Translations under genes and position numbers: made by a program
The notes under the pieces: generated by a model
Told to the model about the DNA's origin: nothing
Seen by the model: only the letters and a program-made list of their open reading frames with translations
Databases searched by the model: none
In this document: positions 1 to 64,000 of the stretch, piece by piece
Numbering within the stretch: the first letter of the stretch is position 1
Layout: each line of letters opens with the position of its first letter
Source: Siphonodentalium dalli
Taxonomy: Eukaryota; Mollusca; Scaphopoda; Gadilida; Siphonodentaliidae
Reading direction: 5' to 3'
Length of the DNA: 64,000 nt
NCBI GenBank assembly: GCA_032622095.1
Contig: CP136066.1
Span: 55,952,609-56,016,608 of the forward strand

Positions 1-3000
1 CCACAGCGGAAAACACAGCGACTTGGAACGTGAGGTCCGAAGCAAGAAGGGGTCCGGTCATGATGACCACAGCGGAAAACACAGCGACTTGGAACGTGAG
101 GTCCGAAGCAAGAAGGGATCCGGTCATGATGACCACAGCGGAAAACACAGCGACTTGGAACGTGAGGTCCGAAGCAAGAAGGGATCCGGTCATGATGACC
201 ACACCGGAAAACACAGCGACTTGGAACGTGAGGTCCGAAGCAAGAAGGGATCCGGTCATGATGACCACAGCGGAAAACACAGCGACTTGAAACGTGAGGT
301 CCGAAGCAAGAAGGGATCCGGTCATGATGACCACAGCGGAAAACACAGCGACTTGGAACGTGAGGTCCGAAGCAAGAAGGGATCCGGTCATGATGACCAC
401 AGCGGAAAACACAGCGACTTGGAACGTGAGGTCCGAAGTAAGAAGGGATCCGGTCATGATGACCACAGCGGAAAACACAGCGACTTGGAACGTGAGGTCC
501 GAAGCAAGAAGGGATCCGGTCATGATGACCACAGCGGAAAACACAGCGACTTGGAACGTGAGGTCCGAAGCAAGAAGGGATCCGGTCATGATGACAACAG
601 CGGAAAACACAGCGACTTGGAACGTGAGGTCCGAAGCAAGAAGGGATCCGGTCATGATGACCACAGCGGAAAACACAGCGACTTGGAACGTGAGGTCCGA
701 AGCAAGAAGGGATCCGGTCATGATGACCACAGCGGAAAACACAGCGACTTGGAACGTGCGGTCCGAAGCAAGAAGGGGTCCGGTCATGATGACCACAGCG
801 GAAAACACAGCGACTTGGAACGTGAGGTCCGAAGCAAGAAGGGATCTGGTCATGATGACCACAGCGGAAAACACAGCGACTTGGAACGTGAGGTCCGAAG
901 CAAGAAGGGATCCGGTCATGATGACCACAGCGGAAAACACAGCGACTTGGAACGTGAGGTCCGAAGCAAGAAGGGATCCGGTCATGATGACCACAGCGGA
1001 AAACACAGCGATTTGGAACGTGAGGTCCGAAGCAAGAAGGGATCCGGTCATGATGACCACAGCGGAAAACACAGCGACTTGGAACGTGAGGTTCGAAGCA
1101 AGAAGGGATCCGGTCATGATGACCACAGCGGAAAACACAGCGACTTGGAACGTGAGGTCCGAAGCAAGAAGGGATCCGGTCATGATGACCACAGCGGAAA
1201 ACACAGCGACTTGGAACGTGAGGTCCGAAGCAAGAAGGGATCCGGTCATGATGACCACAGCGGAAAACACAGCGACTTGGAACGTGAGGTCCGAAGCAAG
1301 AAGGGATCCGGTCATGATGACCACAGCGGAAAACACAGCGACTTGGAACGTGAGGTCCGAAGCAAGAAGGGATCCGGTCATGATGACCACAGCGGAAAAC
1401 ACAGCGACTTGGAACGTGAGGTCCGAAGCAAGAAGGGATCCGGTCATGATGACCACAGCGGAAAACACAGCGACTTGGAACGTGAGGTCCGAAGCAAGAA
1501 GGGATCCGGTCATGATGACCACAGCGGAAAACACAGCGACTTGGAACGTGAGGTCCGAAGCAAGAAGGGATCCGGTCATGATGACCACAGCGGAAAACAC
1601 AGCGACTTGGAACGTGAGGTCCGAAGCAAGAAGGGGTCCGGTCATGATGACCACAGCGGAAAACACAGCGACTTGGAACGTGAGGTTCGAAGCAAGAAGG
1701 GATCCGGTCATGATGACCACAGCGGAAAACACAGCGACTTGGAACGTGAGGTCCGAAGCAAGAAGGGATCCGGTCATGATGACCACAGCGGAAAACACAG
1801 CGACTTGGAACGTGAGGTCCGAAGCAAGAAGGGATCCGGTCATGATGACCACAGCGGAAAACACAGCGACTTGGAACGTGAGGTCCGAAGCAAGAAGGGA
1901 TCCGGTCATGATGACCACAGCGGAAAACACAGCGACTTGGAACGTGAGGTCCGAAGCAAGAAGGGATCCGGTCATGATGACCACAGCGGAAAACACAGCG
2001 ACTTGGAACGTGAGGTCCGAAGCAAGAAGGGATCCGGTCATGATGACCACAGCGGAAAACACAGCGACTTGGAACGTGAGGTCCGAAGCAAGAAGGGATC
2101 CGGTCATGATGACCACAGCGGAAAACACAGCGACTTGGAACGTGAGGTCCGAAGCAAGAAGGGATCCGGTCATGATGACCACAGCGGAAAACACAGCGAC
2201 TTGGAACGTGAGGTCCGAAGCAAGAAGGGATCCGGTCATGATGACCACAGCGGAAAACACAGCGACTTGGAACGTGAGGTCCGAAGCAAGAAGGGATCCG
2301 GTCATGATGACCACAGCGGAAAACACCGCGACTTGGAACGTGAGGTCCGAAGCAAGAAGGGATCCGGTCATGATGACCACAGCGGAAAACACAGCGACTT
2401 GGAACGTGAGGTCCGAAGCAAGAAGGGATCCGGTCATGATGACCACAGCGGAAAACACAGCGACTTGGAACGTGAGGTCCGAAGCAAGAAGGGATCCGGT
2501 CATGATGACCACAGCGGAAAACACAGCGACTTGGAACGTGAGGTTCGAAGCAAGAAGGGATCCGGTCATGATGACCACAGCGGAAAACACAGCGACTTGG
2601 AACGTGAGGTCCGAAGCAAGAAGGGATCCGGTCATGATGACCACAGCGGAAAACACAGCGACTTGGAACGTGAGGTCCGAAGCAAGAAGGGATCCGGTCA
2701 TGATGACCACAGCGGAAAACACAGCGACTTGGAACGTGAGGTCCGAAGCAAGAAGGGATCCGGTCATGATGATCACAGCGGAAAACACAGCGACTTGGAA
2801 CGTGAGGTCCGAAGCAAGAAGGGATCCGGTCATGATGACCACAGCGGAAAACACAGCGACTTGGAACGTGAGGTCCGAAGCAAGAAGGGATCCGGTCATG
2901 ATGACCACAGCGGAAAACACAGCGACTTGGAACGTGAGGTCCGAAGCAAGAAGGGATCCGGTCATGATGACCACAGCGGAAAACACAGCGACTTGGAACG

Positions 3001-3727
3001 TGAGGTCCGAAGCAAGAAGGGATCCGGTCATGATGACCACAGCGGAAAACACAGCGACTTGGAACGTGAGGTCCGAAGCAAGAAGGGATCCGGTCATGAT
3101 GACCACAGCGGAAAACACAGCGACTTGGAACGTGAGGTCCGAAGCAAGAAGGGATCCGGTCATGATGACCACAGCGGAAAACACCGCGACTTGGAACGTG
3201 AGGTCCGAAGCAAGAAGGGATCCGGTCATGATGACCACAGCGGAAAACACAGCGACTTGGAACGTGAGGTCCGAAGCAAGAAGGGATCCGGTCATGATGA
3301 CCACAGCGGAAAACACAGCGACTTGGAACGTGAGGTCCGAAGCAAGAAGGGATCCGGTCATGATGACCACAGCGGAAAACACAGCGACTTGGAACGTGAG
3401 GTTCGAAGCAAGAAGGGATCCGGTCATGATGACCACAGCGGAAAACACAGCGACTTGGAACGTGAGGTCCGAAGCAAGAAGGGATCCGGTCATGATGACC
3501 ACAGCGGAAAACACAGCGACTTGGAACGTGAGGTCCGAAGCAAGAAGGGATCCGGTCATGATGACCACAGCGGAAAACACAGCGACTTGGAACGTGAGGT
3601 CCGAAGCAAGAAGGGATCCGGTCATGATGACCACAGCGGAAAACACAGCGACTTGGAACGTGAGGTCCGAAGCAAGAAGGGATCCGGTCATGATGACCAC
3701 AGCGGAAAACACAGCGACTTGGAACGT
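1..3727. repeat. 66-bp satellite array, about 56 copies, truncated by left window edge
   Basis: A 66-bp monomer containing a BamHI-type GGATCC site is repeated head to tail without indels until position 3727, where the sequence turns unique. Copies differ by only a few single substitutions. Because 66 is divisible by three, several frames stay open for the whole array. One forward frame encodes a 22-residue Lys/Glu/Asp/His-rich repeat with no methionine inside the array. A second forward frame has two ATGs per monomer but is stopped in one copy near 290. Two reverse frames also lack stops. I read it as a satellite. A repetitive protein entering from outside the window cannot be excluded. Confidence 0.95.
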
Positions 3728-4299
3728 TCACGCATGTAGTACATGTATAAGTATATATGCATAGCAATACAAATGAGAGCACGTTTTGAACGCCCGGTTT
3801 AAAATTCGGGACGTGTTATGTCATGTTATGTTATGATGTGTTATTAAAGGTGAAATATTATTTATTTGATTTGTTCATCATCTTTAAATAATTTAAACTG
3901 GTGAATTAATGGGGGGAATGGATTTTTGTGAGTGGGAATATTATTTAACTAGCTGCTATATTTCTGGGTTTGTCCAGATGCAATTTGGCTGTGGGATAGC
4001 CCTGTCGCACACTTGTGTATTTATTTTTAAAAGTAGACGCATGACCTATGATTTTTCTTGCATTTTCTTATTCAACTGGTGTCAATTTAGCTGGGTAGAC
4101 ATCACTGGAGTGGCTTGCAGGTTTCAAGTCTGTCAATTTGGCTGAAACGTTAACACTGTCGTCTGTGGGAAACCATTTAGTTAAGTGATTCCACATAGAT
4201 TAGTCCCCTGTCATGTTGGTCTGACATAGTTCAGTCCCCTAGCTACGCTGGACGACCACTGCCATATATGCACAGAATGTATTAAATAATGTTTTTTAT
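3728..4299. other. Flank of the satellite, no recognisable gene
   Basis: Non-repetitive, moderately AT-rich sequence. A 78-codon open stretch at 3909-4145 has no recognisable domain. Short partial duplications occur (a 'caatttggctg'-like motif near 3980 and again near 4130). I see nothing else. Confidence 0.5.
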
Positions 4300-4695
4300 T
4301 TAAAGGCCCATTTAATTTTCGATTCACCAATTTTTTATAGTGCCTTTATATACGGTTTTAATAATAATAATCTATGACATAAATTATTATTAAAATACTA
4401 TAATTTATCACCATTTGGAGCGTATGTGTCTCAGAAGGTGCCCATAAAGTAATAGCAAACAGCTGAAAACATAGAAACATTTCCCCCGTCTCGCTCCTAA
4501 ATGCAAAGAATTCAAACTAAGATATAGAGTTATTCCCCTTCGATTGAAATCTATAGACTTTGCAGTACAAACCAGATGAAACTTAAGCTCAAATACACGT
4601 CAGTACCTCAACACAAACAACATATTCACAGTTTATTACACCGGATAAGTTGATAATACAATGTTTTGGAGCTTCCTGTTTCAAATGGTATATAT
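4300..4695 (-). mobile_element. Truncated TTAA-type inverted-repeat element, copy of the element at 9338
   Basis: The sequence begins TTAA followed by AGGCCC and is an inverted, diverged copy of 9338-9819. Shared landmarks are the AGGCCC terminus, a 'tagagttattcccctt' block, a 'ccggataagttgataataca' block and a 'tttcaaatggtata' block. The second terminal inverted repeat is missing near 4695, so this copy is truncated. It has no coding capacity and looks like a non-autonomous DNA transposon. Confidence 0.75.
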
Positions 4696-6834
4696 ATAGA
4701 GATTACACAGGTTAATTTCATAAACTGTATGACCAAATCAGGGGGAGGAGAATACAACATTTGCAGGAAGGTATGCCGGGGTGGCTGGCTGGCCCGAAAA
4801 GCAAAAAATATTTTTTAGAACCTCTTGCAGTTTTTTTTAGTAAAGATCTTGTGTGTACATATTTGACATTCGTAACAGTTTAAAACATTATAACTGCCAT
4901 TTTTTTTTTATACCGGAACCTCATATGGGCTTAGTGGAGAACACATTAAGCTACGGCATGTTGCGTATGGGACAGTGTGGTGACAAACCTCCTTCCCGAC
5001 ACCCTTAAGAAGGAAGCTTCGAGAAATGTAAAACTGAAATAAATAAATTTCTCCTGATGAAACGAAGACCTTTAAGCCTAGATCATTGTGTGCGTGGAAA
5101 CTGATCGAGCAACTGTCTCAAACATTAATGTGACTATCAATAGTTAGAAACTAACTGTCATCAGTGCATCAAGCTAATCAGATAATTATGTGCGTGTCTA
5201 TTAACTCAGATGATCTGTTACTCTCACCACATATATGGCGCGTCTACATGTACCTGCAAGAAAATACCTGCAAGAAAATATCAGGTACAATTGTACCCTG
5301 ATATTTTCTTGCTGCAAAGATTAAGCCCGTGGGAACGCGGCGGTTTTTATGGCGTTGATTGAGCTCAATCAGAACAGTATTAGTCGTGCTGGTTCAAGTG
5401 AAATGCGTCCGGTAAACAACCTATAGTCCATATTGGCAATTCATAACATTATGACATTTCCAACTGTTGACATGTATCACCGCAGAGTTGGTGGGATGAG
5501 GCACCCAACGACATGTAACCACATTGCTGCTCTCATTCATTTAGATCTTCTATATAATGAGAAAGTGTTCCAGTTGGAAATTTCATATCTGACACAATAT
5601 AAGTCAATATTACACCAACAATGGGTTGACATTTTTACATTGTGCTGGTGGTAATCTGAATAATTTCCAACCAGTAATGTATGTGGATTTTGTTGTTTTA
5701 GACCAACATTTGCATTTCTTCCTACTTTTGGTCAAAATATTGGTTTGTTCAAGTGGGGGGGGGGGGCGTGCAGTTGTAAATCCCACATGGACATCATCCG
5801 TCAACGGAAACCCTCTATAGATATACGTCCCTATACACATATCCACATAATACTTCAGCGATTCTTTCAACCCATCTCAAATGGAATACGAAGTCAGTTG
5901 TTGAAACAGGCGATACTATATATTGCAGGATTTCTTGCAGTTTTGGACCAAAATTAGTAAAATTTGGGGGTGTCGAAAAGTAGGAATAAAAAAATATTTT
6001 CTTTGCAGGTTTGGGGGTGGTGGGTCCCCGAAAATGCCAGATGCAAAAAAACGGCATACCTTCCTGCAAATTTGTTATTACCACCCTCCCCTGTGAATAT
6101 AATACAACAAAACACGCCAAAATTTTGACGACACAACGACATTGGCACGATGGCGTGATGATCGATAACTCTTTCGGTTGGCGATTATTATTATTACTTT
6201 AATGGAACACTTGTAGATGTAGATGTTTACTTGAACAATAAATAAGAATGAATAACAAAGCTTTGATATATGAATTAATAGTATTGTACAGGAGCAGCAT
6301 GACCTATACTGGCCGTCTTCCTGCAGCCCCTCAATTAATAATACAATTAGAAAATATGATGGCGTATGTAGTTTCAGGTTTGCTGGTTGGTGTTAATGTT
6401 AAATATACTATATTGATATTTTAATTGAAAATGGTATAAATTGTGAACTTACGAGTAGATATCTTATATAATTTTGCGTTTGATGGACAAGTTAGAAAAA
6501 CTAAATCGTAATAATATTGTGAGGTCGCGACGGCCCTATATAATGTAGTTTTTGAATTAAACAGTGTGGACGGTGGAAACCAGGTAATCAGTTAGATTTT
6601 TATGACAACATAATGCAGTACATAATTTGTCTTACCATATATAACATTTCGATTTGAAAATTCACGGACGCCGCCGTGTATGGGACAGGGCTGTCTGGAA
6701 GGGCGGATGTTCAGGTGATAACGCTAAGTTGTAAGTTGCTTGAGGAAAGTGGTATGACGATTATCTATCACAAATATAGCATGATTTGATTTTTTTTGTA
6801 GCCGAATATTTACCTACATAATTACATAATTAAA
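4696..6834. other. Intergenic stretch with dispersed repeat fragments
   Basis: No gene is recognised. 4738-4830 and 5990-6100 resemble each other in inverted orientation, sharing the 'gcaggaaggtatgccg' core. A segment near 5694-5755 recurs diverged near 25434. A run of 12 G occupies 5755-5766. The open stretches at 5433-6202 overlap on both strands, are under 105 codons and carry no motif I know. Confidence 0.5.
5270..5312. repeat. Near-perfect 43-bp palindrome
   Basis: Arms 5270-5290 and 5291-5312 are reverse complements apart from one extra G, with no spacer. The arm begins GCAAGAAAATATCAGG. A partial third copy of the arm start lies immediately upstream at about 5256. Confidence 0.85.
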
Positions 6835-7740
6835 CTTACAATTTTTTATTTTGGAGTTAATCGAATTCCACACATTGGGAAAAGTATGTGTTGGTAGATT
6901 TTCTGAGAAACATGTTCTCGGTGTTTTGCTTCTTAGTTTATTCGCCTGTCTTGTATTTACACCGAAGGAGTAAGTGAAAAAAATTTCAAATGATTTTGGG
7001 AGATTTCTTTTAGTCCAGTTACATAAAGAGCGCTGCGTGCATGGTGCAGAGATCTTTGAACATTAGAATATTCTCTTGTTTGAAACGGGGTTCTGTGTGG
7101 CTATTATATTTAGATTTTCATAGAATACGAATTGCCCTTTTTTGTAAGGTTGACAGCACACTAGCATGACACGAATGCCCCCATACTTGGAGACAGTAAA
7201 GAAGATGGCTATGGACTAAGGAGTGGCATAGAATTTTTCGTGATTCTTTTGGTAGAATGCTTTTAACTTTGTTCAAGCAGTATATATAGGGTGTGGTTCA
7301 GCTTCCGTTGTATCATTAATATGTGGGTTTTAAACGTTAAGTTTTCATCCATGATAATACCTAGGAATTTGATGGAATGTACTTGCATTTGATTCCCTAC
7401 CCTAACTAATTCTATGCCATTCATTTTAAGTGCAAAGTTTCTCCACTGTTCTTCATTGCCTTTAGGGCGGATTAACATGAATTTACTTTTATCTGTATTG
7501 ATTGACAGTTTGTTACAACAACACCATTCAAATATGTGTTTTAATTCGGTGTTGCGTTTAAATTTTTGTTTATCGTAGCCAGTTGAATATAGGGTGGTAT
7601 CATCAACAAATGAAAGCAAATTCATTTTTGTACATTGGGGCATATCGTTTACATAGAGGAGAAAAATTGTTGGACCGAGAACTTACCCCTGGGGCACGCC
7701 ACACGTTATCCTTTTTAATGCGGAAGTATGTCCTCAGTAC
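6835..7740 (-). pseudogene. Decayed non-LTR retrotransposon reverse transcriptase (C-terminal half)
   Basis: The minus strand encodes the palm and thumb of a jockey/CR1/L2-type reverse transcriptase. It starts with GVPQG at 7686-7700. An in-frame TAA at 7683-7685 sits where a Ser codon is usual. VLGPTIFLLYVNDMP follows, then the catalytic FVDD box at 7599-7610 and the KLSINTDKSK and KFLGI motifs. After the frame closes at 7263, homology continues in other frames: SLVHSHLLYCLQVWGH and LQKRAIRI around 7130-7221, then YNSHTEP, and LPKSF, NTRQA and VWNSIN down to about 6840. At least one nonsense codon and two frameshifts make it non-functional. The 5' half with the endonuclease is absent. The motif assignment is confident and the clade is not. 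Confidence 0.88.
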
Positions 7741-8920
7741 TCAGATATCATAAATTTTCGTACCTCGCTCGCTCGCTCGCCCTTGACAGTCAACATATTG
7801 TTTTTCTACCCGTTAGATAACTTCTAAACTTGTCTTTAGAAACTCCTCGAATTCCGTAATGTTCTAGCTTTCCCAATAAAATTTATACTTCGACGTTCGT
7901 ACTCAGATATCATGAATTTTCGTACCTCGCTCGCATTGCCTAAGTTTCACGGGAAAATGGCTAATTTGAATCTATGTGTCGTTTTATATGTATATTTATC
8001 ACCCTATTTCTTATTCCTTTTCATGAACATAAAATAAAACAAGTCGAATATGATATGTTTAAAATTTCTTATGCATGAATTTGACGATGAGTTGTTCACA
8101 TTGAGTACGTTATAATATCGTGATAGTTAAGTTACGCACACGGTATTCCCCTATCGTATTGCGATAATCTCTGACCTGCGGGTGTTAATGTCGTTGTGTC
8201 GTCCAAATTTGGTCGTGTTTGTTGATTATATTCAGCTGATAAAAGTTGTTATTCGGGAAAAACCTGTCAAGACTTAGTGGTGTATGGTAAGTATGTTTTT
8301 TATCTTTATATTTAGATAGCTTTGTATACAAACGTGTTTATGTCCAAATTGGATCTGTTTTGATGAAATTTCGAGTGCAAAAAGGGAGAATGGGATGGTA
8401 GTCGAATATGTTGCTTCCAAACTTTTTCTTCTAGAAATTATTCTAGGGCTAATATTTATTTATAATGACGAACAATGGTGGATGTAAGACAGTCAGTGGC
8501 GACCAGAAGACGAACGAATGATGACAATTGATATGATTTGCGCGCGAACACTTTGGCGATGGTCACGTGTCTTGTCATATATGGGTTTGGGCATCTTCCT
8601 TTGATAATAAAGGCCTATCATATAATAAGGCATTTTAATTTCATACAATGTAGATGAAGGGGTCATTGTTGCCATATTTTGGTGTGATGGTTACCCTTGT
8701 CGGATAGATAGTCTACATATTTTCCAGTGTACTTAATAGAATGTCATGACACTTTACTGACTTAAATGGTAGCATTTCTAATCTTAAAGGTATACTCAGC
8801 AGAGTGTCCAGGGCTCTATAGTCGCTCCAACAATTGTTCTCATTTATCGCGTGAACGATATGTCAGCTGCAACCTCCCTGACATTGCTACCCTTTGCCGA
8901 TGATAATATACTATAATGTG
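7741..8920. other. Intergenic stretch with one short direct repeat
   Basis: A ~37-bp sequence reading 'gtactcagatatcat.aatt' and running into a CTCG-rich tail occurs at 7737-7780 and again at 7899-7934. The first copy has extra CTCG steps. The rest shows no coding or RNA signature. Confidence 0.5.
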
Positions 8921-9140
8921 GGGCTCCGTGGTCCAGGGGTTATGGTGTCGGACTTGTCTTCGTTGTCAACAAATCGAGATGAGTTCGAAACCCACCGGTG
9001 GATTATTGAGTTCTCACAACAGCTAGTGGCTTGTTGGATTAACGACGTGCTGTCGGATCGTACGATGTTTAAATCTCGCACCAGTATGCCATGTGATGTC
9101 ATGTGATCGTATAAAGCTGTTTGTCAATAAAAATTTAATT
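8921..9140 (+). mobile_element. tRNA-derived SINE
   Basis: The 5' part looks like a degenerate tRNA gene with internal RNA polymerase III promoter boxes. An A-box-like TGGTCCAGGGGTTA lies at about 8930-8943 and a B-box-like GAGTTCGAAACCC at about 8981-8993. The acceptor ends do not pair, so it is not a functional tRNA. A non-tRNA body and an A/T-rich tail (caataaaaatttaa) follow to about 9140. This is the usual SINE layout: tRNA head, unrelated body, simple tail. I cannot name the family. Confidence 0.65.
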
Positions 9141-9337
9141 TTAGTTTTCGGTTGTTTTATTTCCACCAATGGGAAAATTAATCGAGACATAATAAACAAA
9201 ATAGAAAAAAGTATAAGTTTACGTAAAATATATAACATCCAATTAACAGCGAAGCCTCCAGGTGGTGTTTATGGTATTGAACGCCAGCATGGCGGACACT
9301 GATATCGGCGATATTTTTCATCTATCCGTATCATGTT

Positions 9338-9819
9338 TTAAAGGCCCACTTAATTTTCGAACCTCCAGATCACATATATAAAATATATGCCATATTATAT
9401 ACCATTTGAAAGAGGAAGCTCCAGAACATTGTATTATCAACTTATCCGGTGTAGTAAACTATGAACATGTTGTTTTTGTTGAGTTACCGAGGTGTTTTTG
9501 TGCTTAAGTTTCATCTGGTTTTGTTATTTCCAATGGAGGGGAATAACTCTATATTTTAAAGATAGAGTTATTCCCCTTCCATTGAAAATACATTTTTAGT
9601 TTGAATTCTGTTGCATGCTGGGAGTCAAAACGGAGGAAATCTTTTTATGATTTCAGCTGTTTTCTATTTCTCTATGGGCATCTTCTGAGACACAGACGTT
9701 TCATATGGTGATGAATTATAGTATTTTAATCATATTTTAGGGCATAGATTGTTATTAAAACCGTTTATCAATGCACTATAAAAAATAATCGGTGACTCGA
9801 TAATTAAGCGGGCCTTTAA
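9338..9819 (+). mobile_element. Complete TTAA-flanked non-autonomous DNA transposon (482 bp)
   Basis: The element is bounded by TTAA at 9338-9341 and 9816-9819, with terminal inverted repeats starting AGGCCC and extending about 20 bp (AGGCCCACTTAATTTTCGA against its diverged partner). It contains an internal hairpin at about 9531-9586 built on GGGGAATAACTCTAT. No open frame is present. TTAA target duplication is typical of piggyBac and Kolobok superfamilies, so it is probably a MITE mobilised by one of these. A truncated copy in opposite orientation lies at 4300-4695. Confidence 0.85.
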
Positions 9820-10810
9820 AGAAACATCCAAATCAAAAATATATTTGCTCGTGCTTATTTTAGATGAGGAGATTATTATACAGCAAATATTTTATTTTTC
9901 CCGACCCTAATTTTTGACTAATTGTACAGATTTTATTTTAATTTTTTTCCCTCCCATCTCCCCTACCTTTGAGCCAAAGAAATCCGTAAACCAAGTAATC
10001 AAAATAAAATTCCTAATTAAACGTCATTAAAATTTCTCGTATTCAAAATCGATTAACACCTACCCTCAAAGATCATACATTGGCGATATGCTCCAAAATA
10101 CATAGCCAGAGTTTTATATAATTGTCTGATCAAGTTGAAAAACGTTTTCCAATATATATAGGTGATGTCCTTCGAACGCTATGGTGACACTCCACAGTTT
10201 CGAATGATCAGTAGGGGTAAATTTCTTAAAATAGTGTACCAGTGTTTTCTGACAACATGGGTGTGGCATGTTTCTTGAGAGAAGGTTAGTTATGAATTTG
10301 TGGATTTTTAGACGATGTCTTTGAGTTTTGAAAAATATTGTTTCAGATGACCTTGACCCCACCAGTATCAATTAGTATCGATCCAGATCGACACCAGCGT
10401 GACTTTTTAGCACCTAAAATTTGTCATCTGCATGAACAATATTTTTTTGGAAATCACAGAGAAGTTTGGACTTTTTTGATATTATTGTGAGGAAACAGTG
10501 TTCTTCCAGACAACATTGGCGTCTATGCTCCGAACTTTTTTGTTTTTGTGTCCCAAGGGCCTGAAAATCGCTTATTTTGGCATCAAAATTTCATTTTTCA
10601 GGCACACAATCAAGGGGCATAACTGTTGCTACCCTCATTAAAATGATAATTCTGTGTCAAAATCTTAAAGCCTAGTATGTGCTCAACCCAGACATATATA
10701 CACTGTATATGTGTTGTGGGTTCACATTTCAGTTATTTTTCAATGAATTGATGCCCCCTTATTTCTGCACCAATCCCTGCAGAAACTGTGGAGTGTCACC
10801 TACAGTAGAC
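9820..10810. other. AT-rich intergenic stretch
   Basis: No gene is recognised. A short segment near 10606-10640 (caaggggcataactgttgc) resembles the dispersed repeat family seen more fully at 24310-24920. An 85-codon frame at 10114-10371 has no motif. Confidence 0.45.
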
Positions 10811-10965
10811 GTCTTGTCTATGGAAGGAAGTATAATTTGGTGTCACTCAGTATCACCTAACAAGGCTTTACTTCTACAAAAGAGAGCTTCCAGAACAATA
10901 AGCTATACCAAATATAACAGTCAAACAGAACCCGTACTAGATGATATGGGGACCTTTAATATGTG
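10811..10965 (+). pseudogene. Non-LTR reverse transcriptase C-terminal scrap
   Basis: The plus strand encodes about 48 residues resembling the segment after the reverse transcriptase thumb. SMEGSIIWCHS is followed by LLLQKRASRTIS and YNSQTEPVLDDMGTFNM. The same block (LQKRAIRI ... YNSHTEP) is seen in the pseudogene at 6835-7740, so both come from related non-LTR elements. Nothing upstream or downstream completes it, so this is an isolated fragment. Confidence 0.7.
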
Positions 10966-11074
10966 TCCAGTCATACATAAACATGCTAATTAAATACTAT
11001 TAAAAAGAAACATGTTGAAATTCAGAGATCTGCATATCTGTCATCTTAGCCTGTTTATGTATGACTGGACACAT
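10961..11074. repeat. Inverted repeat with 26-bp arms
   Basis: Arms 10961-10986 and 11049-11074 (ATGTGTCCAGTCATACATAA at the outer ends) are reverse complements with one or two mismatches. They are separated by about 62 bp. The left arm overlaps the end of the reverse transcriptase scrap. It may be the foldback of a very short element. Confidence 0.8.
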
Positions 11075-12751
11075 CTTAAGTTAAAGGTACTCAATCCGAT
11101 CAGACGGTCCACATATCATCGAGATAAAACAACAACAACAACATTTCTTCAAAATACGCGTTAGTTATCATAATCGATTTATTGCAACACAATAATGCTA
11201 ACCACTGTCAACTATGGTATCATATTTCCCAAAATTTGTTTTTTATCAACATTTTGTTCAACAAAATATGGCCGTATTATCCTTTAGTGTCACGCCATTT
11301 GGGTCGTATTACCACTTGATTTTAGAATTGTCCATCTTCATCCGCAATTTTGTCCGAGACCATCTGTTTCTGGGCTACATATAATTGCACATCTCGAGAA
11401 ATAACAAACTTCAAAAATCGATATCCATTTGATGGCGTATTTTTGGGCCACTAACAATTGATATAACAATCTTCAACAATCGATATCTGATCACTCTGAG
11501 CTTTGATGGTTGGGTTCCTCGACTCGAATCAAATATGTTTTACCCCCGAAGCCAAATAAATAGTAATTTAGGAGCGTTAATTCGGATAATGCATTTTTAA
11601 CATACCGCCATCATTTTTAGCATCATGTGGCAATAAGATAAGTTCAAACACCAGACAATTTGAACACATAAGGAAAATGAAATCACGAACTAAATTCTCG
11701 GAAGTTTCCCCCAAACATTCATTTCCAAGATTATGAAGTGAAACCGAGAAAAAAAAACTTTAAATGTATAAACATGTCTTGCAGATAATGGTTTCTTCCC
11801 CAAAAGCTCATAATTAACTGACTTATACTTAACTCCTCGCTAAATAGTTCAGAAGCTACCCCGCCCCTGCTGCGAGTGCTAACTGCCCTGAAGCCCAGAT
11901 GGGACCCTGCTGGCAAGTTTTTTATATATAATATGATCGTACGTGACACGTAATGGATCAACCACACATGTTATCTTCCAAGTTCAATATTGAAATAATT
12001 ATAGGATGTTGCGTACTACATGTACATGTATCTGTGCTATACCACTCGATGAGATGTCCGTATAATCACATTAAAATACCAGGTTAGAACGTGGGTTGAG
12101 AATTTGAGATAATCATATATGGTCACCAATAGCCGCGTTACTAGTACCTGACGTTACCAATCTTATGAACTATTCAAACCCAGCATTAAATTGCTGAATG
12201 CTTCTGTCCTCCACCTACATGTAACTACCAACCCTGAGTTACAAATTATTTATAAATTTCAGACAAAAATTATGGTAGGGACTGGTTGATCTTAGCGTAG
12301 TCTGCTATATAATGATATATGCATGGGGCTCTGATGTACATGTATATACCGGTAACAGCATTATGCCGGTTATGTTCAGTCTAAACATCAGAAAATAACA
12401 GCTGAGAACCTGGTGTGAATTGAACTGTGGTGGGGTCTCAAACCTATCTACCCCTGCACGTCAGAACAAAATGCCATTAAATGGCATAAGTAGCTTGAGG
12501 ATGGATGTGATCCATCATACCGCAGTTAATTCAACCAGGACAACAGGTCCTCGATGTCTGCAATCACGCTACCACCAGTACAAGTTTAAATGTTTAATGG
12601 ATTATTTTTTCATGAATGCAGAATTTTTTTTCATGAATAAAGTGGTAGGTACATTATGTACATGTATATACATATCGGCGGAAATTTAATTAGAATTTCC
12701 AATGGATGGAAATGGAACGTCACTTTAATATTTGAATGTTCTGAATGTGAA
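11075..12751. other. Intergenic stretch without recognised features
   Basis: No coding motif, tRNA or terminal inverted repeat is evident. Two ACATGTACATGTAT-type runs occur near 12018 and 12650, a motif frequent in invertebrate non-coding DNA. The 78- and 89-codon frames (11731-11967, 12420-12689) look random. Confidence 0.45.
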
Positions 12752-13815
12752 GTGTCAATTCATAATGATCTGACCAAAGCTACGACTTGTAGCCCGTGCC
12801 AAAGGATTTAGTCAAGCAATGATTAATATCCAAGATGGCTGCCAGCGGCCACGTTTTATGGCCGTGTGACCCAAAATTGACTCGTTCCCATCTATATGTC
12901 AATATTAACATCCTTAGAAATTTCATGATGATCAGGCGAACAGTTCTGCCTGTAGCCCGTGCTAATGGATTGAATTTTGAAATTCAAGATGGCCACTGGC
13001 GGCCTCGTTTTTTCGCCGAATGACCCCAAAATGTTTCCCATCGACATGTCAATGTCAACAGCCATGACAAATTCCATAATGATTCGACCAAAGGTACGAC
13101 CTGTAGCCCGTGGCAAAGGATTTAGTCATGCAAAGAGTAAAATCTAAGATGGCTGCTGGCGGCCATGTTTTATGGCCGAATGACCCTAAAATGACTCGTT
13201 CCCATGTGTATGTCAATATTAACATCCACGACAAAATTCATGATTATCAGACGAAAACTCCGGCATGTAGCCCGTGCTAATGGATTTAATTTTGAAATAC
13301 AAGATGACCGATGGCGGCCATTTTGTTTTACCGAATGATGGCAAAATGACTCGTTCCCATCTACATGTCAATGTCAAGAGCCGTGACAAATTTCATAATG
13401 ATCCGACCAAAGGTAGACCTGTAGCCCGTGCCAAAGGATTTAGTCATGCAAAGAGTTAAATCCAAGATGGCTGCCAGCGGCCACGTTTTAAAACAGAATG
13501 TCCTTAAAATGACTCGTTCTTATCTACATGTCAATATTAACATCCATGACAAATTTCATGATGATCCTACCAAAGGTACGACCTGTAGCCCATACCAAAA
13601 TATTTAGTCATGCAAAGAGTAAAATCCAAGATGGCTGCCAGCGGCCATGTTTTATTGCCGAATGACCCCAAAATGACTTGTTCCCATCTACATGTCAATA
13701 TTAACATCCATGACAAATTTCATGATGATCAGACCAAAGATACGACCTGTAGCCCGTGTCAAAGGATTTAGTCATACCAAGATGGCTGCCGGCGGCCATG
13801 TTTTATGGCCGAAAA
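12752..13815 (+). repeat. Array of ~162-bp A/B monomers, forward orientation
   Basis: Seven monomers of roughly 155-168 bp follow each other. Each runs 'tgtagcccgtgc', an 'aagatggctgcc' core, 'tggccgaatgacc', 'gactcgttcccatctacatg', 'tcaatattaacatcc', then 'aaatttcatgatgatc'. Two subtypes differ after the 'gtagcccgtg' box. A monomers read 'ccaaaggatttagtcatgc' and B monomers read 'ctaatggatt.aattttgaa'. The order is A B A B A A A. The same family occurs in opposite orientation at 16600-17762 and 27630-29030. Confidence 0.9.
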
Positions 13816-14504
13816 TATACATGCCCTCTATAGGTTACAGTGAAGTAATTATTTCCCATAGGCCTCAGTGTTAACATATAATGGCCTGCAGCCCGGACCA
13901 CGCCCGATAACCCTATATGCTGGTGGCTGTGGGTAGGCATATTGCTGCAGTGATCCAGGAAAAGGAGATAGCAAATGTTATCAAGAGGTAACTCGTCCTG
14001 TGCAAACAAACGATTAAACTTCATAAACATGTCGACCTGGCCCTCGCGTTCTAGATTTCGTAACACATCGGGTAGCATCCTGGACAGTTGGGATAATTCT
14101 ACTTCGAAGCGACCATCACGGGCATCATCATTAAAGTTCATGGTGTCTCTGTCAAGTTCATCGAGATCATCGTCATCATCGAAACTATCATGTTGTACGG
14201 TCTCGGAACCAAAGTCAAGCGTCCTTTTAACTGGTGTGTTTAACCTTTTCACCTTCGAATGAATATTGAGAATAAATGTTTTTTCATTTTTCACAACAAT
14301 ACGTTTTCCCTCCCGTTTTAAGTCCGCCGGAACTATTCCCGAATGAACCTCTTTGGCATATTTTTCTGTCCCACTTTTTGTGTCGAAAATACTTTCCAGA
14401 TACCGGAGTTCTTCGTCTTTGTGTAAATCAACAATATGATCAACGATATTCTCGAGGTCAGCACATTTTGTCCCGCAGTTAAAACATTTATATTTGAGTG
14501 CCAT
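13803..14504 (-). CDS. Zinc-finger protein coding exon of unknown function (5' part only)
   Basis: I chose the ATG at 14504. Eight bases upstream lies an excellent splice acceptor (pyrimidine run ending TTTCAG, AG at 14513-14514), implying a 5' UTR intron. The protein opens MALKYKCFNCGTKCADLEN and forms a classical C2H2 finger: CFNC, twelve residues, then HIVDLH. A basic stretch, an acidic cluster (DSFDDDDDLDELDRD) and a conserved-looking end (DELPLDNICYLLFLD) follow. The last block recalls the 'FPLDNIxFLLFLD' motif I remember from uncharacterised invertebrate proteins; that is recall, not a search. After about residue 185 the frame runs through the left inverted repeat and into the flanking array, so the final ~50 codons are read-through. 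The natural protein should continue in another exon that is not seen here, or the copy is a captured fragment. Confidence 0.6.
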   Translation of the reverse strand: MALKYKCFNCGTKCADLENIVDHIVDLHKDEELRYLESIFDTKSGTEKYAKEVHSGIVPADLKREGKRIVVKNEKTFILNIHSKVKRLNTPVKRTLDFGSETVQHDSFDDDDDLDELDRDTMNFNDDARDGRFEVELSQLSRMLPDVLRNLEREGQVDMFMKFNRLFAQDELPLDNICYLLFLDHCSNMPTHSHQHIGLSGVVRAAGHYMLTLRPMGNNYFTVTYRGHVYFRP

Positions 14505-15535
14505 GCTTGCAACTGAAACGAGAACGAAAAATATATTAGTTCCAATAAATATAGTGTTATTGTCGGTTGCCAAACACGCAAGTCAAATTAGATATTTATT
14601 ACACACCAATTGTGTTAATTTTCTTATATTGAGCAGTGTAGCCCATACAATATCTTTACCAGCGTATTCAACACGTATACAATACGGAAAACGGCGACGT
14701 CACGAGTCACAAATTACGTCAACTTTATCTTTTGAACAAGAACTACAAACTTTATTAATAAAGTCGCCTATAATAAAACACAACCACACATTATGTGTGC
14801 GTGGTGAGAAAATTAAATTATGCTGCAAGTTACAACTCGCGCCCCATCGTTGTAACGTTGTAACATTCCGCGCAACAAACTCGTGCGTTAATTTTCACGT
14901 CATGCACACATATGTGTGGTTCTGTCTATTTTATATGAATGAATAATCATTCCAGAGTGTATTTATAAAATAATATATGCCAGAAGTTGCATATTGTTGG
15001 CTAAATTGAAGCTTGGTCAATATTTACCACGTGCCTATCAACAATGCCACTTGCCTATCATAACAAGTTTGTGCTTTGCCATGAGCCTATCTGCGGAGGC
15101 AATATGCCTGTCATAAATTTGTGATATGACACTCAGGAAAATCGATATTTTTCCACGAAAAATATGTCTTTTATGGTGGATTTTGGTTTCATTGTATCAA
15201 TGGAATGTGCATCTAGTGACATGTGTACATGAAGCCTACATATCGAGATTTCTACCATTTATATTAGGTAGTTTTCTTTGATAAACGACAAAAACCGGTT
15301 GTAAAATTCGACAAATTAAGTAATAAAAAATATATCTAAAGGCACACGGCTATTACAAATGGTGTATGTATACACCAGTCATGGTCCTATTTAATGCCAT
15401 AAGCGTTCTCGCCGGGTGGATTCCAGAATTTATGATTTTCCTCAAATTCTGAGCACACGTGTGAAAACCGCCACACAATATCACTACAGCAATATGTCTA
15501 CCCACAGCCACCAGTCTATAGGGTTATCGGGCGTG
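13899..15535. mobile_element. 1.64-kb element bounded by 55-bp inverted repeats, carrying a zinc-finger exon
   Basis: Arms 13899-13953 and 15481-15535 are reverse complements with about five mismatches. They start CACGCCCGATAACCCTATA and contain a shared TGGTGGCTGTGGGTAG block. Outside the arms similarity stops at once, and I find no clear target-site duplication. Inside lies the minus-strand coding exon at 13803-14504 and about 900 bp of AT-rich DNA. The element sits between two oppositely oriented A/B arrays. It could be a DNA transposon that carries its own gene or a captured one. No transposase catalytic motif is visible. Confidence 0.7.
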
Positions 15536-16599
15536 TAATCACTCCATTGAATGTAACACATGAAATTATGCACCATCCAATTTGAGCTGCAGTGTCATTG
15601 ACACATTTATTTAACTAATACAGACACTAGAATCAATAACCGTGGCATGTTGTGTCAATGATATTCGCTATTTTTCTGCTATTAATTGGGTACCGCCGCA
15701 AATTTAGCTATGCCCAAAAGGATACCTACTGCAAACTGTACAGTAAATATCGACCAATTAGGAAGTTGGTACTGATTAGTAGCGATACATATAGGTAGTA
15801 TCGACATGCACATGCATCGCAATCGATCCATGTGACGTATCTGGGTTCATCTTGAATATGCTAATTTGTGGGTCCGTCTGTCGCAGTATATCAGTCATAG
15901 GTATTCCCACACTAGGAGATATGGCGCATGACGGCATGCATTGGAAGATAGTCCATCACTTGTTTCAGCTCATGGCCACCGGCGGCCAACTTGTATTTTC
16001 TTTGCATGACTAAATCATACGGCACACCATATAGGTGACAGTCACATCTCTCATCCGATCATCACAAATTTCATATCGATCGTCAGGATAACCTACATTG
16101 ACTGTAACGCATGAAATTATCCCCTCTCCAAATTGAACTACGGTTTCATTGACGACACGTTCATTATCCAATTACTTACGAAGAAGAAAATATGTCTTCT
16201 ATTTATTGACACCCATATATGTAGCCCAAATATAAGAATATATTTGTTGGAGTCCGCAGAATTAACCATACTACGTATGCTAACAATTCCCCCCATCAGT
16301 TCGGACGCGTCTCCTTGTCTATCAGCCTAGGGGGGGGGGCACAGGATCACATGATCCGGTAGCATGATAGACATCAATTGTTAATTCAGTTTCACAGCAC
16401 AAGTATTAAATCGATTTTTTATATTTATTAGTTAAAACCTGTATGTTTATGTTTATCTGGATCCCGAGAGTACGATCCGATATCGATAAACAGTTTTAAT
16501 CTCATCTTTACTTTGTAAAGTTTGAGCTATTGCCAACGGTTGGTATCCGTCGTCCGTGTGTGCGTGTGTGCGTCGTGTGACATGCATGGAGACGTCTGT
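15536..16599. other. Array-edge sequences and non-coding DNA
   Basis: Two related segments in direct orientation lie at about 15545-15620 and 16090-16165. Both run 'gaatgtaacacatgaaatt', then 'aatttgagct.cagtgtcatt', and resemble the right edge of the third A/B array near 29060-29110. A diverged partial A/B monomer lies at about 15968-16045. A run of ten G occurs near 16331-16340. No gene is recognised. Confidence 0.55.
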
Positions 16600-17762
16600 C
16601 AACAATTTCCATTAGCACGGGATACAGGTCGTACATTTGGTTGGATAAGTATGAAATTTGTCATGGCTGTTTACATTGAGATGTAGATGAGAGGGGAGTT
16701 ATTTTGGGGTTAACCGGTAAAACAAACATGGCCGTCGCCGGCCATGTTGGATTTCAGAATGCAATTCATTAGGACCTGCTATATTTGGTCTGATCATCAT
16801 GAAATTTGTCATGGGGATTAATATTGACATGTAGATGGGAATCAGTCATTTTGGGATCATTTGGCCATAAAATATGGCCGCCGGCAGCCATCTTGGATTT
16901 TACTCTTTGCATGACTAAATCCTTTGGAATAGGCTGCCTGTCGTACTATTGGATCATGATGCAATTTATAATGGATGTCGACATTGACATATAGATGGGA
17001 AAAGTGTCATTTCGGTGTCATTCGGCATTAAAACATGGCCACTAGGGGCCATCTTCGATTTCAAAATTAAATCCAGTAGCATGGGCTACAGACAGGAGTG
17101 GTCGTCTGATCATCATGAAATTTGTCGTCGATGTTAATATTGACATGTATATGGTAAAGAGTTATATTGGGTTCATTCGGCCATAAAACATTGCCACCGG
17201 CAGACATCTTGGATTTTACTCTTTGCATGACTAAATCATTTGGCACGGGTTATGGGTCGTACCTTTGGGCGGATCATTTTGAAATTTGCCATGGCTGTTG
17301 ATATTGACACTTATATGGCAACGAGTCATTTTGGGGTCATTCGGCAAAATAACATGGCCACCAGCGGCCATCTTGGATTTCAAAAATCAATCCATTAGCA
17401 AGGATTACAGGCCGGACCCTTCGTCTCATCATCATGAAATTTGTCATGGATGTTAACAATGACATGTCAATGGGAACGAATCTTTTTGGGGTCATTCGGC
17501 CATAAAGCATGGGTGTCGGCAGCCATCTTGCATTTTACTCTTTGCACGACTAAATCCTTGGCAAGACCTACAGACCACATCGTTCATCTGATCATCACCA
17601 AACTTCATATGGATCATCAGGGTGACATCTAGAAGGAAATCATAAACGTATTCTGAATTTCGTTCTAAAACATGGCTGCCTGCGGTCATGTTGTTAGACT
17701 AAATTTTTCGTCACTCGCTCAAGGCCACCTCCCTCATCCGATCATCACCAAACTTCATATGA
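16600..17762 (-). repeat. Array of ~162-bp A/B monomers, reverse orientation
   Basis: These are the same monomers as 12752-13815 but inverted, reading 'catgactaaatcctttggca', 'ggtcgtacctttggtcggat', 'aaatttgtcatggatg', 'gacatgtagatgggaacgag', 'tcattttggggtcattcggc', then 'ggcagccatcttggatt'. The A and B junction types alternate strictly (B A B A B A), so the true period is a dimer of about 325 bp. The array is cut at 17763-17771 by a non-LTR element and resumes at 19672. Confidence 0.9.
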
Positions 17763-17771
17763 AACTTCAGG

Positions 17772-19660
17772 TGATTGAGGTTTAACGTCGTTTTATCCAC
17801 TAGGCCATATCACGACCAAGAACAGAATCAGGGATAAAAAAGGTCGAAGCGAAGCAACTGTGTAGATAAATCAGGCAGTGGATTAGATTAAAACAATGCA
17901 ATGGTGAAATTTAAGAACAGACTAGTGTGCAATCATACTATAAAACGTATACAACGAATACAAGCATAGGTAATAAATAACAAATATATAACACGAAATT
18001 ACCCAGGAGCTACATCGAAAAATGTAAAGTAGCTTTTAAAATCTGATTTTGCAGTTATAAGGTATTTATAATATTTGATGAATCGCACATGAACCTTTAT
18101 CAATGCGTCACACTGATGGTCGGGTGGGTGAGACAGAATGCCACCCTTCACCCAACCGACAACCTAGAGCCACTAATACTGTTTCTTGTCTTTGAGAGCT
18201 AAAAGTTTCTCTTCAATCATGTGGTCAAATTTGAAAGCTCAAAGATGTATCTCTCTTTCTGAGAGTCCAAACCTTTTAGTGACTTTGGCGATCTGTGTTT
18301 CGAAGCAACAGGCGATGTTTCTTTTGGAACAATAGGATCAACTTGCATAGATTGTTTTGGAGGACATGTCTCAACGGCAGAAGCTGTATCCATAACATGC
18401 ACTTCATGTTCTGAAACACGAATATATCAGTCGCCTCACCTTGTGTTTCGAGAGATATACTTGTACTGGCGAGTTTGATTTTACTCTATGTCTGAGTACT
18501 GGCATCAACACACCTTTTTGTAGACACGATTGCTAAGTATGTGACATGTGGAATGGATGACCGAGGACCAACTATTTCCTTAGCATATATATATGACAGT
18601 GCTCCTCAGCTTTACATCGTTGAATCTTGAATTCATAGTCCCAAAATTAGACATGAGCGATCCATTGCAGCATGTGAACCGTTAGACTTTGAACAGTTTC
18701 TAAGATTCGTACAATCCTTATAATATATCGTGACCAGAAATAGAACATTGTGCACACATGGATTCTCTTCATTTACAATGTTCCTGGCCATGGCCATACC
18801 CCGGGCATTTAAAACATCGTAATGGGTTTAGAAAATATGTTCTTATATGTACTCTCAATGGCGGTGGATGTTCGCCCCGTAAAAGGTCAGAAGATATATG
18901 TTCAACTGAACGTTTTGACCATCAACTGTCTTCGTAAATCTTCGGACTTCTGTAACTCACTGTGGTGCTAACTCAGCCAATATCTCAGAAGAATCAGCAA
19001 TATCGCGAGTTCTCAACATAGCTATGCAACTGTTCAATGTCTTGTGGGGAGTAACCAACACTGGTGTTTGCGCGATAGCCGTTAGTTGCACAAGAGCGTC
19101 AGCTGTAATCTTTCTAGAACATTCGATCACAAGAGAGACACTGAGTGGCCCAGTCCTGTTCGATTTGACATATTTTAATTTTCCTGCTATGTTTTGGATC
19201 GTTTTACCAGTCCTACAAGTACAAGTACTGAGGATAGACCTCAGCATCAGTGGAACTTGGCGGGTGGTCATTCCTACGTTGTTATTTTTATATGAAAAGC
19301 AAATAATCGACAACTAGCCCAGCATCCGCATCGTACTACCCTTCGAATTATAGTCGGGCCAAAGACTGGTACATAGCTGAAGCGGTGACCCGTTATCCAC
19401 TACATATAGTGACTAGCCAATTGATTGACCTGGGTCAACTCAACCACCCGTCTTGAAGAGATGTAGGACCAAAGAGGACCATAAGCTAGGCGTATCCGCA
19501 GGTCGATACCTCATGCGATACGGCCGCCTTAGTACCCCCATGACTCCTACACCACACCTCACGGGATGCAGCTCACAGCAAACAGGGCGCCACATTAGGG
19601 GATTCATACCCCTCGCAGTGGAGCGGTATTCTAATCTATTCTACCCGGGCCCTCACGGGG
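17772..19660 (-). mobile_element. Non-LTR retrotransposon with ORF1 but no reverse transcriptase, inserted in the A/B array
   Basis: A ~1.9-kb insertion splits an A/B monomer. The 9-bp sequence AACTTCAGG occurs at 17763-17771 and again at 19661-19669, a target-site duplication, and the monomer continues correctly after it. Read on the minus strand, the element starts with a GC-rich leader. It then encodes a gag-like ORF1 (18173-19313). It ends with a 3' region finishing GATATGGCCTAGTGGATAAA and ACGTTAAACCTCAATCA, the style of tail I associate with molluscan LINE/CR1-like elements. No ORF2 motif is visible between 18172 and the tail, so this copy is internally deleted or naturally non-autonomous. 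Confidence 0.85.
18173..19313 (-). pseudogene. ORF1 (gag-like nucleic-acid-binding protein) of the non-LTR element
   Basis: From about 19230 downward the minus strand reads GKLKYVKSNRTGPLSVSL, then LVTPHKTLNSCIAMLRTRDI, then EILAELAPQ. This matches the RNA-binding region of ORF1 proteins of CR1/jockey-type elements. It continues past an in-frame stop near 18957 as VTEVRRFTKTVDGQNVQL. In a shifted frame come RTYFLNPLRCFKC and a complete CCHC zinc knuckle (CX2CX4HX4C, 18775-18816). Further on, NGSHAAMDRSC resembles the usual second cysteine/histidine box, and YAKEIVG and DASTQT follow. The last frame ends at a TAG at 18173-18175. Several stops and frameshifts show that it is dead. ORF1 normally coats the element's RNA. 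Confidence 0.82.
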
Positions 19661-19671
19661 AACTTCAGGGT

Positions 19672-19860
19672 GACCTCTAGATGGGAGCCATCAATTATGT
19701 CCGAAATTTGTGGAAAAAACATGGCCGCAAGCGACATACCCTGCAACATTTCAGATTTTAATCCATTGGCACACTTTGCAGCCCACATTTATTGGAGAAT
19801 TGTTTTGAATTTTACAGGCATTTTAGGATCATCTCCAAATGGGAGCTAATAATCATTACG
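19672..19860 (-). repeat. Continuation of the reverse A/B array after the insertion
   Basis: 'ggtgacctctagatgggagc', 'aaacatggccgcaagcgaca' and 'ttaatccattggcaca' match A/B monomer landmarks but are more diverged than the array left of the insertion. The sequence then becomes unique. Confidence 0.75.
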
Positions 19861-20384
19861 GTATATGTCAATGTTTAGGCCTGTACATGCTGGTGTCGCT
19901 TTAAATTTTAACTTTAATTACTAAACCACATTTTGTCCCAGTGTAAAGATTTGTAACACAATATTTAAAGTTCTAATGGCAAAATCCTGAACACAAGTTA
20001 TTGTAGCAATTTCTACAATCGGTCATCAACACTGTGCATAATAATCTCTTGCGTATCCGCATCATAACATATCTGGAACACGTCTAGACATTCCCAGGAA
20101 TTGTTGATTATTCATGTTGAATTTCAGACGATTGATTTCATAGCGTTTCACTTTTGATGCATACTAATGGATTTCGGACAATGGGGTCAATCGAAACCAA
20201 GTAAAAAAAAACAGACCCTTATCTCACAACAATCAGGCATTCTATATTTGATGAACTTGTTATCTGGGATATGTGTTACTTTGGAAATATGATATTAGAA
20301 ATCGTCCTTGCGATCAGCTCCATGTGTAACTTTCGGAATAATGAATAATATATATGTGATTGAAGTATTTGATATGATCCCGAC
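19861..20384. other. Region upstream of the signal-peptide exon
   Basis: No repeat or coding signature is recognised. It directly precedes the ATG at 20385, so a promoter or 5' UTR could lie here. 'tatatatgtg' at about 20350 is the only TATA-like sequence close by, and it is weak evidence. Confidence 0.35.
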
Positions 20385-20488
20385 ATGAAGGGAAAGCTTC
20401 TGGCTTGGGTAATATGCATATTTCTTTTATCTTGTGATCAAACCAATGCGGTGTGTTCTGCCTTCTGCGTAGAGTCCCCACCGGGAGA
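20385..20488 (+). CDS. Candidate first coding exon encoding a signal peptide
   Basis: The ATG at 20385 opens a 34-codon exon. It has a textbook secretory signal: a lysine-containing start (MKGK), the hydrophobic core LLAWVICIFLLS, and a polar cleavage region (CDQTNA) followed by a cysteine-bearing mature start (VCSAFC). The exon ends two bases into a codon at a strong donor, GTAAGAT (20489). A later exon on this strand encodes a fibrinogen-related domain (35187-35833), also typical of secreted proteins. A shared gene is possible but the reading phases do not join directly, so intermediate exons would be needed. The product is not recognised. Confidence 0.5.
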
Positions 20489-20810
20489 GTAAGATATTAT
20501 TTATGTATAAACTATCGTCAACTGATTGGGACAGTTATTGTATTGGATGTTTCCAACAGTTAGTAATTTTTAACGCTATTTTTGTCGAGAATTAGTAACA
20601 AATCCTTTGTGTAAAGTTCTTTACCTTACCTAAACCTAACGGATTTATATGGCTATTCCATCCCATAGTCTAGTCCAACTGCTACGATATTTTTATGAGC
20701 AATAATTTTTAGCATTTACTCTACTTTTATTCCTTTAAACATCGACATAGTTACAAAGGATAGGACACGATAGGATAGAGTTTGCATGAATTGTAAAAGT
20801 TACATTTCAG

Positions 20811-20853
20811 AATTTGCCTCTATTTCAAAACACCACACGCTGAACTGGAAGAT
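20811..20853 (+). CDS. Weak candidate second exon of the secreted-protein gene
   Basis: An acceptor (TTACATTTCAG) at 20800-20810 and a donor (GTGAGTGC) at 20854 bound 43 bases. Joined to the preceding exon, the phase fits and the frame stays open, adding EICLYFKTPHAELED. Short exons with acceptable splice sites arise by chance, so this is only a suggestion. Confidence 0.2.
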
Positions 20854-21235
20854 GTGAGTGCGCAAATAGTAACATTTACGGGCAGTTTTGTCATTCTGAG
20901 ACCAACGTTTTCGGTAGTTCATCGATTTATGGGAAGTTCGTAAGCTGCCCGTAATTCCAATTGTTCCAAATGCTTCATGAGTAGAGGTTGATGATCTCAA
21001 CCGATAATCTCAACTGCCCACAAAGCAATATGTATATCTGCACTAAGTTAAATTTACACACCCCTTGACCAGAAAAGTACAGTTTAACTTTTTATGCACG
21101 CTCAAATAGCTTTATGTATAATAAATGGGGTTATACATGTACTCATCCTCATCGATAATTACGTTCTTCCTTTGATGTACGATATTATCTGATCGTCCCT
21201 GGTGTGCTGACTTTATTCCTGACTGAGAACCAACA

Positions 21236-21258
21236 TGTATATATATATATATATATAG

Positions 21259-21297
<39 letters not shown>

Positions 21298-21445
21298 CCA
21301 AAAGAATGGAGACATGACTTATAAAACGATCATTTAATACATTTGTAAATAGACTTACAAATGTATTAAATGATCGTTTTATAAGTCATGTCTCCATTCT
21401 TTTGGATCATATATACAACTCTACGCTCAAGTACTATATAAACGG

Positions 21446-21511
<66 letters not shown>
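21236..21511. repeat. (TA)n microsatellites flanking a long palindrome
   Basis: TA dinucleotide runs occupy about 21238-21295 (broken by one GC step) and 21450-21511. Between them lies the palindrome listed separately. Confidence 0.95.
21289..21414. repeat. Perfect palindrome with 60-bp arms and a 6-nt loop
   Basis: Arms 21289-21348 and 21355-21414 are exact reverse complements. The loop is ATAGAC. The outer arm reads ATATGATCCAAAAGAATGGA. Such perfection implies recent origin or active correction between arms. Confidence 0.95.
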
Positions 21512-21514
21512 CAT

Positions 21515-22682
21515 GTCGCCTGTGTGTGCAACTCCTTAAGTACTACGCATAGTTACTACACAGAAGATCGGCGTTTGGTGACATCTTCATCGGGGACGTG
21601 GACATCTTTCTGGGCCGACAGTGGTCCCTCCATAACGCGCGGATATTGAGAACGACACTGATTTTTTAAATTATGTTCTATCCTATGCTTCATTGACAAA
21701 TTCAACTATATACCGGCATTTATTGTGGCAGCGTGGAAGTCCAGGAACTATACTAGTGGGTGGATGTTCTCGAAAATTTGAGTGAGCAAAAGCAAAAACA
21801 CTATTGAAAAAATTCGCAAAATAATATTAAATGATTTGATCTGGGAAAACTGATTGACAGCGGGTGGATAAATACTCCTGCTTCATGTGGAAATACACAT
21901 ACGTTGTTCGTTGTCTGTTTTACGATAAAAAAAAACATATCCCCATATCATAAACGTGAAAATGACTTTCCCATGTGCTCGGGTTTGGCGACACCATCGG
22001 GTTTGGCGATACCACGTCCACGGTGGTGAACATGCATATAATGACATAACGCTCTTTATTAATTTCATACTATGCCGTGCTATAATTAAATTGGTTATGC
22101 ATTAATTAAATTAAATGTACAAGTTATGATTGAATTGTTAAAAAACAAATAAGAAACTTAAGCAGTGAAACGGTTTTTTAATTCAAATGAGATAAGCTCA
22201 GCAAGTAACACGGGAATGTAAAACCTGCTGATAGTGGTTTATTATTACTTTTGTCGGTGACTTTTTGTCCTGTGACCTTTTTTCAATTTTTCAAATTTTA
22301 AGTCAGGGCTAATGGATGAGCGACTGAACATTCGGAAACTAGATGGTCGAAACAGAATGTTCCAACTCAAGGGGAGGGGTACAAACCACAGTTCTAGCTT
22401 GCTGGGGGTCCTGCTGGAAAATTGCAACCTAAGTGGAGGTGAAAATCACATTTCACTCCAAATGGAAATATTGCGGCGACCAGTAGAAAAATAGGGACAG
22501 AAGGGGAGCGGGGTGCAATCGAAAATCCTGAAGTGGACACCTCGATTCAGGACCCATTCGTGACGTCACTGGCTGGAATTGTCCAACTATATATGGTTCT
22601 ATAACGAGTCAGTCAATATAGAAGTATTTTTTTTTCATTATGTTTAATTAAAAGTCCCAGACTCTTTTCCGCGACTCACGTC
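21515..22682. other. Intergenic or intronic stretch without a recognised gene
   Basis: An open stretch after a possible acceptor at about 21560 reads FGDIFIGDVDIFLGRQWSLH before a stop, without a known motif. A 'cgggtttggcgacacc' motif is duplicated near 21979-22015. A 60-codon ATG frame at 22312 is unremarkable. Confidence 0.4.
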
Positions 22683-23513
22683 TCTTTTACCCTCATATAA
22701 TATATATACCCTCTTTTACCCTCATATAATATATATACCCTCTTTTACCCTCATATAATATATATACCCTCTTTTACCCTCATATAATATATATACCCTC
22801 TTTTACCCTCATATAATATATATACCCTCTTTTACCCTCATATAATATATATACCCTCTTTTACCCTCATATAATATATATACCCTCTTTTACCCTCATA
22901 TAATATATATACCCTCTTTTACCCTCATATAATATATATACCCTCTTTTACCCTCATATAATATATATACCCTCTTTTACCCTCATATAATATATATACC
23001 CTCTTTTACCCTCATATAATATATATACCCTCTTTTACCCTCATATAATATATATACCCTCTTTTACCCTCATATAATATATATACCCTCTTTTACCCTC
23101 ATATAATATATATACCCTCTTTTACCCTCATATAATATATATACCCTCTTTTACCCTCATATAATATATATACCCTCTTTTACCCTCATATAATATATAT
23201 ACCCTCTTTTACCCTCATATAATATATATACCCTCTTTTACCCTCATATAATATATATACCCTCTTTTACCCTCATATAATATATATACCCTCTTTTACC
23301 CTCATATAATATATATACCCTCTTTTACCCTCATATAATATATATACCCTCTTTTACCCTCATATAATATATATACCCTCTTTTACCCTCATATAATATA
23401 TATACCCTCTTTTACCCTCATATAATATATATACCCTCTTTTACCCTCATATAATATATATACCCTCTTTTACCCTCATATAATATATATACCCTCTTTT
23501 ACCCTCATATAAA
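22683..23513. repeat. 29-bp minisatellite, about 28.6 identical copies
   Basis: The unit contains TCTTTTACCCTCATATAATA followed by TATATACCC. I see no substitutions between copies over 830 bp. Confidence 0.97.
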
Positions 23514-23596
23514 TTGGAAGGATTCAATTTATTTATCCACAACAGCATAATTCAAATAAATTCGGTCAACTGTATCGTAAGGGGAGTCAGTAGCGA

Positions 23597-23677
23597 GTTT
23601 GCGATTTCAAACGGGTACGGGTACCGGTACGGGTACTGGTAGCTACCCGTACCGGTACACGTTTTGAAATCGCAAAC
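23597..23677. repeat. Foldback of GTTTGCGATTTC arms around a TACCGG-rich core
   Basis: GTTTGCGATTTCAAA at 23597 is mirrored by TTTGAAATCGCAAAC ending at 23677. The core is made of alternating GGGTAC and CCGGTAC blocks, several of them self-complementary. A related inverted segment lies at 26449-26490. Confidence 0.8.
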
Positions 23678-24059
23678 TGTTTTACGGGTAGAATTAAGCA
23701 TATCGACGGGTAGTGTATGGTGAGCCAATTGCAGCACAATATATATGATGTAGAGAAATTGTTATCCGCTTCGCTTTCTTGGCCGACGTTATACTTGTTG
23801 TTATGGTTATATGATGGACATCTGCGTGGATAATGGATTGCATTAACCAGGGACGAGGCGAAAGTGGAAGGGGTTGGCGTCTTTCTTTGACTCATTTTGG
23901 TAACATTTTCAATAATTAGCTTTCATAAGTAATTTCCCAGACCGTTCGAGTGTCGTCTAGAACAGATGGAATTTTCTGACTGAGAAAATATGTTATGATA
24001 GCACAAATATACAATTACGCTAATTTAATAATCCACCATTATTCGGTGTAAAATGTGTT

Positions 24060-24246
24060 GGTTTAGACCCAGGGTCCAAGAATGTCCTACATGCATGCAC
24101 TTTTAGTCAGATATAAGACCGAAATTGCCCCTTATATTAGTTGGGGAATTTTTAGTCATATAACTGGTAATGGGTTGGAATCTTTCGAAGGGTCGGGCAA
24201 GGGAATATTCATCCCAAGAACTTGGATATTTGTCTGGGTCTAAACC
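24060..24246. mobile_element. Possible 187-bp MITE
   Basis: GGTTTAGACCCAG at 24060-24072 is repeated inverted at 24234-24246. Subterminal similarity is weak (a 'tccaag' block) and no target duplication is clear. Confidence 0.35.
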
Positions 24247-24309
24247 CGGATGTAGGTAGAACAAGAGCTACACTGGGCGTGCAAAATACCCCCTCTCTTG
24301 GGTCGGCGG

Positions 24310-24920
24310 AAACTGGTAAAAAAGGGGCATAACTCTGGTAAAAATTGGCGGACGGAACTCAAATTTGAACTTGACCTGTGTTTTGGTGGGAGAAAGTAAT
24401 ATACCAAATTATCATTGAATCCGATAAGCTCTAGTAAAGTTATCATCCGGAAAACAAATTTCAGGGATTTTCTAAGTCAAATTACGTCAAATAAGGGGCA
24501 TAACACCGGTGAAAATTGGTGGACGGAACCCAAATTCGAACTTGAGCTGTCTTTTCTCCTAATAAACCCACATACCAAATTTGATTGAAATCGGTTCACT
24601 CTAACTAACTCTGCCAGAACCCAAGTTCGAACTTGACCTGTGTTTTGATGGGAGAAAGTAATATACCAAATTTGGATTCATTCCGATAAACTATACTAAA
24701 GTTATCATCCGGACAACAAATTTCAAGGATTTTCTAAGTCAAATAAGGGGCATAACTCCGGTGAAAATTCGAACTTGAACTTAATTTTCGGCTAATAAAC
24801 CCACATACCAATTTTATTGAATTTGGTTCACTCTAACTAAAGTTATCATCCGGAAACCAGGTTAACGGACGGACGCCCGGGCGGACAGACCAATACTATA
24901 ATGCGGCCGTTTTTTTCTCA
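24310..24920 (+). repeat. Degenerate tandem copies of a dispersed bivalve-type repeat
   Basis: Blocks recur in the order 'aaggggcataactc', 'ggtgaaaattggtggacgga', 'cgaacttgacctgtgttttg', 'gggagaaagtaatatacc', 'aaagttatcatccggaaa', 'gattttctaagtcaaat'. About three to four irregular units of roughly 165-185 bp are present. The segment ends with 'ggacggacgcccgggcggac' and 'tataatgcggccg'. I recall this combination from bivalve genomic repeats, but that is memory rather than a search. Confidence 0.75.
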
Positions 24921-27115
24921 AACGGGCGTATAAAAATCAAACTTGTTAAATATAAAGGGTGTTTAATGGTACACTATTCATTATATGGTTCGAATAAAGA
25001 GCGTTTGCTTCACGTCTATGCGAAACAAAGAAAACAGCTAAAAGTCGATCTGATGACGGTAAGATTGTGCCGACTATGAGGTGTGTATATCAGTATTTGG
25101 TGTCACTATCGGCCACTACAATATACAACAGTCTTGGGGTTCAAATGCACCATGTCCGTTCAAAAGTAAAATATCTATATTAAAATGAGAAATCAGTCAC
25201 CACCACATAAGGTACAATAACTGAACGGTTGTATTCAATCGTGTAACACATTCACGGTGTACTTATGCACAAAGGGTCAATAGGGGATGTGGCGAGAGGG
25301 TGGGGTGTATCACCCCAACTTTTGTCAACAGTTGGATATTGCATATACCTAACACACCAAAACATACGTTCAAATTATTCTGTCATTCAGTTTGATGTTC
25401 CAAAAATGTATTAGTGCGGATTTTTTTTTATAGCTTTAGACCAACATTTGCAAATATTCCTACTTTTGGTAGAAAAACATTCGGGCTATATGGTCAACAG
25501 CAGGTTGGAAATATCCAACAAATGTAAAGCTTGAGGAAAGTCAATAATTTATCAATTTTCATGTTCAGATTTCAAAACGTTCTCACACCAGACCGAACCA
25601 TGGTCGACCCGGTATGCCCTGGTCTAACCACATTCAGTGGCTCGTCAATACTGATCATTGATTTGTGAAAAACAAACCAGGGCGTGAATTTGCCTGGTGT
25701 TAGACCACTAGATGTTATGATTTTGCAATTTCCAGGTTCATATCTACAAAACTGTTCTCGTACTGCATGGTCGGCAAGGTGGACCCCCCCCCATCACAGG
25801 ACTTCTGCAACAAGACTACTGATCCATTTAGAACAGTCCACAATAATATTCAGGACAGTGAAGGATCAGTTGGGGGGAATCAGAGCCCAACGGCGTGCAC
25901 AATTTGAATTACGCACAAACCTCTGTTTGGTGTGGTTTAAGGGGGTGTATAGTTGGGAATTTGAAGGTGGACACACCTTCTCAACGAGGAGACCCCCTAT
26001 AATTACGTCCCTGTGTCGAGACTGCGTATAGCACCGCCAACTCACTCTTTTAATCATAACATGTCGAGAATCCCGGGGTTAGCCCCCCCCCCAAATCACA
26101 TTCCCAAAAAATAACATGTCATTACTTGAGTGAAGACAGTTGTCAGTAAACAAATCGGCGTTCCATAGTTATCTTAGTGTTAGAAGCCGCCTCGATACTT
26201 TGAACATAAAACATGGCTTAAATGACAAATGTATCAATGAGATTTGGCAATTAAATCGTGCAATAAATAGATTAATGCATAGCTGACTGTTATTTCGTAT
26301 AACTAATGTACTTTTGAGTGAGAAAACTTTAGCGAAAGACTACCAGTCAACGGGATACATCTACCCGTTCCAAATCCCTATCGCTTTATGTGCTGCATTC
26401 AAAGTACGCAAATGACCGTGACGATTTTCACCGATCTACCTGGATTTACCGGTACCCGTACCCGCCCGACGGGTATCGCAAACTCGCTACTATATAGTCG
26501 GCGTCGTAATCAACTGCATTTGATTTAGAAACAATCAGATGTAGTCACTGCTATTCATCCGTCGGTCGTTCTGTCTTTCTATCGCCAACATGACATTATA
26601 TGGGTAATATTTTATGTCATTCTGGAACTGTAACTGTAGCTGAATTGGTCAATGTCACCCCCTGTCATTTAGTTGGGTACCCAGCCTTTCAAATTGGCAG
26701 TTGTGTACCCAGCGTGAAAAATCAAAACGAAATTCCAACGTATATTCTTGCGTACTATAAAGAAATAGTTCCAAGGTTTTAACATTATTTGATTGCCTAC
26801 CAAAATGGGTATTATGGTATAACATATCACAAAGTAACTAAGATGTATTTGTTCAGTATTTATTATAAATTATATAAAACATGCAGGTGTAAGAGATTGT
26901 GTCCATTGAATACATTTTCCGTTAGGCATATTCGCGTGAACTTGCAGGTTGTGAGCATTTAGCAAAGCCAGCTAATCGCGTGACACAGATACCTTTGCAG
27001 GTTGGGAGAATTTACTCAAGAAAGCTAATCGTCGGACACAAATTCAACAGTTTTGGCATTAAAGAAACTCCTAAAATGTAATTTCTGCGGTGGATTCTGT
27101 CACACTAATGGCAGA
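24921..27115. other. Intergenic stretch with scattered inverted fragments
   Basis: 26449-26490 is the inverted partner of the foldback at 23590. A 'gtcacccc ... gtacccagc ... caaattggc' segment at about 26650-26705 recurs inverted at about 27495-27580. A diverged copy of the 5694 repeat lies at 25434. A run 'ggacccccccccatcac' occurs near 25782 and another C-run near 26084. No gene is recognised; the 115-codon frame at 25684-26031 has no motif. Confidence 0.45.
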
Positions 27116-27295
27116 TAAATGTGTTATATACATAATGTGTTTGTAACGATTCATGTATCGCGACTCGGCTAGTTTTCGTGTCCATTTAGCGACTCGGCGA
27201 CCAAGGTCGCCTCGTCGCTATATGGCTAGGAAAACTAGCCGAGTCGCGATACATGAATCGATACAAACACATTGTGCATATAACACATATTTATT
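27116..27295. repeat. Foldback element with ~65-bp arms
   Basis: The left arm (about 27116-27180) and right arm (about 27231-27295) are reverse complements with few mismatches, sharing CATGTATCGCGACTCGGCTA and GTGTTATATRCA. The ~50-bp centre itself contains GCGACTCGGCGACC and GGTCGCCTCGTCGC, a second, inner hairpin. Confidence 0.85.
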
Positions 27296-27629
27296 TAAAC
27301 ACGGCAGCCGATGTTTATCATTTTAGGTGCTAAAGATTGGACGAAATTTACTTTTTTCGCCTTGCTGGAATGGTATAAGTTGGAATGGGGAGAGAGCAAG
27401 TTCAGCGGCTTAATTAGCATGTTCATTTCGAAAACAACGGAATGACAGGCAATCGCTTTTAAATCACGTTCTATTGTAATGTGAGATTTCAGAAGAGCTG
27501 GGTACCCAAATGTAAATTTTATGAAAGATGCAAATTTGAAAAACCTGGGCACTCAAATGCACAAAAGGGGTGACAGTGACACATTCAGCATATGTACATG
27601 TATAATGTAATCCGAACATAATCTTATTC

Positions 27630-29030
27630 TTTGCATGACTAAATCATTTGGCACGGGCTAGAGGTCGTACCTTTGGTTGGGTCATCGTGAAATTTGTGAT
27701 GGATGTTAACATTGCCATGTAGATGGGAACGAGTCATTTAGGAGTTATTCGGCCAAAAACATGTCCCCCGGCAGCCATCTTTGATTTTACTGCATTACTA
27801 AATCATTTGGCACGGGCTACAAGTCGTACCTTTGATTGGACCGTTATGAAATTTGTCGCGGCTGATGACATTCACACGCAGATGGCAACGAGTCATTTTG
27901 GGACCATTCGGCAAAAAAAAAAAAAGGCCACCTGCAACCATCTTGGATTTCAAAATTCAATACATTAGCACTGGCTACAGGCCGGAATGTTCGTCTGCTC
28001 ATCATTTGGGGGTCATTCGGCCATAAACATGACCGCCGGCAGCCATCTTGGATTTTACTCTTGCATGACTAAATCCTTTGGCATGGGCTACAACTCGTAC
28101 ATTTGGTCGGATTATCATGCAATTTGTCATGTGTGTTAACATTGATATGTAGATGGGAATGAGTCATTTTGAGGTCATTCGGCCATAAAACATGGCCACC
28201 AGCAGCCATCTTGGATTTTACTCTTTGCATGACTAAATACTTTGTCACGGGCCAGAATATGTACATTTGATCGGATCATTATGAAATATGGGTGATAACA
28301 GTGACACCTAGATGGGAACTAGAGATTTTGGGGTCATTCGGCCAAAAACCGTGGCTGCCGAAGCCCGTCTTGGATTTCAAAATCTAAAATATTAGCACGG
28401 GCCACAGGCCGTACTGTTTGTCTGATCATCGTGAAATTTGTCATGGATGTTAATATTGACATGTAGTTGGGAACGAGTCATTCTGAGGTCATTAGGCCAT
28501 AAAACAAGGCCGCTGGCAGCCATCTTGGATTTTACTCTTTGCATGAATAAATCGTTTGGCACGGGCGACTAGTCGTACTTTTGGTCGCATAATTTGTCAT
28601 GGATGTTAATATTGACACGTAGTTGGGAACGAGTCATTTTTGGGGTCATTCTGCCAGAAAACATGGCCGCCGGTTGCAATCTTGGATTTTACTCTTCGCA
28701 TGACAAAATCCTTTGGCACAGGCTACATGTCGTACCTATGGTCGGATCATTATGAAGTTTATCATGGATGTTAACATTGCCATGTAGATGGGAACGAGTC
28801 ATTTTGGGTTCACTCGGCCCTAAAACGTGGCCGCCGACAGCCATCTTGGATTTTACTCTTTGCATGACTAAATCCTTTGGCACGGGCTACAGGTCATACC
28901 TTTGTCGGATCATCATGAAATTTGTCATGGATGTTAACATTGGCATGTAGATAGGAACGAGTCATTTTGGGTTCATTCGGCAAAAAACATGACCGCTGGC
29001 TGCCATCTTCGATTTCAAAATTCATTTCAT
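27630..29030 (-). repeat. Third A/B monomer array, reverse orientation
   Basis: About nine ~160-bp monomers have the same landmarks as 16600-17762. Junction types run A A B A A B A A A B. One monomer near 28000 is shortened. The right edge passes into 'gttgagctacagtgtcatgg' (about 29074), also seen near 15580 and 16135, which suggests that the family has a defined terminal module. Confidence 0.9.
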
Positions 29031-29607
29031 CATTCCATTTATTGCTCATCACAAAAATTTAACTTCTTCGCAAAGTTGAGCTACAGTGTCATGGACACTT
29101 TCATTACTAAGGTGGGGGGCGTGGAACAAATGTCCCGGTGGCATGTTCAGGGCAATGTCCGGTGGGGGGTTGTCCGGAAATCATAATGGCTCGCTCTTTG
29201 TTGGTCTACGAAAAAGAAATTCACGGCATTCTATAAATTGTAATAGTTTACACACCATTTGTTTTTCAAACAATCACGCAGAACTCCCTCTCACAGAGCA
29301 ACATATGCGCGGTTGTTGCGTTCCTGTATATCTTGTTCATCATCTCTGTATTGTTCTTTTATTTTGTGTGCATATGTATGTTATGTAATCATCTAGTAAT
29401 TATTAGCCAGATAGGCACGCACGCCTCTAAATGTACAGACCGTTTACAATTCCATATACGCAATCTGGGCAAGTGAAACAACAGTGTAATGCAATTGAGA
29501 AGTCTAGCCAGCCGTCAGGGACAAAGGAACCGTATTCCGTGCCGGAGAAGCGCACGTAATTTATACCTAACAGCTTGAAATAAGACACTTACGAGCAAAT
29601 ATGTCAA
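29031..29607. other. Edge of the third array and unique DNA
   Basis: G-rich runs (ggtggggggcgtgg near 29111; ggtggggggttg near 29162) follow the array edge. No gene is recognised. Confidence 0.45.
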
Positions 29608-30796
29608 TCTCATATATATATTTGAAGACCTCTGTCTGTCTGTCTATTTGTCTGTCTGTTTGTCATTAATACAAATCTACGATTCTCGACCGACCGGGAC
29701 GAAATTTTGATATGTGTTTGTAGTTTGATCAGGCGGTGGTCGTTGTCGTATTGGCGAGCCCGCGCGACACCCGTGCAGCGCATGCGCAGGCGAGATCTCG
29801 GAAACGGGTGGAGCTATCGACTTGAAATTTGGTATGTGAATGTATCTTGCCCAAATACGAAATTTTATCGGGTCGCCGAGCCCGTGCGACGCCAGCTTCG
29901 CGCATGAGCAGACGAGATCTCGGAAACGGGTGGAGCTATCGACTTGAAATTTGGTATGTGAATGTATCTTGCCCCGGATACGAATTTTATCGGGTCGCCG
30001 AGCCCGTGCGACGTCAGCTTCGCGCATGTGCAGACGAGATCTCGGAAACGGGTGGAGCTATCGACTGTCTGTGTATATGTGTGTGTGTGTGTGTGTGTTC
30101 GCGATGAACGCGAAAACGGCCGACCCGATTTCGATGAAACTTGGTATGTGGGGGTATTTTTGGCCGGGGGTGGCATAGGCATATTAATTTGTCCGTGCGA
30201 CGTGACCTTGACCTTGAAATCGGGTCATTTCAAGGTCAAACGCCCGAATATCACGGGATTTCTTTGAAACTTGGTATGTGGGGGTATTTTCGGCCGATAA
30301 GTGGCATAGGCCTATTAACTTGCCCGTGCGACGTGACATTGGCCTTGAAATCGGGTAATTTCAACTTTTCAAGGTCAAACGCCCGAATATCACGGGATTT
30401 CGATGAAACTTGGTATGTGGGGATATTTTCGGCCGAGAAGTGGCATACGCCTATTAATTTGCCCGTGCGACGTGACCTTGACCTTGAAATCGGGTCAATT
30501 CAAGGTAAAATCGCGAATTTTGATAGGATTTCCACGAAATTTGATACATAGGGTTTACTTTTGTCCACTGAGTGTTTTCGACGGGTAAAATTGTGACCCC
30601 GACCTGACCTTGACCTTCAAAATGATCAATTCAAGGTCAAATCGGGTAAAACAGGATGTATTTCGACGGGTACTTTTGTCGGGTACTTTTGTCCGGGCAG
30701 TGTTTTGGACGTGTCAAATCGTTACCTCAACTGACCTTGACCTTCAAAATGGTAAATTCAAGGTCAAAGCCCGGACGAAGTCGGGTCACCTTCTAG
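29608..30796 (+). mobile_element. Single Helitron/Helentron-like element (1189 bp)
   Basis: It begins TCTCATATATATATTTGAAG after an A, followed by a (TCTG)n tract and 'tctacgattctcgaccg'. Three copies of a 122-bp repeat follow (29780-30060), then a (GT)n tract, then three to four units of a 131-139-bp repeat (30128-30790). It ends with the hairpin CCCGGAC-GAA-GTCGGG and, 11 nt on, CTAG (30793-30796) before a T. TC start, 3' hairpin, CTRR end and absence of target duplication are hallmarks of Helitrons. No Rep/helicase is encoded, so it would be non-autonomous. Confidence 0.65.
30128..30790 (+). repeat. 131-139-bp tandem units rich in AGGTCA half-sites
   Basis: Units start 'gatttcgatgaaacttggta' and contain 'gtgcgacgtgaccttgacct' and 'ttcaaggtcaaacgcccgaa'. 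Each pairs TGACCTTGACCTT with a downstream TCAAGGTCA (for example 30230-30238, 30369-30377, 30631-30639, 30758-30766). The last two units are degenerate. Confidence 0.85.
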
Positions 30797-31444
30797 TATA
30801 TATATATGCTGCTCGTAGTTACGGTTATGTATAATTTTGTTATATACTGCCCGTAAAGTTTTTGACTCCTGAACTGTCGTTATGAGTGGGTACGAAAATA
30901 GGGGTGGGGTAAATCTGAAGTTATATATAGGGGTATATAACCTATACATAGCTTTGTGCAATTTTTTGTTGACTTCGGATAATGGGAAATATGACTGCCC
31001 GTAACCCTGTTTCAGGGCAACTGCCCATAATTACGGTTAAGTCAGTATATATATACTGCTGAAAAGTTCAACAAATTTATGTATATATGTATAAATGTAC
31101 ATATATCCTTACATCCATACCTGTATTAAGGGGATGATAAATAATTTAATTTAATTGAACTGCATAGCAGCACAACTTGACAAGTGTAAAGTGGGATTTT
31201 CATGTGTTACTGTTATACATATGTTTAAATTAGTCTAGCTTCTCTTTACACCATCCTACTCATACTAGTTACTGATTAGGAGATCCATATAAATGGACAC
31301 AGTTTATGAGCAATTGCATTATACTATATAGTTTCGAAATGTTTGTCCATCCATGATGTTCGTTTATAAATCATGATCATGTGTTAAAGATACGAACGGC
31401 CTTCGCGATGGGTATTGTGGTTAAAATGGTTAAATCTGTTACAG
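30797..31444. other. AT-rich intergenic stretch
   Basis: Contains short (TA) runs and two 'ctgcccgtaa' motifs (about 30847, 30993). No gene is seen. Confidence 0.4.
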
Positions 31445-31671
31445 TACAGTGCGTAAAGAGTGTGTGGTAACAAAACACTCAACACCGGGGAGATCCCACT
31501 AATGAACTTTGGTTAAAACTGTACCATGTTGTTTATAACATACATTTAGAGCGCTCACTAATCCTCACCACTCAACTTTTCGCATTTGAATTGGTCACTG
31601 TGCATCAATCTCCCCCAAAACATCACTACGGTGTTGAGTGTTTGCTTATCGCACACTCTTTATGTGCTGTA
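31445..31671. mobile_element. TA-flanked MITE (227 bp)
   Basis: Terminal inverted repeats of about 45 bp run inward from TA at 31445-31446 and 31670-31671. Landmarks are CAG.(G/A)C.TAAAGAGTGTG and AAACACTCAACACCG. TA duplication is typical of Tc1/mariner-type elements. It is non-coding. Confidence 0.75.
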
Positions 31672-32235
31672 TATAAACGCTCGACTCACACAAGTGTGTG
31701 TGTGTGGATACTATCGTAGTCATACTATCATTATTCTATACGTTTAGTATATTGTTGAGGAATTTTTCCAAAAAAACATTTTGGTAACTTTTATTTCTAT
31801 ATACACTGTGAATTATAACCTTCAACCATCGGTGCCTTTAATTATCACCTGAAATAGAACAAAATTCTACCACATAATAATTGACATTAACTATAGTGAA
31901 ATAAATTCTGATTCAGAATTAACATATAGAGGAGTGGACTATAGCAAAGAATCATACTTGTTGTTAGACCCTCCATACATGCATATCACAATTGAACAGC
32001 TCACACACTGCTATATCAAAATTGATCAATTATAATGTTATTGATGTCAAATTGTTATATATTCATATTTATGTGAGGGCTATAATAACATATATTGTTT
32101 ACACTAAGCACGAAGTTGCAGAATCTGAGCCTGCATGGACATTACAGGATAATAAAACCATAAGATATCAATTCCCGATAGTTTTCTTTGTAAGATTTTC
32201 CAGAATATATTATAATCAGTTTATGTCTGTTTGGT
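31672..32235. other. AT-rich stretch, no recognised gene
   Basis: A 91-codon open stretch at 31992-32267 has no motif. Its end overlaps the retroelement tail remnant that follows. Confidence 0.4.
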
Positions 32236-32345
32236 TGATTGGGGTTTATCATCGTTTCAGCCGCTAGGCCATATCACGGCGTTGTCAGGTTTGCGGATGG
32301 TGGAAAGACCGCGCAGGGGGTTAATTTCACCGTGAAATCACTTCA
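32236..32345 (-). mobile_element. 3' tail remnant of a non-LTR element
   Basis: 'gattggggtttatcatcgtt' and 'gctaggccatatcacgg' match the 3' end of the retrotransposon at 17772 ('gattgaggtttaacgtcgtt', 'actaggccatatcacgac') in the same orientation. It looks like a 5'-truncated insertion. Confidence 0.6.
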
Positions 32346-32394
32346 CTGCATACCGTCGTTTCAATGATATGAGACCGCGCAACATCGCTGCCAA

Positions 32395-32675
32395 CATTTG
32401 ACCGTTAAACATACGGTCAGACCGTAGCATGTTCCACTGTATAAAACCGTTTAAGTAACGGGCAGACCGTAACCAATAACTGTCAGACCGTTGTATTTTT
32501 TTACGGTTCAGCACCGTTTAATTAATATCAAGACCGTAAATAATAAGGGTCAGACCAATGGTATTTTTCATGGGTCAACACCAATTTTTTGCTCTCAATT
32601 TGCTAATTTACCATAGAATTAGCCAGGTTCCCATGGTGACAATATGATTTCCCGGTAGGCATTACGATTCATATG
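32395..32675. repeat. CAGACCGT-type short repeats and a dispersed segment shared with 42862
   Basis: A roughly 40-bp motif built on 'ggtcagaccgta' occurs four to five times in 32395-32560. The following ~130 bp (32545-32675: 'gtcagaccaatggt', 'ggtgacaat.agatttcc', 'taggcattacgat') recur at 42862-42992 in direct orientation. Confidence 0.7.
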
Positions 32676-33196
32676 TTTTTGAATGGTCGAAACTAGTATT
32701 ATTCGTAACTGAAAAATACATCTTAGTTCTTATGTTACGATCATAGTTTTGATGAAATGTAAATCCTCAATGCATAAAGTGATAGACAATATTTATGAAA
32801 CTTTGCAGTTTGCAGAGGATCAAGCTTGTTATCTGCCTCGTAGAATTTAATCCGGAAAAGGCTGCACACGCGTAATGTGTTCGCCTTTCACTAACTACTG
32901 TATAAATATGGCCTTAAATAAAAAACGATACTAGTAATAGCTGATAAGCCACCCATCACTATTCAGTTATGAGTAATACTAATTTCGACCATTCTAAAAC
33001 ATGAATCGGCAGCCATTTTAAGCCATAAAAGAACAAAGCTACATGCTTCACAGTTAAAACTCAAATTTATGTACATGTAAAAGTAAAATATCTTAATGGC
33101 ATACTTTTTGGTAACATGTAAGGCGTGAAATTGTCCAGTCACTTGTAAACACAGTTTTTGTTTTAACAGGTGAATCCGTACATCATGACAATAAAG

Positions 33197-33697
33197 TACC
33201 AGTCAGAAGAAGTGGTATTTTTTAGGCGCACCTTTATTGCGATATTGAGCGTGCTTAATTTAGAAAAAGGCGTGATTATAGTACACTTCCAAAAATCTGT
33301 CGCGCTTATTATTGCAATATTGAACGCAAAATATTGCGATACTAAGCGCGCAAAATTTCATACAGACCCGATAGTGTTATATTTATATTAGATAAATACT
33401 GTGCATATAGTGTACATATATTGTACATATAGCATTTACAACTATAATTATATACATATCTAAAACATTGTCTCTATTTATACAATAAACAATATAGAAG
33501 AAGCAATAATTGATTTAAATGTCAAAATTTTGAGCGCAAGATGTTGCAATATTAAGCGCAAAAATATTGAGATATTAAGCGCAAAATATTGCAATAATAT
33601 CACAAGCGACATGCTTATAAGCGTTTCCAATTGCAATATTATTGCGATATTGGGCGCGAAAATAGCGCGCTTAATATACCACTTCTTTTGACTGGTA
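33197..33697. mobile_element. TA-flanked mariner-type MITE (501 bp)
   Basis: TA at 33197-33198 and 33696-33697 flanks inverted repeats CCAGTCARAAGAAGTGGTAT, continuing to AGCGC. The outer GTACCAGTCA matches the ends I know from Tc1/mariner elements. The interior consists of short blocks AAGCGCAAAATATTGCAATA repeated in both orientations around an AT-rich centre. No transposase frame is present. Confidence 0.8.
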
Positions 33698-35033
33698 CTG
33701 TATATAAATAACAGCTAGTTGGGATTGGAACCTTCAAGACAACAGCAGATCCCATAATAACTGCGCGCGATGACTTGGCGACAATGTTCTCCTGTAGTCG
33801 CACATTTTCAATGAAATTTAAAGCATGATGCATCAAACTGTATACTGGCATAACGACACTGACTTAGTATCAATATCAGTGAGTCAGCCAAAGATAGTTT
33901 GATAAGAACATCCAACCAATAGTGTACTCCCGGTAAATTGTCGTAATAACTTGACGATAACACGGCGAATGATGACAATGTCTCATATCCATACGTTTCA
34001 TTGAAAATTGATGAACACGGGATGAATTTGTCCGTGTAATTGTAAAGTTGGAATTGTAGATATGTGATCATCCGTCACTGCGCGGCGTCAGTTCATTGTT
34101 TACGGTGTTGTTGTTGACACTGAAGCTCTTGTGAATTACACTGGTGCATACAGTACATGTACATGTATATCATCTCTTGTAAATGTACATGCATGTGCTT
34201 TGAAACAATCAGATTCAGAAAACTGTCAACAGGATTTTCAACATTCTAATAGTAATAGCTGCTCGTTGAGTCGTTGTTGTTATTATTGTCACTATTGGTT
34301 GACATCGAAGCTTGTGTTAATTGTACCTGTATCCTCTAGTGTCAGTAAATGTGCCAGTGTTTTGATACTAAGTCACAACACTGCAATTTCAACATCAGCA
34401 ATTCGTCGAATGAAGTCAGACCCCGGATCACGCCATGAATCTCAACTCTCGAATTTAGTGGAAATTGTCAATGATTAAGCCGCTATTCGCTGAATTGCAA
34501 CTTGTCCGGTTATCAAAGGAACCGAAATCAGACCGTCCTAACAACTGCCCACAACCGAAAAGGTAACAGTTTCCTAAAAAACAACAGTTTGCTATCAACG
34601 ATAATGGCGAAGAAATGAGCTGATTGCTAAAGCTGGAACTTAACCCCGGAATGAAAATTACGTACCGTACTCATGATAATTCGTACGGCCCACATAACAC
34701 ATAATGAATGCCGCATTAATAATACATATTAAATATCAGCAGAGTAAGATTCAGTCATACTGTAAGGAGCTATTGTCGTATATAATATGGTCGCCGATAA
34801 ATATACTATTACATTTTGACGGCATGACTTTGAGTCACGAAAATATTTAATTTAGACAATTTTCATGGGCACATAAAATAACGGTATGGGACCGTCAAAC
34901 TGATGAAACGGTATGGGACCGTCGATTATGACGACCCGAAACCGTCGAACCGGCAGTAATTTCAAACAGTGTGCGTGGTGAAACCACCGACCACCGGAAA
35001 GCCCAGATACACGAACCTGTTTATCATACTTTA
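33698..35033. other. Intron or intergenic stretch before the fibrinogen-domain exon
   Basis: An 87-codon ATG frame on the minus strand (33808-34071) and a 115-codon plus frame starting GTG (34131-34478) show no known motif and no convincing splice sites. 'acggtatgggaccgtc' is duplicated at about 34882 and 34908. Confidence 0.4.
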
Positions 35034-35100
35034 GCGTGGATCACGAATCCGTGCTTGTTGGGGTTCGAACACTCTACCGACTGGACCACCGGGCATCCTC
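35034..35100 (-). mobile_element. tRNA-derived SINE fragment
   Basis: On the minus strand GGTGGTCCAGTCGGTAGAG (A-box-like) is followed at once by GTGTTCGAACCCC (B-box-like). The boxes are closer than in a real tRNA. It lies in the presumed intron 80-150 bp upstream of the fibrinogen-domain exon. Confidence 0.5.
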
Positions 35101-35186
35101 AGTACATGGCCATTACTATTTTATGAATAAGACATATACAATACACATATTAAATATTAAATTATGGTATCTTATTCCCTTCTCAG

Positions 35187-35833
35187 ACTGCAAAGACTTG
35201 ATGGACGCCGGCTTCGGAACTGATGACGTGTATACCATCAACCCGGGTGGATCGGGTGAAGTGAAGGTGGCTTGTGACATGACGACCGACGACGGAGGCT
35301 GGACAATATTTCAACAACGATCCAACGGCCTGGTCGATTTTTACCGGAATTGGGCATAATATGTTGAGGGATTCGGCAGCAAATCGATGTGTGGCAGTGA
35401 GTACTGGCTCGGCTTGGAAGCGATTCATCAACTGACCAACATGGCCCCCACTGAGCTGTATGTTAAACTAACTTCAGCTGATGGAGAGGAAAGATATGCG
35501 AAGTACTCTAACTTCGCCTTGGGTAATGACGCCAGCTTCTTTAAGATCACAACAACATGGGGTGAAGGAACAGCCGATGACTCACTACGGACACACGAAG
35601 GTCGAGCATTCAGCACGTATGACAATGACCACAGCAAAGCAGGTTGTTCCCTTGGTGTATGTTCCATCAAATTTCACGGGGCCTGGTGGTATAACTGCTG
35701 TCACCATTCCAACTTGAACGGCGCATACCTCAACAGCGCGAGTACTCCATTTGGAAAAGGAATGCAGTGGGTTGAAGAATTTGGTTACTATCACTCTGTG
35801 AAAAGCACAACCATGATGCTCAGACGCAAGTGA
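35187..35833 (+). pseudogene. Fibrinogen-related domain (FReD) terminal exon with one in-frame stop
   Basis: A clean acceptor (TATTCCCTTCTCAG, ending 35186) opens a 215-codon frame covering a whole fibrinogen C-terminal-like domain. It starts DCKDLMDAGF and continues with CDMTTDDGGWTIFQQRSNG, DFYRNWA, YWLGLEAIHQLT and FSTYDNDH (calcium-site region). It then has GAWWYNCCHHSNLNGAYLNS (ligand-pocket region) and ends TTMMLRRK before TGA. The usual cysteine pairs are present. The only defect is TAA at 35357-35359 just after DFYRNWA, a position where a Glu-like codon is usual; the frame is otherwise intact. Such domains occur in secreted innate-immune lectins (ficolin, tachylectin and FREP types). 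Either this copy died recently or the base is an error. Confidence 0.9.
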
Positions 35834-35958
35834 GAGACACGACACAAGATGTCACAACAGAGAAGCCAAGTGGCAATAATGATTGATGTGGGTTTGTGCT
35901 CTATCTGATAGACCATGCATGGGAACAAAGGTCAAAACTAAAATAATATAAAACATAC

Positions 35959-35974
35959 AATAAAAATGAATAAA
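35959..35974 (+). other. Two overlapping-range polyadenylation signals
   Basis: AATAAA occurs at 35959-35964 and 35969-35974, about 126-141 bp after the stop codon of the fibrinogen-domain exon. That is suitable spacing for the 3' end of its transcript and supports this being the last exon. Confidence 0.6.
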
Positions 35975-36771
35975 ACGTTCGAAACCGACTGAATAGCAAG
36001 TAAGTCAGCATGCATGTAGTATGAGGGATTTGAGCGCTTGTAGCATTTAAAGATTGCATTATATAATTCGCTCTGAGCCCCACTCGCGGACCACCCAATA
36101 GTAGAGTATCCTGACACGTCCCTGCCGAATAGAGAGTACCTCTAGGGTACAAACTTACTAAGCCTCCTAGAATTGACATAATTTGACGCGCGTTATCAGC
36201 GGTACGCCTACACATGCATGCAGCATTGCTAGCGGTCATGGTACCCTGGAATACGCAAGAACAAGTCTGAAGAAAATATGACACATTGGCTATTAGTGTT
36301 TGCTGTGTTAGCGTAGGAGTTTTGTGTGTTGTTTTTAACTAATTATATTTTCTTTGTGTGTTTGTTTTATATTGAATTTTGGAATATTAAAATTATTTTC
36401 ATTTTCGATCCTTTTGCATATTTATCATACACTATGACTGTCAGAGGAGTTACCGTGAATATATTAGAACGTGAACACTATTGTTCAAGAGCATACATGT
36501 ATTATAGAAACCAGTATTATGGAATAATGTAATTAAAATAACAAATTATTGACAAATTATGTGAAGGAAATAATTATGGACAACTTAATTTAGTCAACTC
36601 AATCCGTAATTATATGTCAACTGCGTTGGAATAATATTTAACATAAGAGAAACTGATACCATTGGATTCCATATCGGTGCTCGGATAACACAACTTATGT
36701 GTCATAACTTGAGCATGGCGGTGTCTTATCCAGATCGAAATGGAAAAAATTTCACTGACCGAGTTTAATAA
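35975..36771. other. Downstream flank of the FReD exon
   Basis: No further exon is recognised. A 127-codon minus-strand frame (35901-36284) begins with an ATG but overlaps the likely polyadenylation region and has no motif. Confidence 0.4.
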
Positions 36772-37416
36772 TTACAATGGACGTGACACGGGTTGCTGTA
36801 CGCCATTCCTGAGCATTGTGCTGAGAACGTACAGGAACTTCGCAGAATATAGTACTAGTTCCTTGAGGCAGTGGGATATGTGTTCTGTTAGGGTTTTCAG
36901 AGAACTTCCGAGGAGGGTTGTTACCAAGTCATCTTTGGCTAACGACGTAAGGTAAAAATATTCTGGTGTGCCGAAACGAGAAATAATCCCTTCCCAAAAA
37001 GAGTTTCTGATGATGAAAGCGGCTGGAGAAGGGCATACGAACAGGGCGTGGTCGATTTCGTTCGAGTACACTTCGTTGCAGAGATGACACACTAAATTAT
37101 TGGCATAAGTTGTCCTGTTGAGAAGCTGTACTAAGATTTCGAGATATTTCGACATGTAAGCGTTTCCATGGAGAAGTTTCCAGACTGTTCAGTTTGATAG
37201 GGGATTAGGGTGAACTTTCCACAGAATTCGCAAGGATGGATCGGACGAAACTTTGGTCTGCCACGAGGAAATGAACGTTCCCCTGACAGCTGCCTTCACA
37301 AGAGTTATCCACGTTGACAGTTTTGGGAAGACCCCATGGTCCAGGTAGTCGTTCAAATAGTCCAAAAGATCGTATTTGGCTAATATGGAGAACATTTCCT
37401 GGCTATAAATACACAA
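36772..37416 (-). pseudogene. Non-LTR retrotransposon pol C-terminal remnant
   Basis: One minus-strand frame of about 214 codons carries a single in-frame TGA (37189-37191). Before it lies YLNDYLDHGVFPKLSTWITL with LRILWKVHPNPLSN. After it come TVWKLLHGNAYMSKYLEIL, a Cys/His box (CHLCNEVYSNEIDHALFVC) and a leucine-rich end. This is the layout I know from the region after the reverse transcriptase in molluscan I/CR1-like elements, including the C-x2-C...H...C box. No polymerase motif remains upstream. It is a different lineage from the 6835-7740 remnant. Confidence 0.7.
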
Positions 37417-37838
37417 AATACCGTTATACAGACATCATATTGCCAGTGTTAAAACAATCCCAAAGTTATAAATAATTATCACCTGTTTTCAAAAGCTCTA
37501 AATTTATGTTCACCATATCAGGAATATAATGATCATGAACGTTCTCCATAGTTTCATGCTGAAGAAATACAAGTCCGGGTTGTTTTAGATACTATGACTT
37601 TAATAACTATTTCAGTGGCATTAGTATAAATGCCGCATATATGTATGTCACGTATTTATCGACCTTTTATCGATCCCCCGAACCAGCCTGAACCCTTTCT
37701 ATACTAAATGGATTCTCCCACTCGGTTATAAAAGTATACATTGGAATGGTTTATTCTTCATTTGAAGGGGTGTTAATGTAATAAAAGCAGACGACTAATA
37801 ACTACAAGTGCGGAAGTTTCGAACCCGATTTATTCAGG
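37417..37838. other. Unique stretch
   Basis: Nothing recognised. Confidence 0.4.
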
Positions 37839-37896
37839 GAAATATTTAGATAATAAGTTCAACAAACGTTTGTTGAACTTATTATCTGAATATTTC
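37839..37896. repeat. 58-bp near-perfect palindrome without spacer
   Basis: Arms 37839-37867 and 37868-37896 match except for one base (AAGTTCAACAAAC meeting GTTTGTTGAACTT at the centre). Confidence 0.9.
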
Positions 37897-37932
37897 ATGT
37901 GAGGTAACTACCCATCAATGATGAGTCAGTGA

Positions 37933-38291
37933 ACGTTCAGACGACCACGATTCAATCACAAGTGGAGGAATCGGGCCCGACGAGATCGTGGATAGTTTGT
38001 TCACACGATTGCGATGTCGTCGTACATTATGATATCATAGGTTATTCCTAAAGCATGTTATTGACTACCCTACGGTCATTTCCAGCTACAATTTGTACGT
38101 ACACACGACTGCGATTGCGTCGCAAGTGGAGGTAACCAAGGATACGCCACGATTTCGCATCTAAAATCAAACAGTGATTGATATTATTTTTTGACCATCG
38201 AATTTGACGTGAGCATGCGCAGTCCAACTAGCGGTCACTTCCTACGACGGAAATCTTTCCACTTACGATTGTATCGTGGTCGTCTGAACGT
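37933..38291. mobile_element. TGA-flanked MITE (359 bp)
   Basis: Inverted repeats of about 36 bp start ACGTTCAGACGACCACGAT. TGA occurs directly outside at 37930-37932 and 38292-38294. A 3-bp T-N-A duplication suggests a PIF/Harbinger or ISL2EU-type mobiliser. 'cgattgcg' motifs repeat in the interior. No frame is present. Confidence 0.7.
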
Positions 38292-38582
38292 TGACTTAGT
38301 ATATATAAAGTGTTAAAGACATAATGTATCCAAAAACTATCTCCAGTGCAATATTCTATAGCAGTCAACTGAGAACGTCCAATCACATCGGCTGTACCAG
38401 AGAACACGCACGAACTAATAACTAGTGTTAATATTTACTCTTTTTCGGAATGAAGTATTGGGTTATAAGTTATAACTGGTTGATGCACGGGATTTGGCGA
38501 CTTTCAAAAATCTGATAGACATACACCTGGATGACACAAACTATGTTTATGACATTGCATAAGTTCGAAATATATATTATAT

Positions 38583-40923
38583 TCTCATATATATTTTGAA
38601 GACCTCTGTCTGTCTGTCTGTATGTCTGTATGTAATTAATACAAATCTACGATTCTCGACCGATCGGGACGAAACTTGGTACGTGTATGTAGTTTGACCA
38701 GGCGGTCGTCGTTGTCGTATTGGCGAGCTCGTGCGGCGCCCGCTTCGCGCATGCGCAGACGAGATCTCGAAAACGGGTGGAGCTATCGACTTGAAATTTG
38801 CTATGTGAATGTATCATGTCCCGGATACGAATTTTATCGGGTCACCAAGCCCGTGCGACGCTAACTTCGCGCATGCGCAGACCAGATCTCGGAAACGGGT
38901 GGAGCTATCGACTTGACATTTGGTATGTGAATGTATCTTGCCCCGGATACGAATTTTGTCGGGTCGCCGAGCCCGTGCGACGCCAGCTTCGCGCATGCGC
39001 AGACCAGATCTAGGAAACGGGTGGAGCTATCGACTTGAAATTTGGTGTTTCAATAGCCCGGACAACGTCGGGCTCATCGGCTAGGCTCATATATATTTTG
39101 AAGACCTCTGTTTGTCTGTATGTATGTTTGTTTGTTTGTCTGTCATTAATACAAATCTACGATTCTCGACCGATCGGGACGAAACTTGGTACGTGAGTGT
39201 AGTTTGACCAGGCGGTCGTCGTTGTCGTATTGACGTGCCCGTGCGGCGCCCGCTTCGCGCATGCGCAGACGAGATATCGGAAACGGGTGGAGCTATCGAC
39301 TTGAAATTTGCTATGTGAATGTATCTTGCCCCGGATGCGAATTTTATCGGGTCGCCGAGCCCGTGCGACGCCAGCTTCGCACATGCGCAGACCAGATCTA
39401 GGAAACGGGTGGAGCTATCGACTTGAAATTTGGTTTTTCAATAGCCCGGACAACGTCGGGCTCATCGGCTAGTCTCATATATATTTTGAAGACCTCTGTT
39501 TGTTTGTTTGTTTGTCTGTCTGTCTGTCTGTCTGTCATTAATACAAATTTACGATTCTTGACCGATCGGGACGAAACTTGGTAATTGAGTGTAGTTTGAC
39601 CAGGCGGTCGTCGTTGTCGTATTGGCGAGCCCGTGTGGCACCCGCTTCGCGCATGCGCAGACGAGATCTCGGAAACGGGTGGAGCTATCGACTTGAAATT
39701 TGCTAGGTGAATGTATCTTGCCCCGGATGCGAATTTTATCGGGTCGCCGAGCCCGTGCGACACCAGCTTCGCGCATGCGCAGACGAGATCTCGGAAACGG
39801 GTGGAGCTATCGACTTGAAATTTGGTATGTGAATGTATCTTGCCCCGGATACGAATCTTATCGGGTCGCCGAGCCCGTGCGACACCAGTTTCGCGCATGC
39901 GCAGACCAGATCTCGGAAACGGGTGGAGCTATCGACTTGAAATTTGGTTTTTGAATAGCCCGGACAACGTCGGGCTCATCGGCTAGTCTCATATATATTT
40001 TGAAGACCTCTGTTTGTATGTTTGTAGGTATGTTTGTCTGTCATTGATACAAATCTACGATTCTCGACCGATCGGGACGAAACTTGGTACGTGTGTGTAG
40101 TTTGACCAGGCGGTGGACGTTGTCGTATTGGCGAGCCCGTGTGGCGCCCGCTTCGCGCATGCGCAGACGAGATCTCGGAAACGGATGGAGCTATCGACTT
40201 GAAATTTGCTATGTGAATGTATCTTGCCCCGGATACGAATTTTATCGGGTCGCCGAGCCCGTGCGACGCCAGCTTCGCGCATGCGCAGACCAGATCTCGG
40301 AAACGGGTGGAGCTATCGACTTGAAATTTGGTTTTTGAATAGCCCGGACAACGTCGGGCTCATCGGCTAGTCTCATATATATTTTGAAGACCTCTGTTTG
40401 TCTGTCTGTCTGTATGTCATTTATACAAATCTACGATTCTCGACCGATCGGGACGAAACTTGGTACGTGTGTGTAGTTTGACCAGGCGGTCGTCATCGTC
40501 TTATTGGAGAGCCGTGCGGCGCTCGTGCAGCGCATGCGCAGACGAGATCTCGGAAACGGGTGGAGCTATCGACTTGAAATTTGCTATGTGAATGTATCTT
40601 GCCCCGGATACGAATTCTATCGGGTCGCCGAGCCCGTGCGACGCCAGCTTCGCGCATGCGCAGACGAGATCTCGGAAACGGGTGGAGCTATCGACTTGAA
40701 ATTTGGTATGTGAATGTATCTTGCCCCGGATACGAATTTTATCGGGTCGCCGAGCCCGTGCGACGCCAACTTCGCGCATGCGCAGACCAGATCTCGGAAA
40801 CGGGTAGAGCTATCGAATTGAAATTTGGTTTTTGAATAGCCCGGACAACGTCGGGCTGGGTAGAGCTATCGACTTGACATTTGGTTTTTCAATAGCCCGG
40901 ACAACGTCGAGCTCATCGGCTAG
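38583..40923 (+). mobile_element. Five head-to-tail Helitron-like units (family 1)
   Basis: Units start at 38583, 39085, 39473, 39987 and 40371. Each begins TCTCATATATATTTTGAAGA (GCTC in the second), then (TCTG)n-type tracts, 'cgattctcgaccgatcggga', 'tttgaccaggcggtcgtcg', then two or three copies of a 122-bp repeat (GAGATCTCGGAAACGGGTGG ... CGCGCATGCGCAGAC). Each ends in the hairpin AGCCCGGAC-AAC-GTCGGGCT plus CATCGGCTAG. The last unit has its 3' end duplicated (40832-40923). Unit lengths of ~385, ~510 and ~553 reflect the 122-bp copy number. The many small open frames here are side effects of this repeat. Confidence 0.75.
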
Positions 40924-42295
40924 TTGTTATATATAATGATCTCCACCTGCCCTTTAGAACACAGCATAAACATCGATTTCAGTATATATACACGTAACGA
41001 CAAACAATAAAGCACAGTAACTCCGCATGCAGAATCGATGTTATCGTGGACAATAGAGTTATCGCTCTTCAATCGAGTCACTTTTAGCAGAAATACAGAT
41101 AACAATTTGAAAAGCAGTTCGAGTCATTTTTACAGAAATGCAAACCATTGGAACGTATTTGACAGTCGTTATAAATAATGTGAGTATCCGAGCTTGTTAT
41201 GATGGATTCTCACGTTTCTGTCACCAACGCGTTCGCGACAAAGCAGCAGTTATGTTAGTTGGTGGACCCAACTATTCAAACAGAGCTAGGCGCTCTCGAA
41301 TCTTCAATCACTACCTCCGTAGGCTTTTACATTATTATGAATATTTTCCCCACTTATAAAAGGCAAAACAAACATTGCCTATCAATTTTGTTGAAGACTA
41401 ATCAATTCTAAGTCAGTATCAACAAGCTACCCGACGAAAAAATCAAAATGTGACATTTGTAGCTGAAAAAATACGTGGTAGACGGCTTGCCAGACCGCTA
41501 GCCCGGGAAAAATAGACCCTCATTTCAATCACCAAATTCACATGTAGCTAGATGGTTTTGTCAGCTACCATTAAGTAATAAGGTCAATCGATAGTGACAT
41601 ATTACGAAGTCATTGTGCACAATACCTGCATCTCGAAATATAATCCGAACTTTGAGAGAAATCCGAGACCGTTAATTTGTCAACATTTAAAAATTGAACT
41701 GTTGTAAATTGACGGAACGGAAAAGCGGAATGAACTTAACTATATATATATTGTTGTCTCCAAACTCACTCACCGTGGTATCCATTGTTGTTATATGTGC
41801 TTTTAAATCTATTTGAATCGAAAAAAAAACTCGTAACAACAAGAACATGTTATAGCCGGAATCCAATTATGTTCGTTTATGTTCGTTCCGTCTCCGATTC
41901 CCGTTTATCTATTCTCACGGCTTTTTGCAAAAACAAGATGGCTTCAAATTCGAGGCGGTAGAAATATGCTCTCGATTTATGCGAAGAATGACACGACTAA
42001 CATCTGAAACATGCATTGACACCAAACTAGAAATGTACTAGAAGTTTTGGTTGTTAAATAATATTTTTTAGTGTGTGTTATCCCTTGTGAAAAGTCGAGT
42101 AAATGTCCATACCAATGATTGGTGCTGGAGCACTTCTTTCAATCCGATACCGGCCTGACTTTTATAGAGCTATGCTCTGATAATAAAAGCCTGTGTGTTT
42201 AAAACACTGTGTTGCACTAAACATGTTCGGTGATTGGTCAAATTGGATAATGCGTTTGAGATTCCATTAAAATACATAGAAGATCTATAAATCGT
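40924..42295. other. Unique stretch without recognised gene
   Basis: A 73-codon ATG frame (41138-41359) has no motif. Nothing else is seen. Confidence 0.4.
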
Positions 42296-42376
42296 CCCCA
42301 GTTTATAGCGAAATTTACAAAACTCGTCCATACCTAATTGACTGGAAGAGTTTGTAAATTTCGCTATAAACTGGGG
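42296..42376. repeat. Inverted repeat with 29-bp arms
   Basis: CCCCAGTTTATAGCGAAATT at 42296 is mirrored by a right arm at 42348-42376, with a 22-bp spacer and one extra A in the left arm. Confidence 0.9.
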
Positions 42377-42861
42377 CCGAGTTGTAGATTATATTATTAA
42401 TTGATCAAAAACCTATATAAAACATACTTAAATCAATAAATGAAACGTGAAAGTAACAGCAGCTTCTATAAGAACTGCGACGGCGTTTCACGTAACAATG
42501 CGTTGTTTACCCGCGTACAGAAATAGCCCAGATAAAATAAGACTCTTTGACATATTTAATACCATAAATTTTATGAAATAACTGTTCAGGCTATATTAGT
42601 ATCAGCCATAGATACCGATTCTTCTTCAATCCTAGACTGCAATGTACGGAATGTAAACATACGACGAACCGGAAGTCAAATGTCACGTTTGTGCAACAAT
42701 ATTACATTTGATACACCTGACAATATTTCATGTTATACAATGACCGTTGTATATCATTATAAAATGGGTTTAATTAACGGAATAAAGATCGGATCATGTA
42801 ATAAACCATAATACGAACCGACGTCACATGAATAAATGTGACAAAATAACTGGGCGTGTAA

Positions 42862-43680
42862 CTAATAACGGTCAGACCAATGGTGGTTCTTCACTGGTCA
42901 ACAGGGGTAAGTTTATTGCTCTTAATATGCCGTCGAATTAGCCAAGTTCCCGTGGTGACAATAAGATTTCCACATAGGCATTACGATAATATATATCGGT
43001 ATCAATAAATTGGTTGATAATGACATAAATATTTGTTGTGAACCCCCCCCCCAAATACATTTTATCCTGGTGACCGAACAAACTTAGTGGACATAACCGC
43101 TTTGATGGTATCAATAAATCGGTTGATAATGACATAAATATTTGTTCTGACACCCCCCCCCCCCCAATCAATTTTATGCTGGTGACCGATCAAACTTAGT
43201 GGACACGACCGCTTTGACGTATCAATAAATTGGTTGATAATGACATAAATATTTATTCTGACACCCCCCCCCCCCCAACTAAATATTATCATGGAGACAG
43301 AACAACCATAGTGGACATGATCGCTTTGACGTATCAATAAATTGGTTGATAATGACATAAATATTTGTTCTGATACCCCCCCTCCAAATAAATTGTATCA
43401 TGGTAACAATAAATTGGTTGATACTGACATAAATGTTTGTTTTGACATCCCCCACTGTTATTGGGATATATAATGTTTATCCTGGTGACCGAAGCATATT
43501 AATGGACATGAGCGATTTGACGGTTTCAATAAATTGATTGGTACTGACATAGATATTTGTTCTCACCCATCCTCCCTGCATGTGTTGTTGAGAAATAAAT
43601 TTTATCCTGGAAACCGAACGGCAATTATAAATATGACCGATTTGACGGTATCAATAATTGGTTGAATTTAACATACGTAA
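42862..43680. repeat. Dispersed segment followed by ~110-bp tandem repeats with C-runs
   Basis: 42862-42992 matches 32545-32675. From about 42998 five to six units follow, with starts near 43000, 43108, 43219, 43331, 43525 and 43641. They read 'tatcaataaattggttgata', 'tgacataaatatttgttctg', a C-run of 7-13, then 'ttttatcctggtgaccgaac' and 'gtggacatgaccgctttgac'. C-run length and spacing vary. Confidence 0.85.
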
Positions 43681-43844
43681 TCATACTGACAGGTGTAATA
43701 GGAATTTTTTAAGTGGACACCCCATGCAGGACCCATGCGCAACATCCCTAATTCCATGGTCATATATCGTTTTGGGAAAGATCATCTTACTCTTTCTAAA
43801 AATGTAAAGTGTGGTGTTCAGCATGGATCATTTATGAATTTTGC

Positions 43845-44668
43845 ACTACCCGGTATACACACACTACGTAATATAGTCCTAACTGTGCCGGAACACAACA
43901 TGTACTACCCGGTATGCACACACTACGTAATATAGTCCTAACTGTGCCGGAACACAACCTGTACTACCCGGTATGCACACACTACGTAATATAGTCCTAA
44001 CTGAGCTGGAACACAACATGTACTACCCGGTATGCACACACTACGTAATATAGTCCTAACTGTGCCGGAACACAACATGTACTACCCGGTATGCACACAC
44101 TACGTAATATAGTCCTAACTGTGCCGGAACACAACATGTACTACCCGGTATGCACACACTACGTAATATAGTCCTAACTGTGCCGGAACACAACATGTAC
44201 TACCCGGTATGCACACACTACGTAATATAGTCCTAACTGAGCTGGAACACAACATGTACTACCCGGTATGCACACGCTACGTAATATAGTCCTAACTGTG
44301 CCGGAACACAACATGTACTACCCGGTATGCACACACTACGTAATATAGTCCTAACTGTGCCGGAACACAACATGTACTACCCGGTATGCACACACTACGT
44401 AATATAGTCCTAACTGTGCCAGAACACAACATGTACTACCCGGTATGTACACACTACGTAATAGAGTCCTAACTGAGCTGGAACACAACATGTACTACCC
44501 GGTATGCACACACTACGTAATATAGTACTAACTGAGCTGGAACACAACATGTACTACCCGGTATGCACACACTATACGTAATATAGTCCTAACTGAGCTT
44601 GAACACAACATGCACTACCCGGTATGCACACACTATGTAATAGAGTCCTAACTGTGCCGGATCACAAA
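43845..44668. repeat. 59-bp minisatellite, about 14 copies
   Basis: The unit is built of 'catgtactacccggtatgca', 'cacactacgtaatatagtcc' and 'taactgtgccggaacacaa'. A GAGCTGG variant replaces GTGCCGG in copies 3, 7, 11 and 12 by my count. Confidence 0.95.
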
Positions 44669-44793
44669 ATATCAAGGCAAACATACTGGCCGGATTCTTC
44701 ATCTCAGGATTAAACATGGTCAAGGTAAACCCCTAGGTTTAACCGCCGCGAGTCAGCTAAATCCGTGGGTTAAACTCGAGACCGCATGTCTGA

Positions 44794-46659
44794 GGCCCGT
44801 TCCAAACGACGGATTTTTGTCGACTCGAATCTAATTGTATTAAATCCGTCGGTGATGCGTCTGCGGTCAATTTTGTTTCAGACGGACGCATCTTTGTCGC
44901 GTCGAATCTAATACATCGGTCGATTTATTTAAAGGTGCACTCCATGTTACCTTCACAAAATGGTCACGCGTAGATATAGAGGCCTATATATACCGGTATG
45001 TTATACATATATATACTAAAATACAGTATAAATTATGTATAAATATATGCGCGATTGCAGCGCGAATATATGTGCATATATATGAGGATGCATATAGTAC
45101 ATATAGTTATATAATATAATATAATAGGCGCTACAAATAAATGTTAGATCGTGCAACCAATTGCCATATATGTGTATACCATGCATGTAAATGCAGGTAT
45201 ACAAGAATTATTATAAATCAGAGACTACCACCCCTACCCTTATAATAAGGAACACCGACATATATGAATTATTATAAATAAGTGGTTACCACCACTATAC
45301 CCCTCATAATAAGTAATTCCGGTATATATGAATTATTATAAATCATAGGCTACCATCCCTACCCCTCATAATACGTAATACCGGTTTATATGAATTATTA
45401 TAAATATGAGGCTACCACACCTAGGTACCCCTTATAATAAGGAATACCGGAATATATTAATTATATATTATAAATCATAGGCTACCACCTATATATCCTT
45501 TATAATAAGGAATACCGGTATCTATGAATTATTATAAATCATAGGCTACCATCCCTACCCCTCATACCGGTATATATAAATTATTATAAATCATAGGCTA
45601 CCATGCTGCCATGATCAGTGGTACCACCCCTACCTCTTATAATGAGGAATACCGGAATATATTAATTATATATTATAAATCATAGGCTACCACCTATATA
45701 TCCTTTATAATAAGGAATACCGGTATCTATGAATTATTATAAATCATAGGCTACCATCCCTACCCCTCATAATACGTAATACCGGTTTATATGAATTATT
45801 ATAAATATGAGGCTACCACACCTAGGTACCCCTTATAATAAGGAATACCGGTATATATAAATTATTATAAATCATAGGCTACCATGCTGCCCCTTATAAC
45901 AAGTAATACCTGAATATATGAATTATTATAAATAAGAGGTTACCACCCCTTTACCCACCATAATAAGTAATATCGGTATATATGAATGATTATACATCAG
46001 TAGTACCACCTCTGTCCCTTATAATAAGTAATACCGGTAAATATTAATTATTATACATCAGAGACTACCACCCCTATTCCTTGCAATAAGGAATATCGGT
46101 CTATATGCATTATTATAAATCAGTTGCTACAACCCCTACCCCTTATACCCGTATATATGGATTATTATAAAACATTGATACTATATCCATTATAAGATGT
46201 GAGTCAGTGACATGCCATGTTCGTTGAGGAATCAAACTACCAAAATAATTACAATTGCACAATGTTACCTAAGCAATGCTTATAGATATATCTTTCTTTA
46301 TGACAAAGAGAGCGTGCGACAAATGACGTCATGTGGGTATTTCCTCTGATAAGGGGAGCCCCCTCATTATTATACCATTATCATATCATTATCATATCAT
46401 TTGCATTCGTTCTTCGGCAACTTTCGGCTCTTCTCGTCACATGTATTAGATTCGAGTCGTCAAAAATCCGTCGTTTGAAACCAAGACGGATTTCAGACGC
46501 ATCACCGACGAAGATTCGTCTGAATTGGACGGAGATTCGTCTGTGGTGCGTCTGACACGGATCTAATTGTTTCAAACGTCGCATTTTAGACGCATTTAAT
46601 ACAATTGTGGGTCTGGTATTAGATTCGAGTCGACAAAAATCCGTCGTTTGGAACGGGCC
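44794..46659. mobile_element. 1.87-kb element with perfect 42-bp terminal inverted repeats
   Basis: 44794-44835 and 46618-46659 are exact reverse complements starting GGCCCGTTCCAAACGACGGA. TGA precedes and TAA follows, compatible with a T-N-A target. A further copy of the repeat start (TATTAGATTCGAGTCG...) at about 46447 shows that the right end is a longer array of GACGGAT/GACGCATC blocks. No transposase is encoded. Most of the interior is a ~62-bp tandem array. Confidence 0.8.
45200..46190. repeat. ~62-bp AT-rich tandem repeat, about 15 degenerate units
   Basis: Units read 'gaattattataaatcatagg', 'ctaccacccctaccccttat', 'aataaggaataccggtatat'. A longer duplication inside is visible: 45440-45560 resembles 45650-45760. 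Confidence 0.9.
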
Positions 46660-47565
46660 TAAGTGACGCATTCGTCATCTCTGGTTTAAACCTGGTCCAG
46701 CCAGTCCAGTTGTTCAGCAGTAGTGTCTCTGTATCGTCGAGACAATGAATCGTACTTTCCTAATGCGGACCGCCTCGTTTTATTGATTGCGAAAATCAAT
46801 AATTACGACAGCGAGCATATTTTAATTGGAAGCAGCCACACCTATAAAGCGTGTGGGGATAAGTTTTTGTCAATTTCTATATTTTTTTGGCGTTTTATAA
46901 GCTTAAACCGTTAACTAAACCATCTAATTCGGCAGTCCAGCTACACCAGCTTTATCAAGGCTAAACTTCAGATGACGAATCCATCTTTTCTTCATCGCGG
47001 TTTAGAATTGTAAAACAATCGGTCAAAGGGTGGAGATGTAAATAATCTCGAGTGAGGGCGTGTCTAAGTAGCGACTGCCGACTGGGGCCTATACTATAGA
47101 ATACAATTTTTGTAATAGCAAGCTCATTTGAGCCGTGCAGAAGATGTCGAGTACCATAGACCACTGTAATCTAACAGCCTACCGGTACGCGATTTCTTGT
47201 AAATCACAAAAGACGGCAAATCGAGTACTATCGACCACCGTTCGTAAAACGCACATCTAAACATTTATGATTTTGTCAAGGGTAATTACTCTAATGATAT
47301 ATGCGAATGATATGGCAATGCCAATTTGTGTCAGTTGGTGAGTGGTTTAGTTGATGAATAAAGATACATTATGTGTGACTACTTTCCGATACTTGGGTTA
47401 TTTTGACCACAATTGCGCACCGAGAAAAGTAATTACTTTGGTATCGTGTGGAATACATTTTCAACTGTGTTATGTTACATGTTTCTTAACGGTTTGTCGA
47501 AAAACGTCGGAAAACACACATATCGGTTGTCCTTCAAATGGCCACATCAACTTTATATAGCAATA
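46660..47565. other. Unique stretch with one dispersed fragment
   Basis: 'gcattcgtcatctctggttt' near 46667 resembles inverted or diverged fragments near 44690 and 46925-46985. No gene is recognised. Confidence 0.4.
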
Positions 47566-48411
47566 CTAGCAGGTTAGCCCGCCACTGGCGGCATTCGTAT
47601 CATGGCTTTGTTTCAGAAACATGACATGTTTTTAATTTAACCAAATTTCAAGTCGATAGCTCCACCCGTTTCCGAGATCTGGTCTGCGCATGCGCGAAGC
47701 TTGCGTCGCACGGGCTCGGCGACCCGACAAAATTCGTACCCGGGGCAAGATACATTCACATACCAAATTTCAAGTCGATAGCTACACCCGTTTCCGAGAT
47801 CTCGTCTGCGCATGCGCGAAGCTGGCGTCGCAAGGGCTCGGCGACCCGATACAATTTGTATCCGGGGCAAGATACATTCACATAGCAAATTTCAAGTCGA
47901 TAGCTCCACCCGTTTCCGAGATAACGTATTCTTTGTTTTTCAATGAGTTAATTCATGGTACCCGTCCTCCCCGTCCTAAACTCCAGAGCGGACAGTCAAT
48001 TAATACCGTCGTGAAATTCCTCTGCATAATATTTCGAGCTCTTAGATCAATTCTGCCTTTTTAGTCGAGATAATTGCATTTCGTCCGCATCCGTATTTCG
48101 GACGCATGTGGTCAGTCGTTTAGCCACGTCCATTGGAATCCGCATCCGTATTTCGGACGCATGGGGTCAGTCGTTTAGCCACGTCCATTGCAATAAAGAG
48201 CGTTGATTGTTAACACCTCCGTATAAGGTCAATATACAGATCGTTGATGTCTTAACCACCGCAGTGCTGTTTTTTGTTACTGAGATTGGAGAACGGGTGC
48301 TCTGATCGATCGAGCTTCTCCAAAACGCGACCACGGTCGTGTCGGCGTGATTTTACACTTACATACGAAATTTGAGCTCAATCTGTACACGCGTTTTGGA
48401 TTCTATGCAGT

Positions 48412-48461
<50 letters not shown>

Positions 48462-51400
48462 GGAGTTTTCAAAATATATAGTACTAGCAGGTTAGCCCGC
48501 CACTGGCGGCATTCGTCCCATGGCTTTGGTCGATCCATTAATTTTAGTTTTTCAATGTAACCCCGTACAGAACCGGGCTACTCAAAAACCAAATTTCAAG
48601 TCGATAGCTGTACCCGTTTCCGAGATCTGGTCTGCGCATGCGCGAATCTGGCGTCGCACGGGCTCGGCGACCCGATAAAATTCGTATCCGGGGCAAGATA
48701 CATTCACATACCAAATTTCAAGTCGATAGCTCCACCCGTTTCCGATATATCGTCTGCGCATGCGCTGCACGGGCGTCGCACGGGCTCGCCAATACGACAG
48801 CGACGACCACCTGGTCAAACTACACTCACGTACCAAGTTTCGTCCCGATCGGTCGAGGTGTTGGTATCTGATGCAAAAGACGAAATTGTGAGTGTTGGTC
48901 AATAGTCCCCGCCGCGAACCTCATCGTCGCAAAGAGCGGACAGTCAATTAACCCCGTTGTGAACCTCAATCACCAACGCGACGTAAACATGTGTTGCGTT
49001 CTAAAAATAGGAAAGCACTTTCTCTCTGCATAATTCTGCAGATGCTAATAACGTTGCTCCCCGTAGGTAGCAATATCGTTGTTGTTGATATATACGGGTT
49101 GTGGGCTATTTTCTTATTTAGCAAGTTTGAGCTCAATCGGTTAGAGTCTATAAAGGACACACTCATATATATGACACTTCCCGTAGGTAGCAAGTTTGAG
49201 CTCAATCGGCATTCCCTGGAATTTCCCGTAGATTGGCAGATTCCAGTACTTTATAACGGTATATCTGGGGAGAAATCTGATGCTATATTCGTGATTATCT
49301 GGGATGATTTCGGTATATACCGAAGTAAAAACAAAGCGCGCCATCCGTGCTCGCAGGGAATAAATTTCGAGCGATAACGTTTGCGTTCCCGTATATAACT
49401 CTGCAGATGCGAATAACGTTGAATGGGAAACAGACGCTCGTTATAGAGATGCGTCAAAAACAAACGCTCATTAAATAATCACTTGATTAACCCCCGCCGT
49501 TCCTTTGCGGTGATTTGAGATTGGAGAACGGGTGCTCTGAGCTTCTCTAAACCGCGACCACGGTCGTGTCGGTGGGATTTGACACTTACATAGGAAGTCT
49601 GAGCTCAATCTTTACACGCGTTTTGGATTCTATGAAGTACACACACACATATATACGAAGTCTCAAAATATATAGTATAGACTAGCAGGTTAGCCCGCCA
49701 CTGGCGGCATTCGTCCCATGGCTTTGGTCGATCCATTAATTTTAGTTTTTCAATGTAACCCCGTACAGAACCGGGCTACTCAAAAACCAAATTTCAAGTC
49801 GATAGCTGTACCCGTTTCCGAGATCTGGTCTGCGCATGCGCGAATCTGGCGTCGCACGGGCTCGGCGACCCGATAAAATTCGTATCCGGGGCAAGATACA
49901 TTCACATACCAAATTTCAAGTCGATAGCTCCACCCGTTTCCGATATATCGTCTGCGCATGCGCTGCACGGGCGTCGCACGGGCTCGCCAATACGACAGCG
50001 ACGACCACCTGGTCAAACTACACTCACGTACCAAGTTTCGTCCCGATCGGTCGAGGTGTTGGTATCTGATGCAAAAGACGAAATTGTGAGTGTTGGTCAA
50101 TAGTCCCCGCCGCGAACCTCATCGTCGCAAAGAGCGGACAGTCAATTAACCCCGTTGTGAACCTCAATCACCAACGCGACGTAAACATGTGTTGCGTTCT
50201 AAAAATAGGAAAGCACTTTCTCTCTGCATAATTCTGCAGATGCTAATAACGTTGCTCCCCGTAGGTAGCAATATCGTTGTTGTTGATATATACGGGTTGT
50301 GGGCTATTTTCTTATTTAGCAAGTTTGAGCTCAATCGGTTAGAGTCTATAAAGGACACACTCATATATATGACACTTCCCGTAGGTAGCAAGTTTGAGCT
50401 CAATCGGCATTCCCTGGAATTTCCCGTAGATTGGCAGATTCCAGTACTTTATAACGGTATATCTGGGGAGAAATCTGATGCTATATTCGTGATTATCTGG
50501 GATGATTTCGGTATATACCGAAGTAAAAACAAAGCGCGCCATCCGTGCTCGCAGGGAATAAATTTCGAGCGATAACGTTTGCGTTCCCGTATATAACTCT
50601 GCAGATGCGAATAACGTTGAATGGGAAACAGACGCTCGTTATAGAGATGCGTCAAAAACAAACGCTCATTAAATAATCACTTGATTAACCCCCGCCGTTC
50701 CTTTGCGGTGATTTGAGATTGGAGAACGGGTGCTCTGAGCTTCTCTAAACCGCGACCACGGTCGTGTCGGTGGGATTTGACACTTACATAGGAAGTCTGA
50801 GCTCAATCTTTACACGCGTTTTGGATTCTATGAAGTACACACACACATATATACGAAGTCTCAAAATATATAGTATAGACTAGCAGGTTAGCCCGCCACT
50901 GGCGGCATTCGTCCCATGGCTTTGGTCGATCCATTAATTTTAGTTTTTCAATGTAACCCCGTACAGGACCGGGCTACTCAAAAACCAAATTTCAAGTCGA
51001 TAGCTCCACCCGTTTCCGAGATCTGGTCTGCGCATGCGCGTATCTGGCGTCGCACGGGCTCGGCGACCCGATAAAATTCGTATCCGGGGCAAGATACATT
51101 CACATACCAAATTTCAAGTCGATAGCTCCACCCGTTTCCGATATATCGTCTGCGCATGCGCTGCACGGGCGTCGCACGGGCTCGCCAATACGACAGCGAC
51201 GACCACCTGGTCAAACTACACTCACGTACCAAGTTTCGTCCCGATCGGTCGAGGTGTTGGTATCTGATGCAAAAGACGAAATTGTGAGTGTTGGTCAATA
51301 GTCCCCGCCGCGAACCTCATCGTCGCAAAGAGCGGACAGTCAATTAACCCCGTTGTGAACCTCAATCACCAACGCGACGTAAACATGTGTTGCGTTCTAA

Positions 51401-54135
51401 AAATAGGAAAGCACTTTCTCTCTGCATAATTCTGCAGATGCTAATAACGTTGCTCCCCGTAGGTAGCAATATCGTTGTTGTTGATATATACGGGTTGTGG
51501 GCTATTTTCTTATTTAGCAAGTTTGAGCTCAATCGGTTAGAGTCTATAAAGGACACACTCATATATATGACACTTCCCGTAGGTAGCAAGTTTGAGCTCA
51601 ATCGGCATTCCCTGGAATTTCCCGTAGATTGGCAGATTCCAGTACTTTATAACGGTATATCTGGGGAGAAATCTGATGCTATATTCGTGATTATCTGGGA
51701 TGATTTCGGTATATACCGAAGTAAAAACAAAGCGCGCCATCCGTGCTCGCAGGGAATAAATTTCGAGCGATAACGTTTGCGTTCCCGTATATAACTCTGC
51801 AGATGCGAATAACGTTGAATGGGAAACAGACGCTCGTTATAGAGATGCGTCAAAAACAAACGCTCATTAAATAATCACTTGATTAAACCCCGCCGTTCCT
51901 TTGCGGTGATTTGAGATTGGAGAACGGGTGCTCTGAGCTTCTCTAAACCGCGACCACGGTCGTGTCGGTGGGATTTGACACTTACATAGGAAGTCTGAGC
52001 TCAATCTTTACACGCGTTTTGGATTCTATGAAGTACACACACACATATATACGAAGTCTCAAAATATATAGTATAGACTAGCAGGTTAGCCCGCCACTGG
52101 CGGCATTCGTCCCATGGCTTTGGTCGATCCATTAATTTTAGTTTTTCAATGTAACCCCGTACAGGACCGGGCTACTCAAAAACCAAATTTCAAGTCGATA
52201 GCTCCACCCGTTTCCGAGATCTGGTCTGCGCATGCGCGTATCTGGCGTCGCACGGGCTCGGCGACCCGATAAAATTCGTATCCGGGGCAAGATACATTCA
52301 CATACCAAATTTCAAGTCGTTTCAACGTTGAATGGGAAACAGACGCTCTTTATAGAGATGCGTCAAAAACAAACGCTCATTAAATAATTACTTGATTAAC
52401 CCACGCCGTGCGGTGATTTGAGATTGGAGAAAGGGTGCTCTGAGCTTCTATAGACCGCGACCACGGTCGTGTCGGTGGGATTTGACACTTACATAGGAAG
52501 TTTGAGCTCAATATGTACACGCGTTTTGGATTCTATGAAGTACATATATACACACACATATATATACGAAGTCTCAAAATATATAGTACTAGCAGGTTAG
52601 CCCGCTACTGGCGGCATTCGTCTCATGGCTTTGTTTCAGAAACATGACATTTTTTAAATTTAACCAAATTTCAAGTCGATAGCTCCACCCGTTTCCGAGA
52701 TCTGGTCTGCGCATGCGCGAAGCTTGCGTCGCACGGGCTCGACGACCCGATAAAATTTGTATCCGGGGCAAGATACATTCACATAGCAAATTTCAAGTCG
52801 ATAGCTCCACCCGTTTCCGAGATAACGCATTCTTTGTTTTTTAATGAGTTAATTCATGGTACCCGTCCTCCCTGTCCTAAACTTCAGAGCGGACAGTCAA
52901 TTAATCCCGTCGTGAAATCCATCTGCATAATATTTCGAGCTCTTAGATCAATTCTGCCTTTTTAGTCGTGATAATTGCATTTCGTCCGCATCCGTATTTC
53001 GGACGCATGGGGTCAGTCGTTTAGCCACGTCCATTGGAATCCGCATCGGACGCATGGGGTCAGTCGTTTAGCCACGTCCATTGCAATAAAGAGCGTTGAT
53101 TGTTAAAACCTCCGTATAAGGTCAATATAAAGATCGTTGATGTCTTAACCACCGCAGTGCCGTTTTTTGTGACAGAGATTGGAGAACGGGTGCTCTGAGC
53201 TTCTCCAAAACGCGACCACGGTCGTGTCGGTGGAATTTTACACTTTTATACGAAATTTGAGCTCAATCTGTACACGCGTTTTGGATTCCATGAAGTACCC
53301 ACATACATATATACACGCACACACATATATATATATATACGGAGTTATCAAATTATATAGTAGACTAGCAGGTTAGCCCGCCACTGGCGGCATTCGTCTC
53401 ATGTCTTTGTTTCAGAAACATGACATGTTTTTAATTTAACCAAATTTCAAGTCGATAGCTCCACCCGTTTCCGAGATCTCGTCTGCGCACGCGCTGCACT
53501 TTCAAGTCGATAGCTCCACCCGTTTCCGAGATCTCGTCTGCGCATGCGCGAAGCTGGCGTCGCACGGGCTAGGCGATCCGATAAAATTTATATCCGGGTC
53601 AAGATACATTCACATAGCAAATTTCAAGTCGATAGCTCCACCCGTTTCCGAGATAACGCATTCTTTGTTTCTCAATGAGTTAATTCATGGTACCCGTCCT
53701 CCCTGTCCTAAACTTCAGAGCGGACAGTCAATTAATCCCGTCGTGAAATCCCTCTGCATAATATTTCGAGCTCTTAGATCAATTCTGCCTTTTTAGTCGA
53801 GATAATTGCATTTCGTCCGCATCCGTATTTCGGACGCATGGGGTCAGTCGTTTGGCCACGTCCATTGGAATCCGCATCGGACGCATGGGGTCAGTCGTTT
53901 AGCCACGTTCATTGCAATAAAGAGCGTTGATTGTTAAAACCTCCGTATGAGGTCAATATAAATATTGTTGATGTCTTAACCACCAAGGTGCCGTTTTTTG
54001 TGACAGAGATTGGAGAACGGGTGCTCTGAGCTTCTCCAAAACGCGACCACGGTCTTGTCGGTGGGATTTTACACTTACATACGAAATTTGAGCTCAATCT
54101 GTACACGCGTTTTGGATTCCAAGAAGTACCCACAT

Positions 54136-54197
<62 letters not shown>

Positions 54198-56153
54198 GGA
54201 GTTATCAAATTATATAGTAGACTAGCAGGTTAGCTCGCCACTGGCGGCATTCGTCTCATGGCTTTGTTTCAGAAACATGACATTTTATAAATTTAACCAA
54301 ATTTCAGGTCGATAGCTCCACCCGTTTCCGAGATATGGTCTGCACATGCGCGAAGCTTGCGTCGCACGGACTCGGCGACCCGATAAAATTCGTATCCGGG
54401 GCAAGATACATTCACATAGCAAATTTCAAGTCGATAGCTCCACCCGTTTCCGAGATCTCGTCTGCGCATGCGCTGCACGGGCGTCGGTCGGGCTCGGCGA
54501 CCCGATAAAATTCGTACCCGGGGCAAGATACATTCACATACCAAATTTCAAGTCGATAGCACCACCCTTTTCCGAGATAACGCATTCTTTGTTTTTCAAT
54601 GAGTTAATGCATGGTACCCGTCCTCCCCGTCCTAAACTTCAGAGCGGACAGTCAATTAATCCCATCGTGAAATCCCTCCGCATAATATTTCGAGCTCTTA
54701 GATCAATTTTGCCTTTTTAGTCGAGATAATTGCATTTCGTCCGCATCGGTATTTCGGACGCATGTCCCTCCGCATAATATTTCGAGCTCTTAGATCAATT
54801 CTGCCTTTTTAGTCGAGATAATTGCATCGCGTCCGCATCCGTATTTCGGACGCATGGGGTCAGTCGTTTAGCCACGTCCATTGGAATCCGCATCCGTATT
54901 TCGGACGCATGGGGTCAGTCGTTTAGCCACGTCCATTGCAATAAAGAGCGTTGATTGTTAACACCTCCGTATAAGGTCAACATAAAGATCGTTAATGTCT
55001 TAACCACCGCAGTGCCGTTTTTTGTGATTGGAAAGGGAGAAACGGTGCTCTGAATTTCTCCAAAACGCGACCACGGCGGTGTCCGTGGGATTTTACACTT
55101 ATATACGAAATTTGAACACGATCCGTCAACGTGTTTTCGATTCTATGAAGTACACATATACACACACACATACATATATATATACGGAAGTCTCAAATTA
55201 TATAGTAGACTAGCAGGTTAGCCCGCCACTGGCGGCATTCGCCTGATGGCTTTGTTTCAGAAACATGACATTTTATAAATTTAACCAAATTTCAAGTCGA
55301 TAGCTCCACCCGTTTCCGAGATCTGGTCTGCGCATGCGCGAAGCTTGTGTCGCACGGGCTCGACGACCCGATAAAATTCGTATCCGGGGCAAGATACATT
55401 CACATAGCAAATTTCAAGTCGATAGCTCCACCGTTTCCGAGATCTCGTCTGCGCACGCGCTGCACGGGCGTCGCACGGGCTCGGCGACCCGATAAAATTC
55501 GTACCCGGGTCAAGATACATTCACTTACCAAATTTCAAGTCGATAGCTCCACCCGTTTCAGAGATCTCGTCTGCGCATGCGCGAAGCTGGCGTCCCACGG
55601 GCTCGGCGACCCGATAAAATTTGTATCCGGGGCAAGATACATTCACATAGCAAATTTCAAGTCGATAGCTCCACCCGTTTCCGAGATAACGCATTCTTTG
55701 TTTTTCAATGAGTTAATTCATGGTACCCGTCCTCCCCGTCCTAAACTTAAGAGCGGACGTCCCTCTGCATAATATTTCGAGCTCTTAGATCAATTCTGCC
55801 TTTTAGTCGAGATAATTGCATTTCGTCCGCATCCGTATTTCGGACGCATGGGGTCAGTCGTTTAGCCACGTCCATTGGAATCCGCATCGGACGCATGGGG
55901 TCAGTCGTTTAGCCACGTCCATTGCAATAAAGAGCGTTAATTGTTAAAACCTCCGTATAAGGTCAATATAAAGATCGTTAATGTCTTAACCACCGCAGTG
56001 CCGTTTTTTGTGACAGAGATTGGAGAAACGTGCTCTGAGCTTCTCCAAAACGCGACCACGGCCGTGTCGGTTTGATTTTACACTTATATACGAAGTTTGA
56101 GATCAATCTGAACACGCGTTTTGGATTCCATGAAGTACCCACACACACATATA
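47566..56153 (-). mobile_element. Array of nine head-to-tail Helitron-like units (family 2)
   Basis: Unit 3' ends (CTAG on the minus strand) lie at 47566, 48484, 49682, 50880, 52078, 52589, 53365, 54222 and 55210. Read on the minus strand, each unit starts TC or a variant followed by TATATATTTTGAGACTTCG, then a (TA)n(TG)n microsatellite, 'tccaaaacgcgtgtacag', a unit-specific middle and one to three 122-bp repeats. Each ends with the hairpin CCGCC-AGT-GGCGG and GCTAACCTGCTAG. Two middle types exist. One has duplicated 'catccgtatttcggacgca' blocks (units at 47566, 52589-55210). The other has a 'gtaggtagcaagtttgagct' duplication (1198-bp units). The 122-bp core is the one in family 1. Confidence 0.7.
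48484..52077 (-). repeat. Three nearly identical 1198-bp tandem units
   Basis: 48484-49681, 49682-50879 and 50880-52077 differ at only a handful of positions, for example GTACAGAACC versus GTACAGGACC and CGAATCTGG versus CGTATCTGG. A fourth copy (52078-52588) lost about 690 bp, with a join near 52319. Small open frames inside repeat at the same spacing and are not genes. Confidence 0.95.
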
Positions 56154-58852
56154 TCTATATCTATATTTGCGAATGTCTGTCTGTCTGTCTGTCTGTCTGT
56201 GTTCTATAGAAATCCACAGGGGACCATCTAGATGATGCCAAAGGGGTTTACTAGGAGTAGCTTTTTACGAGAAAGATAATGGTCGGGGTTAGAATTTCCT
56301 AAAGTGACGCCGTTGTTGTCAGGGGCAGAAAAGGGGGAGGGGCAGAAATTTTTTTTGTCGCCGATTGCCACCAAACTTCTATATAATCATCCCCATAATA
56401 TGAAGAATCCAACGGTGTGGTTTAAATATGTCAAAAGTGGCGTCGTTTGAGTCAGTGATGAACGGAAGGGGAGAGGGGCACCAAAATTGATAAAAACTAA
56501 TTTTAGCGCCGATTTCCACCAAATTGATATATATTCTTCTTCATGATACAAGGAATCTAATTGTGCGATTTAACAACGCCAAATTGTTGTTTTTGGATGA
56601 GAGATTGGGAGGGGTGGGCACTAAATTTGACAATAAGTCGCCGATTGCCACCACACTTATACAAAATCATCCCCATGGTATGAGGAGTCTAATGGTGTGG
56701 CTTTTATCTGTCAAATGTGGCCTGATTCGAGTCAGGGTTGCATTGAAATGGACAGGGGCACCAAAATTGATGCACAATTTTTTTAGCGCCAATTTCCACC
56801 AAATTGATACACGTTCTTATCCATGATACGAGGAATCTAATCGTGATTTAAAGAGCCATAGTGGTGCTGTTTGGGTGAGAGGTGGAGAGGGGAGGGATTG
56901 GCACCAAATTTGATAAAAAAAATTGTTTAGTCGCCGATTATCACCAAACTTATAAACAATCATCTCCATGATATCAGGAGTGTAATCGTATGGTTTAAGG
57001 ATGTCACAAGTGGGGCCATTCGAGTCAGTGGTGTATAGAGATGAGAGGGACACAAAAACTTATATCTATATGCTTAGTGCCGATTTCCACCAGATTGATA
57101 CATATTCTTCTCCGTGATACGATGAATCTTATCGTGTGGTTTAGATACACCAAATTGGTGCCCTATGGGTGAGAGATATGGGGACCTTACATTTGATACG
57201 AATTTGTATACTCGCCAATTTTCACCAATTTCTTATATATGCATCTCTAATCTCTAATGAGTCTTAGTGTGGCAGCTTGAGTCCGAAATAGGGACGGGAG
57301 GGTCACCAAAAACTGATACAAAATATTTTTAGAACCAATTACCATCAAATTTAGACACGTTCTTCTCAAATGATACAAGAAATAAAATCGTGCTGTCTGT
57401 CTGTCTATTTGTCTGTCTGTGTGCGTTCTATATATAACTTCACGCGGTACAATCGAGATGGCACCAAGGCGTTCTAAGAGGGGTAACTTTTTACAAGGAA
57501 GATAATGGTGCGGGTTAAAATGTTATAAAATGACGCTGTTGGTGGGAGGGGAAATAAAAAAAATATGGTGAAATAGTTTTGTCGCTGATTTCCACCAAAC
57601 GAATATATAATCACCTTCGCAATATGACGTTGTTCGAGTCAGCGTTGCATCAACAATTGATTTAATAAACCAAATTCCACCAAATTCATACACGTTTTTC
57701 TCTAATGATATACCATGAATTAAATCACATTTGGTGTCGTTTGTGTCACGGATGGCGAGCGAATATGCACTATCATTGATCAGATTGCTATTCGCCGATA
57801 TCCACATATAAGTTATAAACAATCACCAGGCCATCTCCATATCATTTTAAGTAGTTGGGCGTTCACATTTCACAATCCCGACATATGGTGACCCACATAA
57901 GTCACTTGAACAATTATATCTTCTTAACAGTCATATTTGTATGGGAATGGCAATCAAGGCATTCACACAATGAGCTAGCAAAAAGAGATAACTAGAAGAA
58001 GCATTAAACGTATATTTATCATTCTATTGAAGAGATACATATATTCGTGCAAACTGAGAGACCTCGAACCGTCAGAGGATTGCATATATATCATAACAAA
58101 ATTTAGTCTGTTCCATTCAATACAGTTTCCACAAACAGTTACAATTTGTCAAGAGATATGGAAGGCCTGTTCAAAAATAGTGGTCACAGTGTGCAGTCAA
58201 ATATAGTTTCTTCTGACATACAAGAAAATGCAGTTAGTAGCACAAGACTTTTCAGGATCCTACCAATACTGACATCTGACAAGGGTTTTAGAACAGACTC
58301 ATCGACTGACATAAACAACTCAAAATCTCGCCCTGTGCCTGGCACATGTAGCTGATATATGTGCGCAGCAACATTTCGTTTAAACTAAGAATATTTAGCC
58401 AATATATAGCACCATGAACAGAGGAGCACCTGGAAATTTCTTTGAAACATCTGTATCTTCATGGAGATATGATAGCCAGGTGTCCTCGAGATCTTAGTCC
58501 AACTCACTAGATTGATTGATACATCTCAATATGTAAAACCCAATTATCATCTTTTATCGAACTAATGTGTTTATGATGTTCATGTATCATATTATAACGT
58601 CTAATGTATACGCAGTTGTAAATAAATAAATACTTCATTATTGGTGGAACGGATTACTCGCGATAAACAGAATGACAATTGACAATGTGAGCCACTACTT
58701 ATATTCCATGACTGTAATAATCATGTTTTGTGATGCTATTTGAATATACAATTTATGAGAAAACGTATAACACTTTAAGCAAGAGCATTCTCTATTCCCA
58801 ATAAATATCCACAGCATACATTAACCTGGGCAACGCCGGGTAACCCTGCTGG
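56154..58852 (+). mobile_element. Helitron-like element (family 4) nested in a family 2 unit
   Basis: It starts TCTATATCTATATTTGCGAA after an A, followed by (TCTG)n. A ~145-bp tandem repeat occupies 56340-57400. A second copy of the 5' module (57394-57560, again with TCTG steps) and unique DNA follow. It ends with the hairpin CCTGGGC-AAC-GCCGGG, 12 nt before CTGG, then T. Left and right flanks rejoin the microsatellite and 'tctcaaaatatatagtatag' start of a family 2 unit. No Rep/helicase frame is found. Confidence 0.6.
56340..57400 (+). repeat. ~145-bp tandem repeat with alternating subtypes
   Basis: The box 'cgccgatt.ccaccaaa' recurs near 56360, 56508, 56640, 56787, 56932, 57078, 57212 and 57332, followed alternately by 'aatcatccccat' and 'ttcttct.catgatac'. 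The effective unit is thus a dimer of about 290 bp. Diverged copies continue near 57582, 57668 and 57792. Confidence 0.85.
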
Positions 58853-59705
58853 TACATATATATATACGAGTTCTCAAAATATATAGTATAGATTGGCAGA
58901 TTCCAGTAGCTTAATAACGGTATATCTGGGGAGAAATCTGATGCTATATTCGTGATTATCTGGGATGATTTCGGTATATACTAAGGTATATACTGTAAGA
59001 ACAAAGGGCGCCACCCGTGCTCGCTGGGTTGGTCAGAAACATGACAATTTTATTTTTTTCAGAAACATGACATTTTTTTAATTATTTCGTTTTTTTTATT
59101 TTTTAATATTAATTTTTATTCTCGTGAAATCTCTCTGCACCCGTTTCCGAGATCTCGTCTGTGCATGCGCTGCACGGGCGTCGCACGGGCTCGCCAATAC
59201 GACAACGACGACCACCTGGTCAAACTACACTCACGTACCAAGTTTCGTCCCGATCGGTCGAGGTGTTGGTATCTGATGCAAAAGACGAAATTGTGAGTGT
59301 TGGTTTGTAACCGGGATTTCTGAGAAGCATTATCCCTGGACTACCCCCCCTAAGCCATGACCTAAGTGTCATACATACTATAACAATGATGTTGTAAGAG
59401 TACTATGGCATCCAATATATCTCCCCGCATAGGAAAGCACTCAATGTTCCCTTATAACTCTGCAGATGCTAATAACGTTGAATGGGAAACAGACGCTCTT
59501 TATAGCGATGCGCCAAAAACAAACGCTCATTAAATAATCACTTGATGAACCCACGCCGTGCCTTTGCGGTGATTTGGGAGTGGATAAAGGGTGCTCTGAC
59601 CTTCTCCAAAACGCGACCACGGCCGTGTCAGTGGGATTTTACACTTACGTACGAAATTTGAGCTCAATCTGTACACGCGTTTTGGATTCCATGAAGTACC
59701 CACAT

Positions 59706-59744
<39 letters not shown>

Positions 59745-59770
59745 CGTAGTTCTCAAAATATATATATAGA
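58853..59770 (-). mobile_element. Broken family 2 unit(s)
   Basis: 58890-59030 matches the middle of the 1198-bp unit ('gattggcagattccagtag', 'tatctggggagaaatctgat'). 59140-59300 matches its 'cggtcgaggtgttggtatct' part. 59440-59770 matches its microsatellite end. Pieces are reordered or deleted, and T-rich filler lies at 59040-59120. Confidence 0.65.
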
Positions 59771-60904
59771 CTAGCTGATGAGCCCGACGTTGTCCGGGCT
59801 ATTCAAAAACCAAATTTCAAGTCGATAGCTCCACCCGTTTCCGAGATCTGGTCTGCGCATGCGCTGCACGGGCGTCGCACGGGCTCGCCAATACGACAAC
59901 GACGACCGCCTGGTCAAACTACACACAGGTACCAAGTTTCGTCCCGATCGGTCGAGAATCGTAGATTTGTATAAATGACATACAGACAGACAAACAAACA
60001 AACAGACAGAGGTCTTCAAAATATATATGAGACTAGCCGATGAGCCCGACGTTGTCCGGGCTATTCAAAAACCAAATTTCAAGTCGATAGCTGTACCCGT
60101 TTCCGAGATCTGGTCTGCGCATGCGCGAAGCTTGCGTCGCACGGGCTCGGCGACCCGATAAAATTCGTATCCGGGGCAAGATACATTCACATAGCAAATT
60201 TCAAGTCGATAGCTCCACCTGTTTCCGAGATCTGGTCTGCGCATGCGCGAAGCTGGCGTCGCACGGGCTCGGCGACCCGATAAAATTCGTATCCGGGGCA
60301 AGATACATTCACATACCAAATTTCAAGTCGATAGCTCCACCTGTTTCCGAGATCTCGTCTGCGCATGCACGAAGCTGGCGTCGCACGGGCTCGGCGACCC
60401 GATAATATTCGCATTCGGGGCAAGATACATTCACATAGTAAATTTCAAGTCGATAGCTCCACCCGTTTTCGAGATCTCGTCTGCGCATGCGCGAAGCTGG
60501 CGTCGCACGGACTCGGCGATCCGATAAAATTCGTATCCGGGGCAAGATACATTCACATACCAAATTTCAAGTCGATAGCTCCACCCGTTTCCGAGATCTC
60601 GTCTGCGCATGCGCGAATATGGCGTCCCACGGGCTCGGCGACCCGATTAAATTCGTAATCTGGGCAAGATACATTCACATACCAAATTTCAAGTCGATAG
60701 CTCCACCCGTTTCCGAGATCTCTTCTGCGCATGCGTTGCACGGGCGTCGCACGGGCTCGCCAATACGACAACGACCACCGCCTGGTCAAACTACACACAC
60801 GTACCAAGTTTCGTCCCGATCGGTCGAGAATCGTAGATTTGTATTAATGACAAACATACATACAGACAGACAAACAGACAGAGGTCTTCAAAATATATAT
60901 GAGA
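59771..60904 (-). mobile_element. Two family 1 Helitron-like units, reverse orientation
   Basis: Units 59771-60032 and 60033-60904 read on the minus strand from TCTCATATATATTTTGAAGA to the AGCCCGGAC hairpin and CTAG. The first unit has no full 122-bp repeat. The second has five to six copies, the longest internal array in the window. Confidence 0.75.
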
Positions 60905-63417
60905 TAGGGCCTGATTTGTCTAGCTAGCTTTGGGCAGGGACAGCGGCCGAAATATTAGAAGTGGGAACATCTTGACCTTAGCAGTTGAAAAGTTTGAGGT
61001 ACCATGCCGCTGGAAAATTCAACCCATGATGGAGGTGCGAATACCGTGCGATGCTGTTCTCGGACTTCGACCTGTATCAAGGATGGGTGTTCATTTAGAA
61101 ATTCCAACGTGGACCAACACTCCCTCGTCCAGGGTCTCCGGGGACATCCAACATCGATTTAAAAAACATATATATAGCACCATCTATACTTGAACTATAC
61201 ATAATTCTCGGTACCTTCCATTTATACCCAACTAAGCTGCTGAGTTTAGGTAAACATATGACATTTGGTTTATAACTAACACGCACTACTACATTGGTAA
61301 GTTTTAAGGATCAGGGGACCCCGATTTGTTATAAGATTTCACTCATGGAACATGTTGTGCGTCACTATTGGCCAAATTAATTTTTTTAGACCACAAGGTG
61401 AACGCAAACTTCTTGAACACACAAATGTTATGCGATTCAAATACGTTACATAATGTCATGGTAAATATTTGGGGTCCACTGATTCTTAACGCAACTCAGC
61501 CTGAAATTATCAGTAACTGTTTCAACACGAAATGCCACCCACCCCCGATTCACAGCGTATCCGTGCACGTACCGCACACAGATCGTATATATATATACGT
61601 TTTGAGCCCAAGTCGCTGACATGGCTATCTTCTTTAAAATCCAATGAACGTAAACCATCTACAATGGGTTAACAATTGAGATTCCGTGACCGCATTACAA
61701 AGAACATGTACCCAGCTAATCGCACTCACCATTATCCGCACGTTGAATCGTCGTGATCACGGCGTGAAAAATCAATAATGTAGCCTATGTAGTTGTAATC
61801 TAATACTGAATTTTTACAAAAATGGTATTATTGCTGTACTATAGAACCCGCTTAGCCAGTACTTTATCATTCCGTATTGCGAATTTTTACATATTACAAA
61901 GCTGTAGCGTTCGAGTACTATGAAAACATGAAAAGATGAAACTTTCAGGCCCCCTTTTTCTCCACCAAATGCAAAGATTTTCCGGTCAAGTGAATCATTA
62001 CATTTCAATGTATTTTGCATATAAAGAGTTTTGGGCATATGTTGAGTTTCAATCTACAATGAAAGAAATATACTGATAGAAATACAGTCGAATACGTATA
62101 CTATAGAACACAAAATATGTATTACAAAATTAGTAAATCACAAATTAACGCTGATATTACAAAAATTGTATTATATAGTATAGGCCCCTGGTGTTATAAT
62201 GTCACGCGAGCTTTGCTCAGATATGGACATCCTCCTTCAATATGATTCTTACAACTATCTTGTGGTTTTTTTGGGTATTGTGGCAATCACAAATACTGGT
62301 TTTCTACGAATTCATTTGAAGGGTTCAACATTTTAATTTTGACACCAAAACGATGCTACTGCATGACCAGATATGCTATACACATAGTTTGCAATCCTAA
62401 ACTTATATTGCTATATGCGTCAAATTTGATAACTTATGTTGATGTAGATCGTGCCACAAAGCTCTACTCTGGCTACGCCCATAAATTCCCATAATATTCC
62501 ACCCTTTCAAAACCTGGGAACTTTTTGATTTTCTGCATGACGGGAAATTTATGACATTGAAAAAAAAAGCAACGCATGTAATATATTTATATATTAAAAG
62601 CTGTCGCTCTGCAAGGTTGCTCACTTCCACCATTCAGATGCTGCTTCTGGCGTGCACTTATAAGCAAATTGCCTTTATTTGACTGACCTCTTGGTCCAGG
62701 ATTGACTCGATTATGGAGCATTTATCCAGCGTCATTTAAACATTTTGATTTAAAAAATATATATATTAAATTTAAAACAAATATTAATTTAAATTTTAAA
62801 TTTTGTTCTTGTTAGATTCAACTCCTTACTCAATTTAACAACACAATTTTTTCATTTTTGAAAATTAAATTTTTCTTATTTTTAAATCAAAATTTTAAAA
62901 ACCTAACGCCGTTATATCATCCGAGTCACCACACCTAATTTGGTTGAAATCGGTCCAGGGTTATGGGAGAACAGTTGCGAATAGACAAACTGGCATACAG
63001 GTAGACAGTTCATATACCCTTTAATAAAAACAAATATACATGTAAATACACCAAATTTTTTCTTTACGGGTTAAGCAATTTGCAGAAAATCTGTCACAAA
63101 CAAAGTGATGAACATCGCGTGAAACTCGTGTTGAGAAACGTGTCCTTTGTCAGATTGATTTAAACCCAGAATGCGATCGTATTAATGGTCCATGAGCGAT
63201 GCTTGTTTCTCAATGAATAAATCCATTGAGCGTGCACGCGTTCGCGATAATGTGTGACGTGTCAATAACCATAATATTGGTCTGATTGGTAAGAGGGTAT
63301 AGTATGACTGCATGCTCATATCACCAAATCGAGTTGTCAATTAGCTGGCAACTGAACGACAAAAACGCCCCCTTAGACCCGGTTTGGTTGGACCGCCAAT
63401 GTAGGTTTAAACCAGGT
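60905..63417. other. Unique AT-rich stretch without recognised gene
   Basis: No domain, RNA gene or terminal repeat is recognised. 62930-62990 ('ttggttgaaatcggtccagg') resembles a motif in the 24310 repeat family. Open stretches are below 90 codons. Confidence 0.4.
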
Positions 63418-63817
63418 TTAACCCTTTACCCAACAAACAGGCCAAAAACGGCCAAATAAAGCTGCAACAGCCTAAATTATCTTGGGTCTGTCTCAATAAA
63501 ACCATACAAATATGGATATCATTGGAACCGGCTCATTGACCACATTGTGATGGTTACAGTTATGCCCTGTGCCAATGCATTCTCTTATATATGCGAGTCG
63601 ACCATAGGTCGCCTCGCATATATAAGAGAATGCATTGGCCTAAAAAAAATCTTTTTTTAACACTTTTTACCATTTTTTCTTACATTCTTTAACAATTTTA
63701 TAATTTTTAATGTGTTAAGCCAATGCATTCTCTTATATATGCGAGGCGACCTATGGTCGACTCGCATATATAAGAGAATGCATTGGCACAGGGCCGTTCT
63801 GTTGGGTAAAGGGTTAA
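63418..63817. mobile_element. TTAA-flanked element built of nested palindromes (400 bp)
   Basis: TTAA at 63418-63421 and 63814-63817 flanks inverted ends CCCTTTACCCAACA, typical of piggyBac-like termini. Inside are two 69-bp palindromes (63571-63639 and 63719-63787) made of the same arm (GCCAATGCATTCTCTTATAT, then ATGCGAG). The arm therefore occurs four times in alternating orientation, and the two palindromes are also inverted relative to each other. Confidence 0.85.
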
Positions 63818-64000
63818 ACTCTGCGGTTTAAACAGGAGATTACGCATCCCGCCACTGTATTACATACAACTGTACGTCCACATAATGCCATCTAAAATAT
63901 ATTAATGTATTTTTTTCAGATTCAGCATTAAGCATCATTGAGTGTCACTGTCAAGATTCAACATACATGTGCAGAGATGTCATTCATCTGAATCATGTGA
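63818..64000. other. Window end, no feature seen
   Basis: Nothing recognised. Confidence 0.4.

Follow-up and report, generated by a model that had tools for sequence, protein, structure and literature searches.

Helitrons that carry satellite repeats have been described in bivalves, and the comparisons made here refer to parts of the published accounts. In C. gigas such elements are laid out as end boxes, a microsatellite and satellite monomers (PMC8268682). Cg_HINE elements can have like flanks with unlike repeats, contain two consecutive arrays per element and, in several cases, show GTCY-type tracts before the core; Pearl, DTC84 and MgE are the bivalve elements mentioned together with them (PMC7492417). 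HINEs as a group are defined by subterminal inverted repeats (PMC4067079, PMC7492417). In maize, a perfect CTAG/TC junction (the slash marks the border) between two unlike Helitrons was reported, as were junctions in bat. Multimer and consecutive-insertion models were discussed for the maize pair, the order of insertion was left open, and independent insertions side by side, with G/T at the junction, were also described (PMC2267711).

We analysed a stretch of 64,000 nucleotides (the window) and mapped 19 element copies: seven of family F1, ten of family F2 with its two subfamilies A and B (F2A, F2B), and the elements F3 and F4. An earlier note on this DNA had counted four families. Four groups were indeed seen, although their actual make-up is different: F1 and F2 represent two distinct flank pairs, F3 is a chimera with an F1 head, and F4 completes the set. 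The copies are:

29608 to 30796, plus strand: F3, with 93.3% identity to F1f over 461 bp, TRF periods of 122 and 139, and an F1-like 3′ end.
38583 to 40923, plus strand: array of five F1 copies, F1a to F1e (38583-39084, 39085-39472, 39473-39986, 39987-40370 and 40371-40923), with ends, junctions and 122-bp units.
47566 to 48483, minus strand: F2_1 (F2A), at the 3′ edge of the array, with the start TAC and next to a T of non-F2 DNA.
48484 to 52077, minus strand: the F2B copies F2_4, F2_3 and F2_2, three 1198-bp units with 99.6-100% identity and CTAG/TC junctions.
52078 to 52588, minus strand: F2_5, a 511-bp F2B-type copy with the start TAC, not TC.
52589 to 55209, minus strand: the F2A copies F2_8 (54222-55209), F2_7 (53365-54221) and F2_6 (52589-53364), head to tail, pairwise identity 90.5-95.9%.
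55210 to 58892, minus strand: F2_9 (subfamily A), divided by the opposite-strand insertion of F4 at 56154-58852.
56154 to 58852, plus strand: F4, inside F2_9, with TC and CTGG ends, a (TGTC)n tract and a dimeric core of about 280 bp.
58893 to 59770, minus strand: F2_10, an F2B-like 5′ part without 3′ end, broken by the 5′ end of F2_9 at CTGCCAA/TC.
59771 to 60032, minus strand: F1g, with a single partial 122-bp unit; its CTAG adjoins the TC of F2_10.
60033 to 60904, minus strand: F1f, with six 122-bp units (the last one partial) and A as 5′ flank; its 3′ end adjoins F1g.

The order of end boxes, microsatellite and satellite core known from satellite-carrying Helitrons of bivalves was also found here. 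As in C. gigas, there are two conserved end boxes and a short satellite array preceded by a microsatellite, but the monomers have other lengths (122 and about 139 bp), a comparison made by description only (PMC8268682). Cg_HINE is similar in its left flank ending in a tract, its core of fixed orientation and its palindrome-bearing right flank. It differs by having subterminal inverted repeats and a preference for TT, while here such repeats were not found in the six copies examined and A is present at four of five free 5′ flanks; moreover, its repeat clusters are, in the account cited, tied to one flank pair, while the 122-bp core is shared between two, F1 and F2 (PMC7492417). Instead of satellites, the maize pair contains genes or gene fragments (PMC2267711), and the runs at this locus reach nine copies. 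Helraiser has the same TC and CTAG ends, 3′ hairpin, AT target and CTAG-TC circle junction; it is a reconstructed, experimentally active element, and we liken it by features, not by sequence (PMC4778049). Three tandem Helitron copies were reported for Metarhizium acridum and explained by insertion into the 5′ end or by rolling circle, but these fungal elements are of the Helitron2 type with asymmetric terminal inverted repeats, unlike the copies described here (PMC5148889). The parts and the layout match kinds known from oysters, bats and maize, and the suggestion that the design may be undescribed is not supported in view of the published oyster and maize parallels (PMC7492417, PMC8268682, PMC2267711, each as far as cited here). 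The locus leaves the known picture of satellite-carrying Helitrons unchanged and adds a new case, satellite carriers with canonical Helitron ends. It is a clear natural record of rolling-circle elements carrying, exchanging and multiplying satellite repeats, with like copies in arrays, a cross-family junction, a nested insertion, core exchange with an ordered edge and apparent fused dimers in a single window.

TC is present at 16 of the 19 mapped 5′ ends, the exceptions being F1b (GC) and both F2_1 and F2_5 (TA). All 18 identifiable 3′ ends are CTRR (17 CTAG, one CTGG), F2_10 having none, and 17 of these 18 are followed by T; a G follows the CTAG of F1a. A start shared by all four families had been proposed. 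This holds for F1 and F2, as TATATATTTTGA occurs 14 times exactly, at seven F1 and seven F2 5′ ends (0.05 occurrences expected from 100 shuffles), and F2_6, F2_7 and F2_8 each differ from it by one mismatch. F3 shows two mismatches, and F4 has no match even at two mismatches. The five 5′ ends not adjoining CTAG are flanked by A in four cases and by T in F1a. The similarity between F3 and F1f starts at the A directly 5′ of TC in both elements (29607 and 60905). For the F4 insertion in F2_9 the uninterrupted F2 copies serve as comparison; this single filled/empty pair is set in TA-rich sequence that may hide a TA duplication.

With regard to the 3′ hairpin said to precede CTAG or CTGG and T, we folded 374 CTRR/T sites with DNA energies, leaving out F1a with the G after its CTAG. 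Fourteen family ends ranked 3-26 by folding energy, although a fold other than the terminal hairpin has the lowest energy at two of them (55210 and 52589), while F3, F4 and F1e were unexceptional (ranks 68, 76 and 111). The distance of 10-13 nt is correct when measured to the element end. When hairpins were sought de novo under a strict stem rule, the family ends went undetected, presumably due to short or bulged stems. When one exemplar each of F1, F3 and F4 was compared, similarity over the last 30 nt exceeded that of any of 357 background CTRR/T sites, and we accepted the 3′ ends of F3 and F4 because of this resemblance to F1 and to each other, not because of hairpin energy. The 3′ end of F2 is only weakly similar to those of the other families.

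Our data make it very probable that the copies belong to the canonical (Helitron1-type) rolling-circle transposons, that they are non-autonomous, and that they formed arrays and exchanged cores. The Helitron-like ends and the modular succession of left end, tract, core and right end proposed earlier are confirmed, while the proposed resemblance to Helentron-associated elements is not. A left part, a tract, central repeats and a hairpin-bearing right part are arranged as in the oyster Cg_HINE, and both the 3′ stem-loop and the central tandem repeats are HINE-type features. However, comparison of the first 40 nt with the last 90 nt in six copies (500 shuffles each) revealed no subterminal inverted repeats (p 0.09-0.98), the ends are TC and CTRR, and the TT insertion of HINEs is not seen: A, not T, is present at four of the five free 5′ flanks, T only at F1a, small as this number is. 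We therefore consider it very unlikely that the elements are HINEs.

The 122-bp repeat was detected by TRF and BLAST in F1, F2 and F3, as the earlier note had stated. It could in principle be an ordinary satellite that was hit by unrelated elements and has no carrier role, and some C. gigas satellites do occur both free-standing and within elements (PMC8268682, in the part cited). This is highly improbable here, since every BLAST match with the 122-bp unit at E values up to 1e-3 falls within a mapped element and in element orientation, and since the last unit is position-specific. One 59-bp piece of the unit lies in F2_10, the element without a 3′ end. An ACC variant marks 15 of 17 last 122-bp units and only 2 of 23 other classifiable units, in F1, F2A and F2B alike (Fisher p 4e-7, which overstates the evidence, as the counts include near-identical copies). 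F1, F2A and F2B have this last-unit marker in common, so that the 122-bp core was probably transferred in ordered form, as one block. The occurrence of this core between two flank pairs supports the idea that the module moves between families. F2A and F2B have end segments in common, although they are only 61-73% alike across the first 330 nt and 64-66% across the last 120 nt, and their interiors differ except for the 122-bp core. F2B includes 31 nt of F1 arm sequence, and a GAAAYTTGGTAYGTG box is common to the 122-bp unit, the 139-bp unit and the F1 arm, above shuffles (21 pairs tested, uncorrected). Derivation of all cores from one ancient monomer was dropped, as the F4 core gave no significant match (p 0.14, 1.00 and 0.12). 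Open frames cross the 122-bp arrays, but a unit length of 122 is not divisible by 3, and a coding role of the repeats was rejected; three frames from F2 units gave no Pfam match.

Head-to-tail arraying is borne out: 14 of the 19 5′ ends directly adjoin CTAG with zero bases between, and the longest abutting run comprises nine copies, from F2_9 to F2_1. Of 12 occurrences of CTAGTCT (3.2 expected), 11 fall on these junctions. Arrays of this kind may be rolling-circle multimers: replication of one circle would have continued beyond the 3′ end, the resulting concatemer would have been inserted, and neighbours would be sisters. Circles with a CTAG-TC junction are known from Helraiser (PMC4778049, as cited in part), and the near-identity and the CTAG/TC junctions of F2_2, F2_3 and F2_4 are in agreement with such an origin. 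So is the arm plus first unit of F1a to F1d, with 92.9-95.3% mutual identity versus 89.6-92.5% to F1f. For the arm alone, however, F1a and F1d are nearer to F1f (96.8 and 97.9%) than to each other (94.7%), and F1e clusters with the distant F1f (support 92; six-copy unrooted tree). Copies within F1 and within F2A diverge by about 4-10%, and one array holds both F2A and F2B copies. Furthermore, the junction between F1g and F2_10, the sole one of the 14 that joins different families, implies that a single-element multimer cannot be the only route. We regard multimers, which are compatible with unequal exchange, as a possible rather than a probable source of the arrays as a whole.

Alternatively, transposition made the first copies only and the arrays arose by ordinary tandem duplication through unequal exchange among older insertions, a reading we hold with considerable doubt. 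The near-identical 1198-bp repeats stop at 52319, within the 122-bp core of F2_5 and not at an element end, the atypical TAC start is common to F2_1 and F2_5, and the 3′ half of F2_10 is lost. Duplication alone does not create 14 exact CTAG/element-start junctions, including F1 beside F2. In addition, the identity of 99-100% among F2B units falls to 68% for F2_1 versus F2_2 at the other edge, which therefore appears to be an element boundary. The first 330 nt of F2_10 are 86.6% identical to F2_2, and its interior matches F2B until the break; the missing 3′ part was not found beyond F2_1, and hence the array was also rearranged. F2_5 has apparently suffered an internal deletion, its last 120 nt being 99.2-100% identical to F2B. 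The last copy of the F1 array (40371-40923) has a 56-bp tandem duplication of the 3′ hairpin region. BLAST extends a weaker similarity at the edge between F2_1 and F2_2 on to 48281.

For the preferred reading of canonical Helitrons, we propose that an autonomous relative at another genomic location would supply the Rep/helicase, which would nick at TC; one strand would be peeled off, and the circle, closed at CTAG, would be inserted at A/T. No Rep/helicase gene was recognised in the 28 frames scanned out of 88 frames of at least 85 aa in the window, and the longest stop-to-stop frame outside a 66-bp satellite has 259 aa. Pfam matches under the cut-offs (DUF3394, zf-RVT, Zn-C2H2_12, Toxin_cobra-type, Bestrophin and Botulinum_HA-17) were taken as chance. 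Rfam (gathering scores) and ARAGORN found nothing in the window, and neither stretches of 31 and 33 bases from the 122-bp unit, searched as exact matches in viral and prokaryote contig collections, nor F1f, searched in a plasmid collection, gave a hit, results with little bearing on animals. More than one route may have led to the arrays. A newcomer inserting at the A/T formed by a host A and a resident TC would generate a perfect CTAG/TC junction, even between families as for F1g and F2_10; insertion at G/T after a resident CTAG, a less canonical alternative, would generate the same junction. Local units such as F2_2 to F2_4 could then have been multiplied by rolling-circle multimers or unequal exchange. 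An argument against this reading is the lack of an age gradient: growth at the 5′ side predicts older copies at the 3′ side, but the divergences from the consensus along the F2A array (2.9, 1.6, 3.2, 6.0 and 3.1% for F2_1, F2_6, F2_7, F2_8 and F2_9) do not follow this order.

A further-reaching and rather unlikely idea is that new elements land preferentially at the 5′ border of any resident Helitron, whatever its family. In its ordinary first step the transposase would nick the TC of any element carrying the shared 5′ motif, and the nick would then receive a circle that had been opened at CTAG/TC. If so, the arrays of elements, along with the satellite arrays inside them, would be a built-in reaction product and would not depend on subsequent recombination; the 5′ ends in common would also account for the meeting and exchange of cores from different families. 

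New core combinations, as in F2B, F3 and F4, could result from read-through past an element's own 3′ end, or from a template switch in the shared 122-bp repeats or in simple-repeat tracts. The 5′ half of F3 is of F1 type, with TCTCATATATATATTTGAAG, (TCTG)n, the arm and 2.6 x 122 bp, followed by an internal (TG)n tract, the second repeat and its own 3′ end with CTAG; the flanks are A/TC and CTAG/T. Both unit types expected for this element, 122 bp and about 135 bp, are present in this order, the second measuring about 139 bp by TRF. The dimers of about 145 bp noted for F4 correspond to a dimer of about 280 bp with halves of about 140-145 bp, limited to about 56340-57390, and the right-hand 1.1 kb of F4 is without match elsewhere in the window. 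Both F3 and F4 look like fused dimers. Within F4, tract and arm recur at about 57392.

Tandem repeats were located with TRF, the 122-bp satellite unit and the arms (the segments between tract and core) with BLAST, and, together with a window self-comparison and a motif scan, this yielded 19 element copies in four groups:

29608-30796 (+), F3
38583-40923 (+), F1 array, copies F1a-F1e
47566-59770 (-), ten F2 copies, F2_1 to F2_10, in subfamilies F2A (F2_1, F2_6-F2_9) and F2B (F2_2-F2_4; F2_5 is F2B-type and F2_10 F2B-like in its 5′ part)
56154-58852 (+), F4
59771-60032 (-), F1g, and 60033-60904 (-), F1f

Boundaries read directly showed TC at 16 of the 19 5′ ends, GC at F1b and TA at F2_1 and F2_5. 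The motif TATATATTTTGA occurs 14 times, always at an F1 or F2 5′ end (expectation 0.05). According to the motif scan, F2_6, F2_7 and F2_8 differ from it by one base and the F3 5′ end by two, and F4 has no match even if two mismatches are allowed. In the self-comparison, similarity between F3 and F1f sets in at the A immediately before TC, which provides independent support for the 5′ boundary. The 3′ ends (F2_10 lacks one) are CTAG in 17 of 18 cases and CTGG in F4; T follows 17 of them, and G follows that of F1a.

Hairpins were ranked by folding the last 34 nt of all 374 CTRR|T sites of both strands with DNA energies, a set that excludes F1a because of the G after its CTAG. Fourteen family ends have folding-energy ranks 3 to 26, among them those at 55210 and 52589, for which the lowest-energy fold is other than the terminal hairpin; F3, F4 and F1e rank 68, 76 and 111. 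We also compared the last 30 nt, leaving CTRR unscored, with 357 background sites. F1, F3 and F4, each represented by one exemplar, are more alike than any background site (F1-F3 12.5, F3-F4 8.5, F1-F4 7.0, versus best background scores of 3.0 for F1, 2.5 for F3 and 6.5 for F4). The F2 end is weakly similar to these three, background sites scoring equally well numbering 0 and 1 of 357 for F1, 0 and 3 for F4, and 4 and 0 for F3. By eye, one stem pair is A-T in F1 and G-C in F4. F1e carries a 56-bp duplication (40802-40923) repeating the 3′ hairpin region, with CATCGGCTAG after the second copy only.

The earlier note had likened these elements to the Helentron-associated class (HINE), whose hallmarks, according to PMC4067079, are subterminal inverted repeats, TT insertion and a 3′ stem-loop. 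Comparison of the first 40 with the last 90 nt (500 shuffles per copy) gave no significant subterminal inverted repeats for F1c (p 0.98), F1f (0.67), F2_3 (0.94), F2_9 (0.19), F3 (0.09) or F4 (0.24). The five 5′ ends not adjoining CTAG are preceded by A in four cases and by T in one (F1a). The TC and CTRR termini and the palindrome fit the canonical Helitron of the same source, in which the palindrome is some 11 bp short of the end and insertion is at A|T. We conclude that the set is real and well formed, and that its members are best read as non-autonomous canonical Helitrons with satellite cores.

These Helitrons, whose modular array-carrying design and head-to-tail arraying the earlier note considered possibly undescribed, belong to an already known kind of element. 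In PMC7492417, Cg_HINE of oyster has the same module order, GTCY-type tracts in several elements, one group with like flanks and unlike repeats, and some elements with two consecutive arrays, and C. gigas Helitrons combining end boxes, a microsatellite and satellite monomers appear in PMC8268682. Unlike the oyster elements, those studied here have canonical ends, and one and the same core lies between two unlike flank pairs. In a search for an autonomous partner, 28 of the 88 frames of at least 85 aa from position 3900 on were scanned, with no Rep or helicase match; many of the other 60 lie inside arrays. The longest stop-to-stop frame outside the 66-bp satellite (1-3739) has 259 aa and no Pfam match.

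A pattern search found 45 units of 122 bp, missing the short F2_10 piece; 17 of them stand last in their element. For the marker count we left out five F2A first units that have no diagnostic site. An ACC variant is present in 15 of 17 last units versus 2 of 23 other units (Fisher p 4e-7, inflated by related copies), the last units of F3 and F2_7 being the exceptions. Since this marker is common to F1, F2A and F2B, the core has probably travelled as an ordered block, 3′ edge included.

When one copy each was aligned, F2A and F2B corresponded over roughly the first 175 nt, roughly the last 44 nt (lengths by eye) and the 122-bp core, with no correspondence elsewhere; identity is 61-73% over the first 330 nt and 64-66% over the last 120 nt. 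F2B contains part of the F1 arm (BLAST); inspection by eye shows that it also has the beginning of the F1 3′ end. The first ~460 bp of F3 are those of F1; an internal tract of (TG)n comes next, then repeats of ~139 bp. The tract and arm of F4 recur within it at about 57392. F3 and F4 look like fused dimers without inner ends, resembling the 3′-truncated tandem Helitrons mentioned in PMC7492417 and PMC8268682. A box around GAAAYTTGGTAYGTG is common to the 122-bp unit, the 139-bp unit and the F1 arm (scores of the three pairs reached by 0, 1 and 0 of 300 shuffles), none of which the F4 core matches significantly. Two diverged repeats at 24355-24840 (-) carry GATTTCAATCAAATTTGGTATGTGGG, which is similar to the box that the 122-bp and 139-bp units share; inspection by eye showed no Helitron ends nearby.

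CTAG immediately precedes 14 of the 19 5′ ends. The longest abutting run comprises nine copies (F2_9 to F2_1), and F1g-F2_10 is the sole junction between two families. The same CTAG|TC junction is reported from maize, where multimer and consecutive-insertion models are discussed, two independent insertions are preferred, and the second is left between G|T and the A|T of the resident 5′ end (PMC2267711); the same join occurs in Helraiser circles (PMC4778049), and tandem copies are described in bat and silkworm (PMC4067079) and, three in number, in Metarhizium (PMC5148889). Insertion at an A|T site where a host A meets the first T of a resident element would explain the junction between families. 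The three 1198-bp F2B units are 99.6-100% identical, and local duplication or multimers would account for this block. Divergence is about 4-10% among F1 copies and among F2A copies, in the latter with no ordering along the array. For arm plus first unit, F1f is more distant from F1a-F1d than these are from one another, and an unrooted six-copy tree without F1g and F3 places F1e with F1f (support 92); for the arm alone, F1a and F1d are closer to F1f than to each other. F2_1 (48483) and F2_5 (52588) both begin with TACTATATATTTTGA right after CTAG, without TC, and the F2B block is bounded by these two starts. They may mean that recombination exchanged the block in. No single mechanism explains the arrays in full.

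F4 sits within F2_9, and its joined flanks align with other F2 copies in a TA-rich tract, where a TA duplication could hide. F2_9 starts at CTGCCAA|TC within F2_10; the one uninterrupted F2B copy examined reads CTGCCAATCTACGG at this point, and the break position is ambiguous because TCTA is common to both sides. The expected 3′ remainder of F2_10 was not found beside F2_1.

Other features of the window are:

1-3739, 66-bp satellite (TRF, 56.5 copies at 99%), open in at least four frames, with a 22-aa repeat, e.g., HSGKHSDLEREVRSKKGSGHDD (+)
7263-7682, reverse transcriptase fragment
12757-13813, 16602-17640 and 27621-29030, ~160/320-bp repeat array family
22682-23512, 29-bp tandem repeat (TRF, 28.7 copies, 100% matches)
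34982-35833, fibrinogen C-terminal domain (Pfam E 5.6e-15 and 9.5e-34 for its two adjacent stop-to-stop frames)

Judging from the fibrinogen-like domain and the reverse transcriptase fragment, the window has the look of animal DNA. Self-comparison showed the array at 12757-13813 to be reversed relative to the other two copies. The background site most similar to the F4 3′ end (6.5, best of 357), CTGG with a hairpin-like stretch at 13923, lies 110 bp beyond it.
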